A stretch of 64,000 nucleotides of DNA, taken from NCBI GenBank assembly GCA_947579605.1, contig OX388307.1, positions 27,443,237 through 27,507,236 on the forward strand. Direction: 5' to 3'. Of this stretch, positions 1 to 64,000 are shown piece after piece. The number at the start of each line of letters is the position of its first letter. Within the stretch, counting starts at the first letter, position 1. The stretch is from Athripsodes cinereus. Taxonomy: Eukaryota; Arthropoda; Insecta; Trichoptera; Leptoceridae. The notes under the pieces are model-generated. The model was not told the DNA's origin. It did not search any database and worked only from the letters and a program-made list of their open reading frames with translations. The position numbers and the translations under genes were made by a program.

Positions 1-22
1 CACTAGAATAACTTTAATTAGA

Positions 23-63
23 GTTAAAACGTTTTCGGAACTACTTGTTCCATCATCAGTAAC
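23..63 (-). ncRNA. Hammerhead-like ribozyme motif, left arm of F1
   Basis: Read on the minus strand from 63 to 23: GTTA, CTGATGA, one T, a 5-bp hairpin (GGAAC/GTTCC, loop AAGTA), GAA, the palindrome AACGTT, T, then TAAC. GTTA pairs with the final TAAC (helix I), the hairpin is helix II, and the palindrome would be helix III when two molecules pair. All invariant hammerhead core positions (C3, U4, G5, A6, G8, A9, G12, A13, A14) are present. The single U between A9 and helix II departs from the textbook core. Activity is not shown. Confidence 0.68.
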
Positions 64-314
64 AATACTAAACATATTATTTTCAAGGACAGTCAATGTT
101 ATGGTGAAGGTGAAGGAGTGGTGGGCGGGGGCAGGGGTGGAGTATAAAGAAGCATAGACAAGAGTAGAGATGATATGGGTGGAATTTGGATATTTATAAT
201 GTTTTCATTCTTTATGCAGCAATTATTTCTTTCTAATGATTCCAATATATCCAACTTTCTTCCTTTGTCACAGTTATGAATCAATTCTATGTTATGTAAC
301 ATATGTTTAGTATT

Positions 315-355
315 GTTACTGATGATGGAACAAGTAGTTCCGAAAACGTATTAAC
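315..355 (+). ncRNA. Hammerhead-like ribozyme motif, right arm of F1
   Basis: Mirror copy of the left-arm motif: GTTA 315-318, CTGATGA 319-325, T 326, hairpin 327-341, GAA 342-344, then AACGTA 345-350, T 351, TAAC 352-355. The only difference from the left copy is T to A at 350, which breaks the AACGTT palindrome. This copy may therefore be weaker. Confidence 0.62.
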
Positions 356-377
356 TCTAATTAAAGTTATTCTAGTG

Positions 378-795
378 GAAAATACAAAGTTTCTTTTATA
401 CTAATTAATTGAATATATATTTTGTATTGGTACAAAGAGAAATAAAATGTAAGGGGATATGGGAGCGGTCTGTTTCTTACAATGAACGCAAAAAACAGCT
501 GATGATGTCGATGATTGAGCTATTACCTATATCAGTTTTAATTAAGCAATTCGAGATATTACATAAGATTGGAAAAGTTTGCTGCTAAAAAATTCAAGCA
601 ATGAATGAAAATCACTTATAAGTCTGCAATGTTTGAAAACCAAATTGAAATATTTTTATTACGATACATAAATTAAACTTTTATTATTGAAATAATTTCA
701 TTAACTAAAATTACATAATATGAAACTCAATACCTTGTTGAGCAAAGTTTGTGAGTCGTGAAATGTATCGCTTAATAAAAATGAATCTGGATTTA
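378..795. other. AT-rich spacer, nothing recognised
   Basis: No coding pattern, RNA motif or repeat relationship was recognised in this stretch. Confidence 0.5.
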
Positions 796-1130
796 ATTTG
801 TTACTACTACTACTATACCATCATGGCTTATCCCACAATTGGGATAGCCACTGGAGCAGCTGCGTGTAATAAACATGAAAGTTATTCTCTCCGTGTCAAC
901 AATAAATTACGACATTTAGGATGGGTGGCCAGCCTCATCGCTGAAAATTAAAATGTTTTTTCGAAGACCTGCCTTTTACGCGAAAACTGTCGCTCGTAAA
1001 CTTACGGAAAATATTGGGAGACCAATTCTTTGCCAGGTGCTCCATGTAACATATCCAATATTTGACTTAAAACAAATCCAGATGTACCCTAGACACCCTC
1101 ACATTAAGCGTTTATGATTTGAATGATTTG
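796..1130 (+). repeat. Dispersed repeat P, copy 1 (longest)
   Basis: It begins with a TAC run and CTATACCATCATGGC, then contains TATCCCACAATTGGGATAGC, a conserved ATAAACATG block, and GGATGGGTGGCCAGCCTCATC. It ends with a block containing AAATCCAGATGTACCC. The same ordered blocks recur at 17815-18060 (-), 23800-23950, 34595-34685, 43695-43860 (-), 47400-47560 (-), 50045-50150 (-), 56040-56400 (-) and 56930-57030. No protein or tRNA promoter is evident, so the class is unknown. Boundaries are approximate. Confidence 0.6.
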
Positions 1131-1149
1131 AATCGAAACTATTCAAAAC

Positions 1150-1300
1150 CAAAAATGTATTTTTAGTTGGAAGATATCGCGCTTCAGAGATAAACTCGCC
1201 TATTGCACAAAATTATGTGTTCTGTAGTTATCATACCATGTATTTTTTCTTTGTAGGTGTACTGATTTTGTGCAATAAAGATTATTATTATTATTATTTT
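1150..1300 (+). repeat. LINE-type 3' tail, family T, copy 1
   Basis: A conserved block (AGTTGGAAGATATCGCGC followed by GATAAACTCGCC) leads through AT-rich sequence to GCAATAAAG and an ATT-repeat tail. The block also occurs at 40380-40530 (+), 20640-20865 (-) and 29560-29660 (-). A shared small stem plus a simple-repeat end is typical of a non-LTR retrotransposon 3' untranslated region recognised by its reverse transcriptase. No coding part remains here. Confidence 0.55.
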
Positions 1301-2042
1301 GAACTATGCATGGAAAACTATATTATGTGATAAGTTCTATAAAAAAGCATTTTACAAAATAGTCAGAACCAATGAAATTTTATTGAAAAAATACAGAGGA
1401 AATCAATGTTAATATGGAAATTAGTCGTTATTTAGTTTTTGCGTTTTACAAACATTTTACACTAATGGCCTTGTTGCCTAACCATTAACCAAGGCAAATA
1501 CCAAATGTATGTACCAAACAATCCATTATTTGTGACAATTTGTTTCATTTGTGTATTATGACTCTAACTAAGTTTTTAAATGATGATTTAACACATTGTC
1601 GCATAACGCACTCTGCTTATAATTTCAGTAGGTAATCATATTTTAAAATAATAATTAATCTCTAAGTTATTATTTCACAGTGCAGTATGATATGAAATAT
1701 TACCTACGTCCATCGTGATTATGATAAATTATCAACAATAATACGAGTACAGATCATCCTTGACATATTATTATATTCCAACTTTGTCACGTGAGTTGAT
1801 CTATATTGAAGAATGGAAAATTAAATACCTGCACAAAATCTGCCACCTGATCCACCACAGGTATAAAAAACAATAAATCAATTATTGTGTGTGATAGGAA
1901 GGCAATTTTAATTTATGGCGTTGTCAATAATTTTGTAAAAGTTTTTTTTTTATTTCTTTTACATAAATAATATATTTCATCATAACAAGTGAAAAACAAA
2001 CAATAATAAGCGTTAAAATATATATTTAATTTGTTAAGGAAT
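1301..2042. other. AT-rich spacer, nothing recognised
   Basis: AT-rich unique-looking sequence up to the target duplication of the next LINE. No exon-like or RNA-like feature was found. Confidence 0.45.
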
Positions 2043-2062
2043 AAGTTATTTTTATATTTACG

Positions 2063-2917
2063 TACAATGCGAGGACGCTGAGGCATGACAAGGAGTTGGT
2101 TGCCGCCAAGATAGCGAGTGACTATGGGTTAGACCTGCTAGGTGTGTCTGAGGCACGTCTTTTGGATTGTGGTAGGAGTGAGGCGGGGAACTATTCCATG
2201 ATTCACTCTGGCTACAAGACAAAACACAAGCATGGTGTCGCCTTGCTAATGAGCAAACGGGCCGCCGGCTCGCTACTTGATTGGGAACCCATCTCCGACA
2301 GGCTACTACGCGCCTCGTTTAGGGCAACGGGTGACCCGTTGACGGTACTTTTGTGTTATGCCCCCACAGAGGATGCGGAGGGGACGGTCAAGCACAGTTT
2401 TTATGACTGTCTGGCAGCCGTCACATCCAAAATTCCTAAAAGGCATAGGATCGTTGTGATGGGCGATTTTAATGCCAAAGTAGGCAACGACCCACTAAAC
2501 GGTCCTGGCGTAATGGGGGGGCATGGCATGGGAGTGCTAAATGACAACGGCTCCCGTCTTATAGAGTATGCAACACTCCAAGGACTCCTTATTGGAGGAA
2601 CACTGTTTCCTCACAAGGATATCCACAAATACACGTGGACCTCACCTGATGGACGTACCAGAAACCAAATTGATCATCTTTTGGTTAAGGCCCGAGACCA
2701 CTCTGATCTACAGAATGTCAGGACATTTCGTGGAGCGGACCTGAAAACAGATCATGAGCTCCTTGTCGGAGCCATGAAGCTAAGGTTCAATAAATTTGCA
2801 AGACCAGCTGCACCGCGAGTGTTTGACGTCTGTGGGTTAGGGAATATTCGGTCTCGCATGAAGTATGAGGCTGAGCTGCACCAAGGATTTGAACTCTCTC
2901 GGTATCTTTCCGATAAT
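2063..2917 (+). pseudogene. LINE-A polyprotein, endonuclease part
   Basis: An open frame runs from YNARTLR (about 2063) to codon 2915-2917. It has the expected endonuclease/exonuclease/phosphatase signatures: LLGVSEA (catalytic Glu), VVMGDFNAKVG (Asp/Asn pair), RNQIDHLL, and TDHELLV near the end (the SDH motif in T form). This domain nicks the target DNA during target-primed integration. No natural ATG start is visible because the 5' end is lost; the first in-frame residues follow directly from the target duplication. The frame is cut at 2918 by LINE-B and resumes in phase at 4191 (codon AAT, then NDSVESAWEEF). The precise rejoining shows the break came from insertion, not decay. Confidence 0.85.
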
Positions 2918-2919
2918 TT

Positions 2920-3540
2920 TTACGGGACTTGGGAATTATCTTCGATCACCATTTAACTTTTATTCCGCATATAGAGGATATCACTAGCAGGGGAATGAGA
3001 ATGTTGGGATTTGTACTCAGAACAGCCAGAGATTTTGTGTCCATACCTGCAATTAAAACTATGTTCGTATCCTTAGTCAGGAGTCAGGTAGAGTATAACT
3101 CCCCTATATGGTCTCCTTACTACGCGGTCCACTCTAAGAATATTGAAAGAATACAGCGCAAATTTCTTAGACACGTCAACTATCTAATGCAAATTCCTGT
3201 TGAGGAAATTGATTACTCTTGTTTATTGTCGCTTTTGAATATGAACACTCTCTGTGATAGGCGTGTGATTTCTGATTTGATTTTGTTATTTAAGATTGTG
3301 AGAGGACTGTTCAATTGCTTTGAGTTGAGCGGGATGATCTCATACCATGTTCCGACAAGGGTCACTCGCCAAGCAATAACTTTTCATAGTGACGTGGTGT
3401 ATACCAACTATGCATATAATTCGCCTTTGAATAGAATTCATAGATTGGGAAACATTTACGGACACTTGTCGGATGTTTTCGCGGATTCCCTGTTTGAGTT
3501 CAGGCAGAGAATGGCGGAGAATTTTAAAGCCGTAATATAA
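2920..3540 (+). pseudogene. LINE-B reverse transcriptase, C-terminal fragment
   Basis: About 206 codons are open, starting mid-protein at RDLGIIFD and ending at a TAA. DLGIIFDHHLTF is the block that follows the RT palm in CR1/Jockey-type proteins (the usual form is LGVxxDxxLxF). It is followed by the thumb-like region with SLVRSQVEYNSPIWSP and IERIQRKFLRHV. Nothing N-terminal of this (endonuclease, YADD) is present, so it is a dead 5'-truncated copy. The downstream start codon sometimes called at 2929 is not biological. The frame has no internal stops, suggesting a fairly young insertion. Confidence 0.8.
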
Positions 3541-3596
3541 ATACTTTGTCCTTTTTTACCTACCCTTCCACTTTGGTAAATCTTGTCTTTGTGTTG

Positions 3597-4100
3597 TAAT
3601 TTGACATGATACGATATGTTTTGGTTTTAATTTGTAATTTTATATGATGCAATGTGTTTTGTTTTTATTTAATGATTTGATATGATGTACCTAGTATGTT
3701 ATAATTTTATTTTATTTTATAATTTGATATGATACGGTGTATTTTTATTTTTTTTATTTTATAATTTTATGTGGTTTGCTGTAAATTTATTTTATGGTTT
3801 GATATGATTCAATTGTTTTATTTTTATTTTATGATTTGACATGATGAATGTGCTGTAATTTTATTCTATAATTTGACATGACAGTGTGTTTTATTTTTAT
3901 TTTGAAATTCGATGTGATGCAGTGTATTGTAACTTTATTTTATGGTTAGATATGATACAGTTTTTTTTTATGATTTGACATGATGCTGTTGATATGTTGT
4001 AATTTTATTATGTGGTTTATGTGACACAATGTGTTTAATTTTTATTTTTATAATTTGAAGTGATGCAGTATATTTTGTTTTTGTTTTGATTTTAATTTGA
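3597..4100 (+). repeat. Degenerate tandem repeats in the LINE-B 3' untranslated region
   Basis: About eight to ten imperfect units of roughly 40-60 bp recur. Each contains a version of ATTTGATATGATGCAGTGT followed by a T-rich run such as TTTTATTTTATAATT. Unit length drifts, as in an old tandem array. It lies wholly within LINE-B between the ORF stop and the (TAAA)n tail. Confidence 0.65.
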
Positions 4101-4190
4101 TACGATGGTGGTGTTGTACAATTGTTGTTTATAACAATGTATTAAAGGCGTAAGCCGTATGTATTATTATAAATAAATAAATAAATAAAT

Positions 4191-6269
4191 AATGACTCAG
4201 TAGAGTCGGCCTGGGAGGAGTTCCAGAGAGTGGTGAAGGCTGCAGCGGTTGCGTCCATTGGGTTCAAAGAGAGGAACAAACCACCATGGATGTCTGTGGA
4301 GTCCTGGGGATATATTCAAGATCGCCAAAAAGTCAAAACACTCAGAGATGCTGAAAAGTCCCCTACGAAACTGGAGGCCCTAAGAAATTCGTACAGAGAG
4401 CTAGACCGCCTGGTAAAGCAATCTGTGCGCAAAGACAGACGACGTGATGTCGAAGCCAAAATACAGCTTGCACAAACTGCCGCGGCCAGGAATGACTCGA
4501 AGACTCTCTTTGAAATTACCCGCATGTTAGGAGGAAGAGGTCAGAATAAGACTGCTGACTCAATTAATGATAGCAATGGAAACCTGATCTCTGCCCCTGA
4601 CTTAGTAAGAGGAAGATGGAGAGAACACTTTGAGTTCATTCTAAACCGACCGGACCCCTCCTCACCTTTTGATGTTGGCAATGAGGATGGCGACCTAGAT
4701 ATCCCACAGGTATCTGGGATAGCCGAAACCCCCCCAACACATGAGGAGATTGAGGCAGCTGTAAAAAGGCTAAAAAACAACAAGGCCCCAGGTGAGGATG
4801 GAATCTACGCAGAGCTCCTTAAGTATGGCATGAATGCGCTTATCCACCCACTGTACCATCTCTTTAACAAGGTGTGGAATGAGGAGCTCTGCCCGAAAGA
4901 TTGGAGAAATGGATCCATCGTGACACTTTTCAAGAAGGGAAACCCACTGGAATGCGGAAACTACCGTGGCATCACACTACTTAGTGTGCCCGGTAAAGTT
5001 CTCTCACAAATCATATTGAGTCGCATTCAAAAACCAGTGTTGGCATCTCTGAGAAAGCAACAATGCGGGTTTGTGCCTGGCAAGTCCTGTTCGGACGCAA
5101 TTTTCTGTGCCAGATGTGTACTCCAACAGTCGCAAGAGTTCAACTCACCGCTTGCATGTTGCTTCATTGACTACGAAAAAACTTTTGACAGCCCCCACAG
5201 ACCAACCATATGGAAAATACTGGCCGCGTATGGCATCCCGCCCAAGGTGGTAACCATGATCAAAGCCCTGCATATGGACTCTGAATGTTCTGTCAGAACA
5301 TCAAGTGGTCCAACTGACACCTTCAGGATCACCACTGGAGTCCGGCAGGGCTGTGTATTGGCACCTTTTATCTTTGCCATAATTATGGACTACCTGCTCA
5401 GAAAATCTATTCTGGGCCCTGGCGGTGTGCCTTTATCACAGCGTGAAAACAGTGAGACGTCTGTGGGAGTGCTGCACGATCTTGAATATGCGGATGATCT
5501 AGCCCTTTTTGATACATCTGTGGACGGATTACAGTGCAACGCTAATGCTCTTTATAAAAATTCCTTGCGCCTTGGCCTTCGTATCAACGCTCGTAAAACG
5601 GAGTACATATGTAATAGTACATGCACGAGTACTCACACCCCACTAATGGTTGGTAATTCCCAAATATCTCAGGTTAGCAAATTCAGGTACCTGGGAGCAA
5701 CCATAACGCCAGAGGGTGATCTCCGGTCGGAATTACCAATCCGCATAGGGGCAGCTAGTGGGGCGTTCAATAACATGAACAAAGTTTGGAAGGCGTCTGG
5801 ACTCAGCATCAGGACAAAATGTCGCTTGTTCAATGCGTGCATCATCCCAATCCTTCTATATGGCTGTGAGTCTTGGCACTTAACCAAGGCTCAGGAGCGG
5901 AAGATACTAAGCTTTGAAAACGGGTGTCTTAGAAGGATTTTGGATGTCAAATGGTATGAACATGTTACAAATGATGCTGTGCGCCGGCGCACATAGCAGA
6001 GACCTGTAATCTCCGTAATACAGGAGAGACGATGGTCCTGGCTGGGACATGTTTTGAGAATGCCTAATGATAGTTGGCCAAAAAGAGCACTGTTTTTCCA
6101 TCCGCAGGGGTTCCGTTGGCCCGGGCGTCCCTCTTTCACAATACACCGTTCATATGACAACGATATCAGAGCGCAAAGAATGTCGTGGAAAGAGGTGACG
6201 CAATTGGCACAGAGACGCTCTGAATGGAGGAGGCTGGTTTCTGCCCTGTGCTCCCGAGAGGAGCGTTGA
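4191..6269 (+). pseudogene. LINE-A polyprotein, reverse transcriptase part
   Basis: The frame is open from 4191 to a TAG at 5994-5996. After that stop the same frame continues to 6269 (QRPVISVIQERRWSWLGHVL onward) and ends in TGA/TAA-rich tail. RT landmarks: KAPGEDGI, NYRGITLLSVPGKVL, CGFVPGKSCSDAI, FIDYEKTFD (catalytic Asp), TGVRQGCVLAPF, EYADDLALF (catalytic YADD, about residue 420 from the ATG at 4230), KFRYLGATI, then a C-terminal LLYGCESW and GRPSFTIHRSYDNDIRA. The 43268-43586 copy reads CAG where this one reads TAG, so the 5994 stop is a nonsense change. ATG 4230 is not the true start, since the protein is continuous with the endonuclease upstream. Confidence 0.87.
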
Positions 6270-6294
6270 AGGCGATGATGATGAAGTTATTTTT

Positions 6295-6889
6295 TTCTAA
6301 ACTTTTTGAAACTGCGCCACGATAAAGATATTTAACAACTTGTTTTCAGTACAACACCCATCATCTTAATTTTATTGGCACTTAGATGATGATACGCATT
6401 TTTATTATACTGTCCTCCTTCACTTGATATTACGGACGGAGTAGATGTGGAATACTCCGAATAAGATAATTTATTCTTCTATTTTTTCTCTAAATGTTAT
6501 TGACTATGCTTTAAGAAGATGATTCTGTTTTCAGTTTTGTGGTACAAAGTAAATGAACTGTCTATTAATTACTAACGTAGCCAAAGCGAGTTGATATATG
6601 AATCCGCTCCGAGCAACTAGTGCCTATGAAATTATTTGATAAGTTTTACGCCACAACAGTTTTTCTTTTTACATGTTTCATACAAATAAACATATTTTAC
6701 ATAACACTCCTTTGTTTCTCTCGTCATTTTTCTTATTTTCCATTAAAATTATTTTCTGCTTGAGAAAACTTACAAAAATAAAGCCATTTATCATTCGATC
6801 TTATATAATTTTCCTTGCATGCGTAAAATAGAGTTTATCTATTATTAAAAGCAATTACTCGTACTTTTTAAACACTCGATGACGCTGCG
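6295..6889. other. Spacer between LINE-A and LINE-C
   Basis: AT-rich sequence with no reading frame, RNA or repeat match that I can support. It ends at the 13-bp target duplication of LINE-C (6890-6902). Confidence 0.5.
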
Positions 6890-6898
6890 GATGTCTTC

Positions 6899-6934
<36 letters not shown>

Positions 6935-7007
6935 ACCTTCACCAATGATGGTGTTCCCGGTCAGTCTCAAGTATTTTTGAGTCAGCACAATTTTTTTTTT
7001 AAATCAA

Positions 7008-7098
7008 CATACATATATATACACATATACACACATACATATATACATATGCACACACACATACATACACATACACGCATATTTTTTTTTTTTTTTTT
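7008..7098. repeat. CA/TA-rich microsatellite plus T run
   Basis: Interspersed ATAC, ACAC and ATAT units from about 7008 to 7080 are followed by 17 T at 7082-7098. It sits in the 3' untranslated region of LINE-C. The internal T run (A run in the sense strand) could be an older poly(A) tail within the source element. Confidence 0.8.
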
Positions 7099-7138
7099 AA
7101 TAAAACTTAGTAATATAAAATCTCACCATCCCAAAAGT

Positions 7139-10100
7139 CTACAAACGCACCCCATTCATTTCCAAAAAACCATACAAAATTCTCACCATTTCAGCAGTTG
7201 GATCACACAAAAGACTTGGCAGGCCCATAGGGAGGTTACCCCTTCTCTTCAGAAGTTCCTGTACAAATTCATCCCTATTCTTGAGCAATTCACATTCGAA
7301 CACAATATGATTAAGATCCGCCACATCCACTCCACAGGAACATCTTGGGGAGTCCAATAAATTGATCCTACTCAAATGAGCCGGGGCAGTTGTATGTCCA
7401 GATCTCAGTCTGCAACTCAATGAAATTTCCCTGCGGGACAAACGGGCCCCAACAAACCATGGTTTCCTTGGAATGGCCTCCTGAACTTCCGTATACCACC
7501 TTCCGCGCTTTTTAGATGTCTCCTTCCAATCAGTCTCCCATTCCTCTAACATTTCTCTCTTTATTGTGGGAACAAAATCACTTGAAGGAATTTTTTTATA
7601 TTTTATTGGGTACGAACTCCTCGCACTCTTAGCCAGCATATCAACTCTTTCGTTTCCTGTTATTCCCTTGTGTCCTGGGAGCCAGGCCAAGATGACCCGC
7701 TGATCATTGAGATGTAAGAGATATAAGAGAAATCTTATTTTTATGAGGATCGTGTTATGTTTCACTTTAAAGGGAGAGGAGTTAAGTTGCAATAGACAGC
7801 TAAGTGAATCTGTAAATATGACACTATTATCTAGTTTTTCCTGGTAGACATGACTCAGAGCCTCCAAAATTGCCAAGCTCTCTGCCGTGAATATTGATGC
7901 ATTTGCGGGTAGGCTAAATATTTCACTAATGTCCAAGGTAGTATTAAGGAAAGCGCAACCCACAAATTGATCTTCCGCAGACTTCGATCCGTCCGTATAG
8001 ATATGGTTGAAGTTATTTAGCTTTGAAATGCAATCACCAAAGAGCTGATTCATTGTTTCGGAATGCTGACCTACTGTGTTGCTTTTCCTCCATTCATCGT
8101 TAAACTCAATCTCAGGTCTTAGCGCAAGCGACTCATATGGGATCTCATATATTGGATTTTGATAGCTACAAAATCTATTCTCTATTGTGCGAGACAACTT
8201 GTTGAAACTTTTGACTAAAGAACACTGTTGCATTTTATCAATTTCTGAACATTGAGCCAACTTTGGGAGGAGAGGATGTGATTGCGTCGAAATCGTAGAA
8301 AGAACGTATTTGTCGCTCAAATATTGCCTACGGATATTGATGGGAGGATCCACCGATTCCACTTGAAGAACATTTGTAGGGGTTGAATTCATACAGCCGG
8401 TTATTAGTCTGAGGCATTTGAACTGAATTCTGTCCAACTTAAGCTTTAAATATTTAGGAATGGGTTCGAAAATAATGGATCCGTATTCTATAATTGTTTT
8501 GACTAAAGCATTGTATAGTAGTTTTAATGTTTCTGGATGGGATCCCCACCAAACACCGGTTGTTGATTTAATCAAATTAAACGATTTATTACACTTGACA
8601 ACGATGTCACTAATATGAGTGGTCCAAAGTAAATTACTTTGGAAAGTGACACCCAAAAATTTTACTTCTTTACATATCGGAATGTTGTCGTTATCAAGTG
8701 CAATTGAAATTTTAGGCAATTTTCTCCTCTTTGTAAACACAACCACTTTTGATTTGGCAGTCGATAGTGCCAAATTATTTTCACCAAGCCATCCACTGAG
8801 AGAATTTAAGGCCTTTTCCAAGGATTCTGATGCTATGAGAGGGTCTTTGTTAACAGAGTATAAAGTAAGATCATCTGCGTATTGAATAATATTAACATTA
8901 TTTGGTATTGAACGTTCGATATCGTGAGTATATACGGAATATAACAGGGGACTCAAAACAGATCCTTGGGGTAACCCTTTGTGCGTGGTTCGGATGACCG
9001 AATTTTGTCCAGAATCCAAAAATATCAAGGTACGTTCTTTTAGAGTTTCAAATATCACATTGGCTAATTTGTAAGGAACAGCGAGTTTATGGAGTTTGTT
9101 TATTAAAGTAGGTATATGAACATTATCGTAGGCAGACGCTACGTCGAGAAATGCAGCAACCAGGCAATGTTTATTCGAAAAGGCGATTCGAATATCAGTA
9201 CTTAGAATACTCAAAGCATCCGTGGTACTTCTACCCTTACGGAATCCGCACTGACTGCGGGCAAGGCAGTTATTATGCTCCAAGAACCAGGATAATCTGT
9301 TCTTTATGAGGTGTTCCATCAATTTCGCTAAGGACGACGACAGAGCAATCGGTCTATATGATGTACTTTCATTGGGATTTTTATTTGGCTTTGCTATGGG
9401 CAAGATGTATTGTGTTTTCCAGTTGTTTGGGATTTGTGCTGACTCAAAAATACTATTTAGAATATTTAAAAAGAAATTCTGGAAATATGAACTGGATAGC
9501 TTTATAAATGAATAGGGTATATCATCTGGCCCAGGTGTTGAATCTTTTAAGTGTGATAGGACTGATTGTAATTCAAATAAGGAAAATGGGCTATTGAGAT
9601 TATGGGAAGGTCTGTTGTTGTATTGGAAATGGAGTTCCTGTTTTGAGACAACATATGGAGGAGCTAGATTATCTATGAATTGGAAAAACCAGACGGAATT
9701 CAAAGGGATTGGTGGTTTAGTGGGATTAAAGGACAATCTATATCTGCGCACCATCTCCCAGACCATCTTCGAGGATGACTGCGGAGAAAGATTTTTGCAG
9801 AAATGATGCCATCCCTCTTTTTTTTTTGTGCGAAGCAGTAGTTTAGTTTTGGCTTCTATGCGTTTATATTCGATAAGGTTTTTTACAGACATATCCTTTC
9901 GATATTTTTTCGCAGCCTCTTTCCTCTTACCAACTGCCTCTGAACACGCTGAATCCCACCAAGGAGCAGGGAATGATTTCATTCTTTGGAATGAGGAATG
10001 GTAAGGTATATATTTTTTGGCTAAAGAGGATATAGTTGTTACTAGTGTCTCATATGTATCAGTACAATCTGTTGATTCAGGAAATAGGTTGGTATTTTTG

Positions 10101-10921
10101 GGAATGGAGTCAAGTTCGGCTAAGAAATCTGATACTTTAGCCTTAGGAGAATCGATTCTATATCTGGGCCTCGACTGGTTGAGGATGTTCAGTTGGATTT
10201 TGAAACTGTTAATAATAACCGGGAAGTGATCACTTCCATACCTGTCCTCTGCTACCTTCCATGTAAGGATGGGTGCTAATTGGGGAGAGCAAAATGTGAG
10301 GTCTATAGCACTCTTTTTTTCATTAGTGTGAGCAAATTTGGTAGCAGAGCCATCATTTAGTATACATAATTTAGAATTATCAAGAAAAATTTCAGACACA
10401 TCATCCCCACTACGATCGTTGACTTCACACCCCCAAAGTTTAGAATGAGCATTAAAGTCTCCCACAATCAGTACGGGTTCTGGAAGAGTTGCAATTATAT
10501 TGGTCCACCACGAAGTGTCAAATTTATATCCCGGTTTGCAGTATACGGATACAATCGTGAGCTCACCTAGAGAGATTGCACAGATTTGGACATCATCATT
10601 TGGGGCTATTATATCAACTCTTGAGTGCGGAATTGTACATTTAATCAAGATAGCAGTTCCTCCATATCCATCGAATCGGTCGCATCGATGACATATGTAA
10701 CCATTGAGATAGAAGTTTGTAGTTTCTCTCAGCCATGTCTCCGATAGAGCAGCAATATTTATATCCTCTGAATGAAGAAGTTCAACTAAATTGTTCTTAT
10801 TTTTTGTAATGCTTCTACAGTTCCATTGGAGAATGTTAGGGAAGATTTTTTTTCTTGTTGCAAAGTTACTATTAGTTTTATTATTCTGTAAAAGTATTGG
10901 TATCGGTTTTTTGGTGGTCAT
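7139..10921 (-). CDS. LINE-C ORF2: APE endonuclease, reverse transcriptase, RNase H
   Basis: 1260 residues, no internal stops. The endonuclease spans about residues 28-240: N34 in QWNCRS, catalytic E61 in LSETWL, VGDFNAH at 153-159, and GSDHFP at 229-234. The reverse transcriptase spans about 455-770: TPGPDDIP, YRPIALSSSLAKLME, QCGFRKGRSTTDA, AAFLDVASAYD (D593), HKGLPQGSVLSPLL, and YADD at 681-684. RNase H spans about 972-1100: YTDGSK (D977), AESLAILEAL (E1014), FTDSLS (D1038), and GNERVDMLAK (D1094). A final CCHC-like cluster lies at about 1194-1210 (CSC..H..C). The protein nicks DNA, copies its own RNA and removes the RNA strand. The ATG at 10921 overlaps the ORF1 end by 41 bp in another frame, which is normal for such elements and implies reinitiation or a similar coupling. 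It could be active. Confidence 0.95.
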   Translation of the reverse strand: MTTKKPIPILLQNNKTNSNFATRKKIFPNILQWNCRSITKNKNNLVELLHSEDINIAALSETWLRETTNFYLNGYICHRCDRFDGYGGTAILIKCTIPHSRVDIIAPNDDVQICAISLGELTIVSVYCKPGYKFDTSWWTNIIATLPEPVLIVGDFNAHSKLWGCEVNDRSGDDVSEIFLDNSKLCILNDGSATKFAHTNEKKSAIDLTFCSPQLAPILTWKVAEDRYGSDHFPVIINSFKIQLNILNQSRPRYRIDSPKAKVSDFLAELDSIPKNTNLFPESTDCTDTYETLVTTISSLAKKYIPYHSSFQRMKSFPAPWWDSACSEAVGKRKEAAKKYRKDMSVKNLIEYKRIEAKTKLLLRTKKKEGWHHFCKNLSPQSSSKMVWEMVRRYRLSFNPTKPPIPLNSVWFFQFIDNLAPPYVVSKQELHFQYNNRPSHNLNSPFSLFELQSVLSHLKDSTPGPDDIPYSFIKLSSSYFQNFFLNILNSIFESAQIPNNWKTQYILPIAKPNKNPNESTSYRPIALSSSLAKLMEHLIKNRLSWFLEHNNCLARSQCGFRKGRSTTDALSILSTDIRIAFSNKHCLVAAFLDVASAYDNVHIPTLINKLHKLAVPYKLANVIFETLKERTLIFLDSGQNSVIRTTHKGLPQGSVLSPLLYSVYTHDIERSIPNNVNIIQYADDLTLYSVNKDPLIASESLEKALNSLSGWLGENNLALSTAKSKVVVFTKRRKLPKISIALDNDNIPICKEVKFLGVTFQSNLLWTTHISDIVVKCNKSFNLIKSTTGVWWGSHPETLKLLYNALVKTIIEYGSIIFEPIPKYLKLKLDRIQFKCLRLITGCMNSTPTNVLQVESVDPPINIRRQYLSDKYVLSTISTQSHPLLPKLAQCSEIDKMQQCSLVKSFNKLSRTIENRFCSYQNPIYEIPYESLALRPEIEFNDEWRKSNTVGQHSETMNQLFGDCISKLNNFNHIYTDGSKSAEDQFVGCAFLNTTLDISEIFSLPANASIFTAESLAILEALSHVYQEKLDNSVIFTDSLSCLLQLNSSPFKVKHNTILIKIRFLLYLLHLNDQRVILAWLPGHKGITGNERVDMLAKSARSSYPIKYKKIPSSDFVPTIKREMLEEWETDWKETSKKRGRWYTEVQEAIPRKPWFVGARLSRREISLSCRLRSGHTTAPAHLSRINLLDSPRCSCGVDVADLNHIVFECELLKNRDEFVQELLKRRGNLPMGLPSLLCDPTAEMVRILYGFLEMNGVRL

Positions 10922-12266
10922 TTTGTACTAGAGTGTTTTTCGTTTGTAGTTTTATTTCGGCAGCGTTGTTCGGTAAGTCAGTATTAGGAAAACCTTGAAT
11001 CAAATCTTTCAAAGAGTTGATTGCAGTTAAAATTGTACACATTATATTTTCTAGTGGTAGGTCATTTGGTTTATTATTCAGTGCAATTCCATTTTCTTTA
11101 GAATAGTATGAGTTGTTTCCATTAGGGTGTATATATAAATCTGTGTTTGGTTGAATAACCGATTTTGCTAAGTACTTATGAGCGGTCGGTGTTTTATACT
11201 TAAAAATTGTTTTTCTCTCCGAGATCTGATTGTTTGACTGTGTTGGTATGCTATTATTTTGTTGGGGGATAAATGAATTTAATTTATCGGCAAAAGACGT
11301 TTTTGCTCGTGGTATTTGTCTTGAAGCTTCAACGTATGATATGCTTTTTTCTGCCATTAGATGTTTTATCTCCTTTTCGCGTATGTATACTGGACACGTA
11401 AAGCTCGTAGCGTTATGCTGTCCATTGCAGTTAATACATTTTTTTTCCGTAATATCACAGCTTTCTCCTGAATGTTCCTCTGTGCATTTAAAGCATCTTG
11501 CTTTTGACCTACAGTTAGTCTTTACGTGTCCAAATCTGCAACACTGGAAACACTGGACAGTTGGAAATATGTAAGTATCCACCGGTATTCTATTGTAATT
11601 GAAATAAACGTGGGGTGGTAATTTCTGTCCCTCTATAGTCACAATGACAGACATAGATGGAAGCCATTTAGGAGTTTCCGAAATTTTATCTTTATAGTTG
11701 AGTCTGCGGACTCTTATTACTGAGCCATACCCCTCAGGGCATATTATTTCATTAAGCAGTTCTTCCTCAGTAATCTCCTTAGGGATCCCTTTAATAACTC
11801 CCATTCGTGTGACATTGTACGTGGGAATAAAAATCTTGTATTGTTTGCTAAGCGAACCGTGTATAAATTCGTTAGCAGCTGTCAATGTTTCGAACTCTAC
11901 TGATAATTTATATTTTCCAAGTGCTTTTACTCCACCTTGTTTTATGTTATTGACATTATTTTTTAATGACTTGCCAAAGAGAATTGGGTTGATTGCAGAA
12001 CCCTCTTGCATCATTTGCACATGAGTGATAAATGGACCCATGTCCCTTGCAGTATATAAAAGTAATGGTAAATTATTTACCATTCCCTTATTTCTCTTTG
12101 AATCATCTGGTGGTGGGGAAAAAGACTGTCTCGTCCTCTTTAATTGTGTCGTCCCGACCTCAGGCAGGTCATCCGACTGACTCATCCTAACCTCTGGAAG
12201 GCTGTTTAGCCTGTCCTTTCCAATATCCGGAGGAACCCCAGGATCCGGCGGCTCCCTCTCCATCAT
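10881..12266 (-). CDS. LINE-C ORF1: gag-like nucleic-acid-binding protein
   Basis: 461 residues. The N-terminal 60 are proline- and acid-rich and look disordered. Residues about 65-235 contain the RRM-like gag region typical of Jockey/I ORF1 proteins (GVIKGIPKEITEEELLNEI). Three zinc knuckles follow: CFQCCRFGHVKTNC at 239-252, CFKCTEEHSGESC at 258-270, and CINCNGQHNATSFTC at 277-291. The C-terminus (about 300-461) is Asn/Ser/Thr-rich. Its role is to coat the element RNA and carry it, with ORF2 protein, to the nucleus. The start is the first ATG after a stop-rich leader; a second Met follows immediately. No disabling change is seen. Confidence 0.92.
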   Translation of the reverse strand: MMEREPPDPGVPPDIGKDRLNSLPEVRMSQSDDLPEVGTTQLKRTRQSFSPPPDDSKRNKGMVNNLPLLLYTARDMGPFITHVQMMQEGSAINPILFGKSLKNNVNNIKQGGVKALGKYKLSVEFETLTAANEFIHGSLSKQYKIFIPTYNVTRMGVIKGIPKEITEEELLNEIICPEGYGSVIRVRRLNYKDKISETPKWLPSMSVIVTIEGQKLPPHVYFNYNRIPVDTYIFPTVQCFQCCRFGHVKTNCRSKARCFKCTEEHSGESCDITEKKCINCNGQHNATSFTCPVYIREKEIKHLMAEKSISYVEASRQIPRAKTSFADKLNSFIPQQNNSIPTQSNNQISERKTIFKYKTPTAHKYLAKSVIQPNTDLYIHPNGNNSYYSKENGIALNNKPNDLPLENIMCTILTAINSLKDLIQGFPNTDLPNNAAEIKLQTKNTLVQNDHQKTDTNTFTE

Positions 12267-12676
12267 TAATTAACACAGATAAAAAAAGTATAAAATAAAA
12301 TTAAAACAAAATTTCGTATTCAGTTAGATAACGTAATAACAGAGTATAGTAACCAAAAATTAAATTATTATTAATGACCGTACTCGTATAGTGAACGTAA
12401 TACTCTTGACTGAAAGAAAATAACAAAATAATAATATGTCACTTACCCGACCTGCATTGCAACAATACTACTAAAAACTAAACTTAATACCTACTTTTTT
12501 CCAATAATTATTATTAGAAAAGAAAACTTATATTTACATTATATTGGTGATAACCAAAATAATAACTTAAACCAAAAAAAATTAACAAATAACCGCAATT
12601 TTTAGCTAAATTGAATTCTTTTTCTGGGAGCTCGAAACACACAGCGCGCCTTCCAAAACACCAGCCAGCGAAAAAA
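12267..12676 (-). promoter_or_regulatory. LINE-C 5' untranslated leader (probable internal promoter)
   Basis: About 410 bp lie between the right-hand target duplication and ORF1. The first element bases on the sense strand are a T run followed by a relatively GC-rich patch (GGCTGGTGTTTTGGAAGGCG). LINEs of this group usually carry an internal pol II promoter here. No individual promoter element is recognised, so the assignment is by position. Confidence 0.4.
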
Positions 12677-12762
12677 GATGTCTTCACTTAAAAAAAAATA
12701 ATTAAAAAAACAAATCTATAAATTTACGTTAAGTTTTATTTGTATAAGGTCACAAAATTACT

Positions 12763-12763
<1 letters not shown>

Positions 12764-12819
<56 letters not shown>
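12764..12819. repeat. 56-nt uninterrupted T run
   Basis: A pure T tract 75 bp beyond LINE-C. It could be the poly(A) tail of a minus-strand retroposon lying to its right, but no target duplication or recognisable body was found. Confidence 0.85.
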
Positions 12820-13656
12820 CAAAATTCAAAATACGACCGTCAGACGTAATGAAACACAAGAAATTATTTTCTTTTATTCTTCGTGCACATCATCATTTAC
12901 AAAACAAAATCACAAATCAATTTATGTACATAAAAAGTAGTGTGATGATATGCAGTGGCGAAGTCATCCCTATATTAATGATTTCTTCCATCCAACCACT
13001 TTAGTAATTTTTCGACCCGTGTTTACATCATAAAACGTTAAAAAAAATGCCGAAAGTTTATGAAAGCCGCTTCGCAAATAAGAAAGTCACGTAAAAGTAC
13101 TCGACAAGTTTTTTTTTTAAATAAATGAACTTCCTTCGAGAACCACCGATCGATAATATATATAACATACGTATATAACATACGTAAATTTTATACTCTT
13201 GGGCCTACAACCAAACCATATTCAGTCCCAACTGGGAAACTAGCAAATGAGCTGACGTTGTCTTTTCTAAACCCTAATATACGATAAATCTACGTGGAAA
13301 ATTATACATTTTATGAGATCATTATGAGGTGTTATCAAAAGCAACCCGAATGTTAAGTTCCAATGTAGATTATTTCAAAATAAAGAAAGTAATTTGACAC
13401 CAACCACCCTTCAGCCATTTGAACTTCATGATTATTATTATTATTATACTTCTGACCTACTTTCTTTTAGTAATTTGAAGTTTAATCACAAAACTCACTC
13501 ATTGGGGTTATTAGTAAAAGCTCACAGTTATTACTGGTTTTATCTTAACATTCCGGAATTTGAATTATTTTTGAATTGAGCGAAACTTTTTTATAGCATT
13601 AAATATTCATTTCTATATACCATCTTGGCGTCTAATATAAGTGTGGAAGTATGTAT
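12820..13656. other. AT-rich spacer, nothing firm
   Basis: No coding feature. Bases about 13250-13275 (GACGTTGTCTTTTCTAA) match the right edge of the tRNA-like/foldback repeat at 54640-55055, so a piece of that family is probably here. Confidence 0.4.
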
Positions 13657-14008
13657 TAGTGATGTAACGAATATTCGTATTCGCAGATTTCAAAGTATCC
13701 GCATTCGCATTTCTTTTCGCAAAAAAATATGAGAATGTTTTGTGAATATTATTTTGGTAATAAAGTATGGGATATTCGGTAAAAGTACCGGATACTTACC
13801 CAGTACTTTGTGTAAAAGGTACTGCAAGAAAATATTCTTTAAGAAAAGCGAGCAGTTTTGAAATATTTTAAATTCCTATACCGTTTTGAAAATTCGGCGA
13901 CGGGGGGGTAGGAATTTTAATGTTTTACCAATTGTAGAAATTTCAGCAAGTCAATATTCGCTATTCGCATTTGCGAATATCCAAAATCACACATTCGTTA
14001 CATCACTA
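13657..14008. mobile_element. hAT-like MITE, copy 1
   Basis: 352 bp that begin with TAGTGATGTAACGAAT and end with the inverted ATTCGTTACATCACTA. The flanking octamers GTATGTAT and GTCCGTAT agree at 6 of 8 positions, as expected of an aged 8-bp hAT duplication. The interior is built of ATTCGCAAATATTCG-type repeats and a shared core with 46450-46823 (GAAAATTCGGCGACGGGGGG). It has no coding capacity, so it is non-autonomous. Confidence 0.82.
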
Positions 14009-14334
14009 GTCCGTATACAAACTGTGACATATAATGAATAATATGCTGGCTCATATAAAATAACAATAAAAAAACATTAAGGATGTTCGAAAACCGTCAT
14101 CGCTGAACCAAAAATTTTAAATTTAATTTGAAATGTTATAAAAAGTATTTCCTCAACACAGAAAAAAATTCTAGAGAGGCAGTAAATTCCATTCCTTTCT
14201 AGTCTCTTTAGAACACGTGTAATAAAATGTGAGGTGAAGGTGAAGAATAATATTTTTTTAGTTAAATTGATTTTGCAGATATTGTTAGAAATAAATAAAA
14301 AAAAATGAAAAATATAAAGTGTGAAAGTCTGTAT

Positions 14335-14430
14335 TAGTGATGTAACGAATATTCGTATTCGCAGATTTCAAAGTATCCGCATTCGCATTTCTTTTCGCAA
14401 AAAAATATGAGAATGTTTTGTGAATATTAT
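14335..14430. mobile_element. hAT-like MITE, duplicated left 96 bp
   Basis: 96 bp identical to 13657-13752. The 20-odd bases of host flank to the left are also similar (AGTGTGAAAGTCTGTAT here, AGTGTGGAAGTATGTAT there). The shared flank says this arose by local duplication of an inserted copy rather than by an independent insertion. Confidence 0.75.
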
Positions 14431-14792
14431 ATATATATTTAAATTACAAACAAAATATACGTAATATTGGTGAAGTAGTAGCTTGTACTTTCAAAATCTA
14501 ATCAATATAAACAAGAGCTCTCCTACATGGGATAAATCTACATACCTATGTACCTATATAGTTTATATCTACTACATAGTAATTTGTCATACAGTCCCGT
14601 CTTCACAAACATTTCTTTTTCAGGAGGATATGGATACTATTTATCTTTAAGTGTTATTTATCTGAGAAAATATTATCTAAACCTGACTTTTATCTTGATA
14701 CAAAGTAAAAAACATGCATAATATATATTCATTTCATTCAATCCAATCGCCCCACATACAATGCTGCACCAAGGAGAACTGGGCAGAAATCA

Positions 14793-14910
14793 CCCTCCTC
14801 CATTTACGGTGCTCAGAATCAATCGAGTCACCACCTCTTCATATGATATTTCTAACGCTCTGATGTCGTTATCATAGGAACGATGTATTATGAAAGAATG
14901 ATGTCCAGGT
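14793..14910 (-). repeat. Decayed LINE-A 3' fragment
   Basis: On the minus strand this encodes a near match to the LINE-A C-terminus (HSFIIHRSYDNDIRALEIS against PSFTIHRSYDNDIRAQRMS). It is truncated at both ends. Confidence 0.72.
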
Positions 14911-15038
14911 CGGTAATATAATATATACATCGATGGTAAAAATGTGCATGTTATCTTGTCAACCAAAAAAAATATTACCAAAAAAAATATTTTCAACTAA
15001 GACGACTCTTAATTTATTGTCATTTTCTTACATTACAG

Positions 15039-15196
15039 GTGGTTTTGGGAGCACTTCCTCTGGCAATAGCTGCAGTGAATCGAGATCCACATCTTCTGCC
15101 AAATCGTAGACTAAAATTTCTGGCAGCAGATATTGGCACCAACATAGCGGCACATAAGGGAAGGAAAGATTCATCACTTGCGGCTTTAGCTATAAG
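15039..15196 (+). CDS. Receptor guanylate cyclase exon (ligand-binding domain, part 1)
   Basis: The exon opens after a pyrimidine-rich tract ending in TTACATTACAG and closes at AAG before GTGAGT. It encodes 52 full codons plus two bases of a split Ser codon completed at 27149. The protein starts VVLGALPLAIAAVNRDP and continues LLPNRRLKFLAADIG, the first strand-helix of a type I periplasmic-binding fold as found in receptor guanylate cyclases, where G-A-L-x-x-A-x-x-x-[IV]-N is usual. The receptor sits in the plasma membrane, binds a peptide outside and makes cGMP inside. The upstream exon with signal peptide is not found between LINE-C and here and probably lies left of the window. Gyc76C-like identity is my best reading from family resemblance, not a search. 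Confidence 0.85.
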
Positions 15197-16222
15197 GTGA
15201 GTTAGCATTCTTAATTTCATGTAACTTTTTTTTCTATACATTTATACCTACCATCATGACATATTCCGCAATTTAAGAAAGCTAAAAGACTAAGTGCATG
15301 TAACATATGAATACTTTTGTACAGTGAAAAATAAAAACATTGAGAAGTGTTAAGTATCGTGATGTTCGACGAATATCTGCTTACTCAAAAACTTACAAAA
15401 AAAAAAGGAAGTCTGTTATTAGCCGGGGACTTAGTAAAGCTAAGAAACTTATAATAATGTCTTTCTTAAAAAAAAGATGTTTACTTCAATTTATAATAAT
15501 GTCCTTTTCAAAAATAGATTAAATCCGCACTTTCAAAGTAAGCTTCCAATAAACAAGAAAACAAGGAAGAGAATTAAGGAGTCAAAATTTTATCTTGACA
15601 TTCAGTGGATCTCTGGGAATATAACAATGGAAGTGTAAGACTGTAATGAACGTTGTTAATCTATGTCTGATTTTATCCCCTCTGAAGTAAAGTCAGCATT
15701 TCCCAAGATATTTGTTGAGATTTCCTGCTTTTTTTATATTATTTTTTAAACCGTAATTACCATCGAAAATATTTAAATCAACAAATCTCTCTGGAATCAT
15801 CGGCAACAAGTCATCTCCGACTAAAATTATTTTTTCTTCAACTACTTATTTATCCAGTTTTTACGATTTTTTTTTAAACTGAACATATCTTTTTTCCTTT
15901 ATTTCTTGCAGGAAATTATTAATCGTTACTCGATTAAATTTATATAATGTATTATGTTCAATAAATACAAACACAGTTTCTTAATAAATATAAGTACCTG
16001 TAAACAACTTTTGATTAATAATCAAGCCTTTACGCAGAAAATTAACTAATTCCGAAATTTTTCAAGGTCGACGGAAGTACCTATAAATAGACATAAATAG
16101 AAGTAGAATTTTATTATTTTGTTTTAGAATAAAACAATAAATGCTTTGAGAACTGAAAATTTGTACGTCATTCACCGTTTAACATTACATAATACGCAAC
16201 ATGATATCTATTATGGGATATG
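15197..16222. other. Start of intron between receptor exons 1 and 2
   Basis: AT-rich intron sequence. No repeat, exon or RNA structure that I can support. Confidence 0.5.
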
Positions 16223-16381
16223 CAGGTTACCTGCTCTCCAATGCCTGCTTCTACCGGCGCCGATCGACGCAACAGAATGGTTACATGCATGTTAATGAAC
16301 ACGCACATAGTTAAAGCAGGAACGCCGATCGGCGATTTACTTTTCCGGCGCCTACCGGCACCGATCGGCGCAGGTAACCTG
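16223..16381. mobile_element. Short GC-rich MITE-like element
   Basis: 12-bp inverted ends (CAGGTTACCTGC at 16223-16234, its complement at 16370-16381) enclose a 135-bp body. The body is far more GC-rich than its surroundings and has repeated CGCCGATCGGCG-type palindromes. No clear target duplication, so the superfamily is open. Confidence 0.55.
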
Positions 16382-16654
16382 TTTTCTTTGTGTTTGCACC
16401 CTTACGAGCATATAAGGACATTATTAATCAAAAAACTACCAAAGATAAAAAAATAAGAATAATAGTCAAATTTTACACATTTTGATTGACCACACATTTT
16501 TTTTAATGAATGTCAAGGGACCTTGCATCCCTTATGTCACCGCGACCATAGTAGATATATTGTGACATCCTTCAGTGTCATATCTCACTCAGAAGACCTA
16601 AGTGCGTCATATATGTAACTCACGATTTGTCTTGGTGTGAGATAAGACCACACA

Positions 16655-16890
16655 TACAGAACAGACAATGATCCTGGGTAAGTCGTGTTTCGAGAACATC
16701 CAAATATAATTGCTCAAAAATAACACCGTCCTCTCCTCCGTGGTCAGGATATTCCTCTTTCACAACTCACTGCTCCTGAAACAACTACGATATAGGGTCA
16801 GTAATATTACTTCAAAAAGTGACTCCATTAGCACAGAGACCCATTGGAGGGGGCTGCTTTCTACCAGTGTTCCCAAAAAGAACATTGATA
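16655..16890 (+). repeat. Decayed LINE-A 3' fragment
   Basis: The order of blocks matches LINE-A 6020-6270: GACAATGATCCTGGGTAAG, a CCTCTTTCACAA block, GCACAGAGACCCATTGGAGG and CTTTCTACCAGTGTTCCC. Many substitutions and indels destroy the frame. Confidence 0.65.
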
Positions 16891-16992
16891 TGTGATTAAA
16901 GTGTGTTATATAGGGGATTTGATAGCAGGTTACTTTATACAAACATGCGTATACGAAGGTAAAATCAAATCCCGTTATAAAAGTATATAAGA

Positions 16993-17177
16993 GTTCGTCG
17001 GTAGCCTGGAGGTAGAGTCTCGGCCTCCGGAACAAGGGGTCCGTGGTTCGATCCCAGGTGCCGGCAAACTCCCCTTTCACGGCACAAGCTTTTAGCTTAG
17101 TGTGAAAGGTGTATAAGGTTGTATTTGGGTTTATAACAAAAACCCAGATATATATTTAAAAAAAAAAAAAAAAAAAT
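16993..17177 (+). mobile_element. tRNA-derived SINE, family S, copy 1
   Basis: The head shows a pol III A-box-like TAGCCTGGAGGTAGAGTC and a B box GTGGTTCGATCCCAGG. A constant tail (CTCCCCTTTCACGGCACAAG, then GTGTATAAGGTTGTATTTGG and AACCCAGATATA) and a poly(A) run at 17157-17177 follow. Other copies are at 51509-51684 (-), 57887-58051 and 58052-58223. The reading frames seen on the opposite strand are by-products of this sequence. Confidence 0.85.
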
Positions 17178-17814
17178 CAGGTCATGGAAAATAGTTTTAT
17201 TAAAACAAAAAAATCATAAACTTTATATAAAGTACGTAGATTTCTTTAAGATATCTTTGGAATTGACAGTCAAAATTAATGGTATAACAAGTACAAAGTA
17301 ATTAAATGTTTTAACCATTAAATACAATGAGAAACCATCAAAATTATTACGGTAAAGATACATATGTATCAGCAAGTAGGTGCTTTCTTTGATCCTTTTC
17401 GCATAGTTTATTTATTTCCTGAATATAATTATAACCTTACATTTTACAGAATTACAATAGAAAGCTCGTCAAAGTACATAATATTAGTCATCACTTTGAT
17501 TGCTCATAATAATATTGATGCGTAAAGTTTAGTAGGAAGTTTCATATAAAGACTAATAATATTTTACAAAGGAAACTTACTAAGTAGACGAAACGAGATG
17601 AGTATTCTTTGTTCAATAAAATATATTTTATTTTATAAGTAAGCCTTATTGTATTTCATATTATTAATACTTTACGAATATTGTGAGCTGTCGTAATCAT
17701 CTCCTCCAAAGGTCATTAAGATTTGTAATATAAGAGACGAATTTGCCATTTTTGAGTATGCTAATGAAGGCGAGTATTTGTATAATATTATTTTTGAGGT
17801 ATTTGACATCTACA
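17178..17814. other. Intron sequence, nothing recognised
   Basis: AT-rich. Bases 17700-17740 (CTCCTCCAAAGGTCATTAAG) share a short block with 31220-31245, possibly a remnant of the same repeat. Confidence 0.4.
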
Positions 17815-18060
17815 ATTCAGCGATGAGGTTTGCCACCCATCCTAAAAGTCTTAATTTCTATTGGCATGGAAATAATTTCTCTCATGTTTATTATAAGTGT
17901 TTGGTCCGCTAGCAACCCCACTTGTGGCAAATGCTGTAATGGTATGAGTTAATGAAGGAATTTTGTTGACAGGAATTCTTCTGATTACTTCTGAGTCAAA
18001 GATATACGAGCTCATTTTATGAGTGGATATTTCAGGAACATTCAATGAGTGAGAAACTCG
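17815..18060 (-). repeat. Dispersed repeat P, copy 2
   Basis: Reverse complement of the P blocks in order: CACAAGTGGGGTTGCTAGC, TTATAATAAACATGAG, and TAGGATGGGTGGCAAACCTC. It matches 796-960. Confidence 0.65.
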
Positions 18061-18489
18061 ACATCTTCCGAATGTAGTATAGCCAGGAGAGATACTTTAT
18101 GTAATGAATAAATAGATTGACTTCGCCTTGAAAATCTATAAGAACCTCCATAACTATTGTAAATAATAAACTAACACACTGTTGAATCAGCCGCTAACCT
18201 ATTGACTCGCTCATTCACTGGTTTTTGCTGGCATTCAGGGCTCATTGCGAAGCCCAGTGCACTGGCGTGAACATTGGATAACTCACCATCTCATTATTGA
18301 AGACCAATATACTGACGCTCATGAAAATTATTACTAACCCAACTAACACAGCCAATAATGACTCATTCGCAGACAGATTTCACTCATTGACATTGCTAGA
18401 TTATTCTCTGACCCATTTTTGTATTGTAGTGTGTGTTTATTTTTGTAATTGACCGTATTGTGGAGACATGTTTGTAAATAATTGATTTT

Positions 18490-18740
18490 GTTTGACTAGA
18501 TGTTTTTTATTAATTTATTGTAAGGTTTTAGCTTTCTTTTTATTTTTGCTAACTTCAAAAACTCTATTGTTTTGTATCTCATTTGTATTTCTGCCACAAC
18601 ACAGCCCTATGGCTAGTGTGGAAGACATTTTTTGTGATTGTATTAAGTATGTTCAACTGTGTTATAATGAAAATGTAAAGACGATATTATTGTTTGAATA
18701 AATTATTATTATTATTAAAATTATTATAAAAATTATTAAA
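18490..18740 (+). repeat. Possible LINE 3' untranslated end
   Basis: T-rich sequence ends in GAATAAATTATTATTATTAT, an ATT-repeat tail like that of family T. No coding match, so this is tentative. Confidence 0.35.
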
Positions 18741-20639
18741 AAAAAAATTATTATTATTGTTTCACGTTCATATCAAGGCTATCTTCTTTAATAATAGTCG
18801 GTACAAATACCCGTTACTTTTTTAAAAAGGTATTTCAAAAAAATGATTTTTGTACCAGGGTAGAGAAATTTTAAGGTGAAGTAAAATTATTAAATGTTCC
18901 ACATATAGAGTTAAGCATATTGTTGTATGACTCTGTAGAAAATCTCATTTCTAAAATTTGGCCCGGCTGCTGAAAAGTTTGGCCACCCCATGATTTATAG
19001 AATTCATTAAACGTCTTGTCAATTTGACTTATTGAAAATACAGTGAAGTGTGTAAGAATTCAGTTGGCTTTTACAGAGTGAACAAAATAGCGTAGGACGA
19101 ACTTGATTAGGTGCAGCATATTTCTGAATGGATTAAACTTAGACCTAAGTAAATATATTTGTTTTATTGAAGCTAAACCATTTCATTTAATTCCAATTCT
19201 ATTTTCATCACAGTCCTACTAAATCCATTAACCATTTCATTCCATTCATTATTCACATACTTTTTTAACTCTTACACTTTTCCTTTCATTCATTCTTCTT
19301 CTTGATTAGTATTCTACGCACTTTTATTACCTACATCTCGAATATAATACAAGCTTCAGCATTTTATACGACACGAATGTAACATTTACGTAATTTTATT
19401 ATCCATGAAATAAACTTGATAAAATTAACTAGAAAATTTTTCAATTGCGATGACAAATGCGATATAATTTTACGACCACTTGATATCTCAGAGTCTACGT
19501 AAAATTAAGGTCAGCTTTTTTCATCTTATTTTATTATCATTATTATTAAACAACATTAATGTGTCTTTTACGTGCCATAGCACCTCAAGGTTCATCAACA
19601 ATTTATTCAACAATTCTAGGACATTACCTCCACGTCATAATATAAATAAGTAAATAGTTAATCCAACTCGCACGAAATAAATTACTTCACTCACATAATG
19701 ATGATCTATTATTATTTTTGACGCACATATGATGTACTATTTTTAATATTTTTTATATTGCTTCATCAAGAGTGATTTGTTTTACCAAAGCGGGTGTTCA
19801 TATAGTCGTAAAACTTTGATATCGTTGTCATTAGAATGATGCCTTGTGAAAAGGGTTCATCTAGGAATGTGATTGGTAAACTTGCTAGCCAAAGAGCCAA
19901 ATATTATTAAAAATAAAACGACTAATATTAATTTCAGAACGTCCAAAATGTATTTGATGGTCAAAATACCTAAATGTCAAAGAAATTTGAAATTCTGTTT
20001 TATCTGGTAAGTATTAGGTTTGAAAGAAAAATATCAAAATTGAGAGCCTTGTGAAATCATTTTGCCAATGAAAAGAATAATATTGAGTTATTTTCACAAA
20101 TCACTTGCAAACCATTCAACTCTATATTGTAATTCCCTCGGAATATTCTGATTATTTTCAGTAAATCATTATTGTTTCGGATTACCTAAGTACATAGGTA
20201 CGAATATATTCACCCAAAGACAATATTTATGAATAAATTAAAGCATTATGATATTACAGAGGGACAAATTTCCCTGCTTGAAATTTTGAATCCAATAAGC
20301 TTCTTTTAGGCTGACTCAGGCTATGATGCCTGGAATAAAGTTGATCCAAATGTGAACGTTGAATTATAATTAAACCATATTTACATATTTTGCTGCCTAC
20401 ATATAAAATCATAATATTATGCACGTAAATAAGCAGCCTTAATAATCTGAATATCAAAAACAAAAGCACCTACTTTATTAATTTATTCTTATTTCTTATA
20501 TAAATTTGAAACAAACCTCACAGTAATTCTCAAAAATAAGTGGAAAACTTACAAGCATATAGGTTGGTCTCTCCATACCAGAAAAAGTGACATTTATTTA
20601 TTTTATTTATTCTTTAAAATAAAATAAAAAAAATAAAAT
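18741..20639. other. Intron sequence, nothing recognised
   Basis: 1.9 kb of AT-rich DNA without supported exon, repeat or hairpin. Confidence 0.45.
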
Positions 20640-20865
20640 AATCTTTATTGTGAAATAAACAATATAACACAAATGGCGGGTTTATTGCCTTTAGGCAATT
20701 TCTACCAACCAACCAAAGTTGTTTCTTTACTGTTCATTGATTACAAAACAATTACATATAAGGTATGTTTATTCAAATTAGGTACAACCAAGTAGGTACA
20801 TTGAAGGTATACATTCAAATAAGTCACAATTAATGTACAGAGAGCGAGTTTATCGCCCAACTAAC
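20640..20865 (-). repeat. LINE-type 3' tail, family T, copy 2
   Basis: Reading right to left: GGGCGATAAACTCGCTCTCT, a TGTACATTAATT block, then CAATAAAGATTATTTTATTT at the left end. Same order as copies at 1150 and 40380. Confidence 0.62.
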
Positions 20866-20943
20866 ATTCACAGTAGAATGTTTTTTTTTTCAGATATTAA
20901 ATATAAGATGATTTGATAAGTGATAATTTCATCAAGGTGATAA

Positions 20944-21099
20944 TTTATAAAATAAAAATAACAAACTTTGTTTAATTCCACTTTAGTCAATACAAGAAAT
21001 AACTAAAACGTTTTCGGGCTTACACCCATCTTCAGTAGTTACGTGCTTTTTGTAGACTAAAGTGGAATTAAACAAAGTTTGTTATTTTTATTTTATAAA
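20944..21099. mobile_element. Foldback element F2, 45-bp perfect arms
   Basis: 20944-20988 and 21055-21099 are exact inverted copies around a 66-bp centre. The centre is almost wholly a hammerhead-like motif on the minus strand (21041-21000). Confidence 0.88.
21000..21041 (-). ncRNA. Hammerhead-like ribozyme motif in F2
   Basis: Minus strand 21041 to 21000: TAACTA, CTGAAGA, T, hairpin GGGT-GTAA-GCCC (a GNRA-type loop), GAA, palindrome AACGTT, T, TAGTTA. Helix I is a perfect 6 bp. Position 7 of the core is free to vary in hammerheads, so CTGAAGA is a valid core. Helices I and II differ completely in sequence from F1 but pair equally well. Confidence 0.7.
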
Positions 21100-21672
21100 A
21101 TGAATTTCCACAGTGTAACTCACATAAAATTAGAAAGTGATAATTTATATAATGTATCAATATTTTTTTGGTTATTACAATAGCCATTATAAGGTATGTA
21201 AAGAAAATAATCACAAAATTCAATATCTAAAAATTTGTATTCTAAGCACGTTTTAGTTCCTGTTTAATTCAAAATTTCTACTTTCCAAACCGCTCAGAGT
21301 TAGGTACAAGGTATTTGATAATGGAAGAGGTTGGTTCATATTTCTACCAATCCCGAATAGATCCTGTAAATACTTTGTTAATTATGATTTTGACACAAAA
21401 AGGATTAAACAAACTCAAAGAGAAATGAGTAATTAGAGTACGGTCTTTGTATATAATTGTTTGATATCGTTTAACTATAAAATAAAACCTTAATTAAGTT
21501 TCATAATTATGATTATGGTATTATTCACCTAACCCTTTTTTATTTTTCGAAAATTTAAAAAAAAAGTAAGTAGTTTTATAAAATTTTATAGCATATTTAT
21601 ATAAACTTACATGAAATGTGGCTATTGATTTTCGAATTATATAATAAGGTTCGTTTTAACGAATTATTTTCC
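21100..21672. other. Intron sequence, nothing recognised
   Basis: AT-rich stretch up to the LINE-D target duplication. Confidence 0.45.
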
Positions 21673-21683
21673 TATTTCACTTA

Positions 21684-22997
21684 CGACAAAGTGCGAACAA
21701 CACAGAACCTTAAGCATGATATCACACGCTTCTAAGATACTCACCAACATTATAATGAAAAGGGCGGAAAATAAAATAAACGAAACACTTTCAGAAGATC
21801 AATTTGGATTCCGCAAGGAGACTGGTACAAGAGATGCAATCCTGAGTCTCAGACTTATTCTAGAAAAGAGAATAACAGTTAATAAAAACACATATATAGC
21901 ATTCATCGACCTAGAAAAGGCATTCGATAAAGTAGAATGGGATCAACTTTTTAACATCCTAAACGAAATAGGAATGAGTTACAAAGACAGAAGAGCAATC
22001 TGGAGCCTATATAAGAACGAAATGGCCGTAATTAAAAGCGGAGAGAGCTGCGCAGAAGCAAGGGTCGAACAAGGCGTAAGACAAGGATGCTCAATGTCGC
22101 CAGCTCTCTTTAACTGCTATATACAGCGAGCCATTGATGAACTGAGAGAAGAAATGAAGAACTGGACAGGAGTCAAAATAAATGGGAAAAAGGTCGACAT
22201 GATAAGATATGCTGACGACATAGCACTGCTCGCAGACTCCGAGATGGAGCTGAACGAAGCCTTAGGAAAAATGGAAAGTATACTGTTGTCAAAGTACAAC
22301 ATGAAAATAAATAAAGAAAAAACAAAATGTATGGTCGTTGGAAGAGAGGAAGCGACTGCGAACATTGCCATAAATGGAGTGGGCATCAAACAAGTAAGTG
22401 AATTCGTGTACCTGGGCAGCAGAATAAACCAGGATGGACGCTCCAAATCGGAAATTGTAAGCAGAATAAACCAGGCAAGGATTGCCTTTAACAAAAAATC
22501 AAAGATATTGGAATCCCCAAATATTGACTTAAGCGTAAGGAAGAACCTTACTAAAGCCTTTGTATGGAGCATTCTGCTTTATGGTTGTGAGACATGGACC
22601 ATCAGCAAGAGTGAAAGCGGACGGCTGACGGCCTTTGAGATGTGGTGCTACAGACGCATGCTCAAGATCCATTGGTCGGAGCACGTCGAAAATGAAGAAG
22701 TATTAACCAGGGTAGGCGAAAAAAGGCAACTCCTTAAGAGAATCAGCCAACAACGAGCTAACTGGATTGGCCACAACATCAGGCATCCAGGACTACTCAT
22801 CGCCATCGCAGAGGGTAAGACCGAGGGGACAAATGGCAGAGGCCGACCAAGAGACGCATATATGGACCAACTGAAGAGAGACATGAACTGTGGCTCATAC
22901 GTAGGGCTAAAAAGACTGGCTGAGAATAGAGACGAATGGAGAAGAAAAACCAAACTCGTTGCAGACCAATCCAGTGGATTGTAACTCATTATATATA
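21684..22997 (+). mobile_element. LINE-D: 5'-truncated retrotransposon with TA tail
   Basis: The direct repeat TATTTCACTTA at 21673-21683 and 22998-23008 (11 bp, perfect) brackets it. It holds the last ~430 codons of a polyprotein and a very short 3' region ending in a TA run, with no poly(A). The right flank belongs to the foldback family also seen at 40640-40710. Confidence 0.92.
21689..22984 (+). pseudogene. LINE-D reverse transcriptase, 5'-truncated but open
   Basis: The frame enters at KCEQHRTLSMISHASKILT, so the ATG at 21716 is internal. RT motifs: QFGFRKETGTRDAI, FIDLEKAFDKVEW (catalytic Asp about residue 65 from that Met), GVRQGCSMSPALF, RYADDIALL (YADD 165-168), and FVYLGSRINQDG. 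The distal thumb and C-terminal part has LLYGCETWTISKSE, RRMLKIHWSEHV, GRGRPRDAYMDQL and ENRDEWRR. This C-terminal pattern marks a common arthropod group of single-ORF APE/RT LINEs. The endonuclease half is missing, so the copy cannot move by itself. No stop or frameshift over 1.3 kb argues for recent insertion. Confidence 0.9.
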
Positions 22998-23056
22998 TAT
23001 TTCACTTATTTTAGAGGCATTACCTATGTAACAATTTCTAGACATTTTAAAAAATT

Positions 23057-23240
23057 TCTAACTAAAATTTCTATGTTTACTTGATACATGAATTGAAAAT
23101 ACGCTTTCGCGATTTCAGTGTACTTCACCATTGACGAGCTTTTCAAGACGATCCTCTAAATATCCTGTAAAAAAAAACACTGAAATCGTGTAGCGTATTT
23201 TAAATTCATGTAACAAATAAACATAGAAATTCAAGTTAGA
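23057..23240. mobile_element. Foldback element F4a
   Basis: 23057-23120 and 23178-23240 are inverted copies at roughly 85-90 percent identity, sharing CATGAATT.AAAATACGCT and CGATTTCAGTG. The minus-strand inner end of the left arm retains a hairpin (GTG/CAC), GAA and a TCGCGA word, the 3' half of the hammerhead-like layout. The CUGANGA box is degraded (GTCAA). Confidence 0.72.
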
Positions 23241-23799
23241 TTTTTTTTTTTATTATTTTCCTGATTCATTTAACAAGATTATTATGATTTATAGGAAATA
23301 AATATAACAAATCTTGCGTGAAAGGCAAATTATTATATAAAACGAATACGAATATTACAGCTTTCTACTTCAAAAATCTTTAAAACATTCTCACCTCATT
23401 ATGTTGGCATTACAAACACATAAAGAAGTATAATAATTTTACCTACAGTTAATCACTGAGAGTTTAGTGACTCCTGCTTGTTACGAAAATGTCATTAATT
23501 TGAATTCATAAATTAGTTCATACTTGGATTGCGTCAGCATACTCATTTTACTACATAATAGTTTCGACATTACAACGTTAGTTACAAACTCCTCTATAGA
23601 CTAACCACTAAACCATTCGCCTTTTAGATTATTTATGTTTCCCAACATATCAACATCTTTCATTGTACTTATAAGGAATTTGTAATACCGGCTTATATAA
23701 AAAGAAAAAATGTATTAAACAAATAAATAAAAGCACGTAGTTTTGATTGAAAAAAATAACTATTTCCCTTTGACTTTCGTTAGAAAAATCTATACCATC
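23241..23799. other. Intron sequence, nothing recognised
   Basis: AT-rich without supported features. Confidence 0.45.
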
Positions 23800-23950
23800 A
23801 CGAAAGCAGATCTATACCGTCACCATCCTACAAGCCAGCAGACTAAATGGATGTAAAAAAACATGAAGGTTGTCCTCTCCACGCCGAAAACTTAAGACAT
23901 TCATACTAAATGGCATACCTCATCACTTAATTGAAGGTGTTACATATCTT
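23800..23950 (+). repeat. Dispersed repeat P, degraded copy 3
   Basis: It keeps CTATACCGTCACCATCCTAC, AAACATGAAGGTTGTCCTCTC, and a TGGCATACCTCATCACTTAA block in the order of copy 1. Confidence 0.55.
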
Positions 23951-24321
23951 ATACGTGATATTTCACTAACAATTGCCTGTTACAAAACTATCGAAAACTT
24001 ACACAGAAGAGTGGAAGACCAGAGAATTTCAACTGAAACATTTTATTAAATGAACATTAAAAATATTTTATTTATGTACTTTGTATATATCTCTTGAAAT
24101 TTGTTTTTTTTTTTACTATTTATGGTATGCTTTCTTATTTTGTTTTATCAATTTTCTCAATAAACTTTCTTACCTCCTCAAAGGAACATTGAATTGGGGT
24201 GCCCAAAGACTTGCCTGAAAGAACATATTCGGTTTGAATGTACTGATGATAAATAGGAGTCTACGACACTTGAGGTATCCGGGTGTGAGGTGGGTCTCTC
24301 GATGTATTTACTTTTCCTACA

Positions 24322-24660
24322 ATTTTTTTTTTTTTTTTTTTTTATTTATTCATCATTATTACAAAACATTTGAAAATACACATGGACAGAAATAATACAC
24401 ACAATCACAAATCAAAGACAATGCATTATCCTACTCAACCCGCACTCACTATCCAACCCCTTGCTATATAATACCAAGCCCACAAGTTTGTCATTTACTA
24501 CAAAAGTTATACAAAAAATGAAAAAAAGAAAAACAACAAGACACCAATCCAACATGCATAACAGGCAGCCAAAACAGATAATGTGACTGAGCGTGCGCGC
24601 CGGAACAAGCAAGTTAATCAGGACTATGCAGTCATAACCCGCAGCAAATTACTTGTAGCG
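24322..24660 (-). mobile_element. Poly(A)-tailed retroposon 3' end
   Basis: A T run at 24322-24343 is followed by ATTTATTC. On the minus strand this is GAATAAAT and then poly(A), that is, a polyadenylation signal directly before an A tail. The ~300 bp to the right are less AT-rich. No protein or target duplication was recognised. Confidence 0.45.
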
Positions 24661-26204
24661 AGCTTTAAAATATTATACTAAAATCATCAAAAATAAGAAA
24701 AGAAATGTTATTGTGAATTAGATGAATCCTTCCTATTAAAAGGGCTTCAACATAATCATAATACGAGTTCTTTATTCATAACATTAATCACACCTTACAA
24801 AAGGTCCTTAATCTGCATTTTCATGAGTTTTTCAGATTCAGTGAACTGTATCAAATGAATCCTCAAGGTATTCTAAATTATTAAAGTTATCATTTTGCTC
24901 TGCATCATTATGTCGTGAAATGCTAAACAGTATAACGTGATTCCCTATTCTCTTTGTACATCTCACAATCACTTATTTTTAACAATGTCAGATGATTTAT
25001 AGAAAATGTTGGAGCGTAATTGGTTATATGGTAACAAATCACTCTGAATGCTAGCCTTATATTAACATTGTATAGTCAAGAGAAATTCTTTCAAAATGTG
25101 GAACAAAGTTGGCACGATTATTACAAAGTGCGTTAAATGTAGTATCAGAAAAATCAAGAGTTTTTTTGAAGAAAACAATAAACCAACTGTCATAATTTAA
25201 ATGCTCCTATTTAACATGTAAAAGGAAATCATCATCTTCGTCATCTCACCGCTTTCCTTTTGAGGTAGCGTAACATACTCCTATCACTGCATACATTTTT
25301 TGCTTATTTCACTGTCGTACAATTCCCCAGGTATACTATCCTATTCAATTCATTGATTTTGGTTGACCAAGGTAACACCTAATATCCAAGATTTTTTACT
25401 TTACTTATATACAATTGGTTCAGATAGCAGAGATAATGTGTCCAGAAATATTTGGGTTTTAAGAAAGTAAGTACTTCCAAACCAAATCAGCTCTCTACCA
25501 AGGGAGACAAGATGTACAAAAAAAATAAGGGCTGTGCAACATCCACCACGCTGAGTAAGTCCAACTTTCAGATTCTAAACAGGAGATTCTACCTAGACAC
25601 CCAATAATCTACAAACCTCTGTAAAGCCCTAAAATTCTGAGGAAATAGCAGCACTTCCCCAAACTTAACGGGTCTAAGGGTGCTACCACTCTTTTTGTGT
25701 AGAATAAGATCTCATGCATCGATCTTCACGAAACACTCCCAAAAGATATTGTAGATAGTGTAGTCAGCAAATTTAAACAATTTTGTATTCATAGATTTAT
25801 ATTTATGAAAACATGAATCAATTTACCTTTGCATGTGAACCCCTTGAAGACAAGTAAGCGTGAATAATGATTCACAGAATATCTCAGTATAAGTATGTGG
25901 AGTAATATAGTTTTAAATTAGTTCTGAGCTGTAAACAAGTAATTATGTTCGTAATAACAACGTATTATTCGAAACAAATTGAAACAAAATATAAGTTGAT
26001 CGTTAAATAATAATTTATTATACAGTTCATTCATCTTTCCCTTAACGTTTTTGTTCTTCGCTCTACAATGTCAATCGTCATGTGTTCAGAACATAATAGA
26101 CCTCCTTCTCTTTTTCTAAAGTTTTACTATAAATCATTATTATATAAAGCATTATTACAAGATGCTTAACATTTTCAACCCATCCTATTATATTTCTTTT
26201 ACAT
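24661..26204. other. Intron sequence, nothing recognised
   Basis: AT-rich. No exon, RNA or repeat that I can support. Confidence 0.4.
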
Positions 26205-26350
26205 GGCAAACAAGTCTTGCTTCTATGATAGAGCTTTTGGCGTCGCATGACTCGTTATCTGGAACCGACTCCCCGAGGACCTTCGAAAAAATCAATCGAT
26301 AACAACATTCAGTTGAAGAAATCGTTCATCCAACATAGTTTCCCGCGCCT
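26205..26350 (+). repeat. Decayed CR1-like LINE C-terminus
   Basis: The plus strand spells a broken version of AFGVAGPVIWNRLPEDLRK (with a stop in place of one codon). The same peptide is intact on the minus strand at 36450-36650. Downstream frame is lost. Confidence 0.6.
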
Positions 26351-27148
26351 TTAAGATGAATGTTCCATCAAATGACACCAAATTAATCATTAAACATTTC
26401 ATACGAGGGACGGAGAAGATGACTTGTGCATTTCGTGCACTAAGTCCTCTGTCTCCTCATTTTTGGAAGATACCGTGAAAGTTTGAACTATAGAATATGT
26501 ACATAGTATCTTACTGAAATGTGAAATTTTACTTGCACGTTTTTTTCAATCTTAAAGTTGGATTTACTTTTAAATTAAATACAAAATGACCAAACTTCTT
26601 AACCAAGAAAAAAATGTAGTTATACAATGTATTATTTCAACGAAATTCACAAACTTTCCGTTATTATTTCATAGAATGATATAAGCATTCTATACATTTT
26701 GATCTGGATTTCATATTCCGCACGAATCTTCTTTATAATACAATCCATGATCTGACTAAGTAATGTCGTCATTTTTAATGAAAAAAAAAAACACAATGGA
26801 TTATATGAATTCACCATAAATTCTGTTGTCGCTTTACATTTTTTTTTTCTTATACCTTCAACTTTTTATCCATGTTTTTTTATCCTTCATGAATTTTATT
26901 AGGACTGAACAAAATGTCTTCTTACGTGTTTTCAAACACTATCCCACCATCTTTCTTTACTAAAATCACGCTTTGAGAATTTCTGAAGAAGTCAGTCAAA
27001 ATCGAATTTATTACAAAATATTAAGGCACTCACAATTCTGTGAATCAAATTGGACAGAACTGATTAGATATGTATTATCATAGCTTAATATAAGTCAGTT
27101 GCAATATCTCTTGGAAGTTCTAAATATCTTTTTTTGTTTTTATTTCAG
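26351..27148. other. Intron sequence before receptor exon 2
   Basis: AT-rich. It ends in a T-rich tract and TTTCAG acceptor. Confidence 0.5.
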
Positions 27149-27260
27149 TGCCATGACACAAATGAGAGATCGAGGAGCTGTGGCATTCATAGGTCCCGAT
27201 GATACTTGCTCCAGTGAAGGCCTCGTTGCTGCAGCTTGGAATCTGCCTATCATATCTTAC
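27149..27260 (+). CDS. Receptor guanylate cyclase exon (ligand-binding domain, part 2)
   Basis: Acceptor TTTTTATTTCAG, donor TAC before GTAAGT. The first base completes a Ser codon begun at 15195-15196, then 37 codons: AMTQMRDRGAVAFIGPDD, TCSSEGLVAAAWNLPIISY. F-[IL]-G-P-x-x-x-C with a following A-A-W-N-[LIM]-P-[IM]-[IL]-S-[YF] is the hallmark of the receptor guanylate cyclase ligand-binding domain, with the Cys normally in a disulphide. The phase match to exon 1 (12 kb upstream) and exon 3 (21 kb downstream) supports one gene. The donor falls between codons (phase 0). Confidence 0.9.
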
Positions 27261-27349
27261 GTAAGTACTCATTTCAAGTACTGATTTCCCAAAGTAGGAC
27301 ACAAAGTCACAAAATCACAATACACCATTCCTACAATACATCAGAGTTT

Positions 27350-27450
27350 CGGAAATGTGGTGGGAAGAGAATACACAATTGACACAAAAACGGTCTGAAT
27401 GGAGAAGACGGTTTTCTGCTCTGTGTACTCGAGGAGATTCATGATTAGTA
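27350..27450 (+). repeat. Decayed LINE-A 3' fragment
   Basis: ACACAATTGACACAAAAACG, GTCTGAATGGAGAAGACGG and TTTTCTGCTCTGTGTACTCG follow the order and spacing of LINE-A 6190-6260. It lies 90 bp inside the intron. Confidence 0.7.
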
Positions 27451-28873
27451 GAATAATAAATGACTTCAATCACGGTTATTCCTGTAATCATCCAACAATG
27501 GGGAACATGCATGTGTGAGGAATATGAATAAATGTTATCAATTCATATTAATAAATATACGCTGATCACGAATATCCTAATAAGAAACGATAAAATAAAA
27601 CTTTTCATTCATTATTTTCATTTTAAAGATCCATATTTTCTGTTATTGAATTAGTCCGATGTGACGTCGCTAGGCGCTATTTTGTATTGCCACACATTTC
27701 ACTCTTAGTACTGTTTGTAGCGCCTGATATTGTCAAACACTGCTCCGCCACGAGTGGACCTTTTTGCGGCGAAGTGCGAAAATTGCTTTTTTAAATGGTG
27801 ATAAAAACCTTAAAAATGCACATTTAAAAATATAAAAAGCACCATAATTTTTCTGATTTTCTGTACTATTTTTTGGGTTGAAATTTTTTTTTTGTGAAAG
27901 TTCCTCAGTAAGAAATCCAATCATCAACCTTAAAAAGAGCCTTTTTTGTTATTAAGAGGCCCAACTGACAATAGAACCTTGTTTCATCAACCAAAGAAAC
28001 TGTTCCCATAAAATGACATCAGTGAATTAAACCTGTCGTGAGAAAGGTGATTCAATTAATGTAGATGAAATTTGACCGGAATTGCTCATTGCCATCCTGC
28101 AATTTTGGAGTATCATTGAAAACTAAGTAAGAATTTCCCTGAACCTAAATTTTATATTTTTAAGTAAAACGCGCTATTACGAAAATGATATGGATTAACA
28201 TAAAGATTTCAAAAGAAGATAAATGGACGTGTCTTTCTTTTAGAAATGAAAAACGAAATATTTATTTACACAATCATAAAAGGGAACATTTTTATTTCAT
28301 ACAAACATCTCAGACATCAGACAATATTATTTTCTAGAATTTATAAAATAGATATCAAGCGTTTAAGAAAAAAATATTCATAATAAAACACTGTACAGAC
28401 TAATTACGGCTCTCAAAAATGAATATTGTTTTTTCTATTCTACTTTTTCTCAAGGTCGTCTACTTGTTTGCGAATTTTTTGGTATATTGTTACTCGTATA
28501 AAGTAAATAGTAACTGAAGCCGTGTTATTTTTTAAATCATGGAGATGAGTTAATTATCACCACATATCGAATCTACATAAAATTATAAAAACATGAGATT
28601 AATTGCAAGATCTCCTTTTTGCATTTTTTCAGCGCTTTTTTAATACTAAGCAGCTTTAATAATGTTAAGTATCTTCTGCAAAACACTAGCATAAAGATCA
28701 AGCTTGTACTCCAGACTATGCAAACTGAAATTATACAATAATTTTATTTGAGATTTTTAAATGTTTTTCATATTTTCTAAATCTACCCAATTCCACATGA
28801 TTGTAAACAAATAAATATAATTTCCAAACCTATAAGTAACTTCATATTTTGTCTCCTTATCCTGTATATTCCT
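27451..28873. other. Intron sequence, nothing recognised
   Basis: AT-rich. 27660-27780 is slightly less so, but shows no coding or RNA feature. Confidence 0.4.
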
Positions 28874-29027
28874 GCAGCCGTAGTCAAAACATTCAGCATT
28901 ATGTAGTCGTCCAACTATAGACGACTTTGAGAGAAAGTATCAATTTTCGTAGCTAAAATACTCAATAACAAAGTCGTCTAAAGTCGAACGACTACATTAC
29001 GCTAAAAGGTTTTTTGACTGAGGCTGC
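28874..29027. mobile_element. Small foldback MITE
   Basis: 28874-28930 and about 28970-29027 are inverted copies at about 80 percent (GCAGCC..AGTCAAAA ends; GTAGTCGTC/GACGAC inner stems). The ends are GCAGCC/GGCTGC. No target duplication resolved. No hammerhead-like motif. Confidence 0.6.
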
Positions 29028-29241
29028 TGGTAACAAATAAAATTGTACACATATTTGTTTTTTAGTAATGAAAAATGCTTATTGAAATATAGAAAAACAA
29101 TTTTATCCTTTAACCATTCAGAAGCATTTTAATTGCATACCGTGTGTTACTTTAAAGTTCTGAAATGAGTTTTCAAAAATACTTTTATTATTATTATTAC
29201 CTTTAATTGTTTTTTTGACAAAAGTGATAATCAATTTTATA

Positions 29242-29415
29242 TTAATAACTTATAAATAATTAAAAACACTTATATTTTCACTATATTTATTTAAACTCTA
29301 ACGTTTTCGCCCACTTCAATGGGCATTCTCAAGAGTACATATTTTTTTTTATTTATTTTATTTGTTTTTTTTTTATTATTTATTTATTCAAAATTAATTA
29401 TTTATAAGTTATTAA
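29242..29415. mobile_element. Foldback element F3
   Basis: 22-bp inverted arms (29242-29263, 29394-29415) enclose a T-rich body with an outward-reading, degraded hammerhead-like motif (29336-29295, minus strand). Confidence 0.65.
29295..29336 (-). ncRNA. Degraded hammerhead-like motif in F3
   Basis: Minus strand: ACTC, TTGAGAA in place of CTGANGA (C3 to U and G8 to A), T, a strong 5-bp hairpin GCCCA/TGGGC, GAA, palindrome AACGTT, A, GAGT. Helix I (ACTC/GAGT) still pairs. The two core changes should abolish cleavage. Confidence 0.5.
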
Positions 29416-29559
29416 ATATGAATTTTCACAGTGTTAACACAAACACCCTTCAACAATTAATTTAATGTTAATTTTTGCGTTTTCATATATTTTATTTAAA
29501 TAGTTATAAACGATTATCCAAAACTTTGAAAACTTATTTATTTATTTAATTCTTCACTG

Positions 29560-29660
29560 TACATTGTTTACAATAATACAAATTTACATAGAAAATATCA
29601 TTTATACAATTCAATGTACAGAGGGCGAGTTTATCGCTAAAATGCGATGTCTTCCAACTA
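29560..29660 (-). repeat. LINE-type 3' tail, family T, copy 3
   Basis: Minus strand: AGTTGGAAGACATCGCATT, AGCGATAAACTCGCCCTC, TGTACATTGAATTG, then a TAAATAAATAAATAA tail near 29535-29560. Confidence 0.65.
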
Positions 29661-30504
29661 ACTAAAACTTAGTAAATAAAAAATAGAGAAAAATGTTAAA
29701 TAAGAAATTTTTTGACCAATTTTAGTAATAATAACTGTAACTGAGAGCCATTTAGTCTTAAGTACTAAAATGTCATTTTAAAATTCAATTTTTTAATCGG
29801 AATTTATTTTAACATTTTACTAGTAACAAGCTGTACCTACATTGTATATACCATAGTGATGCGCACTTCAATTATTATGACCCTAAGCATTTCTGTACTT
29901 ACGAGTACATAAGACTGACGACTGTTGTGTTATTTCTGCTTTTTTGTAAATTTGGCATTTTTGTCAAAAATTCACTTGAGTCATAATGGCTCTCAGGTAC
30001 AGTAAATAAATTAATCAAGACAATTAACATTAAAGAACGTTGCGTACCTACAAAGCTTTTTTACATGGGATTCTAACGACAACGTAAATACACGATGAAT
30101 TTTAAAGTAAATCAGGCACTACAAAACATATTTGGAAAGTTTTTAACGAACAGACTTTGTTGGTATGTATTGACATAAGCTACATCGTCTTATAATATTA
30201 CTTAAAAACATTAGTGCATTCTTGAGAAAGTACGAGTAGAATGTGATAACTTTTAACCGAGATAAGATGTTCCGTTTTTGTTGCTTTTTATTTTCGTACT
30301 CGAATAAATTATATTAGATAACATACGCTGGGTAAGAAAAACCTGACTCAAGAAGTCTTCCTTGTTATTTCTTTTGAATTAAAAATAAAAACAAAATAAA
30401 AAATCAAGCATATTTGCAGTACACTAAGTTAAACCAGGAACAAGTATATAAATAGTTTAGTTCTATCACATTATTTTATCGGTATTTATTTTATTCCATA
30501 TCCA
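29661..30504. other. Intron sequence, nothing recognised
   Basis: AT-rich without supported features. Confidence 0.4.
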
Positions 30505-30655
30505 CTAACAAGAGTTGTTTTGCTAGCACTCTATGAAAGTGACCAGGGTTTTGGTGTTCGATGTTTTCTCCAAACATTGAAACGAAAAATATTTTGACAT
30601 TAACATCGAATATCAGAATCCGGGTCACTTTGATAAAGTGCTAATAAAACTTAAA
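30505..30655. mobile_element. Foldback MITE-like element
   Basis: Inverted arms of about 50 bp (30505-30562, 30601-30655), roughly 80 percent identical, share TAGCACT..AT.AAAGTGACC and ATTCGATGTT. It contains no hammerhead-like box. Confidence 0.6.
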
Positions 30656-31937
30656 ACCGTGTTTTAATCGTTATTTATCTATTTATAGAATTTGAAGGTC
30701 AGAGTTTTTCACAATATTTATTTTTGAAAAGTAAGACATTTTTTTTACCTTGTTATACTTATTAAATATTTCTTATAATCGTTCATATTTTTGAAATGGA
30801 GCTGACATATTGTTTTTAGATTTCAAATATAAGACTTTCATTATAATACCCTTAGTTGGATTTATTATGATCTTACATTAATATTTTTTATTTTTGTTTC
30901 AGCAATCTCCTAGACATATAAAAAAGAATACCTTTATTTCTATGAAAAGTTGTTATTTATAAATAATACTCGTAACCTACTAGTTTATATAACGGTAGTT
31001 AACAATCGTCCAGCAGAGTTCGTAAATTTAACGTTTTAGACGACCCACAATTTTCATTGTGAAACGAGGTCTGTATCAAAGCTAAATTCGCACAAGGAAA
31101 AGACGTACCTAGATTTAAAATGATCCCAAATAAGCCTAAAACATCCTCGTGTAAGCTTTTGCTAGAGTAGATAACTTGGTCTTCTCCAGTAGTGAGTAGT
31201 GCCTTGTAGTGAGTATCTCCTCCAAGGGACATTAAGGGTTGTAGTTTCGGGGAGGATTTTGTCGGGGGGAGCCCTTAAGGCAAATCCTGAGCCCTCCCTG
31301 TGAATTTTTCTTTTGTTTCGTTGAGTCTGGATGATATAGGAGCTCAGCTCTTAAAACATCCAGGGAAAAATGGTGGTAAAACCCGTAATGGTCTTCTCCA
31401 TTTAAAATTCAAGACTCTACATAAGCTTACCGGCCACTTCTTATGTGCTTGTATAATATGTAGTTATTCGGCAATGAAATTTCCCTATAACAATTTTAAG
31501 CCGCTATTCCCAGACTTTGTCTTTAAGTGGCATAGCTTGAACTTACAATTTAAATCTTTTACAAGTGTTTCCTTTCAGCCAAACTCATCAAAGAACATTC
31601 AAATTTATTTGTTAGTACGAAAACCACCCAAGGGTGTTAGATCTAATATCATAATTCTTATTAAAATCCAAAAATAATATTACTGAATTAATGCCTTGAA
31701 ATTGAAAAAATAATATTGTGTTGCTAAGTATTGACTATCGCTAGACTGAAATTGTTTTTTTCCTATATCTTGTTTTACGATGTGAATTTCTGATAGGTAC
31801 TGTATGTAAGGTGACATTGTCATAAAGATACAATTTTGTTCATTCAGTTATTAATGTGACTGTTGTAATAATTATTTTAATAAGTTATTATCCTTAACAT
31901 TTGACTACTTGTGATAAGAATGGCCTTAAAATGGCGA
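30656..31937. other. Intron sequence; open frame at 31300-31677 not credible
   Basis: A 125-codon plus-strand frame lies here, but it has no recognisable motif and sits deep in an intron. 31220-31300 is locally GC-rich and shares a short block with 17700-17740. Confidence 0.4.
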
Positions 31938-32040
31938 ACATCCCTCTTTTACAATACATCGTTCCACAATACATAGTGATGACTCAATTGGCGCAGAGAT
32001 GCTCTAAATGAAAGATACTGGTTTCTGCGCTATGTTCATA
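31938..32040 (+). repeat. Decayed LINE-A 3' fragment
   Basis: CATCCCTCTTTTACAATACA, ACTCAATTGGCGCAGAGATG, and CTGGTTTCTGCGCTATGTTC match LINE-A 6125-6255. Confidence 0.72.
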
Positions 32041-34594
32041 ATATTTTTATTTATTATGAAACACCAATGATATGCCTGGAATAGTCAGAAATTTTTAAAT
32101 TACACATATAGAACATTTTTTAACATCTTCAATTTAGTGATATGGAATGCCACACATCCATCACATCATCCGTGCAGCACGGAGAGTATCACCTGTATAT
32201 TATTTGAATTCAGTTGGTCCACTGGGTTCATGGAGGACGCCATGATGATTTATTTTACCAGCAATTTTATTTTTAAACAAGACAAGTAGTCATATTTCAA
32301 GCATGATTAATATGATCACAGTCATGTGCTTGCAAAGCAAAGAAACGGGAGTCACATGAATTTTCATTTCGAGACTTCAATATTGTGAAATATGAACTAC
32401 ATATTTTTATTAAAACATTTTATTCTTTAAATACATCCTTTTGAGAATGTTTTGTTCAGTAAGTACAATGATCTAATATTAAAACACTATTTTATTAGTA
32501 TTTGGAAAGTACGATAATGTATTCCAAATATTCAAATATTTTTATTAAAATAAAATTTACAACTCAATAACATTACATACACACCTTATTACTAAAAAAA
32601 AAAAACACATTTATTACATATTTGACCCTCAAAATTGAGCAGTGCTCGTGCTTTGAGGGTTTAAACATATTTTATATAATTTAGATAAAACAATAGCGCT
32701 CACCAAACAACAACAAAAACAAACACATATCCACAATACAAACAGCAACCAAATACAGTTTCTTAACAAAACTCAACAACAGAGCAGTTGAACAGCTATT
32801 TAAAAATATCTTTCAGATTCAATTTAAAACTCTGATTTTTTTTCTATGTATTATTCAAAATTTCATTAAATTTTCAATAATACTGTTTGTAGACGCATTT
32901 TATCAAAGCCTCTGTATTATTTGTGATGCCAAAGAAACAAAATCACGATTACGTCATGTGCATTTTGATGATTGTCAATGGTAGTTTAATAATAAATTGT
33001 CAATAGGACTTTTAAATGCAATAGTTTTCAATGGTAGGTACTTGGTAAAAATATTTAAATTTCTGAATATTTTATATTGATATTTTGTTTTAATTTGTAT
33101 ATGACGTTCATCTTTATTATTTATATTCATCAAAAGTTTAATGTTTAAGTTCAATCTCATTATAATTTATAATATAATCGATTTATTTTATTACTTTTGA
33201 TGTTTTGTCCAACCTAGTGACAAAATTTATTACATCTTAATGTTTATTTTTATTAATTGGTACCTACAGCTGTCAATTCACATTTTATAATATTATTGTT
33301 GTCTAATTTTGTTTTCTTTCTTTTTAGACATTGGTTTAAAAAAATAGGAAAATCTCGAAAAGTTTTATTAATTTTGTTTTCAAGAGGAACATTAAATGAC
33401 GATCGTGAAAAAAAGATAAATTTATTATAATTGAAAATATAATTTTCTTTTAATTAATATTCCTACAGATACAAGCATCCTGACACTTTTACTATCTGAG
33501 TATTTGGATAAAAACTTCTTTTTTTTTCAAAAGAAAACTATGTCACGGAAAGTGATAAATTTATTACCAAATACTTTCTATCTCAAATTCTAAAATCGAC
33601 TATCCTAAACACATTTTTTCGATGGTACAAATACAAAAATATGAAATAGTTTTCTTACTACTCTATTACCATTGTTGAAAGAATTTTCTGCCTCGACAAA
33701 CAATATTCTAATATTCCTTAGAGCTTTTATTGACAAAGTATGAATAATATGCCATTATTTTTATACAAATATGTGACAGTGTATTGAAACTCAGTGACCT
33801 AAAAATTTTCAGGTGTTTGATCCAAAAAATTCGCTCAACATACCTGATTTTGTTAGCATGTGTATATTTGCCGATGTTATTTCTACAATTAATCATTGTA
33901 TGAGGTCACATATGTAAATTTAACACACGAAACTACTATATAAGGCTTAGAAAAGATTACTATTATGTAAACCCCAATGACAGAACAATGCCTACGCATG
34001 AAGCTGTTATTAGGGTTTATAAGAAAGAATATCGGAGCCTTTGGCATGTGTAAATTCTTTAAAATAGTCTAATTTCTGATAATAAATTGAAATAAACTCA
34101 CTATCAAACTAGTACCAAAATGTATCAAATTGATTTACAATCATATTATGTAATATTATATTCCTTAAAAGTTGTGACAGCTTTTCATCTCTACAGTAAA
34201 ATACATAATATTTAAACGTGTCACATAATATCAGAACAAACTGACATCACACTCTTATGTATGTAGGTTTATGAAACGTTACTTATCCAATCTTGATTGC
34301 TTTTTCTTCAAAGGAAAAGAAAAATATGTACCAACGTATTCATATTCCGTTATATTATACTCGAATACCTTTCTTTATTAAAGAAATATACACGCTCTTG
34401 AAAGCTATATTAATATTGTGTTCTACTGTTGTACTATTTCAATATTATTATGAATTAATGAATGACATTACTTGCTGGCTGTTGTACTTATCTAACCATG
34501 ATGCAATAAAGAGATGAAATATACACATACATATCTCTAGTATTTTTGTTTATTCGTATTTTATTTTTTTATTTTTGGTTTCTTCTCTACTACT
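32041..34594. other. Intron sequence, mostly nothing recognised
   Basis: 2.5 kb of AT-rich sequence. 33885-33960 matches the left edge of the repeat at 54640-54720 (TGTATGAGGT, then ATGTAAATT.AACACA). No exon was found. Confidence 0.4.
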
Positions 34595-34960
34595 ACTACT
34601 ATACCATCACGGCATATCCCACAAGTGGATTAACCAGCAGACCAGCTACATGTTATAAACATGCAAGTTGTCCTCTCCGTGCTGATTTACAACCAAGATC
34701 GTGTGCTTCTTGACTTTTGCAAACTAACTGAAAAGGAAACACTAGTCCGCCGCATGTCACGGTGCATAACGAATATTTCGGAGATGATGGCTGGCAGAAG
34801 GCTCAAGCTGAATCCACCGAAGACTGAATTTTTGTGGATAGCTTCCCCTAGACGGCAGCACCTGTTGAGCATGGATCCGATATCTGTTTGCTGATACACT
34901 AGTTAATCCCTCTTGTACAGTGTCTGTCCTTGGTGTACTGCTCGACAGCTCTTTTTCTCG
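34595..34960 (+). pseudogene. CR1/L2-like RT fragment fused to repeat P
   Basis: 34595-34685 is a repeat P head (CTATACCATCACGGCATATC). From about 34690 the plus strand encodes the RT palm-end of a CR1/L2-type LINE: MSRCITNISEMMAGRRLKLN, then PPKTEFLWIASPRRQHLL. After a stop and frameshift comes LGVLLDSSFS. The missing YADD lies just upstream of what is kept. The direct joining of P to this fragment suggests P may insert near or derive from LINEs. Confidence 0.68.
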
Positions 34961-35689
34961 AAAACTTACAGAATGAAAAATATTTGTCTTATTTCGTTGA
35001 ACTTTGTATTGAAATGGCACTCTTAAATTTACTGAAAAGTGGGAGACTAAAAAAACTTTTAATTTTTCAAATAAAAATCCGAAATGAATTGCATTTATAG
35101 TCATTTATGTAGTCTTACATATTAATAACGGCATGTAGTACGTTTACATAGTGAAAACAAACAAAAAGGAATTTGTTAAAATAGCGTTAATCAAATTGAA
35201 GTGTTCTCTTCAGATGGAGTTACAGAAACTTTACAAATAATACACATGGAATGTCGACCCCTTTAATGACCCATGGTGTTTATTGTTGTAAAGAAAACGA
35301 TTGTGAGAAGGGATTATGGTGGATTACTTAAAAAGTTTCTTTGAATCATTTAATCTCGTGAACAGAAAAGAATCACAAAGGCTTTTATAAGGTACTCCTT
35401 TATTTGGATGTTAATGGTTCGTCAATTATTATGGTCCATTAGTGTAACGATTTATGTGAATGGATCAAGATTTCAGACATTTTTTGAATGAGGTATGTGA
35501 TATTTTTTGAAAAATTTTGCTTGTATGAGCACGTTAAAATAATGAATGATGATAGAATGACAAGGAAAATATAAGGCTATAGATGACTGTGAGGAATGGT
35601 ATTCAGAAACCTGGCTGACGGTAAAATGACAAGACCATTTAAACCAGATCCTCTAGGATGGACAAGTGCTGGGCGCAAATATGGGCGTA
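34961..35689. other. Intron sequence, nothing recognised
   Basis: AT-rich without supported features. Confidence 0.4.
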
Positions 35690-35890
35690 AATAGGAGAGC
35701 ATACATAAGGAATTGTATGACAGTGAAGGAAGCAAAAAGTATATGCGTGGATAGGAGTAAGTGGTGCTCAGTCCTTTTTATTTACCCCGAAAAAGGAACG
35801 ACAATGATGGTGACAATGAAACTTATCTTCTTCTTCTTCTTCACCCTCGCCTTTTTCCCATTTATTTGGGGTCGGCTCTCCTAGTCCTCA
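35690..35890 (+). repeat. Retroelement-derived repeat Q, copy 1
   Basis: The plus strand encodes RNCMTVKEAKSICVDRSKWC, matching the minus strand of 37165-37310 (there RNCMTVEEAKEVCKDRSNW). The layout, ending in an R-W motif, resembles the C-terminus of single-ORF LINEs. A CTT microsatellite and CATTTATTTGGGGTCGGCT follow. Confidence 0.5.
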
Positions 35891-36449
35891 TCTTCCAAGT
35901 TTTCATCACGATAATGAAATTTATCGAAATTGAAACCTTAGTTGGCTGTATGAATGATAATAAGATATTATTAATCAATCTAGAGTGTGGAGGCGTTGAA
36001 GACGAGGTTAAAAACCATATTGTTCAGGAGGTGTTATGATTCTTGAAAGGGCCCTTGCGGTGGTTGTTCCACAAAACGGCGCATCTTAAAAAAGTTATTA
36101 TTATTAATCTACGAACATTTTTGAACCTCGTAAATCAATGTTTATTATGAGATTCATTTGCAGTATATCTTCTTTTCTGTGTATCCTGTTACGTTGGTGT
36201 TCGCCATGGCAAAAGCATCGCGATCCAACGTCATTCTGGTCACAACAATTATTATTAAATATGATATAAGATTTTAGTGTTTTCAAAAATGGCTACTCAG
36301 ATGCATTTATCCTCATTCCCTTGTCCCAGTTGAGGCGAGAACATATAAGTATCTTTATAAAATCAGACAGAATATGAAATCACGTACAAAATTACTGTTC
36401 AATATAGGTACTATTTTTATTATTGTTATTATGTTGAATGATTTATTCG

Positions 36450-36650
36450 GCGCCGTTTAATGGAGCATCCATCTCAAGGGCGAAGGAAACTATGTTGGAA
36501 GAGCTTCAGCTTGCTCCTGAACGTTGTAATCGGCTGGTTTTTACGGAGGTCCTCGGGGAGTCGGTTCCAAATGACGGGTCCTGCAACGCCAAAAGCCCTA
36601 TCATAGAAGCACGACTTGTTCGCTCTGTTGCTGTCGTCCAGGTACCTATG
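36450..36650 (-). pseudogene. CR1-like LINE ORF2 C-terminal fragment
   Basis: The minus strand is open for about 60 codons: SNRANKSCFYDRAFGVAG, PVIWNRLPEDLRKNQPITTF, RSKLKLFQHSFL, then a stop. P-x-x-W-N-x-L-P with a basic K-x-H-x-F end is the extreme C-terminus of CR1/L2 proteins. A TAA/ATT-rich tail follows at about 36415-36440. It is a separate, better-preserved copy of 26205-26350. Confidence 0.75.
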
Positions 36651-37164
36651 TACATATTATACATACGAAATAATAATTAAAACATCGTCCCTCGTCTGAC
36701 TAACTGTCGTAACTGGTGAAATGTAAATTGTTCAGGAGAGCATTTTTAGTGTTTTGGCGTGCATAGTTTCGTCTCTCCCAGCAATACGAAAGACTCTAAA
36801 TGTATTTTATTATTTTATTTGTATTTTTATGTATCTTTGAATAATTTTTATGATAAATTAATTTCCATAAGTATATTGGATTTTTTTTTATGCGCCGTCA
36901 AAGTAGATAGGACTCTTTGTGAGATTTTTTTTTCATGGCCATATTTAGTTGTGCTCAGATAGGACTTAACTATTTTAAGAGTCAAAGGTTAAAACAAAAC
37001 GATTTTATAATATGAGAAAGTATATTAATTAACAAGAGTGTTTACAATGTAATAACAGCAGTTTTATGGAAAATAAAATGATAGTAAATCACTAAAAAAT
37101 AAATTAGTATACAGATTATGGTGTTCGAGAGTTCTCATCCTCATCATCAGATGTTAATAATTTA

Positions 37165-37310
37165 AATTAAATTCTATCTTTTCCGTCACGCCGTATCCCA
37201 ATTGGGGTAGGCAGAGAGAACGGAACGCCAATTAGATCTGTCCTTACATACTTCTTTCGCTTCCTCCACAGTCATACAATTTCTCATGCACGCACGTCAG
37301 TTTCTTTTAC
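37165..37310 (-). repeat. Retroelement-derived repeat Q, copy 2
   Basis: Minus strand: CATGAGAAATTGTATGACTG, GGAGGAAGCGAAAGAAGTAT, ending in CCAATTGGGATACGG. It matches 35690-35800 and lies inside the 36685-39547 transposon. Confidence 0.55.
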
Positions 37311-37339
37311 TCTAAAATTAAATTTCGTGATTATTTTCA

Positions 37340-39115
37340 AAATAACGAATTTAGTGATGGAAGGACTTATAAAACTCAGCCTCCTTGAGTAATGTTATCA
37401 TCGATGTATCGCCAGTAGTCAAAGACATCAAGTCAGCATATTTTGCCTGGGAAATTTTAGATGGAGTGGATTTGAGTCGAGAAATCTCGTTATGCAATAT
37501 TATTTTAGATACTTGTCGGTTCAAGGATATTGAACGATAATTCGTTTCACCATCACTAGTTTTAAAAGAAAACTTAGTAAGACTGTGTTTTTCTACTGAA
37601 AATTACGTCATCTCTATCCAGTTTACATTTAGCCCTGTGTCGTCAATTCGAAGGGAGAGAAGACGTAGCTCAATTGATAATTTCTTAAAATCCAAAAAAT
37701 CTGAATAGTTGTGGGGTGTAACGGTGAAAGGTTTGTTTCTACCTGCTAATTTGAAAATAGGAACTAATTGACTAGGGACAAAAATGTTACCACTTTTCTT
37801 AAGCGAATAGTTAATGGCACTGTGTACCGAATCACCTTCACTTTGTCCGTGACATGAAACAGATAAACGTAATTTTATTTCATTATTATTTCTTGAATTA
37901 TTTATAAAGTTAATTAGAGTAGAAGCGATTATTGAATTTTTTTTTGACCGCTACAGTCGTCGGCAAATAAATATATTTTTTTATAACATTTTTCATCATA
38001 CATATTCAGAAAAGAAAAACGTAATTTAAATTTCAGAGGAACCCCCTTGCTTGCACCTTCATGCCACGTGAAACGATAGCACTCATCAGAAGACATATCG
38101 TATATTGTAAAGGTCTATACTAATAAACGTCTTTTATTGAAAACTGCATTTTCATTGCTGATTGGTAAGTTGATAACTTGCTGCATATCAAACGTAGCAC
38201 ACTGTGTTGCAGAATCTTGCTGAGCCTTTGTTTTGCCAACCATTCTAGCAGGACTAACAAGTATTTTTTTTTTTTATTTTCATGCTTAAGTTATTGATTT
38301 TTCAATTTAGTTTTAACATCTTCTGAGCCTTCGCAATATGTCGTACACAAGCTACACTGATCCTTTTTCGGTAGATGGAAAGACAGATTTTTTTATATTA
38401 AAACTCTTCTGTATGATACAAAACTTAGTTTTTCAGGATTGTTTTTCAAAGTATCCAGAAACAAAGCGTGCATTTCTCAATGTCAAGTCACTATGCAAGT
38501 ATTTTCATGTCGTCTACGACAATAGTGAGACTCAACTTTTGGAAATCTTTCAATTTGTTCCTCAATATTGCGTCTCATTCTCAGATCACTTTCAATGTAA
38601 AATGCTTTGCGCCCGCCACGATTTTCTTTTCCTAAAATCCTCGTCGGAGTAATTTTATCGATTGCTGGTTTAACCGTTTTTTTTTCAACACTCAGTGTAT
38701 TTAAAAAAAATGTTCGGCATATCTGCTGTCCGTCTAGCAGAAGATGCTAATAAATTGTAAAATTTCTTCTAGAATTCAAACCAGCAGTTTTTTTTCGTCC
38801 CAATTTTTGTTGTGTATAACGATGTACTCGCGTTGTAATTGTATCGATCCAAGACCCCAAAAATCTTCTCAAATCATTTCGGGAGTACATTGGTTAAAAA
38901 GGTAACATTGACGAGATGCTGCCTAACAAATTTCAATGTTTCACGCAGGTTTTAGCATCCACTTTGCAACAATTTTTTTGGATACTTGGGTCATGTATTC
39001 CTTTCTGTGATCTTTTGGTTGTTTATTTTTGTTTATTTTTATTGACCTTGGAAGATTTTTACCTTAGTACTTCCCTCAATGAGCCGTCAACTTCAAAATC
39101 ATGTGGCCGCACTTC
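37340..39115 (-). pseudogene. Broken transposon gene (resembles DUF7869-type arthropod proteins)
   Basis: Reading the minus strand with several frameshifts and stops gives, in order: EDFWGLGSIQLQREYIV, IEEQIERFPKVESHYCRR, FHLPKKDQCSLCTTYCEGS, MQQVINLP, FTIYDMSSDECYRFTWHEGA, YKKIYLFADDCSG, LRLSVSCHGQSEGDSVHSAI, and NIFVPSQLVPIFKLAG. This order (PKV.SHYCR; PKKDQC.LC; F.IY.....C..WHE; DxCSGQ; G..E.DSVH) is that of a large arthropod protein family often found in many copies. The two Asp-rich strands (FADDCSG and the GDSVH helix) look like an RNase H-like catalytic core, which is an inference. Position between perfect TIRs suggests it was the element's transposase. I am unsure of the family number. 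Confidence 0.68.
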
Positions 39116-39547
39116 GTAAATATTTGACATATTAATTCTTTCAGTACTTTATGCTATACTAAATTATGATCGGGATATTGAAAATCTCTACTAAAATGAT
39201 TCCAACAAAGAAAAATGCTATCCTATGTGAAAATAAATGAAAAGTTATTCCCAGTTAATGACTATACTAAGTGTCGTATTTCAAGGTAGGGCCTACATCG
39301 GATATGTTTTTCATTTATAAAAAAATCACACTAACTGTAGTATCTGCAGTTACGTCCGTTAGTGAGATATTATTTTGATTAATTCGTAGATACGACAACA
39401 AATCAGAAAGCTGTTCCAGGATAACAGCAGCAGCTACAGCTGTGATCTTCGGTGAGAACATGCGTATCAAATCAAAATACATGGTGGCGGTCATAACTCA
39501 GTTTTGTCAAAAAAGTCAGTTACGACAGTTAGTCAGACGAGGGACGA

Positions 39548-40379
39548 CATTATCATCCTCATATATTCAAATGGTATCAAATACAATTCCAAGTATACTA
39601 TAATTATCGATATCTGTAAACTATTTCAACTCGAAACCTGAAAAAAAAAAAAATCATAAACCCAAATTTCTTCTTTTTTTGAACTTTCTTAAGTGTTTTT
39701 TTTAGTCTACACTCATATTTTAATTCTCCATTTAATTGAAAGCCTTGTCAACAGCAACAATATAATTAGATTTTCACACAAAAAACGATAATCAAAGCAC
39801 GAGGCTTAAGCTAATTTATTTACAGAAAAACCATATTGTTTTTACATACAAAAAATCTATAAAAAAGTAATTTAATGCGATCACATTATATAATAATGTT
39901 TTTCTTTTGAATATTATTTTTGGTGTTTTTTTAATATTTTTTTGTGAAAAAATTTACACTGATTAGGTTTTTCAGATACTTCCATTATTTGATAACGATC
40001 AAATTCAGGATTATAGCATATCTCAAGGACAATATCTCATTTAATTGTTTCTAGAAAAGGTCATTATGTAATAATATTCGTTTTAAAAATAATTTATTTT
40101 GCTCCAGAAAGGTAATTCTGTCATTAAAACTGAAAAATAATTTCACAATTTTAAGATTTAATGGAAAACCATAGCACAAAAATTTCATAAATAAGGACAA
40201 TTTGTTTGGTAAACGATATTTGCGGTTATTCTATGGAATATTTCATTATTTTTGTAATTTCTAGGAGCTTGTTAACTTAATAATTTATCTGTGTATTAGC
40301 TTTGAATCCGGCTTGTTTCAGAAAGCAAAAACCATTAATTGCATTTAAGAAATTTCAATCATTTATTTTTAAATAAAAT
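39548..40379. other. Intron sequence, nothing recognised
   Basis: AT-rich without supported features. Confidence 0.4.
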
Positions 40380-40530
40380 TTTAAAACTTGGGTTAGTTGG
40401 AATAAATCGCGCCTCTGCGATTAACTCGCTCTCTGTATATTGATTGTATGATTGTCTTTGTTTTAAATGTATTTTTTTGTGAATTTGCTTATAATCAATG
40501 TACAGTAAACAATAAATAAATAAATTATTA
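40380..40530 (+). repeat. LINE-type 3' tail, family T, copy 4
   Basis: TTAGTTGGAATAAATCGCGC, GCGATTAACTCGCTCTCTG, AATGTACAGTAAACAATAAA and a (TAAA) tail at about 40512-40526. Confidence 0.65.
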
Positions 40531-40710
40531 TGTTTATTTGCTACATTAATTTAAAATACGCTATCGCGATTTCAGTGCACTTGCACCATTGACGAGCTTT
40601 TCAATGGTGCAAGTGCACTGAAATTGACGAGCTTTTCATAAAAATATTTTATTTAAAAATGTCTTGAAATTGTTACATAGTTATTGCCTCTAAAATAAGT
40701 TCAATTATTT
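40531..40710. mobile_element. Foldback element F4b with 24-bp perfect palindrome
   Basis: The core palindrome 40569-40592 / 40601-40624 is exact with an 8-nt loop. The left flank matches F4a (TAATTTAAAATACGCTATCG), and the right flank (40640-40710, minus strand) matches the DNA right of LINE-D (ATTTTAGAGGC, CTATGTAACAATTTC). The minus strand keeps hairpin GGTGC/GCACT, GAA and palindrome ATCGCGAT, but not an intact CUGANGA box. Confidence 0.75.
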
Positions 40711-40934
40711 AATTAAGATATTTTTCAAACCTAAATATTAACGCTGGTTTTGGATACTCAAGAGAAAATATATTGCACTTTTAAAGAAAACTTTCATATT
40801 TTATGTAGATATGTAATATATTTGTTGAAGTAAAATTAAAATTCTTGTGTCAATTTATGAAACGTGTAACTGATGCAAATTTGCTTAAAATACATGATTT
40901 TCTTGATACTTGTAAACGTATTTAAGTATAAAAA

Positions 40935-40968
40935 TCGAGACATTTTTAACCTGATAAAAATGTCTCGA
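40935..40968. repeat. 14-bp inverted repeat hairpin
   Basis: 40935-40948 pairs exactly with 40955-40968 over a 6-nt loop. Function unknown. Confidence 0.7.
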
Positions 40969-41106
40969 CTTTTAAGTCGAAAAACCGTAGGTTCAAAACC
41001 TCCTACTACTAACTTTAGAAATCTATTTATTTAATTAACAAATATAATCATACAATAGATACTTGTAATAAATAGGATTATCCAACTAGGTAGACATTTT
41101 CTAGGA

Positions 41107-41144
41107 TAATCCTAATGTCCCATCAATATGGGACATTAGGATTA
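41107..41144. repeat. 17-bp perfect inverted repeat beside a SINE
   Basis: TAATCCTAATGTCCCAT (41107-41123) and its exact complement (41128-41144), loop CAAT, end 2-3 bp before a SINE head. Possibly an insertion-linked fold-back duplication. Confidence 0.85.
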
Positions 41145-41146
41145 GA

Positions 41147-41404
41147 ATAGGCGACCGGTGTGGCGCGGAGGCTTACGCACTTGCCTTCGAGTCACGAGGT
41201 CCCGGGTTCGATTCCCGGCCAGGGCAGAATGAAGAATGACCTTTTTCAAATTGTCCTGGGTCTGGGTGTTACATGTATATGTGTTTAGTGCATTGTATAT
41301 ATTTTATGTGTATCGTCGTGTTAGCACCCATAATACAAGATTCATATCTTAGTTTGGGACTAGCTCGGTCTGTGTGAATTGTCTATACATGTTAAAAAAA
41401 AATG
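41147..41404 (+). mobile_element. tRNA-derived SINE, second family
   Basis: A-box-like TGGCGCGGAGGC and B box GGGTTCGATTCCCGG lie in a GC-rich 75-bp head. The tail has GTCTGGGTGTTACATG, TGTATCGTCGTGTTAGCACC, TAGTTTGGGACTAGCTCGG and TGTGAATTGTC, ending in an A run at 41395-41403. The tail pattern is that of SINEs frequent in Lepidoptera. No clear target duplication. Confidence 0.82.
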
Positions 41405-42384
41405 TTATTATGAAATAATAAAAGGATATTAAGTGAGAAAAAAAAATATAACTGCTAACTGCAGTAAAGGAAAATAATTATATTACATACATACATAATT
41501 ATATTACATACATATAGTGGGTACATATCAAACCTATAAACTAAACATAGAAATAAAAAGGAAAAACGAAATAAAGTAAAATTAGAACTAGCATATTTCA
41601 ACAACAGCATAAACATACATACATAATATGACACGTACTTCCCACTCAGCACTCACGCTCACATCACACACTTTACACAAACGTGTTTATCCTTAGCCAC
41701 ACAGAATGATAGGTATGCCAGGGTTTAACGTAATAAGATACGCAAATAGACATAAACATATCCATACATATATACACCCACATATACATCTATAAAAGAA
41801 ATGAATTTATGTATAAGAAACAAATATTTTGTTCACTGTCAGATTTATTTCATATTCAGATTGATTTTAACATAAGTATAAAAAATTATAATTCAATAAC
41901 ATATTCAATGGTTTCAAACTCACAAAGATACCATTGATTTTCATATAACTTATTTTAAAAATATTAAAGTATGTCCCTTCCAAAAATTTGAACCATATTA
42001 GAATAATTTACCAACCTGCGCGTCCAATGACATTGAAATATTATTTCATGAATCTGCACATTTTGTTTTACTGCTGGTCAGCGTTTATATTTCCAGTAAG
42101 GATACTTTTAGATTTATTAATACATGGTTTTACCACAAAATTAGATTATCTTGGTGACAACGATAATGATAATTATCCTTCTAGGTGGGTGATCATTAAT
42201 CTCTTACAAAATATTGTAGATACTAGGAATATACATAAATTATGTTATAATGTACCTACCTACAAAATACCACAAAATAGTAACGGCCAGACCCTGGCAT
42301 TAATAATTAACAAATTAACTTTAGTTTATCAAATTTTGTTTACTTTAATCTCATTTTTTCCTTTTCTTTATAATAAATAAATCC
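41405..42384. other. Intron sequence; 130-codon frame at 41988-42380 not credible
   Basis: The frame is K/I/L/N/F/Y-rich as expected of AT-rich noncoding DNA. No motif was recognised. Confidence 0.4.
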
Positions 42385-42480
42385 AAATATACCCCAGACA
42401 TCCTCACATTGATAAAGATGTTTGTGTCGTGAACATGTAGTAAATTGGGAATGAGTGGAAACTATCCCGGGTCTCTCGAT
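42385..42480 (+). repeat. Repeat P, 3' block only
   Basis: AAATCCAAATATACCCCAGA, CATCCTCACATTGATAAAG match the end of P copy 1 (about 1073-1115) and, inverted, 56050-56110. Confidence 0.5.
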
Positions 42481-43256
42481 TCAAAGTCTGAGATTACTAT
42501 CAGGTTACTAATTACCTCATACTATAGAGTAAACCTAGTTTTTTTTAACTTAAACGTTAAAATTCAATAAAAATGTTCATTAAGAGTCGATATTACTAGT
42601 TCTTCTTAACAGCCTTAGTTGTTTTAAATTACCAACTTTTTCACGCTAGAAACTTTTGTTTTATTCTTTAAGAGTAAGCTTTCATTAATTTAAAAAAAAA
42701 TACGATTAACGAGATTAACATTCTCGTTAACTCATCGACGACTGAGTTGAATTTTTGATTTACGATTCCCACCTCTGGTACCTGATGGCTATTTACCAGA
42801 AACTGTTTACGAAATATTCCACCATATCCAATGTTTACTTCTATGTAGATATCAATGTTAATTTATTTATATACGAAAACAATTTTTTTCCATTTCTAAG
42901 CAAAACAACAAAATTAATGAGTCCCTTAACCCAAAATTTTATATCAAACCAATAGAATGTTCTACTTCAAAATGCACACACAAAAACCATCATTGTTACC
43001 GTCGATTATTTGTCGACCAACGGTACTTGATGGAAGAGTATGTTTAAATTCTAAACAAAAGTTTTTTTGCTTTAACAAATTCTCTACACACATATTGTTC
43101 TATCCCAAGCTGTCCACATCCGATTTTACCAACGTTTCTCATAAGCTCGTTTCCCTATCTAAATAATTGCCTTCCCACGTTTAGATTTGACAACTGGATC
43201 TCCAATCATCATAATTATTATACAGATTATAAAATATATTTGATTTATTTGTTTGT
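42481..43256. other. Intron sequence, nothing recognised
   Basis: AT-rich up to the LINE-E target duplication. Confidence 0.4.
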
Positions 43257-43267
43257 ATCTACGAATG

Positions 43268-43586
43268 ATGCTGTGCGCCGGCGCACCCAGCAGAGACCTG
43301 TAATCTCCGTAATACAGGAGAGACGATGGTCCTGGCTGGGACATGTTTTGAGAATGCCTAATGATAGTTGGCCAAAAAGAGCACTGTTTTTCCGTCCGCA
43401 GGGGTTCCGTCGGCCCGGGCGTCCCTCTTTCACAATACACCGTTCCTATGACAACGATATCAGAGCGCAAGGAATGTCGTGGAAAGAGGTGACGCAATTG
43501 GCACAGAGACGCTCTGAATGGAGGAGGCTGGTTTCTGCCCTGTGCTCCCGAGAGGAGCGTTGAGGGCGATGATGATGATGATGATG
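43268..43586 (+). mobile_element. LINE-E: short young LINE-A family insertion
   Basis: The 11-bp direct repeat ATCTACGAATG at 43257-43267 and 43587-43597 brackets a 5'-truncated copy of the last ~310 bp of LINE-A. It is about 98 percent identical to 5974-6280 and ends in a GAT-repeat tail. AATG at the left junction is shared by target and element (microhomology at the 5' join). It encodes the last ~95 codons in an open frame, with CAG where LINE-A has TAG. Confidence 0.93.
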
Positions 43587-43694
43587 ATCTACGAATGGCA
43601 ATAAATTCAAATATTAAACTAATTAAGCGAATCTATGCTATAATTTAAAGTTGAGTGTCTATATTATCTTGTGGAGTCTTACTTTTCTGTAAGT

Positions 43695-43860
43695 TTTCGA
43701 ATATAAGACAACTAACATCTACAACTTAGCGATGAGGCATATCCCTCATTCTGAATGTCTAATTTTTATAAACACGGAGAGGAATAATCCTACATATAAA
43801 TGTATGTTTATTAACGTAGTTTATCTGCTGGCACACATATTTTAAAGACGCAGTGACGGT
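43695..43860 (-). repeat. Dispersed repeat P, copy 6
   Basis: Reverse complement of P: TAAACATACATTTATATG, TAGACATTCAGAATGAGGG, CCTCATCGCTAAGTTGTAG, then TCGAAAACTTACAGAAA as in 1000-1015. Confidence 0.6.
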
Positions 43861-44311
43861 GTATAAGTGGTGTGTATATTTTTATTTATCAACTATTCAG
43901 CTCGCCAGTTTCTGAAATAAAGCATAATTATTCTAGTTTAGTTATTAATGGCAATATTATAGTTTTAAAAAAATCGTCATTCTTTTCCTACCGTTATCTA
44001 TAAAAGAACAAATAAAAAAAAACACAGAATATTTGATCATGTCTATGATAATTTTATTTTATCTCACATTTGGCTCCTCATATTTCTATGTAATTTATAT
44101 TTGCGAACAAAATTGATAGTAAGCACAGAGAAGTCAATGAGGCATATCAGATATATTTTAGAGAATATCATATCAAAGATAATATATATTTTACGAGTAG
44201 CGTTTACTTAAGGAAACAAAAGCTATAGAGAAGACAAATTTATATATATTCAGAAGCTAGAGAATACAATTTCTATTCATCTAAAAGCTCGGAAATATTT
44301 CTACAAATAAG

Positions 44312-44314
<3 letters not shown>

Positions 44315-44363
<49 letters not shown>
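44315..44363. repeat. (TA)n microsatellite
   Basis: About 49 bp of pure TA/AT repeat at the 3' end of the LINE fragment 44364-44720. It is probably the expanded tail of that element. Confidence 0.9.
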
Positions 44364-44365
<2 letters not shown>

Positions 44366-44720
44366 ACAATTTGTAAAGCGCCGTTTACTCATAACATGAC
44401 CTCAAGGGCGCCGTTTATCGTATCCATCACCCGAAACTCCCAGCAAAAAGGTGTGTCTTCAGTCCTCTTTTAAAACTCTCTCCATTCACCTCCTCTCGCA
44501 GACACAGAGGCAGCTTGTTCCAACATCTGGGACCCGCAACACTAAACGCTCTATCTCCAAAGCCTGTTTTGCGAGATCGAGATGGCTCAACAAGTCTGCA
44601 TTTTGCCTCACCCTGTGCTGAGCGAAGCATGAGCCGTCTTTCACTGATGGTCTCCATCTCGCACATCTCCGACAAATAAGATGGTGATACTCCCTTCAAG
44701 CCGAAAACACCATCACACAT
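44364..44720 (-). pseudogene. L2/CR1-like LINE C-terminus with 3' region
   Basis: The minus strand has 97 open codons ending in GDRAFSVAGPRCWNKLPL, then CLREEVNGESFKRGLKTHLF. This G-D-R-x-F-x-x-x-G-P-x-x-W-N-x-L-P..F[KR]..LKTHLF pattern is the extreme C-terminus of CR1/L2-clade proteins. The 3' region carries GGCGCCGTTTAT twice (44385 and 44408 areas, minus strand GCGCC words) and then the TA tail. A more decayed relative is at 49185-49680. Confidence 0.8.
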
Positions 44721-46441
44721 ATCTTAAGTATTCTTATTATTCGCACATAGCAATATGTATAGATAAATTTATTCTAATCTCAAATACACTTTCAAGTTAT
44801 GTTTCTAAATTATATTTTAATAAGACTATTAAAAGCAGCTGGTGCCTGCATGTATTATAATTATGTGCTTTACATAATTGTACTTAATACGTGCTTTTCA
44901 GCATTCAAAATTGTTAGGACATGTGGAAGGTTTAAGGATATATGAATATTGTTATCTGGGTTAAGATTGATACACGCCTACCCACCCTTTAAAAATTGAT
45001 TAAATTATTTGATATTTTTTTTGGTAATTCTGAGTTAACCAATACATACTCGTATCAACACACTGTTTGTTTTTATATTTTTCTGGATTTTATCTATGCG
45101 AAGGATTTGTTTTAGTGATAGTTAATTCAAACCGTATTTTACGGGCAAAATATTATGCTTGTCTACTAGACTTAATTTAGTGAAAAATAGCAAACATCTT
45201 TGAAATAGTTTTCTGTTAAACTGTTGTATAAAGTATTTATTGTTTCTACAAAATCAAAAATATCTAAGAGAATAATAAATTGATTATCTTATTTAGTGAA
45301 AAGTATTATTTTAATCATTGAATAATTATACATACAGCATTTATTTAATACTGAGCATTTATTTTACATTTGATAAAATAAAATATAATTGAACTCTGTT
45401 TCTAAATTATTCATCAGAAAAACAAAGTCAAGCATAGAGAAAATCACAAATAGAAACAAACTAGAAAAAAGATATCTCAAAATACGCCTCACTACATTTA
45501 TCTTAAATATTACTTCATACATTATTCTATTGCCTACGGAACATTACACCCAGTTTCTATGAGATGTTCATTGAAGAAAAAATATAAAATTCATATGAAT
45601 TGACTCATAATATGTACGTAGGTATTTAATATTTCATTCCCAGGTTTCATGGAAATTATTTTCGTTCAATATCACCTTGTCCCCTTCAAGAGACTAAATT
45701 GAAAATTCAAAAGACAACTGTCAATTAGGCAAAGCTTATTTTACGTAAATGCTTTTTTTGAAATCTACACATACAAGCTTTGAATGACAAGTTATAAAAT
45801 TATGCGTAGGCAAATCTGAAAAACTCATTCCTATATTTTTGCATATAATATGTCTAAAAAGCTACATCCAAAGCCATATTCTCCAGATATTAAGACAGTA
45901 GAAAACACTCTTTACTCTTTTGCTTTACCGTAAAATAAATATACCTACATAAATCTTAACTTTGTACACTAAAAATATGAAGTTTTGAAATATTTAGAAT
46001 ATTTACTATTTTTTCTTACTGGATTGGGCACAACGCGTAGACAAACCGTACTTAGCGATCGACTACCTGGCGAATTTTACGACAATCTACCTACACGTAC
46101 TGTATAATTATGCGTTATTGTTGCAATTATTGTCGAAAATTCGTTTGTAGTCGTTTGCACTAAATAATTCACCGTTCACCAGTGACGTGACATTGGTGAA
46201 CGTTGTTCCTAAACACTTTAAAAATGATCATTTAAGCCAGCCTATAGCCAATTCGTATGTGTTGTGACAACTTTCTCACTTCTTCCGATTAGATTTAGCA
46301 CAATGTTACATTGTGTAAACATAGTTATCTAAACGAGATGTCTACATATTACATAGTTTTCGGTTGTGAAGGAATCATCAAAACAAAATTTATGATCTTG
46401 ATAGAAAATATTTTAAGAATATGGTTTTAAGTGACCCCTAA
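44721..46441. other. Intron sequence, nothing recognised
   Basis: 1.7 kb of AT-rich sequence without supported features. Confidence 0.45.
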
Positions 46442-46449
46442 TTAGATTT

Positions 46450-46823
46450 TAGTGATGTAACGAATATTCGTATTCGCATTCGCGAATATTCGCATATTTT
46501 AAAGTACCTATTCGCATTCGTATTCGCAAAAAAATATGCGAATGTTTTGCGAATATTATTTCGGTAATAAAGTATCGGATATTCGGTAAAAGTACCGGAT
46601 ACTTACCCGGTACAATGTAGAATAAGGTACTGCAAGAAAATGTTCTTAAAGGATACCGAGGAGTTATGAAATATTTTAAATTCCTATACCATTTTGAAAA
46701 TTCGGCGACGGGGGGGTAAAAGTTTTAATGATTGAGCAATATTGTAAAAATCTAAGCAAGTCAATATTCGCTATTCGCATCCGCATTCGCCAATTTCCAA
46801 AATCACACATTCGTACATCACTA
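46450..46823. mobile_element. hAT-like MITE, copy 3, with clean 8-bp duplication
   Basis: TTAGATTT at 46442-46449 and 46824-46831 is an exact 8-bp target duplication. The element starts TAGTGATGTAACGAATATTC and ends CATCACTA (one base lost in the right terminal repeat). It is alignable throughout to 13657-14008. TAG..CTA ends and an 8-bp duplication indicate hAT. No coding capacity. Confidence 0.9.
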
Positions 46824-46831
46824 TTAGATTT

Positions 46832-47399
46832 ACATAGTGTGAATGCCATCTGCAAAAAAGGGGTTTTCAGAAATAACGCATAAACATCTTTTTGAAAAGA
46901 CCTCTGGACGTTGTAAAAGTGAAATGACGTGAAATGTGTTAAAGTTTGAGAATTCTATTACAGAAGGTATAAAAAACGTAATATTGTCAGCACTTCTACG
47001 TCATACATACTACTGCCTATTATCCTGTTATTGAATTGAAAACCGATGAGTGGAGGAAATCGGTTTATCCTGCTGACAGTAAATTCAATATGAGATCAAA
47101 CACATATCCTCTACTTTACTTCAAAAATAAAGAGACATTTTTCTAGTAAGGCGTAAGACTTTTTATTTTATTATTACTTTTTGTATAGTTTTCACTCCTT
47201 CGTTCCTTTCAAAACATATATTTTGGTCATCTGGAATAAATTGGGTCGCCTATTCTTTTCCATAAATTTATTGATTACCGAGTGTGGAGTGTAACATCCA
47301 TATGTTCTCAATTTACGCACCTAATGTTTTGACTATTTACTATCCTTCTTGTGAGAGATGCCTACAAAGAAAATGTCTTGTAAAAATCAAGTATCTATA
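46832..47399. other. Intron sequence, nothing recognised
   Basis: AT-rich without supported features. Confidence 0.4.
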
Positions 47400-47560
47400 A
47401 AACGTCACAATACCGATTATTTTATATTTCCAACGTAATGAGATGGACGTCTTATTTTTATTGGCATGGAAAGAATGACCTGAACATTTTTTGAACGCAG
47501 TAAATCTTCTGGCTTTGCGACTTGAAAGAGATACCGTGATGATACTAAGAGAGGGAGACA
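47400..47560 (-). repeat. Dispersed repeat P, degraded copy 7
   Basis: It keeps, in reverse, CTTTCCATGCCAATAAAAAT, CGTCCATCTCATTACG and a TATCATCACGGTATCTC block. Confidence 0.5.
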
Positions 47561-48208
47561 TAAATAGTTATGTGTTTTCAACTATTTTTGTACCTAATTT
47601 TTATGTTACTTCTGTGTGCTGCGAATAAGACAAAGTAATCATACCTTTGAATTTATAGGTATAATGTTAATGATTTTCCTGGCAAAGATAGTCGTTTGCA
47701 ATTTCTCTGAATCTCCCTTTCTATTGCTCAAAGATTTACTTTGAATTTAAGTTTTGTTTATAACACTTTCCGTTTACAGCTAAGTTACATGGCATTCTAT
47801 TTCATGTAAAGAAAAAAGAAATATATTCAAAATAAAAATACTTTAATCATAATACAGTAATATTTTCTTGTATCAAAAAGGTTGCATACTTTTAGGAGTC
47901 CGTACTAATGTAATTATGATACACCTAAATTCGGCGCTCACATTATTAAAATTTAACGTTTTAATTCCTTGTAATATTTCTCAAAAGTAAACTTATCTTT
48001 TAAGGTTCACTTTCATATTTACGTGAAGTTCGCATTGTTATGTTAAAGCATATTCGTATTACACGTGGAAGATACTGATTTGCTGTTATTTCTGCTAATA
48101 AATGGATATCCTTAAGTTTTGTTTAAACTTTCTTTAATTATTAATTTATACAAAATAAAAGATATATTGTATTTTCCACTAAAATAACTTTTCTTTTATT
48201 GTTCACAG
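47561..48208. other. Intron sequence before receptor exon 3
   Basis: AT-rich, ending in TTCTTTTATTGTTCACAG, a good acceptor. Confidence 0.5.
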
Positions 48209-48391
48209 AAATGCGCGGAAGCTGTTGTGAGTGATAAACAAGTATACAGAACCTTTGCAAGAACTCTTCCGCCATCCAGCAAAGTATCGAAAAGCGTTGT
48301 GGCACTGCTAAAGGCATTCGAATGGACTCAGTTTGCTGTGGTTTCAGGATCTAGACCAGCATGGGGGAGCAATCAGATGGAAGCTATTAAG
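48209..48391 (+). CDS. Receptor guanylate cyclase exon (ligand-binding domain, part 3)
   Basis: Acceptor TTGTTCACAG, donor AAG before GTAATG. 61 codons, phase 0 at both ends, continuing exon 2 (ISY then KCAEAVVSDKQVYRTFARTL). The text PPSSKVSKSVVALLKAFEWT then QFAVVSG covers the segment linking the two lobes of the binding domain. T-F-[AV]-R-T-x-P-[PS] and a following W-x-x-[FV] are conserved across natriuretic-peptide and insect receptor cyclases. The Cys of KC is the likely disulphide partner of the exon 2 Cys. The next exon is not seen before 64000. The donor GTAATG is slightly weak. Confidence 0.9.
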
Positions 48392-49184
48392 GTAATGACA
48401 GTGTTTATTATTAACTTATAATCGAACAAAACTTACAACATGAGAAGTTGATAACAACGAGTCATAAGCTGTTCCTGTTTCAAATATTTGAAATTCAAAT
48501 AAAAAAAAATTGTCACAAAAGCACTCTTATCTAGAAGCAAAACTACTACTACTAATATGTTCGCTTTTTTAATTAAGTAAAATTGAATGATACCGCAAAA
48601 GTTATAATTAAATTTCTTTTATGGTACTTAATTCGTTTGATTGAAAAGCGCAGAATTGAATATTCTCAAATAGAAAAAACGGTATTCATGTAACGGTAAA
48701 AATAATTAATGGTTACAATTATTATCCATCAATTCTAAAACATTTATAGAGTTTCGGTTGAAATCATAATCAAATATTAAGAAAATAATGTAAAATAATA
48801 TTTCATTCTTTCCTTACCAATATTCAGACTATTTATTTATTTAAATATGAAGGTAGCTTTGTCTTCGAAATATTTCCTCCGTTATTCCTTTTCCATGAAT
48901 CACTTACATATTAAAATATTATACGGTGTTGTTTTAGTAAAATAATAATATAAACCCTTTAGCGGTATCGTATTTCTCGGTGAAAATTCAAGGCTTGGTA
49001 GAGATTTTGTCATCTTTGATGCGCAATTTCACGAATTTGACATATTAAACGCTGTTTATTTATTACATATTGTACACTGCCTTGATATATTCAAACTGTT
49101 TAATGTTTTAGTTCTATGAATATATGTCTTTTTTTGTATGAAATGTAATGAAAAATAGTTTATGATTATAATAATAATGGAGAG
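48392..49184. other. Intron after receptor exon 3, nothing recognised
   Basis: AT-rich without supported features. Confidence 0.45.
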
Positions 49185-49680
49185 TATTTAAAGCGCCATT
49201 TTTGTGCCATAGAACCTCGAGGACGCTGTACATGATATTGTTTTATCTTCAACAAAGTTGTTTGAGTCAAGAATTAAAATTTAAATACAAAATAGTACAA
49301 CATATACATATAATCTCAGATACATAATAAATGTATCTGCGATGGAAATAAAAACAAAATAATGCAATAAACATAAACATAAAAATTATTACAGAGGTTA
49401 AAAAAGTTTGAAAATGCACGTTTTGAGATTCCTTTTAAAAGCCTAGAAGTTGGCAGCACACCTGAGCTTCGGAGGCAGTCTATTCCACATACAGATTAGG
49501 GGCAGAAACAGAGAAAGCGCGGTCACCGTAACCAGTTAAGCATCCCCTCTGTGGAACCTCCAGTTCATGCGCCGCACTCTGTGCTGACCTCAGGGCACGT
49601 CGCCTCTCTCCCAAACTTCTTAGAGTGCACATATCTCTAATTTATGTGGGGATCGTGTCATTTAGAGCCTTATTGACAAA
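49185..49680 (-). repeat. Decayed L2/CR1-like LINE C-terminus
   Basis: GGCAGTCTATTCCACATACAG, CTGTGCTGACCTCAGGGCACG and CGCCATTTTTGTGCCATAG follow the order of 44364-44720 with frameshifts. Same strand and family. Confidence 0.6.
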
Positions 49681-50044
49681 AGCACACTATCAATAAAAGT
49701 GAAATGCATCAATTCGTATTGCGATTGTATTTATGGGATGTTTGTTATGCGTGGAGTTCTTGGCGAAGAATTGATCTCCCACTCTATTCCGTGAGCTTAT
49801 GAGTGTCTTGTAAAAGGCAGGTTTCAGGAACAAATTAAAAAAGTACATCTCAAATTCAGATTGATCAGCCACCCGATTTTTTTTTATTGACAGGGAGAGG
49901 ACAAAATGCATGTTAGTATTATAGTTATATACTTTTTGTAGTGATATTTTCCATGAAATCTCCGAGAAAAAATAGGTCTCCTTTTCATTTATGCAAATTT
50001 TTGTGTGTTTTATAAAAACCAGGTATTTTTTTTTAAATATCTTG
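49681..50044. other. Intron sequence, nothing recognised
   Basis: AT-rich without supported features. Confidence 0.4.
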
Positions 50045-50150
50045 AATATATGCCACCAGTCCTGAATCTTTTGTTTATTGGCACGAAGAGAAATACCTGT
50101 ATGTGTATTAATCGCGGCTGGTTTGCTAGCTACTCCACATAACGATAGAT
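50045..50150 (-). repeat. Dispersed repeat P, copy 8 (partial)
   Basis: TCCTGAATCTTTTGTTTATTG, GGCACGAAGAGAAATACCTG and TGTGTATTAATCGCGGCTGG are the reverse of P blocks. Confidence 0.5.
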
Positions 50151-50519
50151 AGGTAAATTCATTGTAATTTGAAAGACCCTCGAGTCATTTAATAACGAAA
50201 TAAATATATAAAGAAACAAATTAATTGTTTCAGTTATTTGTATTACCTACGTCTTATCTTGTCTTGGAGATAATTATTTTATGTTAAAAACTGTAAGACA
50301 TTGTACATTAATACAAATTAAAAGTCACATAACATCAAACTTTAGCAATTACTATCAAATCTAAAAGTTTTCACTCAAAATGGTTTAATTAATAGTGTTT
50401 CTGACTTTCAAACACTATGAATATTATTTAAGTGATTAATAATATACCCAAATGTTTGCCATTCAACGGTCCATTCTAGGGACCATAATATAGATTATTT
50501 GTCGATGTACACGTAGTAG

Positions 50520-50930
50520 AATTCCATAATTAGGTAAATTGGAACAAGTGTTTCTTTCTACTTCAAATTATTGAACACGAGAGAGACGTCTTTTGTATTG
50601 TCGAGAGTATAATATTTTCTTTAAACATAATACAAATTAATAAGTAAATAATACACATTTTCAATTAATTGTATTGTTCATAGTAGCTCAGAAAATAACT
50701 TAATAATAAATTTCTCTTGTATTACTATATAACCGGTTGAATAGTTTTAAATAATTCAGATTGATAAGTCGATCTGATAAGTCGAAAGACGTCTCTCCCA
50801 TGCTCAATGATTTATAGTGGATAGAAATACTTGTTTCAAAGAAACACTCTACCATAACCAATAATAATTATTAGTTGAAAGAAACACTTGTTTCAATTTA
50901 ATTTACCTACAATTTAAAAGTTGGGAATTT
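50520..50930. mobile_element. Large degraded foldback element F7, related to F6
   Basis: Inverted ends share GAACAAGTGTTTCTTTCTAC (left, 50542 area) and GAAAGAAACACTTGTTTCAA (right, 50878 area). Inside are two outward-facing AAAGACGTCTCTC words (50583 and 50782 areas), as in F6, but the hammerhead-like 5' half is lost. Confidence 0.6.
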
Positions 50931-51508
50931 TTCTCTATCCGCTTAGCTTTAGTAACTTCTCACTGATTACCCGCTAATTTTCAAACTCCAATATATAATT
51001 ACTTACCTTTTTCTTATTTTTACAACACTTGCAAGAAATTCATTAAAATCGAACCCTCTTAAGCAATTGAGTAAATATTAAACACTTGTATAGTTCTTCC
51101 AAGGCACTTCATTGAAGCCGGCTGTCAAGATCTTCCGCTCTACTTATCAAACAAGCATAACAAGGTATCAGCTTAGCAAGGCGGCATTATTCCTAAACAG
51201 TGATTATATCAAGTAGATAATTAAATAAATCTATTTATCCGTCTAAAATATTTTTTTAAGACAAAATATTATCTAAAAATGATTCTAAATAACAAAGTTT
51301 TAAATCATTGTTTTAATAGTTTTATAAAGATAATTGTTATTTGAGTGTTAAATAATTTTCAAACTAATTACAAATTTAAAAATATATGAATTAGTGAATG
51401 AAATTTGTGACAATTTATAATACTTTCAATTAGAACTCACATAATTGTTTCACATTTTAATGAAATTTGTGACAATCACAAATGCATTCAAAATTTTATA
51501 ATAGTTAA
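50931..51508. other. Intron sequence, nothing recognised
   Basis: AT-rich without supported features. Confidence 0.4.
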
Positions 51509-51684
51509 TTTTTTTTTAAAGATATATCTGGGTTTTGTTATAAACCCAAATACAACCTTATACACCTTTCACAGTAAACTAAAAGCTTTTTTTCGTGAAA
51601 GGGGAGTTTGCCGGCACCTGGGATCGAACCTCAGATCCCTTGTTCACAAGGCCGAGACTCTACCTCAAGGCTACCGACGAACTC
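51509..51684 (-). mobile_element. tRNA-derived SINE, family S, copy 2
   Basis: Reverse of copy 1: T run at 51509-51517, GATATATCTGGGTTTTG, GGAGTTTGCCGGCACCTGGG, GATCGAACC (altered B box) and CGAGACTCTACCTCAAGGC. Confidence 0.85.
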
Positions 51685-52976
51685 ATGTCAAAATAAGAAA
51701 ATATATTAAAATTAGATAAAAGCAATAAATAAATAAATAAAATAAAAAAAAAACTCAAAATGCGCCTTTCCGTTGGTTCGATCACAAAACGGCACGTAAT
51801 AAATAGTCTAGATGATTATTATTAATACCAAATAGGTATACTATAACCCAACACGTTACGATATCACATATATAATTATGGACAATTTACACAGATCGAG
51901 TTAGTCCCAAATTAATCGCTAAATTGATAATGGTAAGTTCCTAATTCGTGATGAGCGATTTATTAAATACTTGAAGATAAAGCTATTCCCATTGATTTAC
52001 AAGATAAAGATAAATTGTGTCGTTATGAAATTCGATATTTGAAAATAATGTGACATATTCTTAGTATTTCTAATAAAACCAATAAACTTATTCCATCACT
52101 CTATTTGACGCCTCAAGGATAAGAATGTATTAGATACAGGATCATCTTCAAGGATTTTTAATTAAATACGCTTTAACGTTATCAAAAACAATTTTCCAAC
52201 GCTTGGCACATGTCTATATCATTTTTATTATTATATTATGATATGTCATAAATATGTTGACAAGCCTTAAAATTTACAAACTCATGTATGTAGAGATAAT
52301 ATAAAATAATATTAGTTTTTTGACAATGAAGATTTGCTTAGGGATAAAATATACAATAGAAGAAAGATGTTCGACCTTTTAGAGGTTGTTTATTATTGTA
52401 TTTAAATTGTATTATTTTAGAGTTTCTGAAATGTAGTTTCAACTTATCTTAAGTGTGCAACGTATATTAATATTTGTCTGTGAAGTGTCCAAAGTGAAAT
52501 ACCTCTACTGAAACTTCACACATAAACGTGTAGCATTCTAAGCAATTTATTATTCACATACATATCTCATTAGCACGAATATCAGTTTCGTGCTAACTGC
52601 ACGTAATTATGGAACAATATAATTTAATATTAAATAATTTGTATCATATCTGATGTACCTACCTAATCACAACCATGATATGCATGCTAATTGTTTTCTC
52701 AAGGCAGACTAGTATTGTGAGATAAAACATGCAGTATATCAAAATACTCGTTTAATATTTATCTTATAAAAATTTCTGTCCCATCAACACATTTTTTTAT
52801 AGTTGAATAAAACGCTTGTTCAAGTTTATCTATTAGTTTCCTTACCATCATTTTAATTTTTACATAATTAAAACACTTATAAACAGCTCGATTGGAGTAA
52901 CTTACATAATTAGAATTGAATGAGAATGTATATGGTCTTAAGCTTTCACGACCAACGTCACTAGCGAAAAAAATTC
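51685..52976. other. AT-rich sequence, nothing recognised
   Basis: It contains a short run of AAATAAATAAATAA at 51726-51743, perhaps a LINE tail remnant. Otherwise no feature. Confidence 0.4.
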
Positions 52977-53063
52977 TTCTGGGCTGAGTTGTCGTGGTCT
53001 CCCATATAGGTACCTATATAAATTGCCCTGGAGACCAAGCCCACTCAGCCTGGAATTAAACTT
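52977..53063. repeat. Imperfect hairpin, MITE-like
   Basis: TTCTGGGCTGAG and GTGGTCTCC on the left mirror GGAGACCA and CTCAGCCTGGAA on the right, around a TATAGGTACCTATA palindrome. No target duplication was resolved. Confidence 0.55.
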
Positions 53064-53593
53064 TTTTTTTACATTTATTATAAATTTGAATATAAAAAAC
53101 TGGAAAACTAGCTATTATTTGAACTAACTAAGAAACTAATGTATCGAGTTACATTTTCCAAAATAGATTATTAACTATTATTAATACACATTCTTTGACG
53201 ATTGTGGGAGGTAACCTATAATAATATTCTTATGTTTATTGATATTTAATATGTCTACTGATTGAAATAAACTATTTACGTAAGTTTCGTGAGGCTATTT
53301 ATGAATCGATATCTTTACAAAATTACATAAAAAAAAATTGACAATAAGGAGTTCTCCCAAAAATATCCGTGAATAAATTGATAACCCATGAATTTTTATT
53401 GAGAATTAGATTTTATGGATAGGTATTTAACTCTTCTACCTACTTCTTTCGCCCTTTTACATTCCTCTAGGCAATACTGGCAAAAAACTAATAAATACAT
53501 AAATATCTCTGTGAATTCATCATGCTTCACCTTTATTACTCATAGTTCTTTTAACATTTTCTAATTTATTTGTAAATTAATATCTTATAAAAC

Positions 53594-53766
53594 GAAACAC
53601 GATATATAGTTATTCCACTATAGACTTTATTTATTTTTGCGAGCCGGCTTTCAACTACTTCCGCTCTCATCGTCAGGCAAAAGTAAAGCTCTTGAAAGGA
53701 AGCTCTTGAGAGCCGGCTCGCAAAAATAAATAAAGTCAATAGTGGAATAACTATATATCGTGTTTC
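53594..53766. mobile_element. Foldback element F5, 56-bp arms
   Basis: 53594-53649 and 53711-53766 are inverted copies with one mismatch. The centre and left arm carry a full hammerhead-like motif on the minus strand. Confidence 0.88.
53635..53682 (-). ncRNA. Hammerhead-like ribozyme motif in F5
   Basis: Minus strand 53682 to 53635: TTTTGC, CTGACGA, T, a 16-nt helix II region (weak pairing AGC/GTT), GAA, the 8-base palindrome AGCCGGCT, C, GCAAAA. Helix I (TTTTGC/GCAAAA) is a perfect 6 bp, and the cleavage residue would be C, the usual hammerhead base. The core is complete. Confidence 0.65.
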
Positions 53767-54639
53767 ATTTTAAAAATTATTAATATGAACTTCCACCAAT
53801 AACCGTCGGTCGATAAATTAAACTTTATCTTATCAAACGTTATATCTATATCAGTGTGGAGCCCAGCGATCTTACTGTGTGTAATCAACATACAACTCGT
53901 CCTCTTTGAGCCATTTAAATTCATATTCAGTATTAGTAGGATACTTATGCCATTAATATCGTTTTGTCATATTTATTCTCCGCTACTATAGGAATGAAAT
54001 TCGCACATCCTAATCGGAATTATTTTTATCATTGCTTAAAGGTCACTTTTAAAATACTTAGAATAGATTAGTAAAAACTTTACAAATTATTCAATATTTA
54101 AACTTCTAGAATTGATGTTTAGATAAGAAGTTTCATGAAATCATTATTTGTATCTATAATTTATTATTTAACGAATAACTTTGAATTTCTAAATTGAATT
54201 AAATAAATAAATATTTTCGTTTCTATTTGACTTCGAGTCTTCACAGAAAAACATATTGATTACTTACGCGAGTTATAAAAGGAATATTATAACGAAGTAA
54301 TAATCTATTCGTTGTTTTTTTGAAAATAAGTAAATATTTATATTGTATTAACTTACCACGAGTAATTACTGCAGCACTAGTAATTTTCTTTGTAATTTAA
54401 ACTTCTCCATGAATAAAATATATAACTTGCTTCTCATCATGACGTTTCGAGTTGAAGATAATCATCCATCACTCAGAATCCTTTCATTTGCTTTCTGTCG
54501 AGCATGAAGACAATTGAAATTTTCAATTAAAATTAAGAATCTATTGCTTCCGAAAACTAAAATACGTTTGATTGAATTAATATTCTTGAAACGAATATCA
54601 AAATACTAGATTACGGAGGTATTCAACACACGGTTTGTT
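53767..54639. other. AT-rich sequence, nothing recognised
   Basis: No supported feature. Confidence 0.4.
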
Positions 54640-55055
54640 ATTTTTACAATTAACAATTGTATGAGGTTAATTATGTAAATTCAACACAATCATGAAACTA
54701 TTTTATATCTATGACTAGCTTATTTTGACACACCATAATTGACTCATTATATAGACCTTTTTTATTGATTCTTATTGTTTTGTTTTTATTTTGATCTTGG
54801 CATTTGACTTATGAATTTGCAATGTACCTGTATGATTGTTTTGTTGTTGTTGTTGTCAGTCATACTTTTTGTAAACATGTTAAGGGTTCACGGCGTATAT
54901 GATTTTAAATAAATAAATAAATAAAAAGACAACGTAAAAGCACTCCGCACGACAAGGTTAGGTATGCGGGTTCAAGTCCCGTCCGGGGCACTACCGGATA
55001 AGGTGACGTTGTCTTTTCTAAGCCTTATATGGTTGTTTTATGTGTTAAATTTACA
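54640..55055. mobile_element. Composite foldback repeat with LINE tail and tRNA-like block
   Basis: The left edge (GTATGAGGTTAATTATGTAA, ATTCAACACA) is mirrored at the right edge (TATGTGTTAAATTTACAA). Between lie a LINE-like tail (GGTTCACGGCGTATATG, then TAAATAAATAAATAAATA, 54880-54924) and a tRNA-like B box GCGGGTTCAAGTCCCGTC (54967-54984). A second inverted pair, AAAGACAACGT and ACGTTGTCTTT, flanks the tRNA-like block. Related pieces are at 33885-33960 and 13250-13275. Confidence 0.55.
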
Positions 55056-55510
55056 AAGTGAAAAACTTTTTAACTCATCGGATATTATGATTTTTTTAGA
55101 TGAACCCTTATAATTGTGGTTTTCTACAAAATAGCACATTTTCAAAATAATTTGTCTAACTAATTACTCGTATTATTGCTTCAAATATCCCGACTAGTTA
55201 GCCTCTGAGACACTCCTTTGGGTACAATCTTTGACTTGCAGGTGCGAATAATTTATTCAAACCTGACTCCTGAGATAAGTATATCTTTTCAGAACGTACC
55301 CATTATCCTCGAGATGAAAACATCTTCATTTGCACGCCAATCGTTTCTGTCCACCACCTACGCCTAGCTACGACCTACAACCACCATTCTTCTCACATCA
55401 TTGTTTCATTGTGTGGGCTATTTTCTTACATTTCTTTTTTGTGTCATCGATATTCAATTCATTGTTTCTCAACTCTCTCTTAATTACTCTCCACGAAAAT
55501 AATTATTTTG
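55056..55510. other. AT-rich sequence, nothing recognised
   Basis: No supported feature. Confidence 0.4.
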
Positions 55511-55700
55511 TTTTATTTTATGTAAAAAAACACAAATTGTTTTTAGTTTAACTGTATTTATTTATAAAAATAGTGACCAGGTTTCGAATTATGAAGTCAT
55601 TGTCAAACTAATTTTGACTTCATAAGTCAAAACCTGGTCAATATTTTTATAAATAAATATAGTAAAACTAAAAACAATTTGTTTTTTACATAAAATAAAA
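55511..55700. mobile_element. Foldback element F8, about 87-bp arms
   Basis: 55511-55599 and 55615-55700 are inverted copies with about ten differences around a 15-nt loop. Each arm holds a version of a hammerhead-like motif. Confidence 0.82.
55571..55610 (-). ncRNA. Hammerhead-like motif in F8 (core changed)
   Basis: Minus strand: TAGT, TTGACAA (C3 to U, G8 to A), T, an 11-nt helix II remnant, GAA, ACCTGGT (an odd-length near-palindrome), C, ACTA. Helix I TAGT/ACTA pairs. The right arm has a perfect helix II (GACTT-CAT-AAGTC) but lost G12. Each copy is probably inactive, with complementary damage. Confidence 0.5.
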
Positions 55701-56039
55701 TGGAGTTTTACAAAATAAATGTCAACTCAATAAATAAATAATTTTGTTATTGGAGTAATTATATAATACAATTTTTCTTAATATTTATGTAAACGTAAAA
55801 ATGTTACCTACTTAAAAATATAAGTACTTATTATGTTGTGTCCATGGATTTTATGAAAATTTAAGCATTAACTTGTGTACGAGTTAATCTTTGCGTAATG
55901 TTTCATATTATACTAATGGCGGTTTCTTGTACACAAATAAATACGTGTCCGGTAATTTCAATGAATGATCTAAGGTGATCAGAAACTTGATGGCAGAGTC
56001 TTGAACTTTTAGTCTAGACTCTAGGCTCGATCCACCCGT

Positions 56040-56400
56040 CACTGGCCTACTCCTTCTTCATATTGCTTAATGTTAAGGTGTCTGGGTGTATTGGGGTTTG
56101 TTTCAAATCCAGATTCGTCCTAAAAAAATCTATGAATAAGCAAAAATAGCTTGTGTAGTCCTCGGTAAAAAATAGGTATTCCACCGTTTTTTGTCAGTTT
56201 TCGAGTGTCTTGTTAAAGGTGTTCATAAATCCTTACGAATAAGGAAATTCAAAATTTACAATTCAGCGATTAGGCTGATCCTGAATGTCTAGTAGTATTT
56301 ATCGTTAGCACTGAGAGAATAATCTGCATGTTTATTAAATGCAGCTTGTCTGCTGGCTAACCCACTGGTGGGAAATGTCACGATGGTATTGTGTATGTAT
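56040..56400 (-). repeat. Dispersed repeat P, copy 9 (long)
   Basis: It contains, in reverse, the whole order of copy 1: CACCAGTGGG..TATCCC-type block, TTTAATAAACATGCAG, the CCTAATCGCTGAATTG block, TCGAAAACTGACAAAAAACG, and AATCTGGATTTGAAACAAAC. Confidence 0.65.
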
Positions 56401-56734
56401 GATAATTACTTTTAAGAGTACTTTCAACTAAATTATATCATGTGCAATACAAAAACTTTTTTTTCATAGTCTTAATATTGAACAAGTGTGAATGTCCTTT
56501 CTTAATTCTGGAGGCGCCGATGTCTAGTAAAAGGCAGTCAATATTATGCAAAATACAAAATAACATTTTATTTGGCGTCGGTTCAATTTGAATCTGCATA
56601 ATGTGATATTGTCTGTTTTTTTTTATACAATGTATCACGATATTATTTTTTAGTATTAGCATTTCTGCAAGTAGTCTGTCTACAATAAAATTTATTCACT
56701 GTGTCGGTGTTTAGGTAGTAGAATTCCATATCGA

Positions 56735-56891
56735 AATAAATAAAACAAGCGTTTTATTCTACTAATGATTTAATTTGTGAGAGAGACGTCTTTCGTCTTA
56801 TGAGGACATTGTCAATATGTCCTCATAAGACGAAAGACGTCTCTCTCACAAATTAAATCATTAGTAGAATAAAACGCTTGTTTTATTTATT
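56735..56891. mobile_element. Foldback element F6, 75-bp perfect palindrome
   Basis: 56735-56809 and 56817-56891 are exact inverted copies around a 7-nt loop. The inner part on the minus strand reads TTGACAA, T, GTC-loop-GAC, GAA, palindrome AGACGTCT, C: the hammerhead-like layout with C3 and G8 changed. Helix I no longer pairs. Relatives of the arm lie at 50520-50930. Total identity of the arms over 75 bp means recent origin or ongoing arm homogenisation. Confidence 0.93.
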
Positions 56892-56929
56892 ACAATAAAA
56901 TTATTTTGTAACTGTTAGTAGAAATAAGC

Positions 56930-57030
56930 CTCTCTATACCATAACGGCATCTCCAACTAGTAGGATAGGCAGAAGGCTAACTTCAAGTAATAAACATTCA
57001 TGCTGTCTTTTCCGTGGCAATATATGTTTA
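56930..57030 (+). repeat. Dispersed repeat P, copy 10 (partial)
   Basis: TCTATACCATAACGGCATCTC, AAGTAATAAACATTCATGC and GTCTTTTCCGTGGC match 810-900. Confidence 0.55.
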
Positions 57031-57329
57031 TGGAATCAATAACTTTTTCAGAATAGTTAAACACTCACAGAAAATAATTAAATACCAATAATGAAATATT
57101 TACCTTTAACAGAACAATCGAAATTTCACTGAAAATAGTAAAATACCATTGAAAAAAGTTGTTTTAGTTTATTTTCAAATTTAAATGAGCTCTAGAAATA
57201 TAAGTCAGTTAAACTTAAGAAAGAGTAAAATAATATTTTCAAAGATTAATTATTTACTCAAACTTATGAATCCATTAAAATAACAAATGACTAAAATAAT
57301 AATTCATTTATTTACTGTGTGAGTGTTTA

Positions 57330-57480
57330 AATAGTAGAATTCCATAATGAAACTAAAAAAAAAGCTTTATCAACTCTATTGATTTTTATCGATAGACACA
57401 TTTTTCATCATTCAATAATGCTGTCAAGATTGACAATCAAAATCAATAAGTAGAAAAAACATTTGTTTTTAATTTCAAAA
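57330..57480. mobile_element. Degraded foldback element F10
   Basis: Inverted arms share GAATTCCATAATGAAACTAA-like and TTTAATTTCAAAAT ends and ATTGATTTT/AAAATCAAT inner parts. The minus-strand centre keeps TTGACAG, hairpin CATT-ATTG-AATG, and a shifted GAAA, a damaged form of the shared motif. Confidence 0.55.
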
Positions 57481-57886
57481 TAATTATTATATTAAAAAAA
57501 ACGAAATTTTAATAATTTCCCCGCAAAGAATTTGATATGGAAAACTAGGTTAATTATTAATAAATATTTATGAAATTTAATTTCGTATGAAACTTTGATT
57601 GTTCATTAAATTTTATCAGCACAATATAAAACTTACATAAAAAAACAACATTCACAGTATTGAACAAAAATGCTTCAATTAACTGGTTATAGATGTCATT
57701 ATTTCAAAACTTGTATAGAATTTATTAAATATGCAAATTTTGAATAGAAAGAAACCATAACAAACGAAATAAAATGAAAGCCTCTTATTTTTCTGAGTAA
57801 ATAATATCAATGGTGGGAATAAAAAAAATTACACTTAATTGATATCTCAACCAAATTATCCAATGTAATTTGAATCGTCGAGTTGA

Positions 57887-58051
57887 GTTCATCGGTAGCT
57901 TGGAGGTAGAGTCTCGGCCTCGTGAACAAGGGGTCCGTGGTTCGATACCAGGTACCGGCAAACTCCCCTTTCACGACACAAGCTTGTAGTAGCTTACTGT
58001 TAAAAATATATAAGATGGTGTTTGAGTTTATAAAAAACAAAACCCAGATAT
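57887..58051 (+). mobile_element. tRNA-derived SINE, family S, copy 3
   Basis: Head GTTCATCGGTAGCTTGGAGG, B box GTGGTTCGATACCAGG (one change from consensus), and tail ending AACCCAGATAT. It abuts copy 4 with no spacer. Confidence 0.87.
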
Positions 58052-58223
58052 GTTCATCGGTAGCCTGGAGGTAGAGTCTCGGCCTCGTGAACAGGGGGTC
58101 CGTGGTTCGATCCCAGGTGCCGCCAAACTCCCCTTTCACGACACAAGTTTTTAGCTTACTGTGAAAGGTGTATAAGGTTATATTTGGGTTTATAACAAAA
58201 CCCAAATATATCTTTAAAAAAAA
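58052..58223 (+). mobile_element. tRNA-derived SINE, family S, copy 4
   Basis: It begins at GTTCATCGGTAGCCTGG immediately after copy 3, has an intact B box GGTTCGATCCCAGG, and ends with an A run at 58216-58223. Together 57887-58223 form a head-to-tail dimer. Confidence 0.88.
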
Positions 58224-61200
58224 TGGTAGGATGTTAGAAACGTAATACGCTGTTTTATCCACTTAGTTAGATCCAAGAACTTTTTTGACGGAAGATAAAA
58301 AAATTGAGTTGTCGTTTCTTTTCACAGAAAAGACTACTTGCATGTTTATAAAATGTAGTTTACATACAACGTATTCTGCGAGAGAATAAATATGACATCC
58401 TTCAACTCATATTAATGAGAAAGGTTGAAGGATGACGTAGTCTTGGGAGAAGAAAGGTCTCATAATAAGTGATTGCTAATATTGGGGAAACCTGTTAAGG
58501 CACGAGGAGAAAAAGATTGGTATTTTCATGTACAGAAGCACTCTACTGATGGTATGTGATGCTTTTTGCATGTATAGAAAGCACACCATTGGTTAACAAA
58601 CAATAGTATTTACAGAAAACGTTCTAACTCTACACGTGAAACGGCTTTACATCAAATTGAACGTAAAAATTCTGAATGAACTAATGAAGATCAGTCGTAC
58701 AAATATGTGATGATGATACGCCATAAGATGATATTAGTGATTATAATAAAACAAAAATTTGAAAGTGGATACAAAATTAAACAAAACAAAAAACAAAGCT
58801 AAACAAAAAATTGGTTCAATAGGCGTGTTTATCGCAAAAACAATTTCTTCTACCCAACTCATTCTCACTTTCCGCATCCGGCCTAATTCTTTCCACTTAA
58901 ATATGAGCAACATATTTTATCTTACCAATTAAATTTAATGTAAGTACGTTGATGTTGGGAAAATTTATCTTGGTAAAATTTATGTAAAACAAAAACACAG
59001 ATTTTTTCACTATGATTAATCAATCAAGTCTTCAGAAGTGATGTGAACAATTTTATATTTTATCTTTTATAAAGCTCTATATCAAAGTTCTAAACCTTTA
59101 ATACAAAAATGTATCAGAATAGAATACTGAATCTTTCTTCATTTCCGAATCTCAATTATTTTCTACATATTATACTCATTTTAATCTACGCAGTTTGTAG
59201 CTTTGAAAAAAATCAAGACGTAAAAATGTAATCATCTTATACTTTTTTTATCCCCACCAGAGACAAAACCTTAAGAGAAAATCGAACAACATTCGTTCGA
59301 AGTATCTACGATGTATCATTTACAGTGATATATATTTTTTCTACTGAAGCAAAAGTTAAGCTTTTACACAAATTTTCCAATGAAACCAATCCCATCCAAT
59401 TATAGTGAACAAAAATTTAATGCTTTGTTTTTCTTACATACACAGTAACATATTATTACAACTTACATATTATAACAACTTTGTTTGTCTTTGTGAAATT
59501 TATACCATAGAATAATATATTTTCACTTTTACCCATATTGCAAATGAAATCGAATGTTTTACATTACATTATGAGATAATATATTTTATGTATAATATTG
59601 TCTAATAAGGACATTTGATATGAAATAAATATTTGTAATATTTGAGGGAATTTTTGGAATCATACAAATGTTCTTCCTATTGTTTTTATACATTATCACA
59701 CTCATAATGTAACGCATATTCTGAATACGATGAAAACGTTTTGAAATTCCAAGATTATGTTTCAATGTCAGTACCAGAAAAAGCAGACCCCTCACCATGT
59801 GGGATTTATAAGTACCTAAGAAGAAGAAGGAAATCAGAGATCAGAAAACAATTATCTGTCAAGATGTCTTTACCTTACATTTCCACATTGTCCGAATTTC
59901 ATTTTATCTTCAAATGAATACCTACTTCCTTCTATTTTCCTAAAATGAGTTAAGATTCTATGTAACAACTTAGAACTTAAAATGAAATAGTTTTTTTAAA
60001 TATATTTTTTTTGAAAGTTACGAAAATATATTGTTATTTCAAAGAAATGAAAATATATTCTCAAAATAAATATACAATTTATAGAAAAAGTTTTTTAAAC
60101 GATTTATTTTGCTCTGTATATTTAGCATTAGATTTATTTGTAAAAATGAATACATTTTATAAAAAAGTTACTTTGATGATTTTTTGAAAGGCTAAATAAA
60201 AAAATCTACTCAGCGTTTTTATAGTTGCCTAGAATATCATAGTTATTAATATATTTTGTAGTTGGATCCATTGACATATTCTCCATAATACAAGTAAATA
60301 CACTGGGGCACTTATAAAGTTTTATAAAGATATATTTTTATTGCAGCATATAAGACTACGTACAATATCAAACACACACTTTAATAAACCTTCGTACGTT
60401 TTTCCAATATCGTATAGATCCTGTTTCTATAACATTTTAATAACATCCTTGAAGTTATAACCAGAATAAATGGAGAAATACTTGTACATACACAGACAAC
60501 CATAAAAATCTATGGTTCGTGTCGTTACAAGGTTAGTAGAAATCTAGTATCAAAATATAAATATAAAAGTCTATTATTAAAATATAAATGTCAGGAGAAA
60601 ACTACACTTTGTCGTTTTTTGATTTATTGACATATGTACATCGTGATATGGTCCTTGCTTTGTTCTTTCTGATAGCATATTTATCTATGTGCCTAAAAGC
60701 AGAATTATATTTTGTGAAACCCATGGATAGTAATTTTTTTTTTTATCAAAACAAAACAGTGCCAAATCACGCATGACCTAATAGCAATGACCCGCAATCT
60801 TATTTGATAGTAATTTTAATAATAAAAAATTTTTTTTTTTTTAAGTTAATTTTGTTTCAACGATTATTGCAATAGTAATGAAGTTACGTCATTAAAGATC
60901 TGTGTGAATTGACCATATGTTTGCTGTATTATTATTTTTTAATTTTAAATACGCGGTTTATATTGATATTACAACAAAACAATATTATACATAGTAAAAT
61001 GCTCCCTCCATAAGCAACTTAATGCTTGCGCGGAGTGTCGGATTTCAACAATAATATTAATACACATATAAGAAATTTCATTCAAAATTATAATAATCAA
61101 CGAAAAATATGCATAATAATGGTATTTTGATCCCGCGTTTTGAGCCTAATCCTTTGATATCCTGTATATCTGGATAGGTGATTTTTTCCCGACATTAGAC

Positions 61201-62595
61201 TGTTAAGTTTTTGTGTGACCATGACTGATCATATGGAGACTTATCTGGTTGTATAATGCTGAGAAGTGCGGATGACAATTCTCCCGCCGCGTATTTTGTT
61301 AAAAAAGAAAGCTTTAAAACAAAACTAGTAAGAACCTATGCAATAAATAATATGGTGGTCTACGTAGTGTTTTTGTTACAGCGGTAGCCAAGGTCTGTAT
61401 GATTGTTGTTCGTGCTTTTACTGATGCGAATGCTACGACATTGAATTATTGAACTTTCTATCTTAGGTGTATTTTTAACGTAAATATATTTTGAATACAT
61501 TTTGCCTGACACACTTGAGCGTGCTCATATTCATGCAACCGTATTGTTTTCCTTTATTTATATTCAAGGTCTCTATTAATTTTGCTAGTTGGTTATGATT
61601 TTATTTTTAATTTCAAAGCGATTTGATTTATTCTTCAAGCAATTTGTGGCTCTCTTGTGACTGAAAATATTATTTATTATACAAATTTATAACCTTGAGT
61701 TTCATCACGTTTCCCATGTCAAGTCGATACATCACTGGAAAAATGACACCCTGCTGAGTGAAAATAATATTCTCAGCAAGCGACAAAATAATCTTTTTGT
61801 TAAATTGGCTCTTCAAGTTGCTACTTGTTAGTACTATCATTACAATTGTTTATCATTGTATTTATTATATTGAATGTCAGGAAATGGCACGATGCACAAC
61901 GGTGAAGGTGAATATTATGAAAGCATTTTATAGATGTGACTATTGAATAAAGCTTTTTACTTCCGTTAAAATCGTGCCTAACGTTTAACTTTAAAAAGCT
62001 TCCGTTCAATTGAGCACATTACTTTATCTGGGACGAGGTCTCTCAGCGATTTATCAAAGAACTGAGAGCCGTTACATGAATTTGATTTTCTTACAAAATG
62101 CCGAAGGAATTCATTTTATTTTGCCAAAAAATCTCTTGATTTTTTTTTAATGGACGCTTTTTATATTTTTTCTTAAACTAACTGTAACGAATAAAAAAAG
62201 TTCCATTGTGGTTGACAGATTGTAGACAAATTGAGTTAAATTTCCCTGGTTGTTATTTTTTAAATTTATTTATTTTAATAGACACCACAGCTTTGACGAC
62301 AATGAATAATACAATAATTCAGTCAATTATTTATATCGCCAATTAAAGTATCTAAACTCTGAATAATTAAATAGCACGTACAATATTAAAAAAAATTATG
62401 ATGGTAAGGCACACTTTTCTGGGAATTTTTGCCTTTAATAAGCATGCTGTTAGCAGAAATTACTTGCAAACTAAATATTTTATTATGTACAGTTTACTCT
62501 GTTCTTCTGCTGCTGCTCTATTTTGATTCTGAAAAATAAGACATTGAGTTAGACTATTAATTTTTTCGGTAGTCACTTGGTGAAAGTTCATTTTT
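58224..62595. other. 4.4 kb AT-rich sequence with no supported gene
   Basis: No exon with family resemblance, no RNA gene. 60980-61050 has a slightly GC-rich block (AAGCAACTTAATGCTTGCGC) that may be the inverted 3' end of a retroelement, but I cannot confirm it. 58310-58370 may hold a remnant of repeat P. Confidence 0.4.
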
Positions 62596-62666
62596 AATAA
62601 ATTTTGTTATAAAAATAAAATCAAAAACACTGTTTACTTTCACTTGTTATTTATTTTAAATATTTT

Positions 62667-62703
62667 AGCAAAGATCTTTCGTTATATTAACATCATCAAT
62701 GCT
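62667..62703 (-). ncRNA. Hammerhead-like motif, left arm of F9 (C3 changed)
   Basis: Mirror of the right-arm copy, but the box reads TTGATGA instead of CTGATGA. Loss of C3 should inactivate this copy. Confidence 0.55.
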
Positions 62704-62895
62704 CACTTACAACTAAACACAAAACAAAATCTGCTGGTATACATTGTCCTCACCTCTTATCTATCCTTTTGTATATTCCGATTCACCTTGTAAACCAACC
62801 ACATAATTATTATTTCTTAGAAATGGGAAATCCCCATACAAATGTATAATGCTTATGTATACCAGCAGATTTTGTTTTGTGTTTAGTTGTAAGTG

Positions 62896-62932
62896 AGCAC
62901 TGATGATGTTAATATAACGAAAGATCTTTGCT
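62896..62932 (+). ncRNA. Hammerhead-like ribozyme motif, right arm of F9
   Basis: AGCA 62896-62899, CTGATGA 62900-62906, T 62907, hairpin GTTA-ATA-TAAC 62908-62918, GAA 62919-62921, palindrome AGATCT 62922-62927, T 62928, TGCT 62929-62932. Helix I AGCA/TGCT and helix II pair perfectly. The core is complete apart from the extra U after A9 seen in all copies. A best candidate for testing. Confidence 0.7.
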
Positions 62933-63279
62933 AAAATATTTAAAATAAATAACAAGTGAAAGTAAACAGTGTTTTTGATTTTATTTTTATAACAAAATTT
63001 ATTGAGTTAGAGTTAGACATTGAAAGTTTCGGTTTAATTATGTGCTCAATGAATATTTGTATTATTCAAGATGGAGAAAAAGCTGAGACTTCTAAAAAAA
63101 ATTGAATATTCTATGAATAAATATTGGTTTTTGTAATAGATTTCAACAGATGCAGTAGAACGTCAAATTAATAGGACTTGTGGAAATTCCGTACCCCATG
63201 TTTTACGAAAATATTGTTATTTAAATTTTATGTTCCATTAATGATAATTTTCAGGGATAAACCTGTTTTGAAGCTTATC

Positions 63280-63502
63280 TATCCTTATATTATCTATCCT
63301 TATATAGGAAAGATTTGATTTTTTGCGTCGAATAGGCTCCGAAACTACTGAACCGATTTGAAAAATTCTTTCACTAGTGGGAAACTACACTGTCCCGGGT
63401 GACATAGACTATATCATATTTAAAAAAATAGGTATCCTTACTAAAACTAAATTATATTTTAAATACCTATCTACCCGTGCGAAACCGGTGTGGACCGCTA
63501 GT
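63280..63502 (+). mobile_element. Helitron-like non-autonomous element
   Basis: ATAGGCTCCGAAACTACTGA, ACCGATTTGAAAAATTCTTT and CCCGGGTGACATAGACTATA lead to CGTGCGAAACCGGTGTGGAC and end in CGCTAGT at about 63496-63502. A short GC-rich hairpin just before CTAG followed by T is the Helitron 3' hallmark, and these blocks are those of common lepidopteran Helitron fragments. The left end is uncertain; a doubled TATCTATCCTTATAT precedes it. Confidence 0.7.
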
Positions 63503-64000
63503 ATCTAATAAATATGTATCTACTTTTTTACTTAACTTTAATAATTTTATATATTCAAATTCTAATAATCCGCCGTTAATTTTTTAAGCAATAAAGTAAT
63601 ATTTGATCTAATACGTTTATATTCTTAAACATAATATTCGAGCCTTATTATTCTGATTTGGATAATGAGAACTTTCATTTTCTTTAGTAAATAATTGAAA
63701 TCAAGTGTATTACGCTACATTCTTAATACAAATATAAGTTTATTATTACATAGATTGGTATTCGATTTAAAGAACTATTATACCTGAAAATTTCTCTTTG
63801 AATATATTCAGTAACTGCGCACAATGTCAAGGATCTTTTGATTGTACAACCCGGTATTCATTATTGGTTTGAACCTTTCTTTAATCGTATTTACTTTCTC
63901 CATACACATGTTATGAAGGTTCGTCCACGTGTAGCACTCACTTAAAGATTTTTTGAATGACAGAGCTCCGAACTGAGAATCTATTTGAGGACATATATAT
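63503..64000. other. AT-rich sequence to window end
   Basis: No supported feature. An AG-ended tract near 63963 could be read as a splice acceptor, but the following frame does not resemble the receptor. Confidence 0.4.

Follow-up and report, generated by a model that had tools for sequence, protein, structure and literature searches.

Head-to-head foldback elements with hammerhead-type motifs in Athripsodes cinereus, read as minimal insertions of Penelope-like elements

Cervera and de la Pena in 2014 and Lunse in 2017 are said to have described minimal type I hammerheads of Penelope-like elements (PLEs) that act as dimers. In LINE-1 twin priming, two target ends prime on the RNA and inverted sequence results. 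PLEs carry an open reading frame (ORF) of ~830 aa with reverse transcriptase and GIY-YIG domains, occur as tandem units, have a hammerhead near the ORF start and form inverted, head-to-head pseudo-LTRs (pLTRs), with an optional short tail of ~30-40 bp reaching into the ORF (PMC3846280, PMC11167929). A PLE protein has been shown to cut and extend both strands, with two internal start sites (Frangieh 2024, PMC11167929). In the same study, hammerhead mutants left insertion in vitro unaffected and no RNA reads ended at the presumed cut site (PMC11167929), and a 2020 review terms the role of the PLE hammerhead a mystery. A U3-A8 variant of the hammerhead core has also been published (PMC3088659). 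PLEs, their hammerheads, the head-to-head pLTRs and the tail are not new; among the matches listed in our literature search, we did not find the class of ORF-less pairs or the end statistics described here.

We analysed a 64,000-nucleotide stretch of the Athripsodes cinereus genome (contig OX388307.1; hereafter the window), in which the original prediction placed a hammerhead-like motif in at least seven inverted repeats. Our descriptor was [CU]UGANRA, 0-1 nt, a helix II of at least 3 bp, GAA, a self-complementary word, then any base except G. It matched seven times in the window and never in the reversed sequence, with a mean of 0.66 and a maximum of 3 in 50 shuffles (mean 1.03, maximum 5 in a separate set of 30). 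Requiring 3 bp or more in helix I left five matches, with core bases at 59(-), 21035(-), 29332(-), 62699(-) and 62900(+), compared with 0.05 per shuffle and a maximum of 1 in 100 shuffles. A further match at 56815(-) lies inside an inverted repeat and has a helix I of 1 bp, while the one at 32906(-) looks like chance. The window holds 68 inverted pairs, 25 of them listed; the inverted repeats at 23049, 28886 and 30517 had no descriptor match and no tail pattern. A search of the window against Rfam at E up to 5 gave no hammerhead match, which says little either way given the tiny helix III.

Genome-wide, the pattern CTGANGATG..CGAAA occurs 7,076 times and its reverse 79 times. The core pair 3-8 is maintained, with 7076 matches for C-G, 16274 for U-A, 976 for C.A and 743 for U.G (79, 328, 94 and 182, respectively, in the reversed controls). 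We also used a 264-kb sample made of the window and twenty 10-kb stretches at preset positions, excluding one satellite (L018, repeats starting before 5600) that had dominated the inverted-repeat list. Here 28 short inverted repeats cover 2.5% of the sequence and contain 9/12 matches whose helix I has 2 bp or more (p 7e-13). The hammerhead motif is thus real and enriched, and in this sample it is concentrated in inverted repeats.

As had been noted from the sequence, a single U follows A9; it does so in 13/13 tabulated hammerheads, which were picked by the descriptor and so had to have helices II and III but not helix I. Positions 1-3 of helix I are Watson-Crick paired in all 13, with 2-4 pair types. 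By sequence, the features of a minimal dimer-form type I hammerhead are all present: the core, GAA, a non-G cleavage base, helices I and II, and a self-complementary helix III. The helix III words of E6 and L023 are imperfect. Thermodynamic stability adds no support, since folding the 5′ segments of the PLE-A and PLE-B elements described below on their own gives no greater stability than shuffled sequence does (z -0.10 and -0.43). We conclude from the sequence features that the window motifs are hammerhead-type, putative ribozymes.

The arms of the foldbacks lead to PLEs of the same genome. PLE-A (L029), the element on which tandem arrangement was examined, consists of pseudo-LTR-like tandem units with a period of 2,657 bp at 99.95% identity and an 832-codon open frame. 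Its ORF matches RVT_1 (PF00078, 37.4 bits) and GIY-YIG (PF01541, 25.2 bits), both above cut-off, and named relatives of the protein come from butterflies, beetles, other insects, fish and a schistosome. Scoring 150 of 1102 candidates gave at least 86 GIY-YIG matches in the genome. PLE-A and PLE-B pass the hammerhead descriptor upstream of or at the ORF start, as do 9/20 further PLE 5′ regions. These nine are the regions in which a loose core was found, all of them passing the full descriptor and having a self-complementary word as helix III; the 11/20 that fail include some that are 5′-incomplete or masked. The tails of the window elements begin M[NE]F[HY], like some PLE proteins from elsewhere, and a looser form of this pattern fits 6 of the 120 PLE proteins listed and 0 when reversed.

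Nine window elements, E1 to E9, can be read on this basis as minimal head-to-head PLE insertions. Three of them (E2, E7 and E9) have counterparts at 93-100% among PLEs of this genome whose ORFs are open, and the other six are tied to PLEs by an ORF-start tail, a hammerhead remnant or genomic copies. The PLE-B pair E2 (20944..21138) is 97-99% identical to L030; its (-) copy corresponds to L030 636-750 and its (+) copy to L030 695-789 with the tail MNFHSV, the word GTGATAATTTATA is common to both sides (20937-20949 and 21137-21149), and its hammerhead is intact (21006..21035, minus strand). E7 (56693..56890) has a left tail and belongs to the MEFYYLNTDTVNK PLE family (L096 and L100, with open frames of 824 and 819 aa). 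Its tailed arm is 96% and its untailed arm 93% identical to L100, it is flanked on both sides by TACAATAAAATT (56681-56692 and 56891-56902), and its hammerhead (56783..56815, minus strand) is the U3-A8 variant UUGACAA with a weak helix I (1 bp). E9 (62554..63000), also with a left tail, matches the MNFHQVTTEKINS PLE family (L102, L103, L110) at 98-100% and shares the flanking word ATTGAGTTAGA between its sides (62543-62553 and 63001-63011). Its left copy has a hammerhead with the core UUGAUGA (62671..62699, minus strand) and its right copy one with the consensus core (62900..62928, plus strand). The motif had been placed at the boundary of arm and loop, which is not always so: in E9 the core lies ~45 nt inside the arm, and the apparent loop is formed by the right copy, whose 5′ end is the longer one.

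E1 (1..405, right end approximate; L035 is this locus with its flanks) is a head-to-head PLE pair in which the left (-) copy is tailed (ATGGAATTCCACAGTG.., MEFHSV), with the tail lying left of the window, and the right (+) copy is untailed. The left-copy hammerhead (27..59, minus strand, core to H17) has an intact descriptor. E3 (29240..29455) is strongly asymmetric, its (+) copy retaining only the tail MNFHSVNTNT and the ~30 nt that directly precede the ATG, and its hammerhead (29299..29332, minus strand) has the U3-A8 core variant UUGAGAA. E5 (53570..53815; right tail, MNFHQ) and E6 (55527..55740; right tail, MEFYKINVNS) retain left-copy cores, CUGACGA and UUGACAA, each with a damaged helix II. 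E4 (50492..50906) is a degraded, apparently nested pair with a left tail (MEFYY), related to the L100 family at 76-77%, and E8 (57303..57480) is an older pair of the same clade as E7 at 79-88%, with a left tail (MEFYYLNTHTVNK). Boundaries of E3, E4, E5, E6 and E8 are approximate. The motifs of E4 (50.5 kb) and E8 (57.3 kb) are degraded. Fewer than seven elements have the motif intact. The arms do differ among elements, as predicted, only they are 5′ segments of different PLE families. What stands of the proposed ribozyme-bearing PLE relatives is that they are hammerhead-type, mobile and Penelope-like. A separate non-autonomous family is unsupported, because the arms are PLE 5′ segments and some of these families have open ORFs in the genome.

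To describe the ends we used 60 sampled loci from two families, PLE-B and the E1 family, of which 47 are head-to-head pairs. The 13 loci not scored as pairs count against a pair model; the partners of some may be too short or beyond the stretch, and others may be genuine single insertions. A full arm spans from upstream of the uncut hammerhead up to just short of the ORF. The outer end of an arm either stops just short of the ATG (untailed) or reaches ~40 nt into the ORF (tailed), and a pair usually has one of each: exactly one tail is present in 42/47 pairs, a sample in which one tail per PLE-B pair was favoured because the PLE-B locus query crosses the ATG. Five pairs break the rule and count against it (four have no tail, one has both). 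In a set of 15 E1-family pairs the count is 13/15 by eye and 12/15 by the scoring rule, because the L042 tail has a deletion. Flanks share at least 8 bp, as at target-site duplications, in 31/46 pairs compared with 2.2 in shuffles (maximum 7), leaving out L073, a pair whose flank is too short; the 15/46 without such a word count against this. Among the 200 core matches listed, neighbors within 1 kb are (-,+) in 26 cases, (+,-) in 0 and on the same strand in 8.

At the inner ends, arms start upstream of the core in 34/36 PLE-B and 39/58 E1-family cases, some arms being truncated. Where an arm is full, its start is at, or adjacent to, an initiator-like A. PLE-B 5′ ends fall within -56 to -52 in 26/36 arms, 17 of them at -53, the A of TCAGT, and a PLE-A copy in L020, a sampled foldback matching PLE-A at 89-91%, begins at the A of TCAGT too. 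Only 21/58 E1-family arms start near this initiator, which counts against a uniform start. Long E1-family arms were favoured in the first 20 loci because the query contained the hammerhead; in the other 20 loci, 28 arms of pairs include 6 starting near the initiator, 8 downstream of the cut and 2 at the cut, both in L061. Starts at the cut site (-1 to +2) number 0/36 for PLE-B and 2/58 for the E1 family, both in the palindromic center of L061. We rejected the idea that hammerhead cleavage generates the 5′ ends, with 2/94 arms starting at the cut, and the hammerhead does not define the element ends. One junction type is common to 6/18 PLE-B pairs, and five have inserts that repeat nearby sequence. 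At 97 site-pairs of E1-family subfamily variants, the minor variant is in both arms in 8 and in one arm only in 6; variants thus mostly agree within a pair, which tells against arms from different RNAs and suggests the same source locus or molecule.

From these sequence patterns, we think that the foldbacks are very probably minimal two-sided PLE insertions, in which both break ends prime on uncleaved RNA and end joining follows. A staggered cut would expose two DNA 3′ ends, each serving as a primer for reverse transcription that begins inside the PLE RNA, at either of two start sites. The resulting cDNAs would both traverse the uncleaved hammerhead toward the RNA 5′ end, and their ends would be joined by microhomology-type repair. 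Because ~100-155 nt separate the start sites from the inferred 5′ end of the RNA, only a short hairpin and no full element would be left. Independent insertion of two copies is disfavoured, as a single duplication often brackets the complete pair. One published result counts against two-sided priming: in vitro there is no start-site difference between strands (PMC11167929), which leaves the one-tail rule unaccounted for.

A single priming event, with the cDNA snapping back to serve as its own template or with self-priming by an antisense transcript, seems to us unlikely. Palindromic sequence where the inverted copies meet led to the proposal of self-priming for rotifer Penelope elements (PMC3846280). 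Several of the junctions studied here form nearly perfect palindromes around centers of 1-7 nt, and paired PLE-B arms differ by no substitution in 18/18 pairs. It predicts identical outer ends, however, whereas 42/47 pairs combine a tailed and an untailed arm, and the commonest PLE-B center would require a 1-nt hairpin loop. In E2, E9 and L020, moreover, the starts of the two copies do not coincide, which leaves a stretch of loop that just one copy contributes. We give still less credence to mobile small RNAs, self-cleaved and circularised by the hammerhead, whose insertions would be the foldbacks. Animal retrozymes with type I hammerheads do exist (PMC7229834) and one locus, L095, has repeated short hammerhead units, but most arms cross an uncut hammerhead, with cut-site starts in 0/36 PLE-B and 2/58 E1-family arms, and close neighbors are mostly head-to-head rather than tandem (26 vs 8). 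A DNA-transposon-like foldback or MITE that acquired a hammerhead is extremely improbable, for although there are inverted repeats and words of at least 8 bp common to both flanks in 31/46 pairs, the outer ends are unlike (tail vs none) in 42/47 pairs rather than identical terminal repeats, the arms come from different PLE families, and the outer ends lie inside or just before a PLE ORF.

Within the preferred reading of two-sided priming, we speculate, with considerable doubt, that the PLE hammerhead is mainly an RNA pairing signal and not a template cutter, helix III dimerising the RNA so that each break end receives one template. The RNA dimer would be held by a protein dimer, with one template using the tail start site and the other the inner site. 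This would explain the uncut motif in the templates, the self-complementary helix III and the one-tail head-to-head pairs.

We estimate 10,000-52,000 copies of the short pairs in the genome, and these tens of thousands of insertions would amount to natural end-mapping data for PLE copying. The sampled ones favour two-sided priming over self-priming; judging by them, templates would begin at an initiator-like A and keep the hammerhead uncut, with copying from both sides and a join in the middle. The usual one tail per insertion is a rule that any mechanism has to account for. There is also a risk of mistaking palindromic hairpins 100-450 bp long for MITEs in animal genomes.

Compared with Penelope/Poseidon-type PLEs, the elements here are alike in the ORF, tandem units, hammerhead, tail (a step of ~40 nt here) and head-to-head pLTRs, whereas most of the pairs sampled lack the ORF and consist of 5′ segments alone, from several families and in very many copies. 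With minimal type I PLE hammerheads they share the core, helices I and II, and the tiny, mostly self-complementary helix III; by sequence there is no difference in kind, although the U3-A8 core variant is abundant here. A type I hammerhead in small repeated DNA is common to animal non-LTR retrozymes and these elements, but retrozymes (PMC7229834) are tandem with canonical hammerheads, while the pairs here are head-to-head and end in the PLE ORF start. Unlike in LINE-1 twin priming, the copies here are two 5′ segments that face outward and originate at two fixed internal start sites.

The genome searched comprised 716 Mb in 160 contigs, with the window at C3:27443237-27507236. A structured hammerhead descriptor matched the window 7 times, against a mean of 0.66 per shuffle, and gave 0 matches in the reversed window sequence; when helix I had to reach 3 bp, 5 window matches remained versus 0.05 in shuffles. 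Foldback enrichment was assessed in a sample made up of the window and twenty 10-kb stretches whose positions on contigs 1 and 2 were preset, with the satellite of locus L018 excluded. Short inverted repeats make up 2.5% of this sample yet contain 9 of the 12 matches whose helix I has 2 bp or more (p 7e-13), and the reversed control of window and preset stretches had 0 such matches. The three matches outside inverted repeats are the core of foldback E3 at 29332, one in L017 adjoining Penelope-like element (PLE) sequence and one, apparently a chance match, in L018. L018 also holds a satellite-like array at ~2000-5600 that runs in both direct and inverted orientation and includes TTTTGACAGGTCGTCCATGAAATGATG-type units. 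Across the whole genome, 7,076 matches to the tight core pattern CTGANGATG..CGAAA compare with 79 in reversed sequence. Given this excess over reversed and shuffled controls in window, sample and genome, the hammerhead-like motif that the original prediction saw in the foldbacks is real, although several window copies have decayed.

We tabulated 13 hammerheads, two of which (L018 and L104) are close kin. The descriptor demanded helix II and a self-complementary helix III but not helix I, for which the best-scoring reading was used. In all 13, A9 is followed by a single U and the three basal pairs of helix I are Watson-Crick, of varying types. As a freer check, a loose core was present in 9 of 20 PLE 5′ regions, all 9 of which also satisfy the full descriptor. 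The helix III word is imperfect in E6 and L023. At core positions 3 and 8, C-G, U-A, C.A and U.G had 7,076, 16,274, 976 and 743 matches, and 79, 328, 94 and 182 in reversed controls. The raw odds ratio for covariation is 159 versus 1.5 in controls; the matches counted are copies rather than independent events. PMC3088659 describes the U3-A8 core as a natural variant and reports in vitro activity for covarying cores of this kind. At the level of sequence, the kept 3-8 pair argues that the hammerhead fold has mattered.

Scoring 150 of 1,102 candidates for the GIY-YIG domain gave at least 86 matches in the genome, among them an array in which 832-codon open frames recur in tandem every 2,657 bp. 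The protein of this array element, PLE-A, has RVT_1 and GIY-YIG both above Pfam cut-offs, and the element is a PLE; its predicted hammerhead cut lies 77 nt upstream of the ATG. A second element, PLE-B, has an open frame of 830 aa. One preset-sample foldback, L020:7753-8007, consists of two head-to-head copies of the PLE-A segment from hammerhead to ORF start, matching it at 89-91%; their outer ends differ by 41 nt in PLE coordinates. In the window, E2 (20944-21138) matches the PLE-B locus L030 at 97-99%, E7 (56693-56890, MEFYYLNTDTVNK family) matches L100 at 96% and 93%, and E9 (62554-63000, MNFHQVTTEKINS family) has matches of 98-100%. E4 (76-77%) and E8 (79-88%) match the E7 family more weakly, and E1, E3, E5 and E6 are assigned by tail plus hammerhead or remnant, with genomic copies also available for E1. 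The tail is an M[NE]F[HY]-type ORF start on one side of E2-E9, and of E1 with its left flank. Alone this pattern is weak, since half of its 16 window places (8) lie outside E2-E9; placement at the arm's outer end is what gives it weight. Some PLE proteins from elsewhere start MNFHQVKAS, MDFHRVTAN or MEFHKLKLD, and a looser pattern occurred near the start in 6 of 120 among the homologues listed and in 0 reversed; the PLE-A protein does not begin in this way. The arms do differ, as predicted, but the PLE matches and ORF-start tails mean that "unrelated" arms are better read as different PLE families.

Other repeats were noted in the window and elsewhere in the genome. In the window, a LINE at 7139-12266 on the minus strand has a 1260-aa ORF (endonuclease, RT, RNase H) and an upstream 461-aa ORF; jockey is the name of one relative, and the best homologue is at 43%. 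Further RT or endonuclease ORFs at 2096-5996 (+) and 21716-22984 (+) resemble LINE fragments. E7 is enclosed by weak inverted pairs at 56175/57147 and 56325/57000 (72-74%), so that E7 may have landed inside an older foldback spanning 56175-57147. Full-length open PLE ORFs are likewise found head-to-head, 0.6-0.8 kb apart, at C8:2437043/2440092 and C15:21625085/21628319. At L095 (C1:2412750-2413500), short E7-family hammerhead units are repeated and inverted in a complex array that suggests template jumping.

To describe pair anatomy, 40 E1-family and 20 PLE-B loci, drawn from lists with 40/807, 40/684 and 40/266 candidates scored, were each aligned to one copy of their family. Head-to-head pairs were found at 47 of 60 loci (PLE-B 18/20, E1 family 29/40), the other 13 not being scored as pairs. 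Among the first 100 matches listed for each of two patterns, core neighbours within 1 kb were head-to-head in 26 cases, tail-to-tail in 0 and same-strand in 8. Arm 3′ ends fall into two classes, immediately before the ATG or ~40 nt further on, and 42 of 47 pairs have a tail on one arm but not on the other. This holds for 18/18 PLE-B pairs, whose loci were selected with an ATG-crossing query, and for 24/29 E1-family pairs (four without a tail, one with both; p 2e-4 versus independent arms); E1-family loci from a query wholly downstream of the cut had one tail in 12/14 pairs. With one pair dropped for too short a flank, a shared flank word of at least 8 bp was found in 31/46 pairs, whereas 500 shuffles of the flanks gave 2.2 such pairs on average and never more than 7.

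Inner-end positions were counted from the first base 3′ of the predicted cut. In PLE-B, 26/36 arms begin at -56 to -52, 17 of them exactly at -53, the A of TTCAGTCT; the L020 copy of PLE-A begins at the A of TTCAGTAT. In the E1 family 21/58 arms begin at -46 to -39, most often at -44, near the A of TTTAGTAT at -43. TCA(+1)GT is the arthropod initiator. Both copies in L012 start with AGATTGAC, separated by a 2-nt filler, and this start matches TC-AGATT upstream in L100, an E7-family PLE. Arms beginning at the cut (-1 to +2) number 0/36 in PLE-B and 2/58 in the E1 family, both in L061, whose centre is palindromic. The first 20 E1-family loci can hardly reveal downstream starts because their selection query contained the hammerhead; among the 28 paired arms of the other 20 loci, the start falls near the initiator in 6, downstream of the cut in 8 and at the cut in 2. 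Truncation is thus common among the arms of this family. A GTAG-A/T-CTAC junction, in either orientation, is common to 6/18 PLE-B pairs. At L076, L077, L080, L082 and L088 the junctions contain inserts that repeat sequence close by, a pattern resembling polymerase-theta repair.

The best reading is that PLE foldbacks arise by two-sided target-primed reverse transcription. Both DNA ends would prime copying of PLE RNA, each copy would extend to the RNA 5′ end, and end joining would link the two in the centre. The duplication, the head-to-head arrangement and the independence of the two 3′ ends would follow from having two priming ends. Copying as far as the RNA 5′ end would account for the common inner ends and the uncut hammerhead, and end joining for the junction structures. 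We infer the priming by both ends, the identity of 5′ ends with transcription starts, and the repair pathway. Self-priming also makes an inverted repeat, as proposed for rotifer PLEs in PMC3846280, but it predicts equal outer ends, and the most frequent PLE-B centre would need a hairpin loop of 1 nt.

The preset 200 kb contain 7 PLE foldbacks, and we suggest ~25,000 per genome (range 10,000-52,000). On our reading of the inverted-repeat list for window and preset stretches together, PLE foldbacks account for 14 of the 24 different short elements; the remaining 10, 23049-23248 among them, are not PLE foldbacks. Window hairpins at 23049-23248, 28886-29012 and 30517-30650 have no PLE tail pattern and no hammerhead match, and L022 has other inverted repeats at 591-789 and 8935-9917 (arms 54-65 bp, 93-98%), also with no hammerhead match. 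Among the literature matches listed, judged by title and abstract start, none treats hammerhead foldbacks lacking an ORF as a class of product or maps inner ends to an initiator, which is weak evidence of absence, key PLE-hammerhead papers lying outside this search. PLEs and their minimal hammerheads have been described before, as have head-to-head pLTRs, tails and duplications, in literature that includes PMC11167929 and PMC3846280. Favouring two-sided priming by comparison, Frangieh and colleagues (PMC11167929) show that both DNA strands are cut and extended by a PLE protein, that reverse transcription begins internally on the RNA, at two closely spaced positions delimiting the tail, and that insertion is unaffected by hammerhead mutants.
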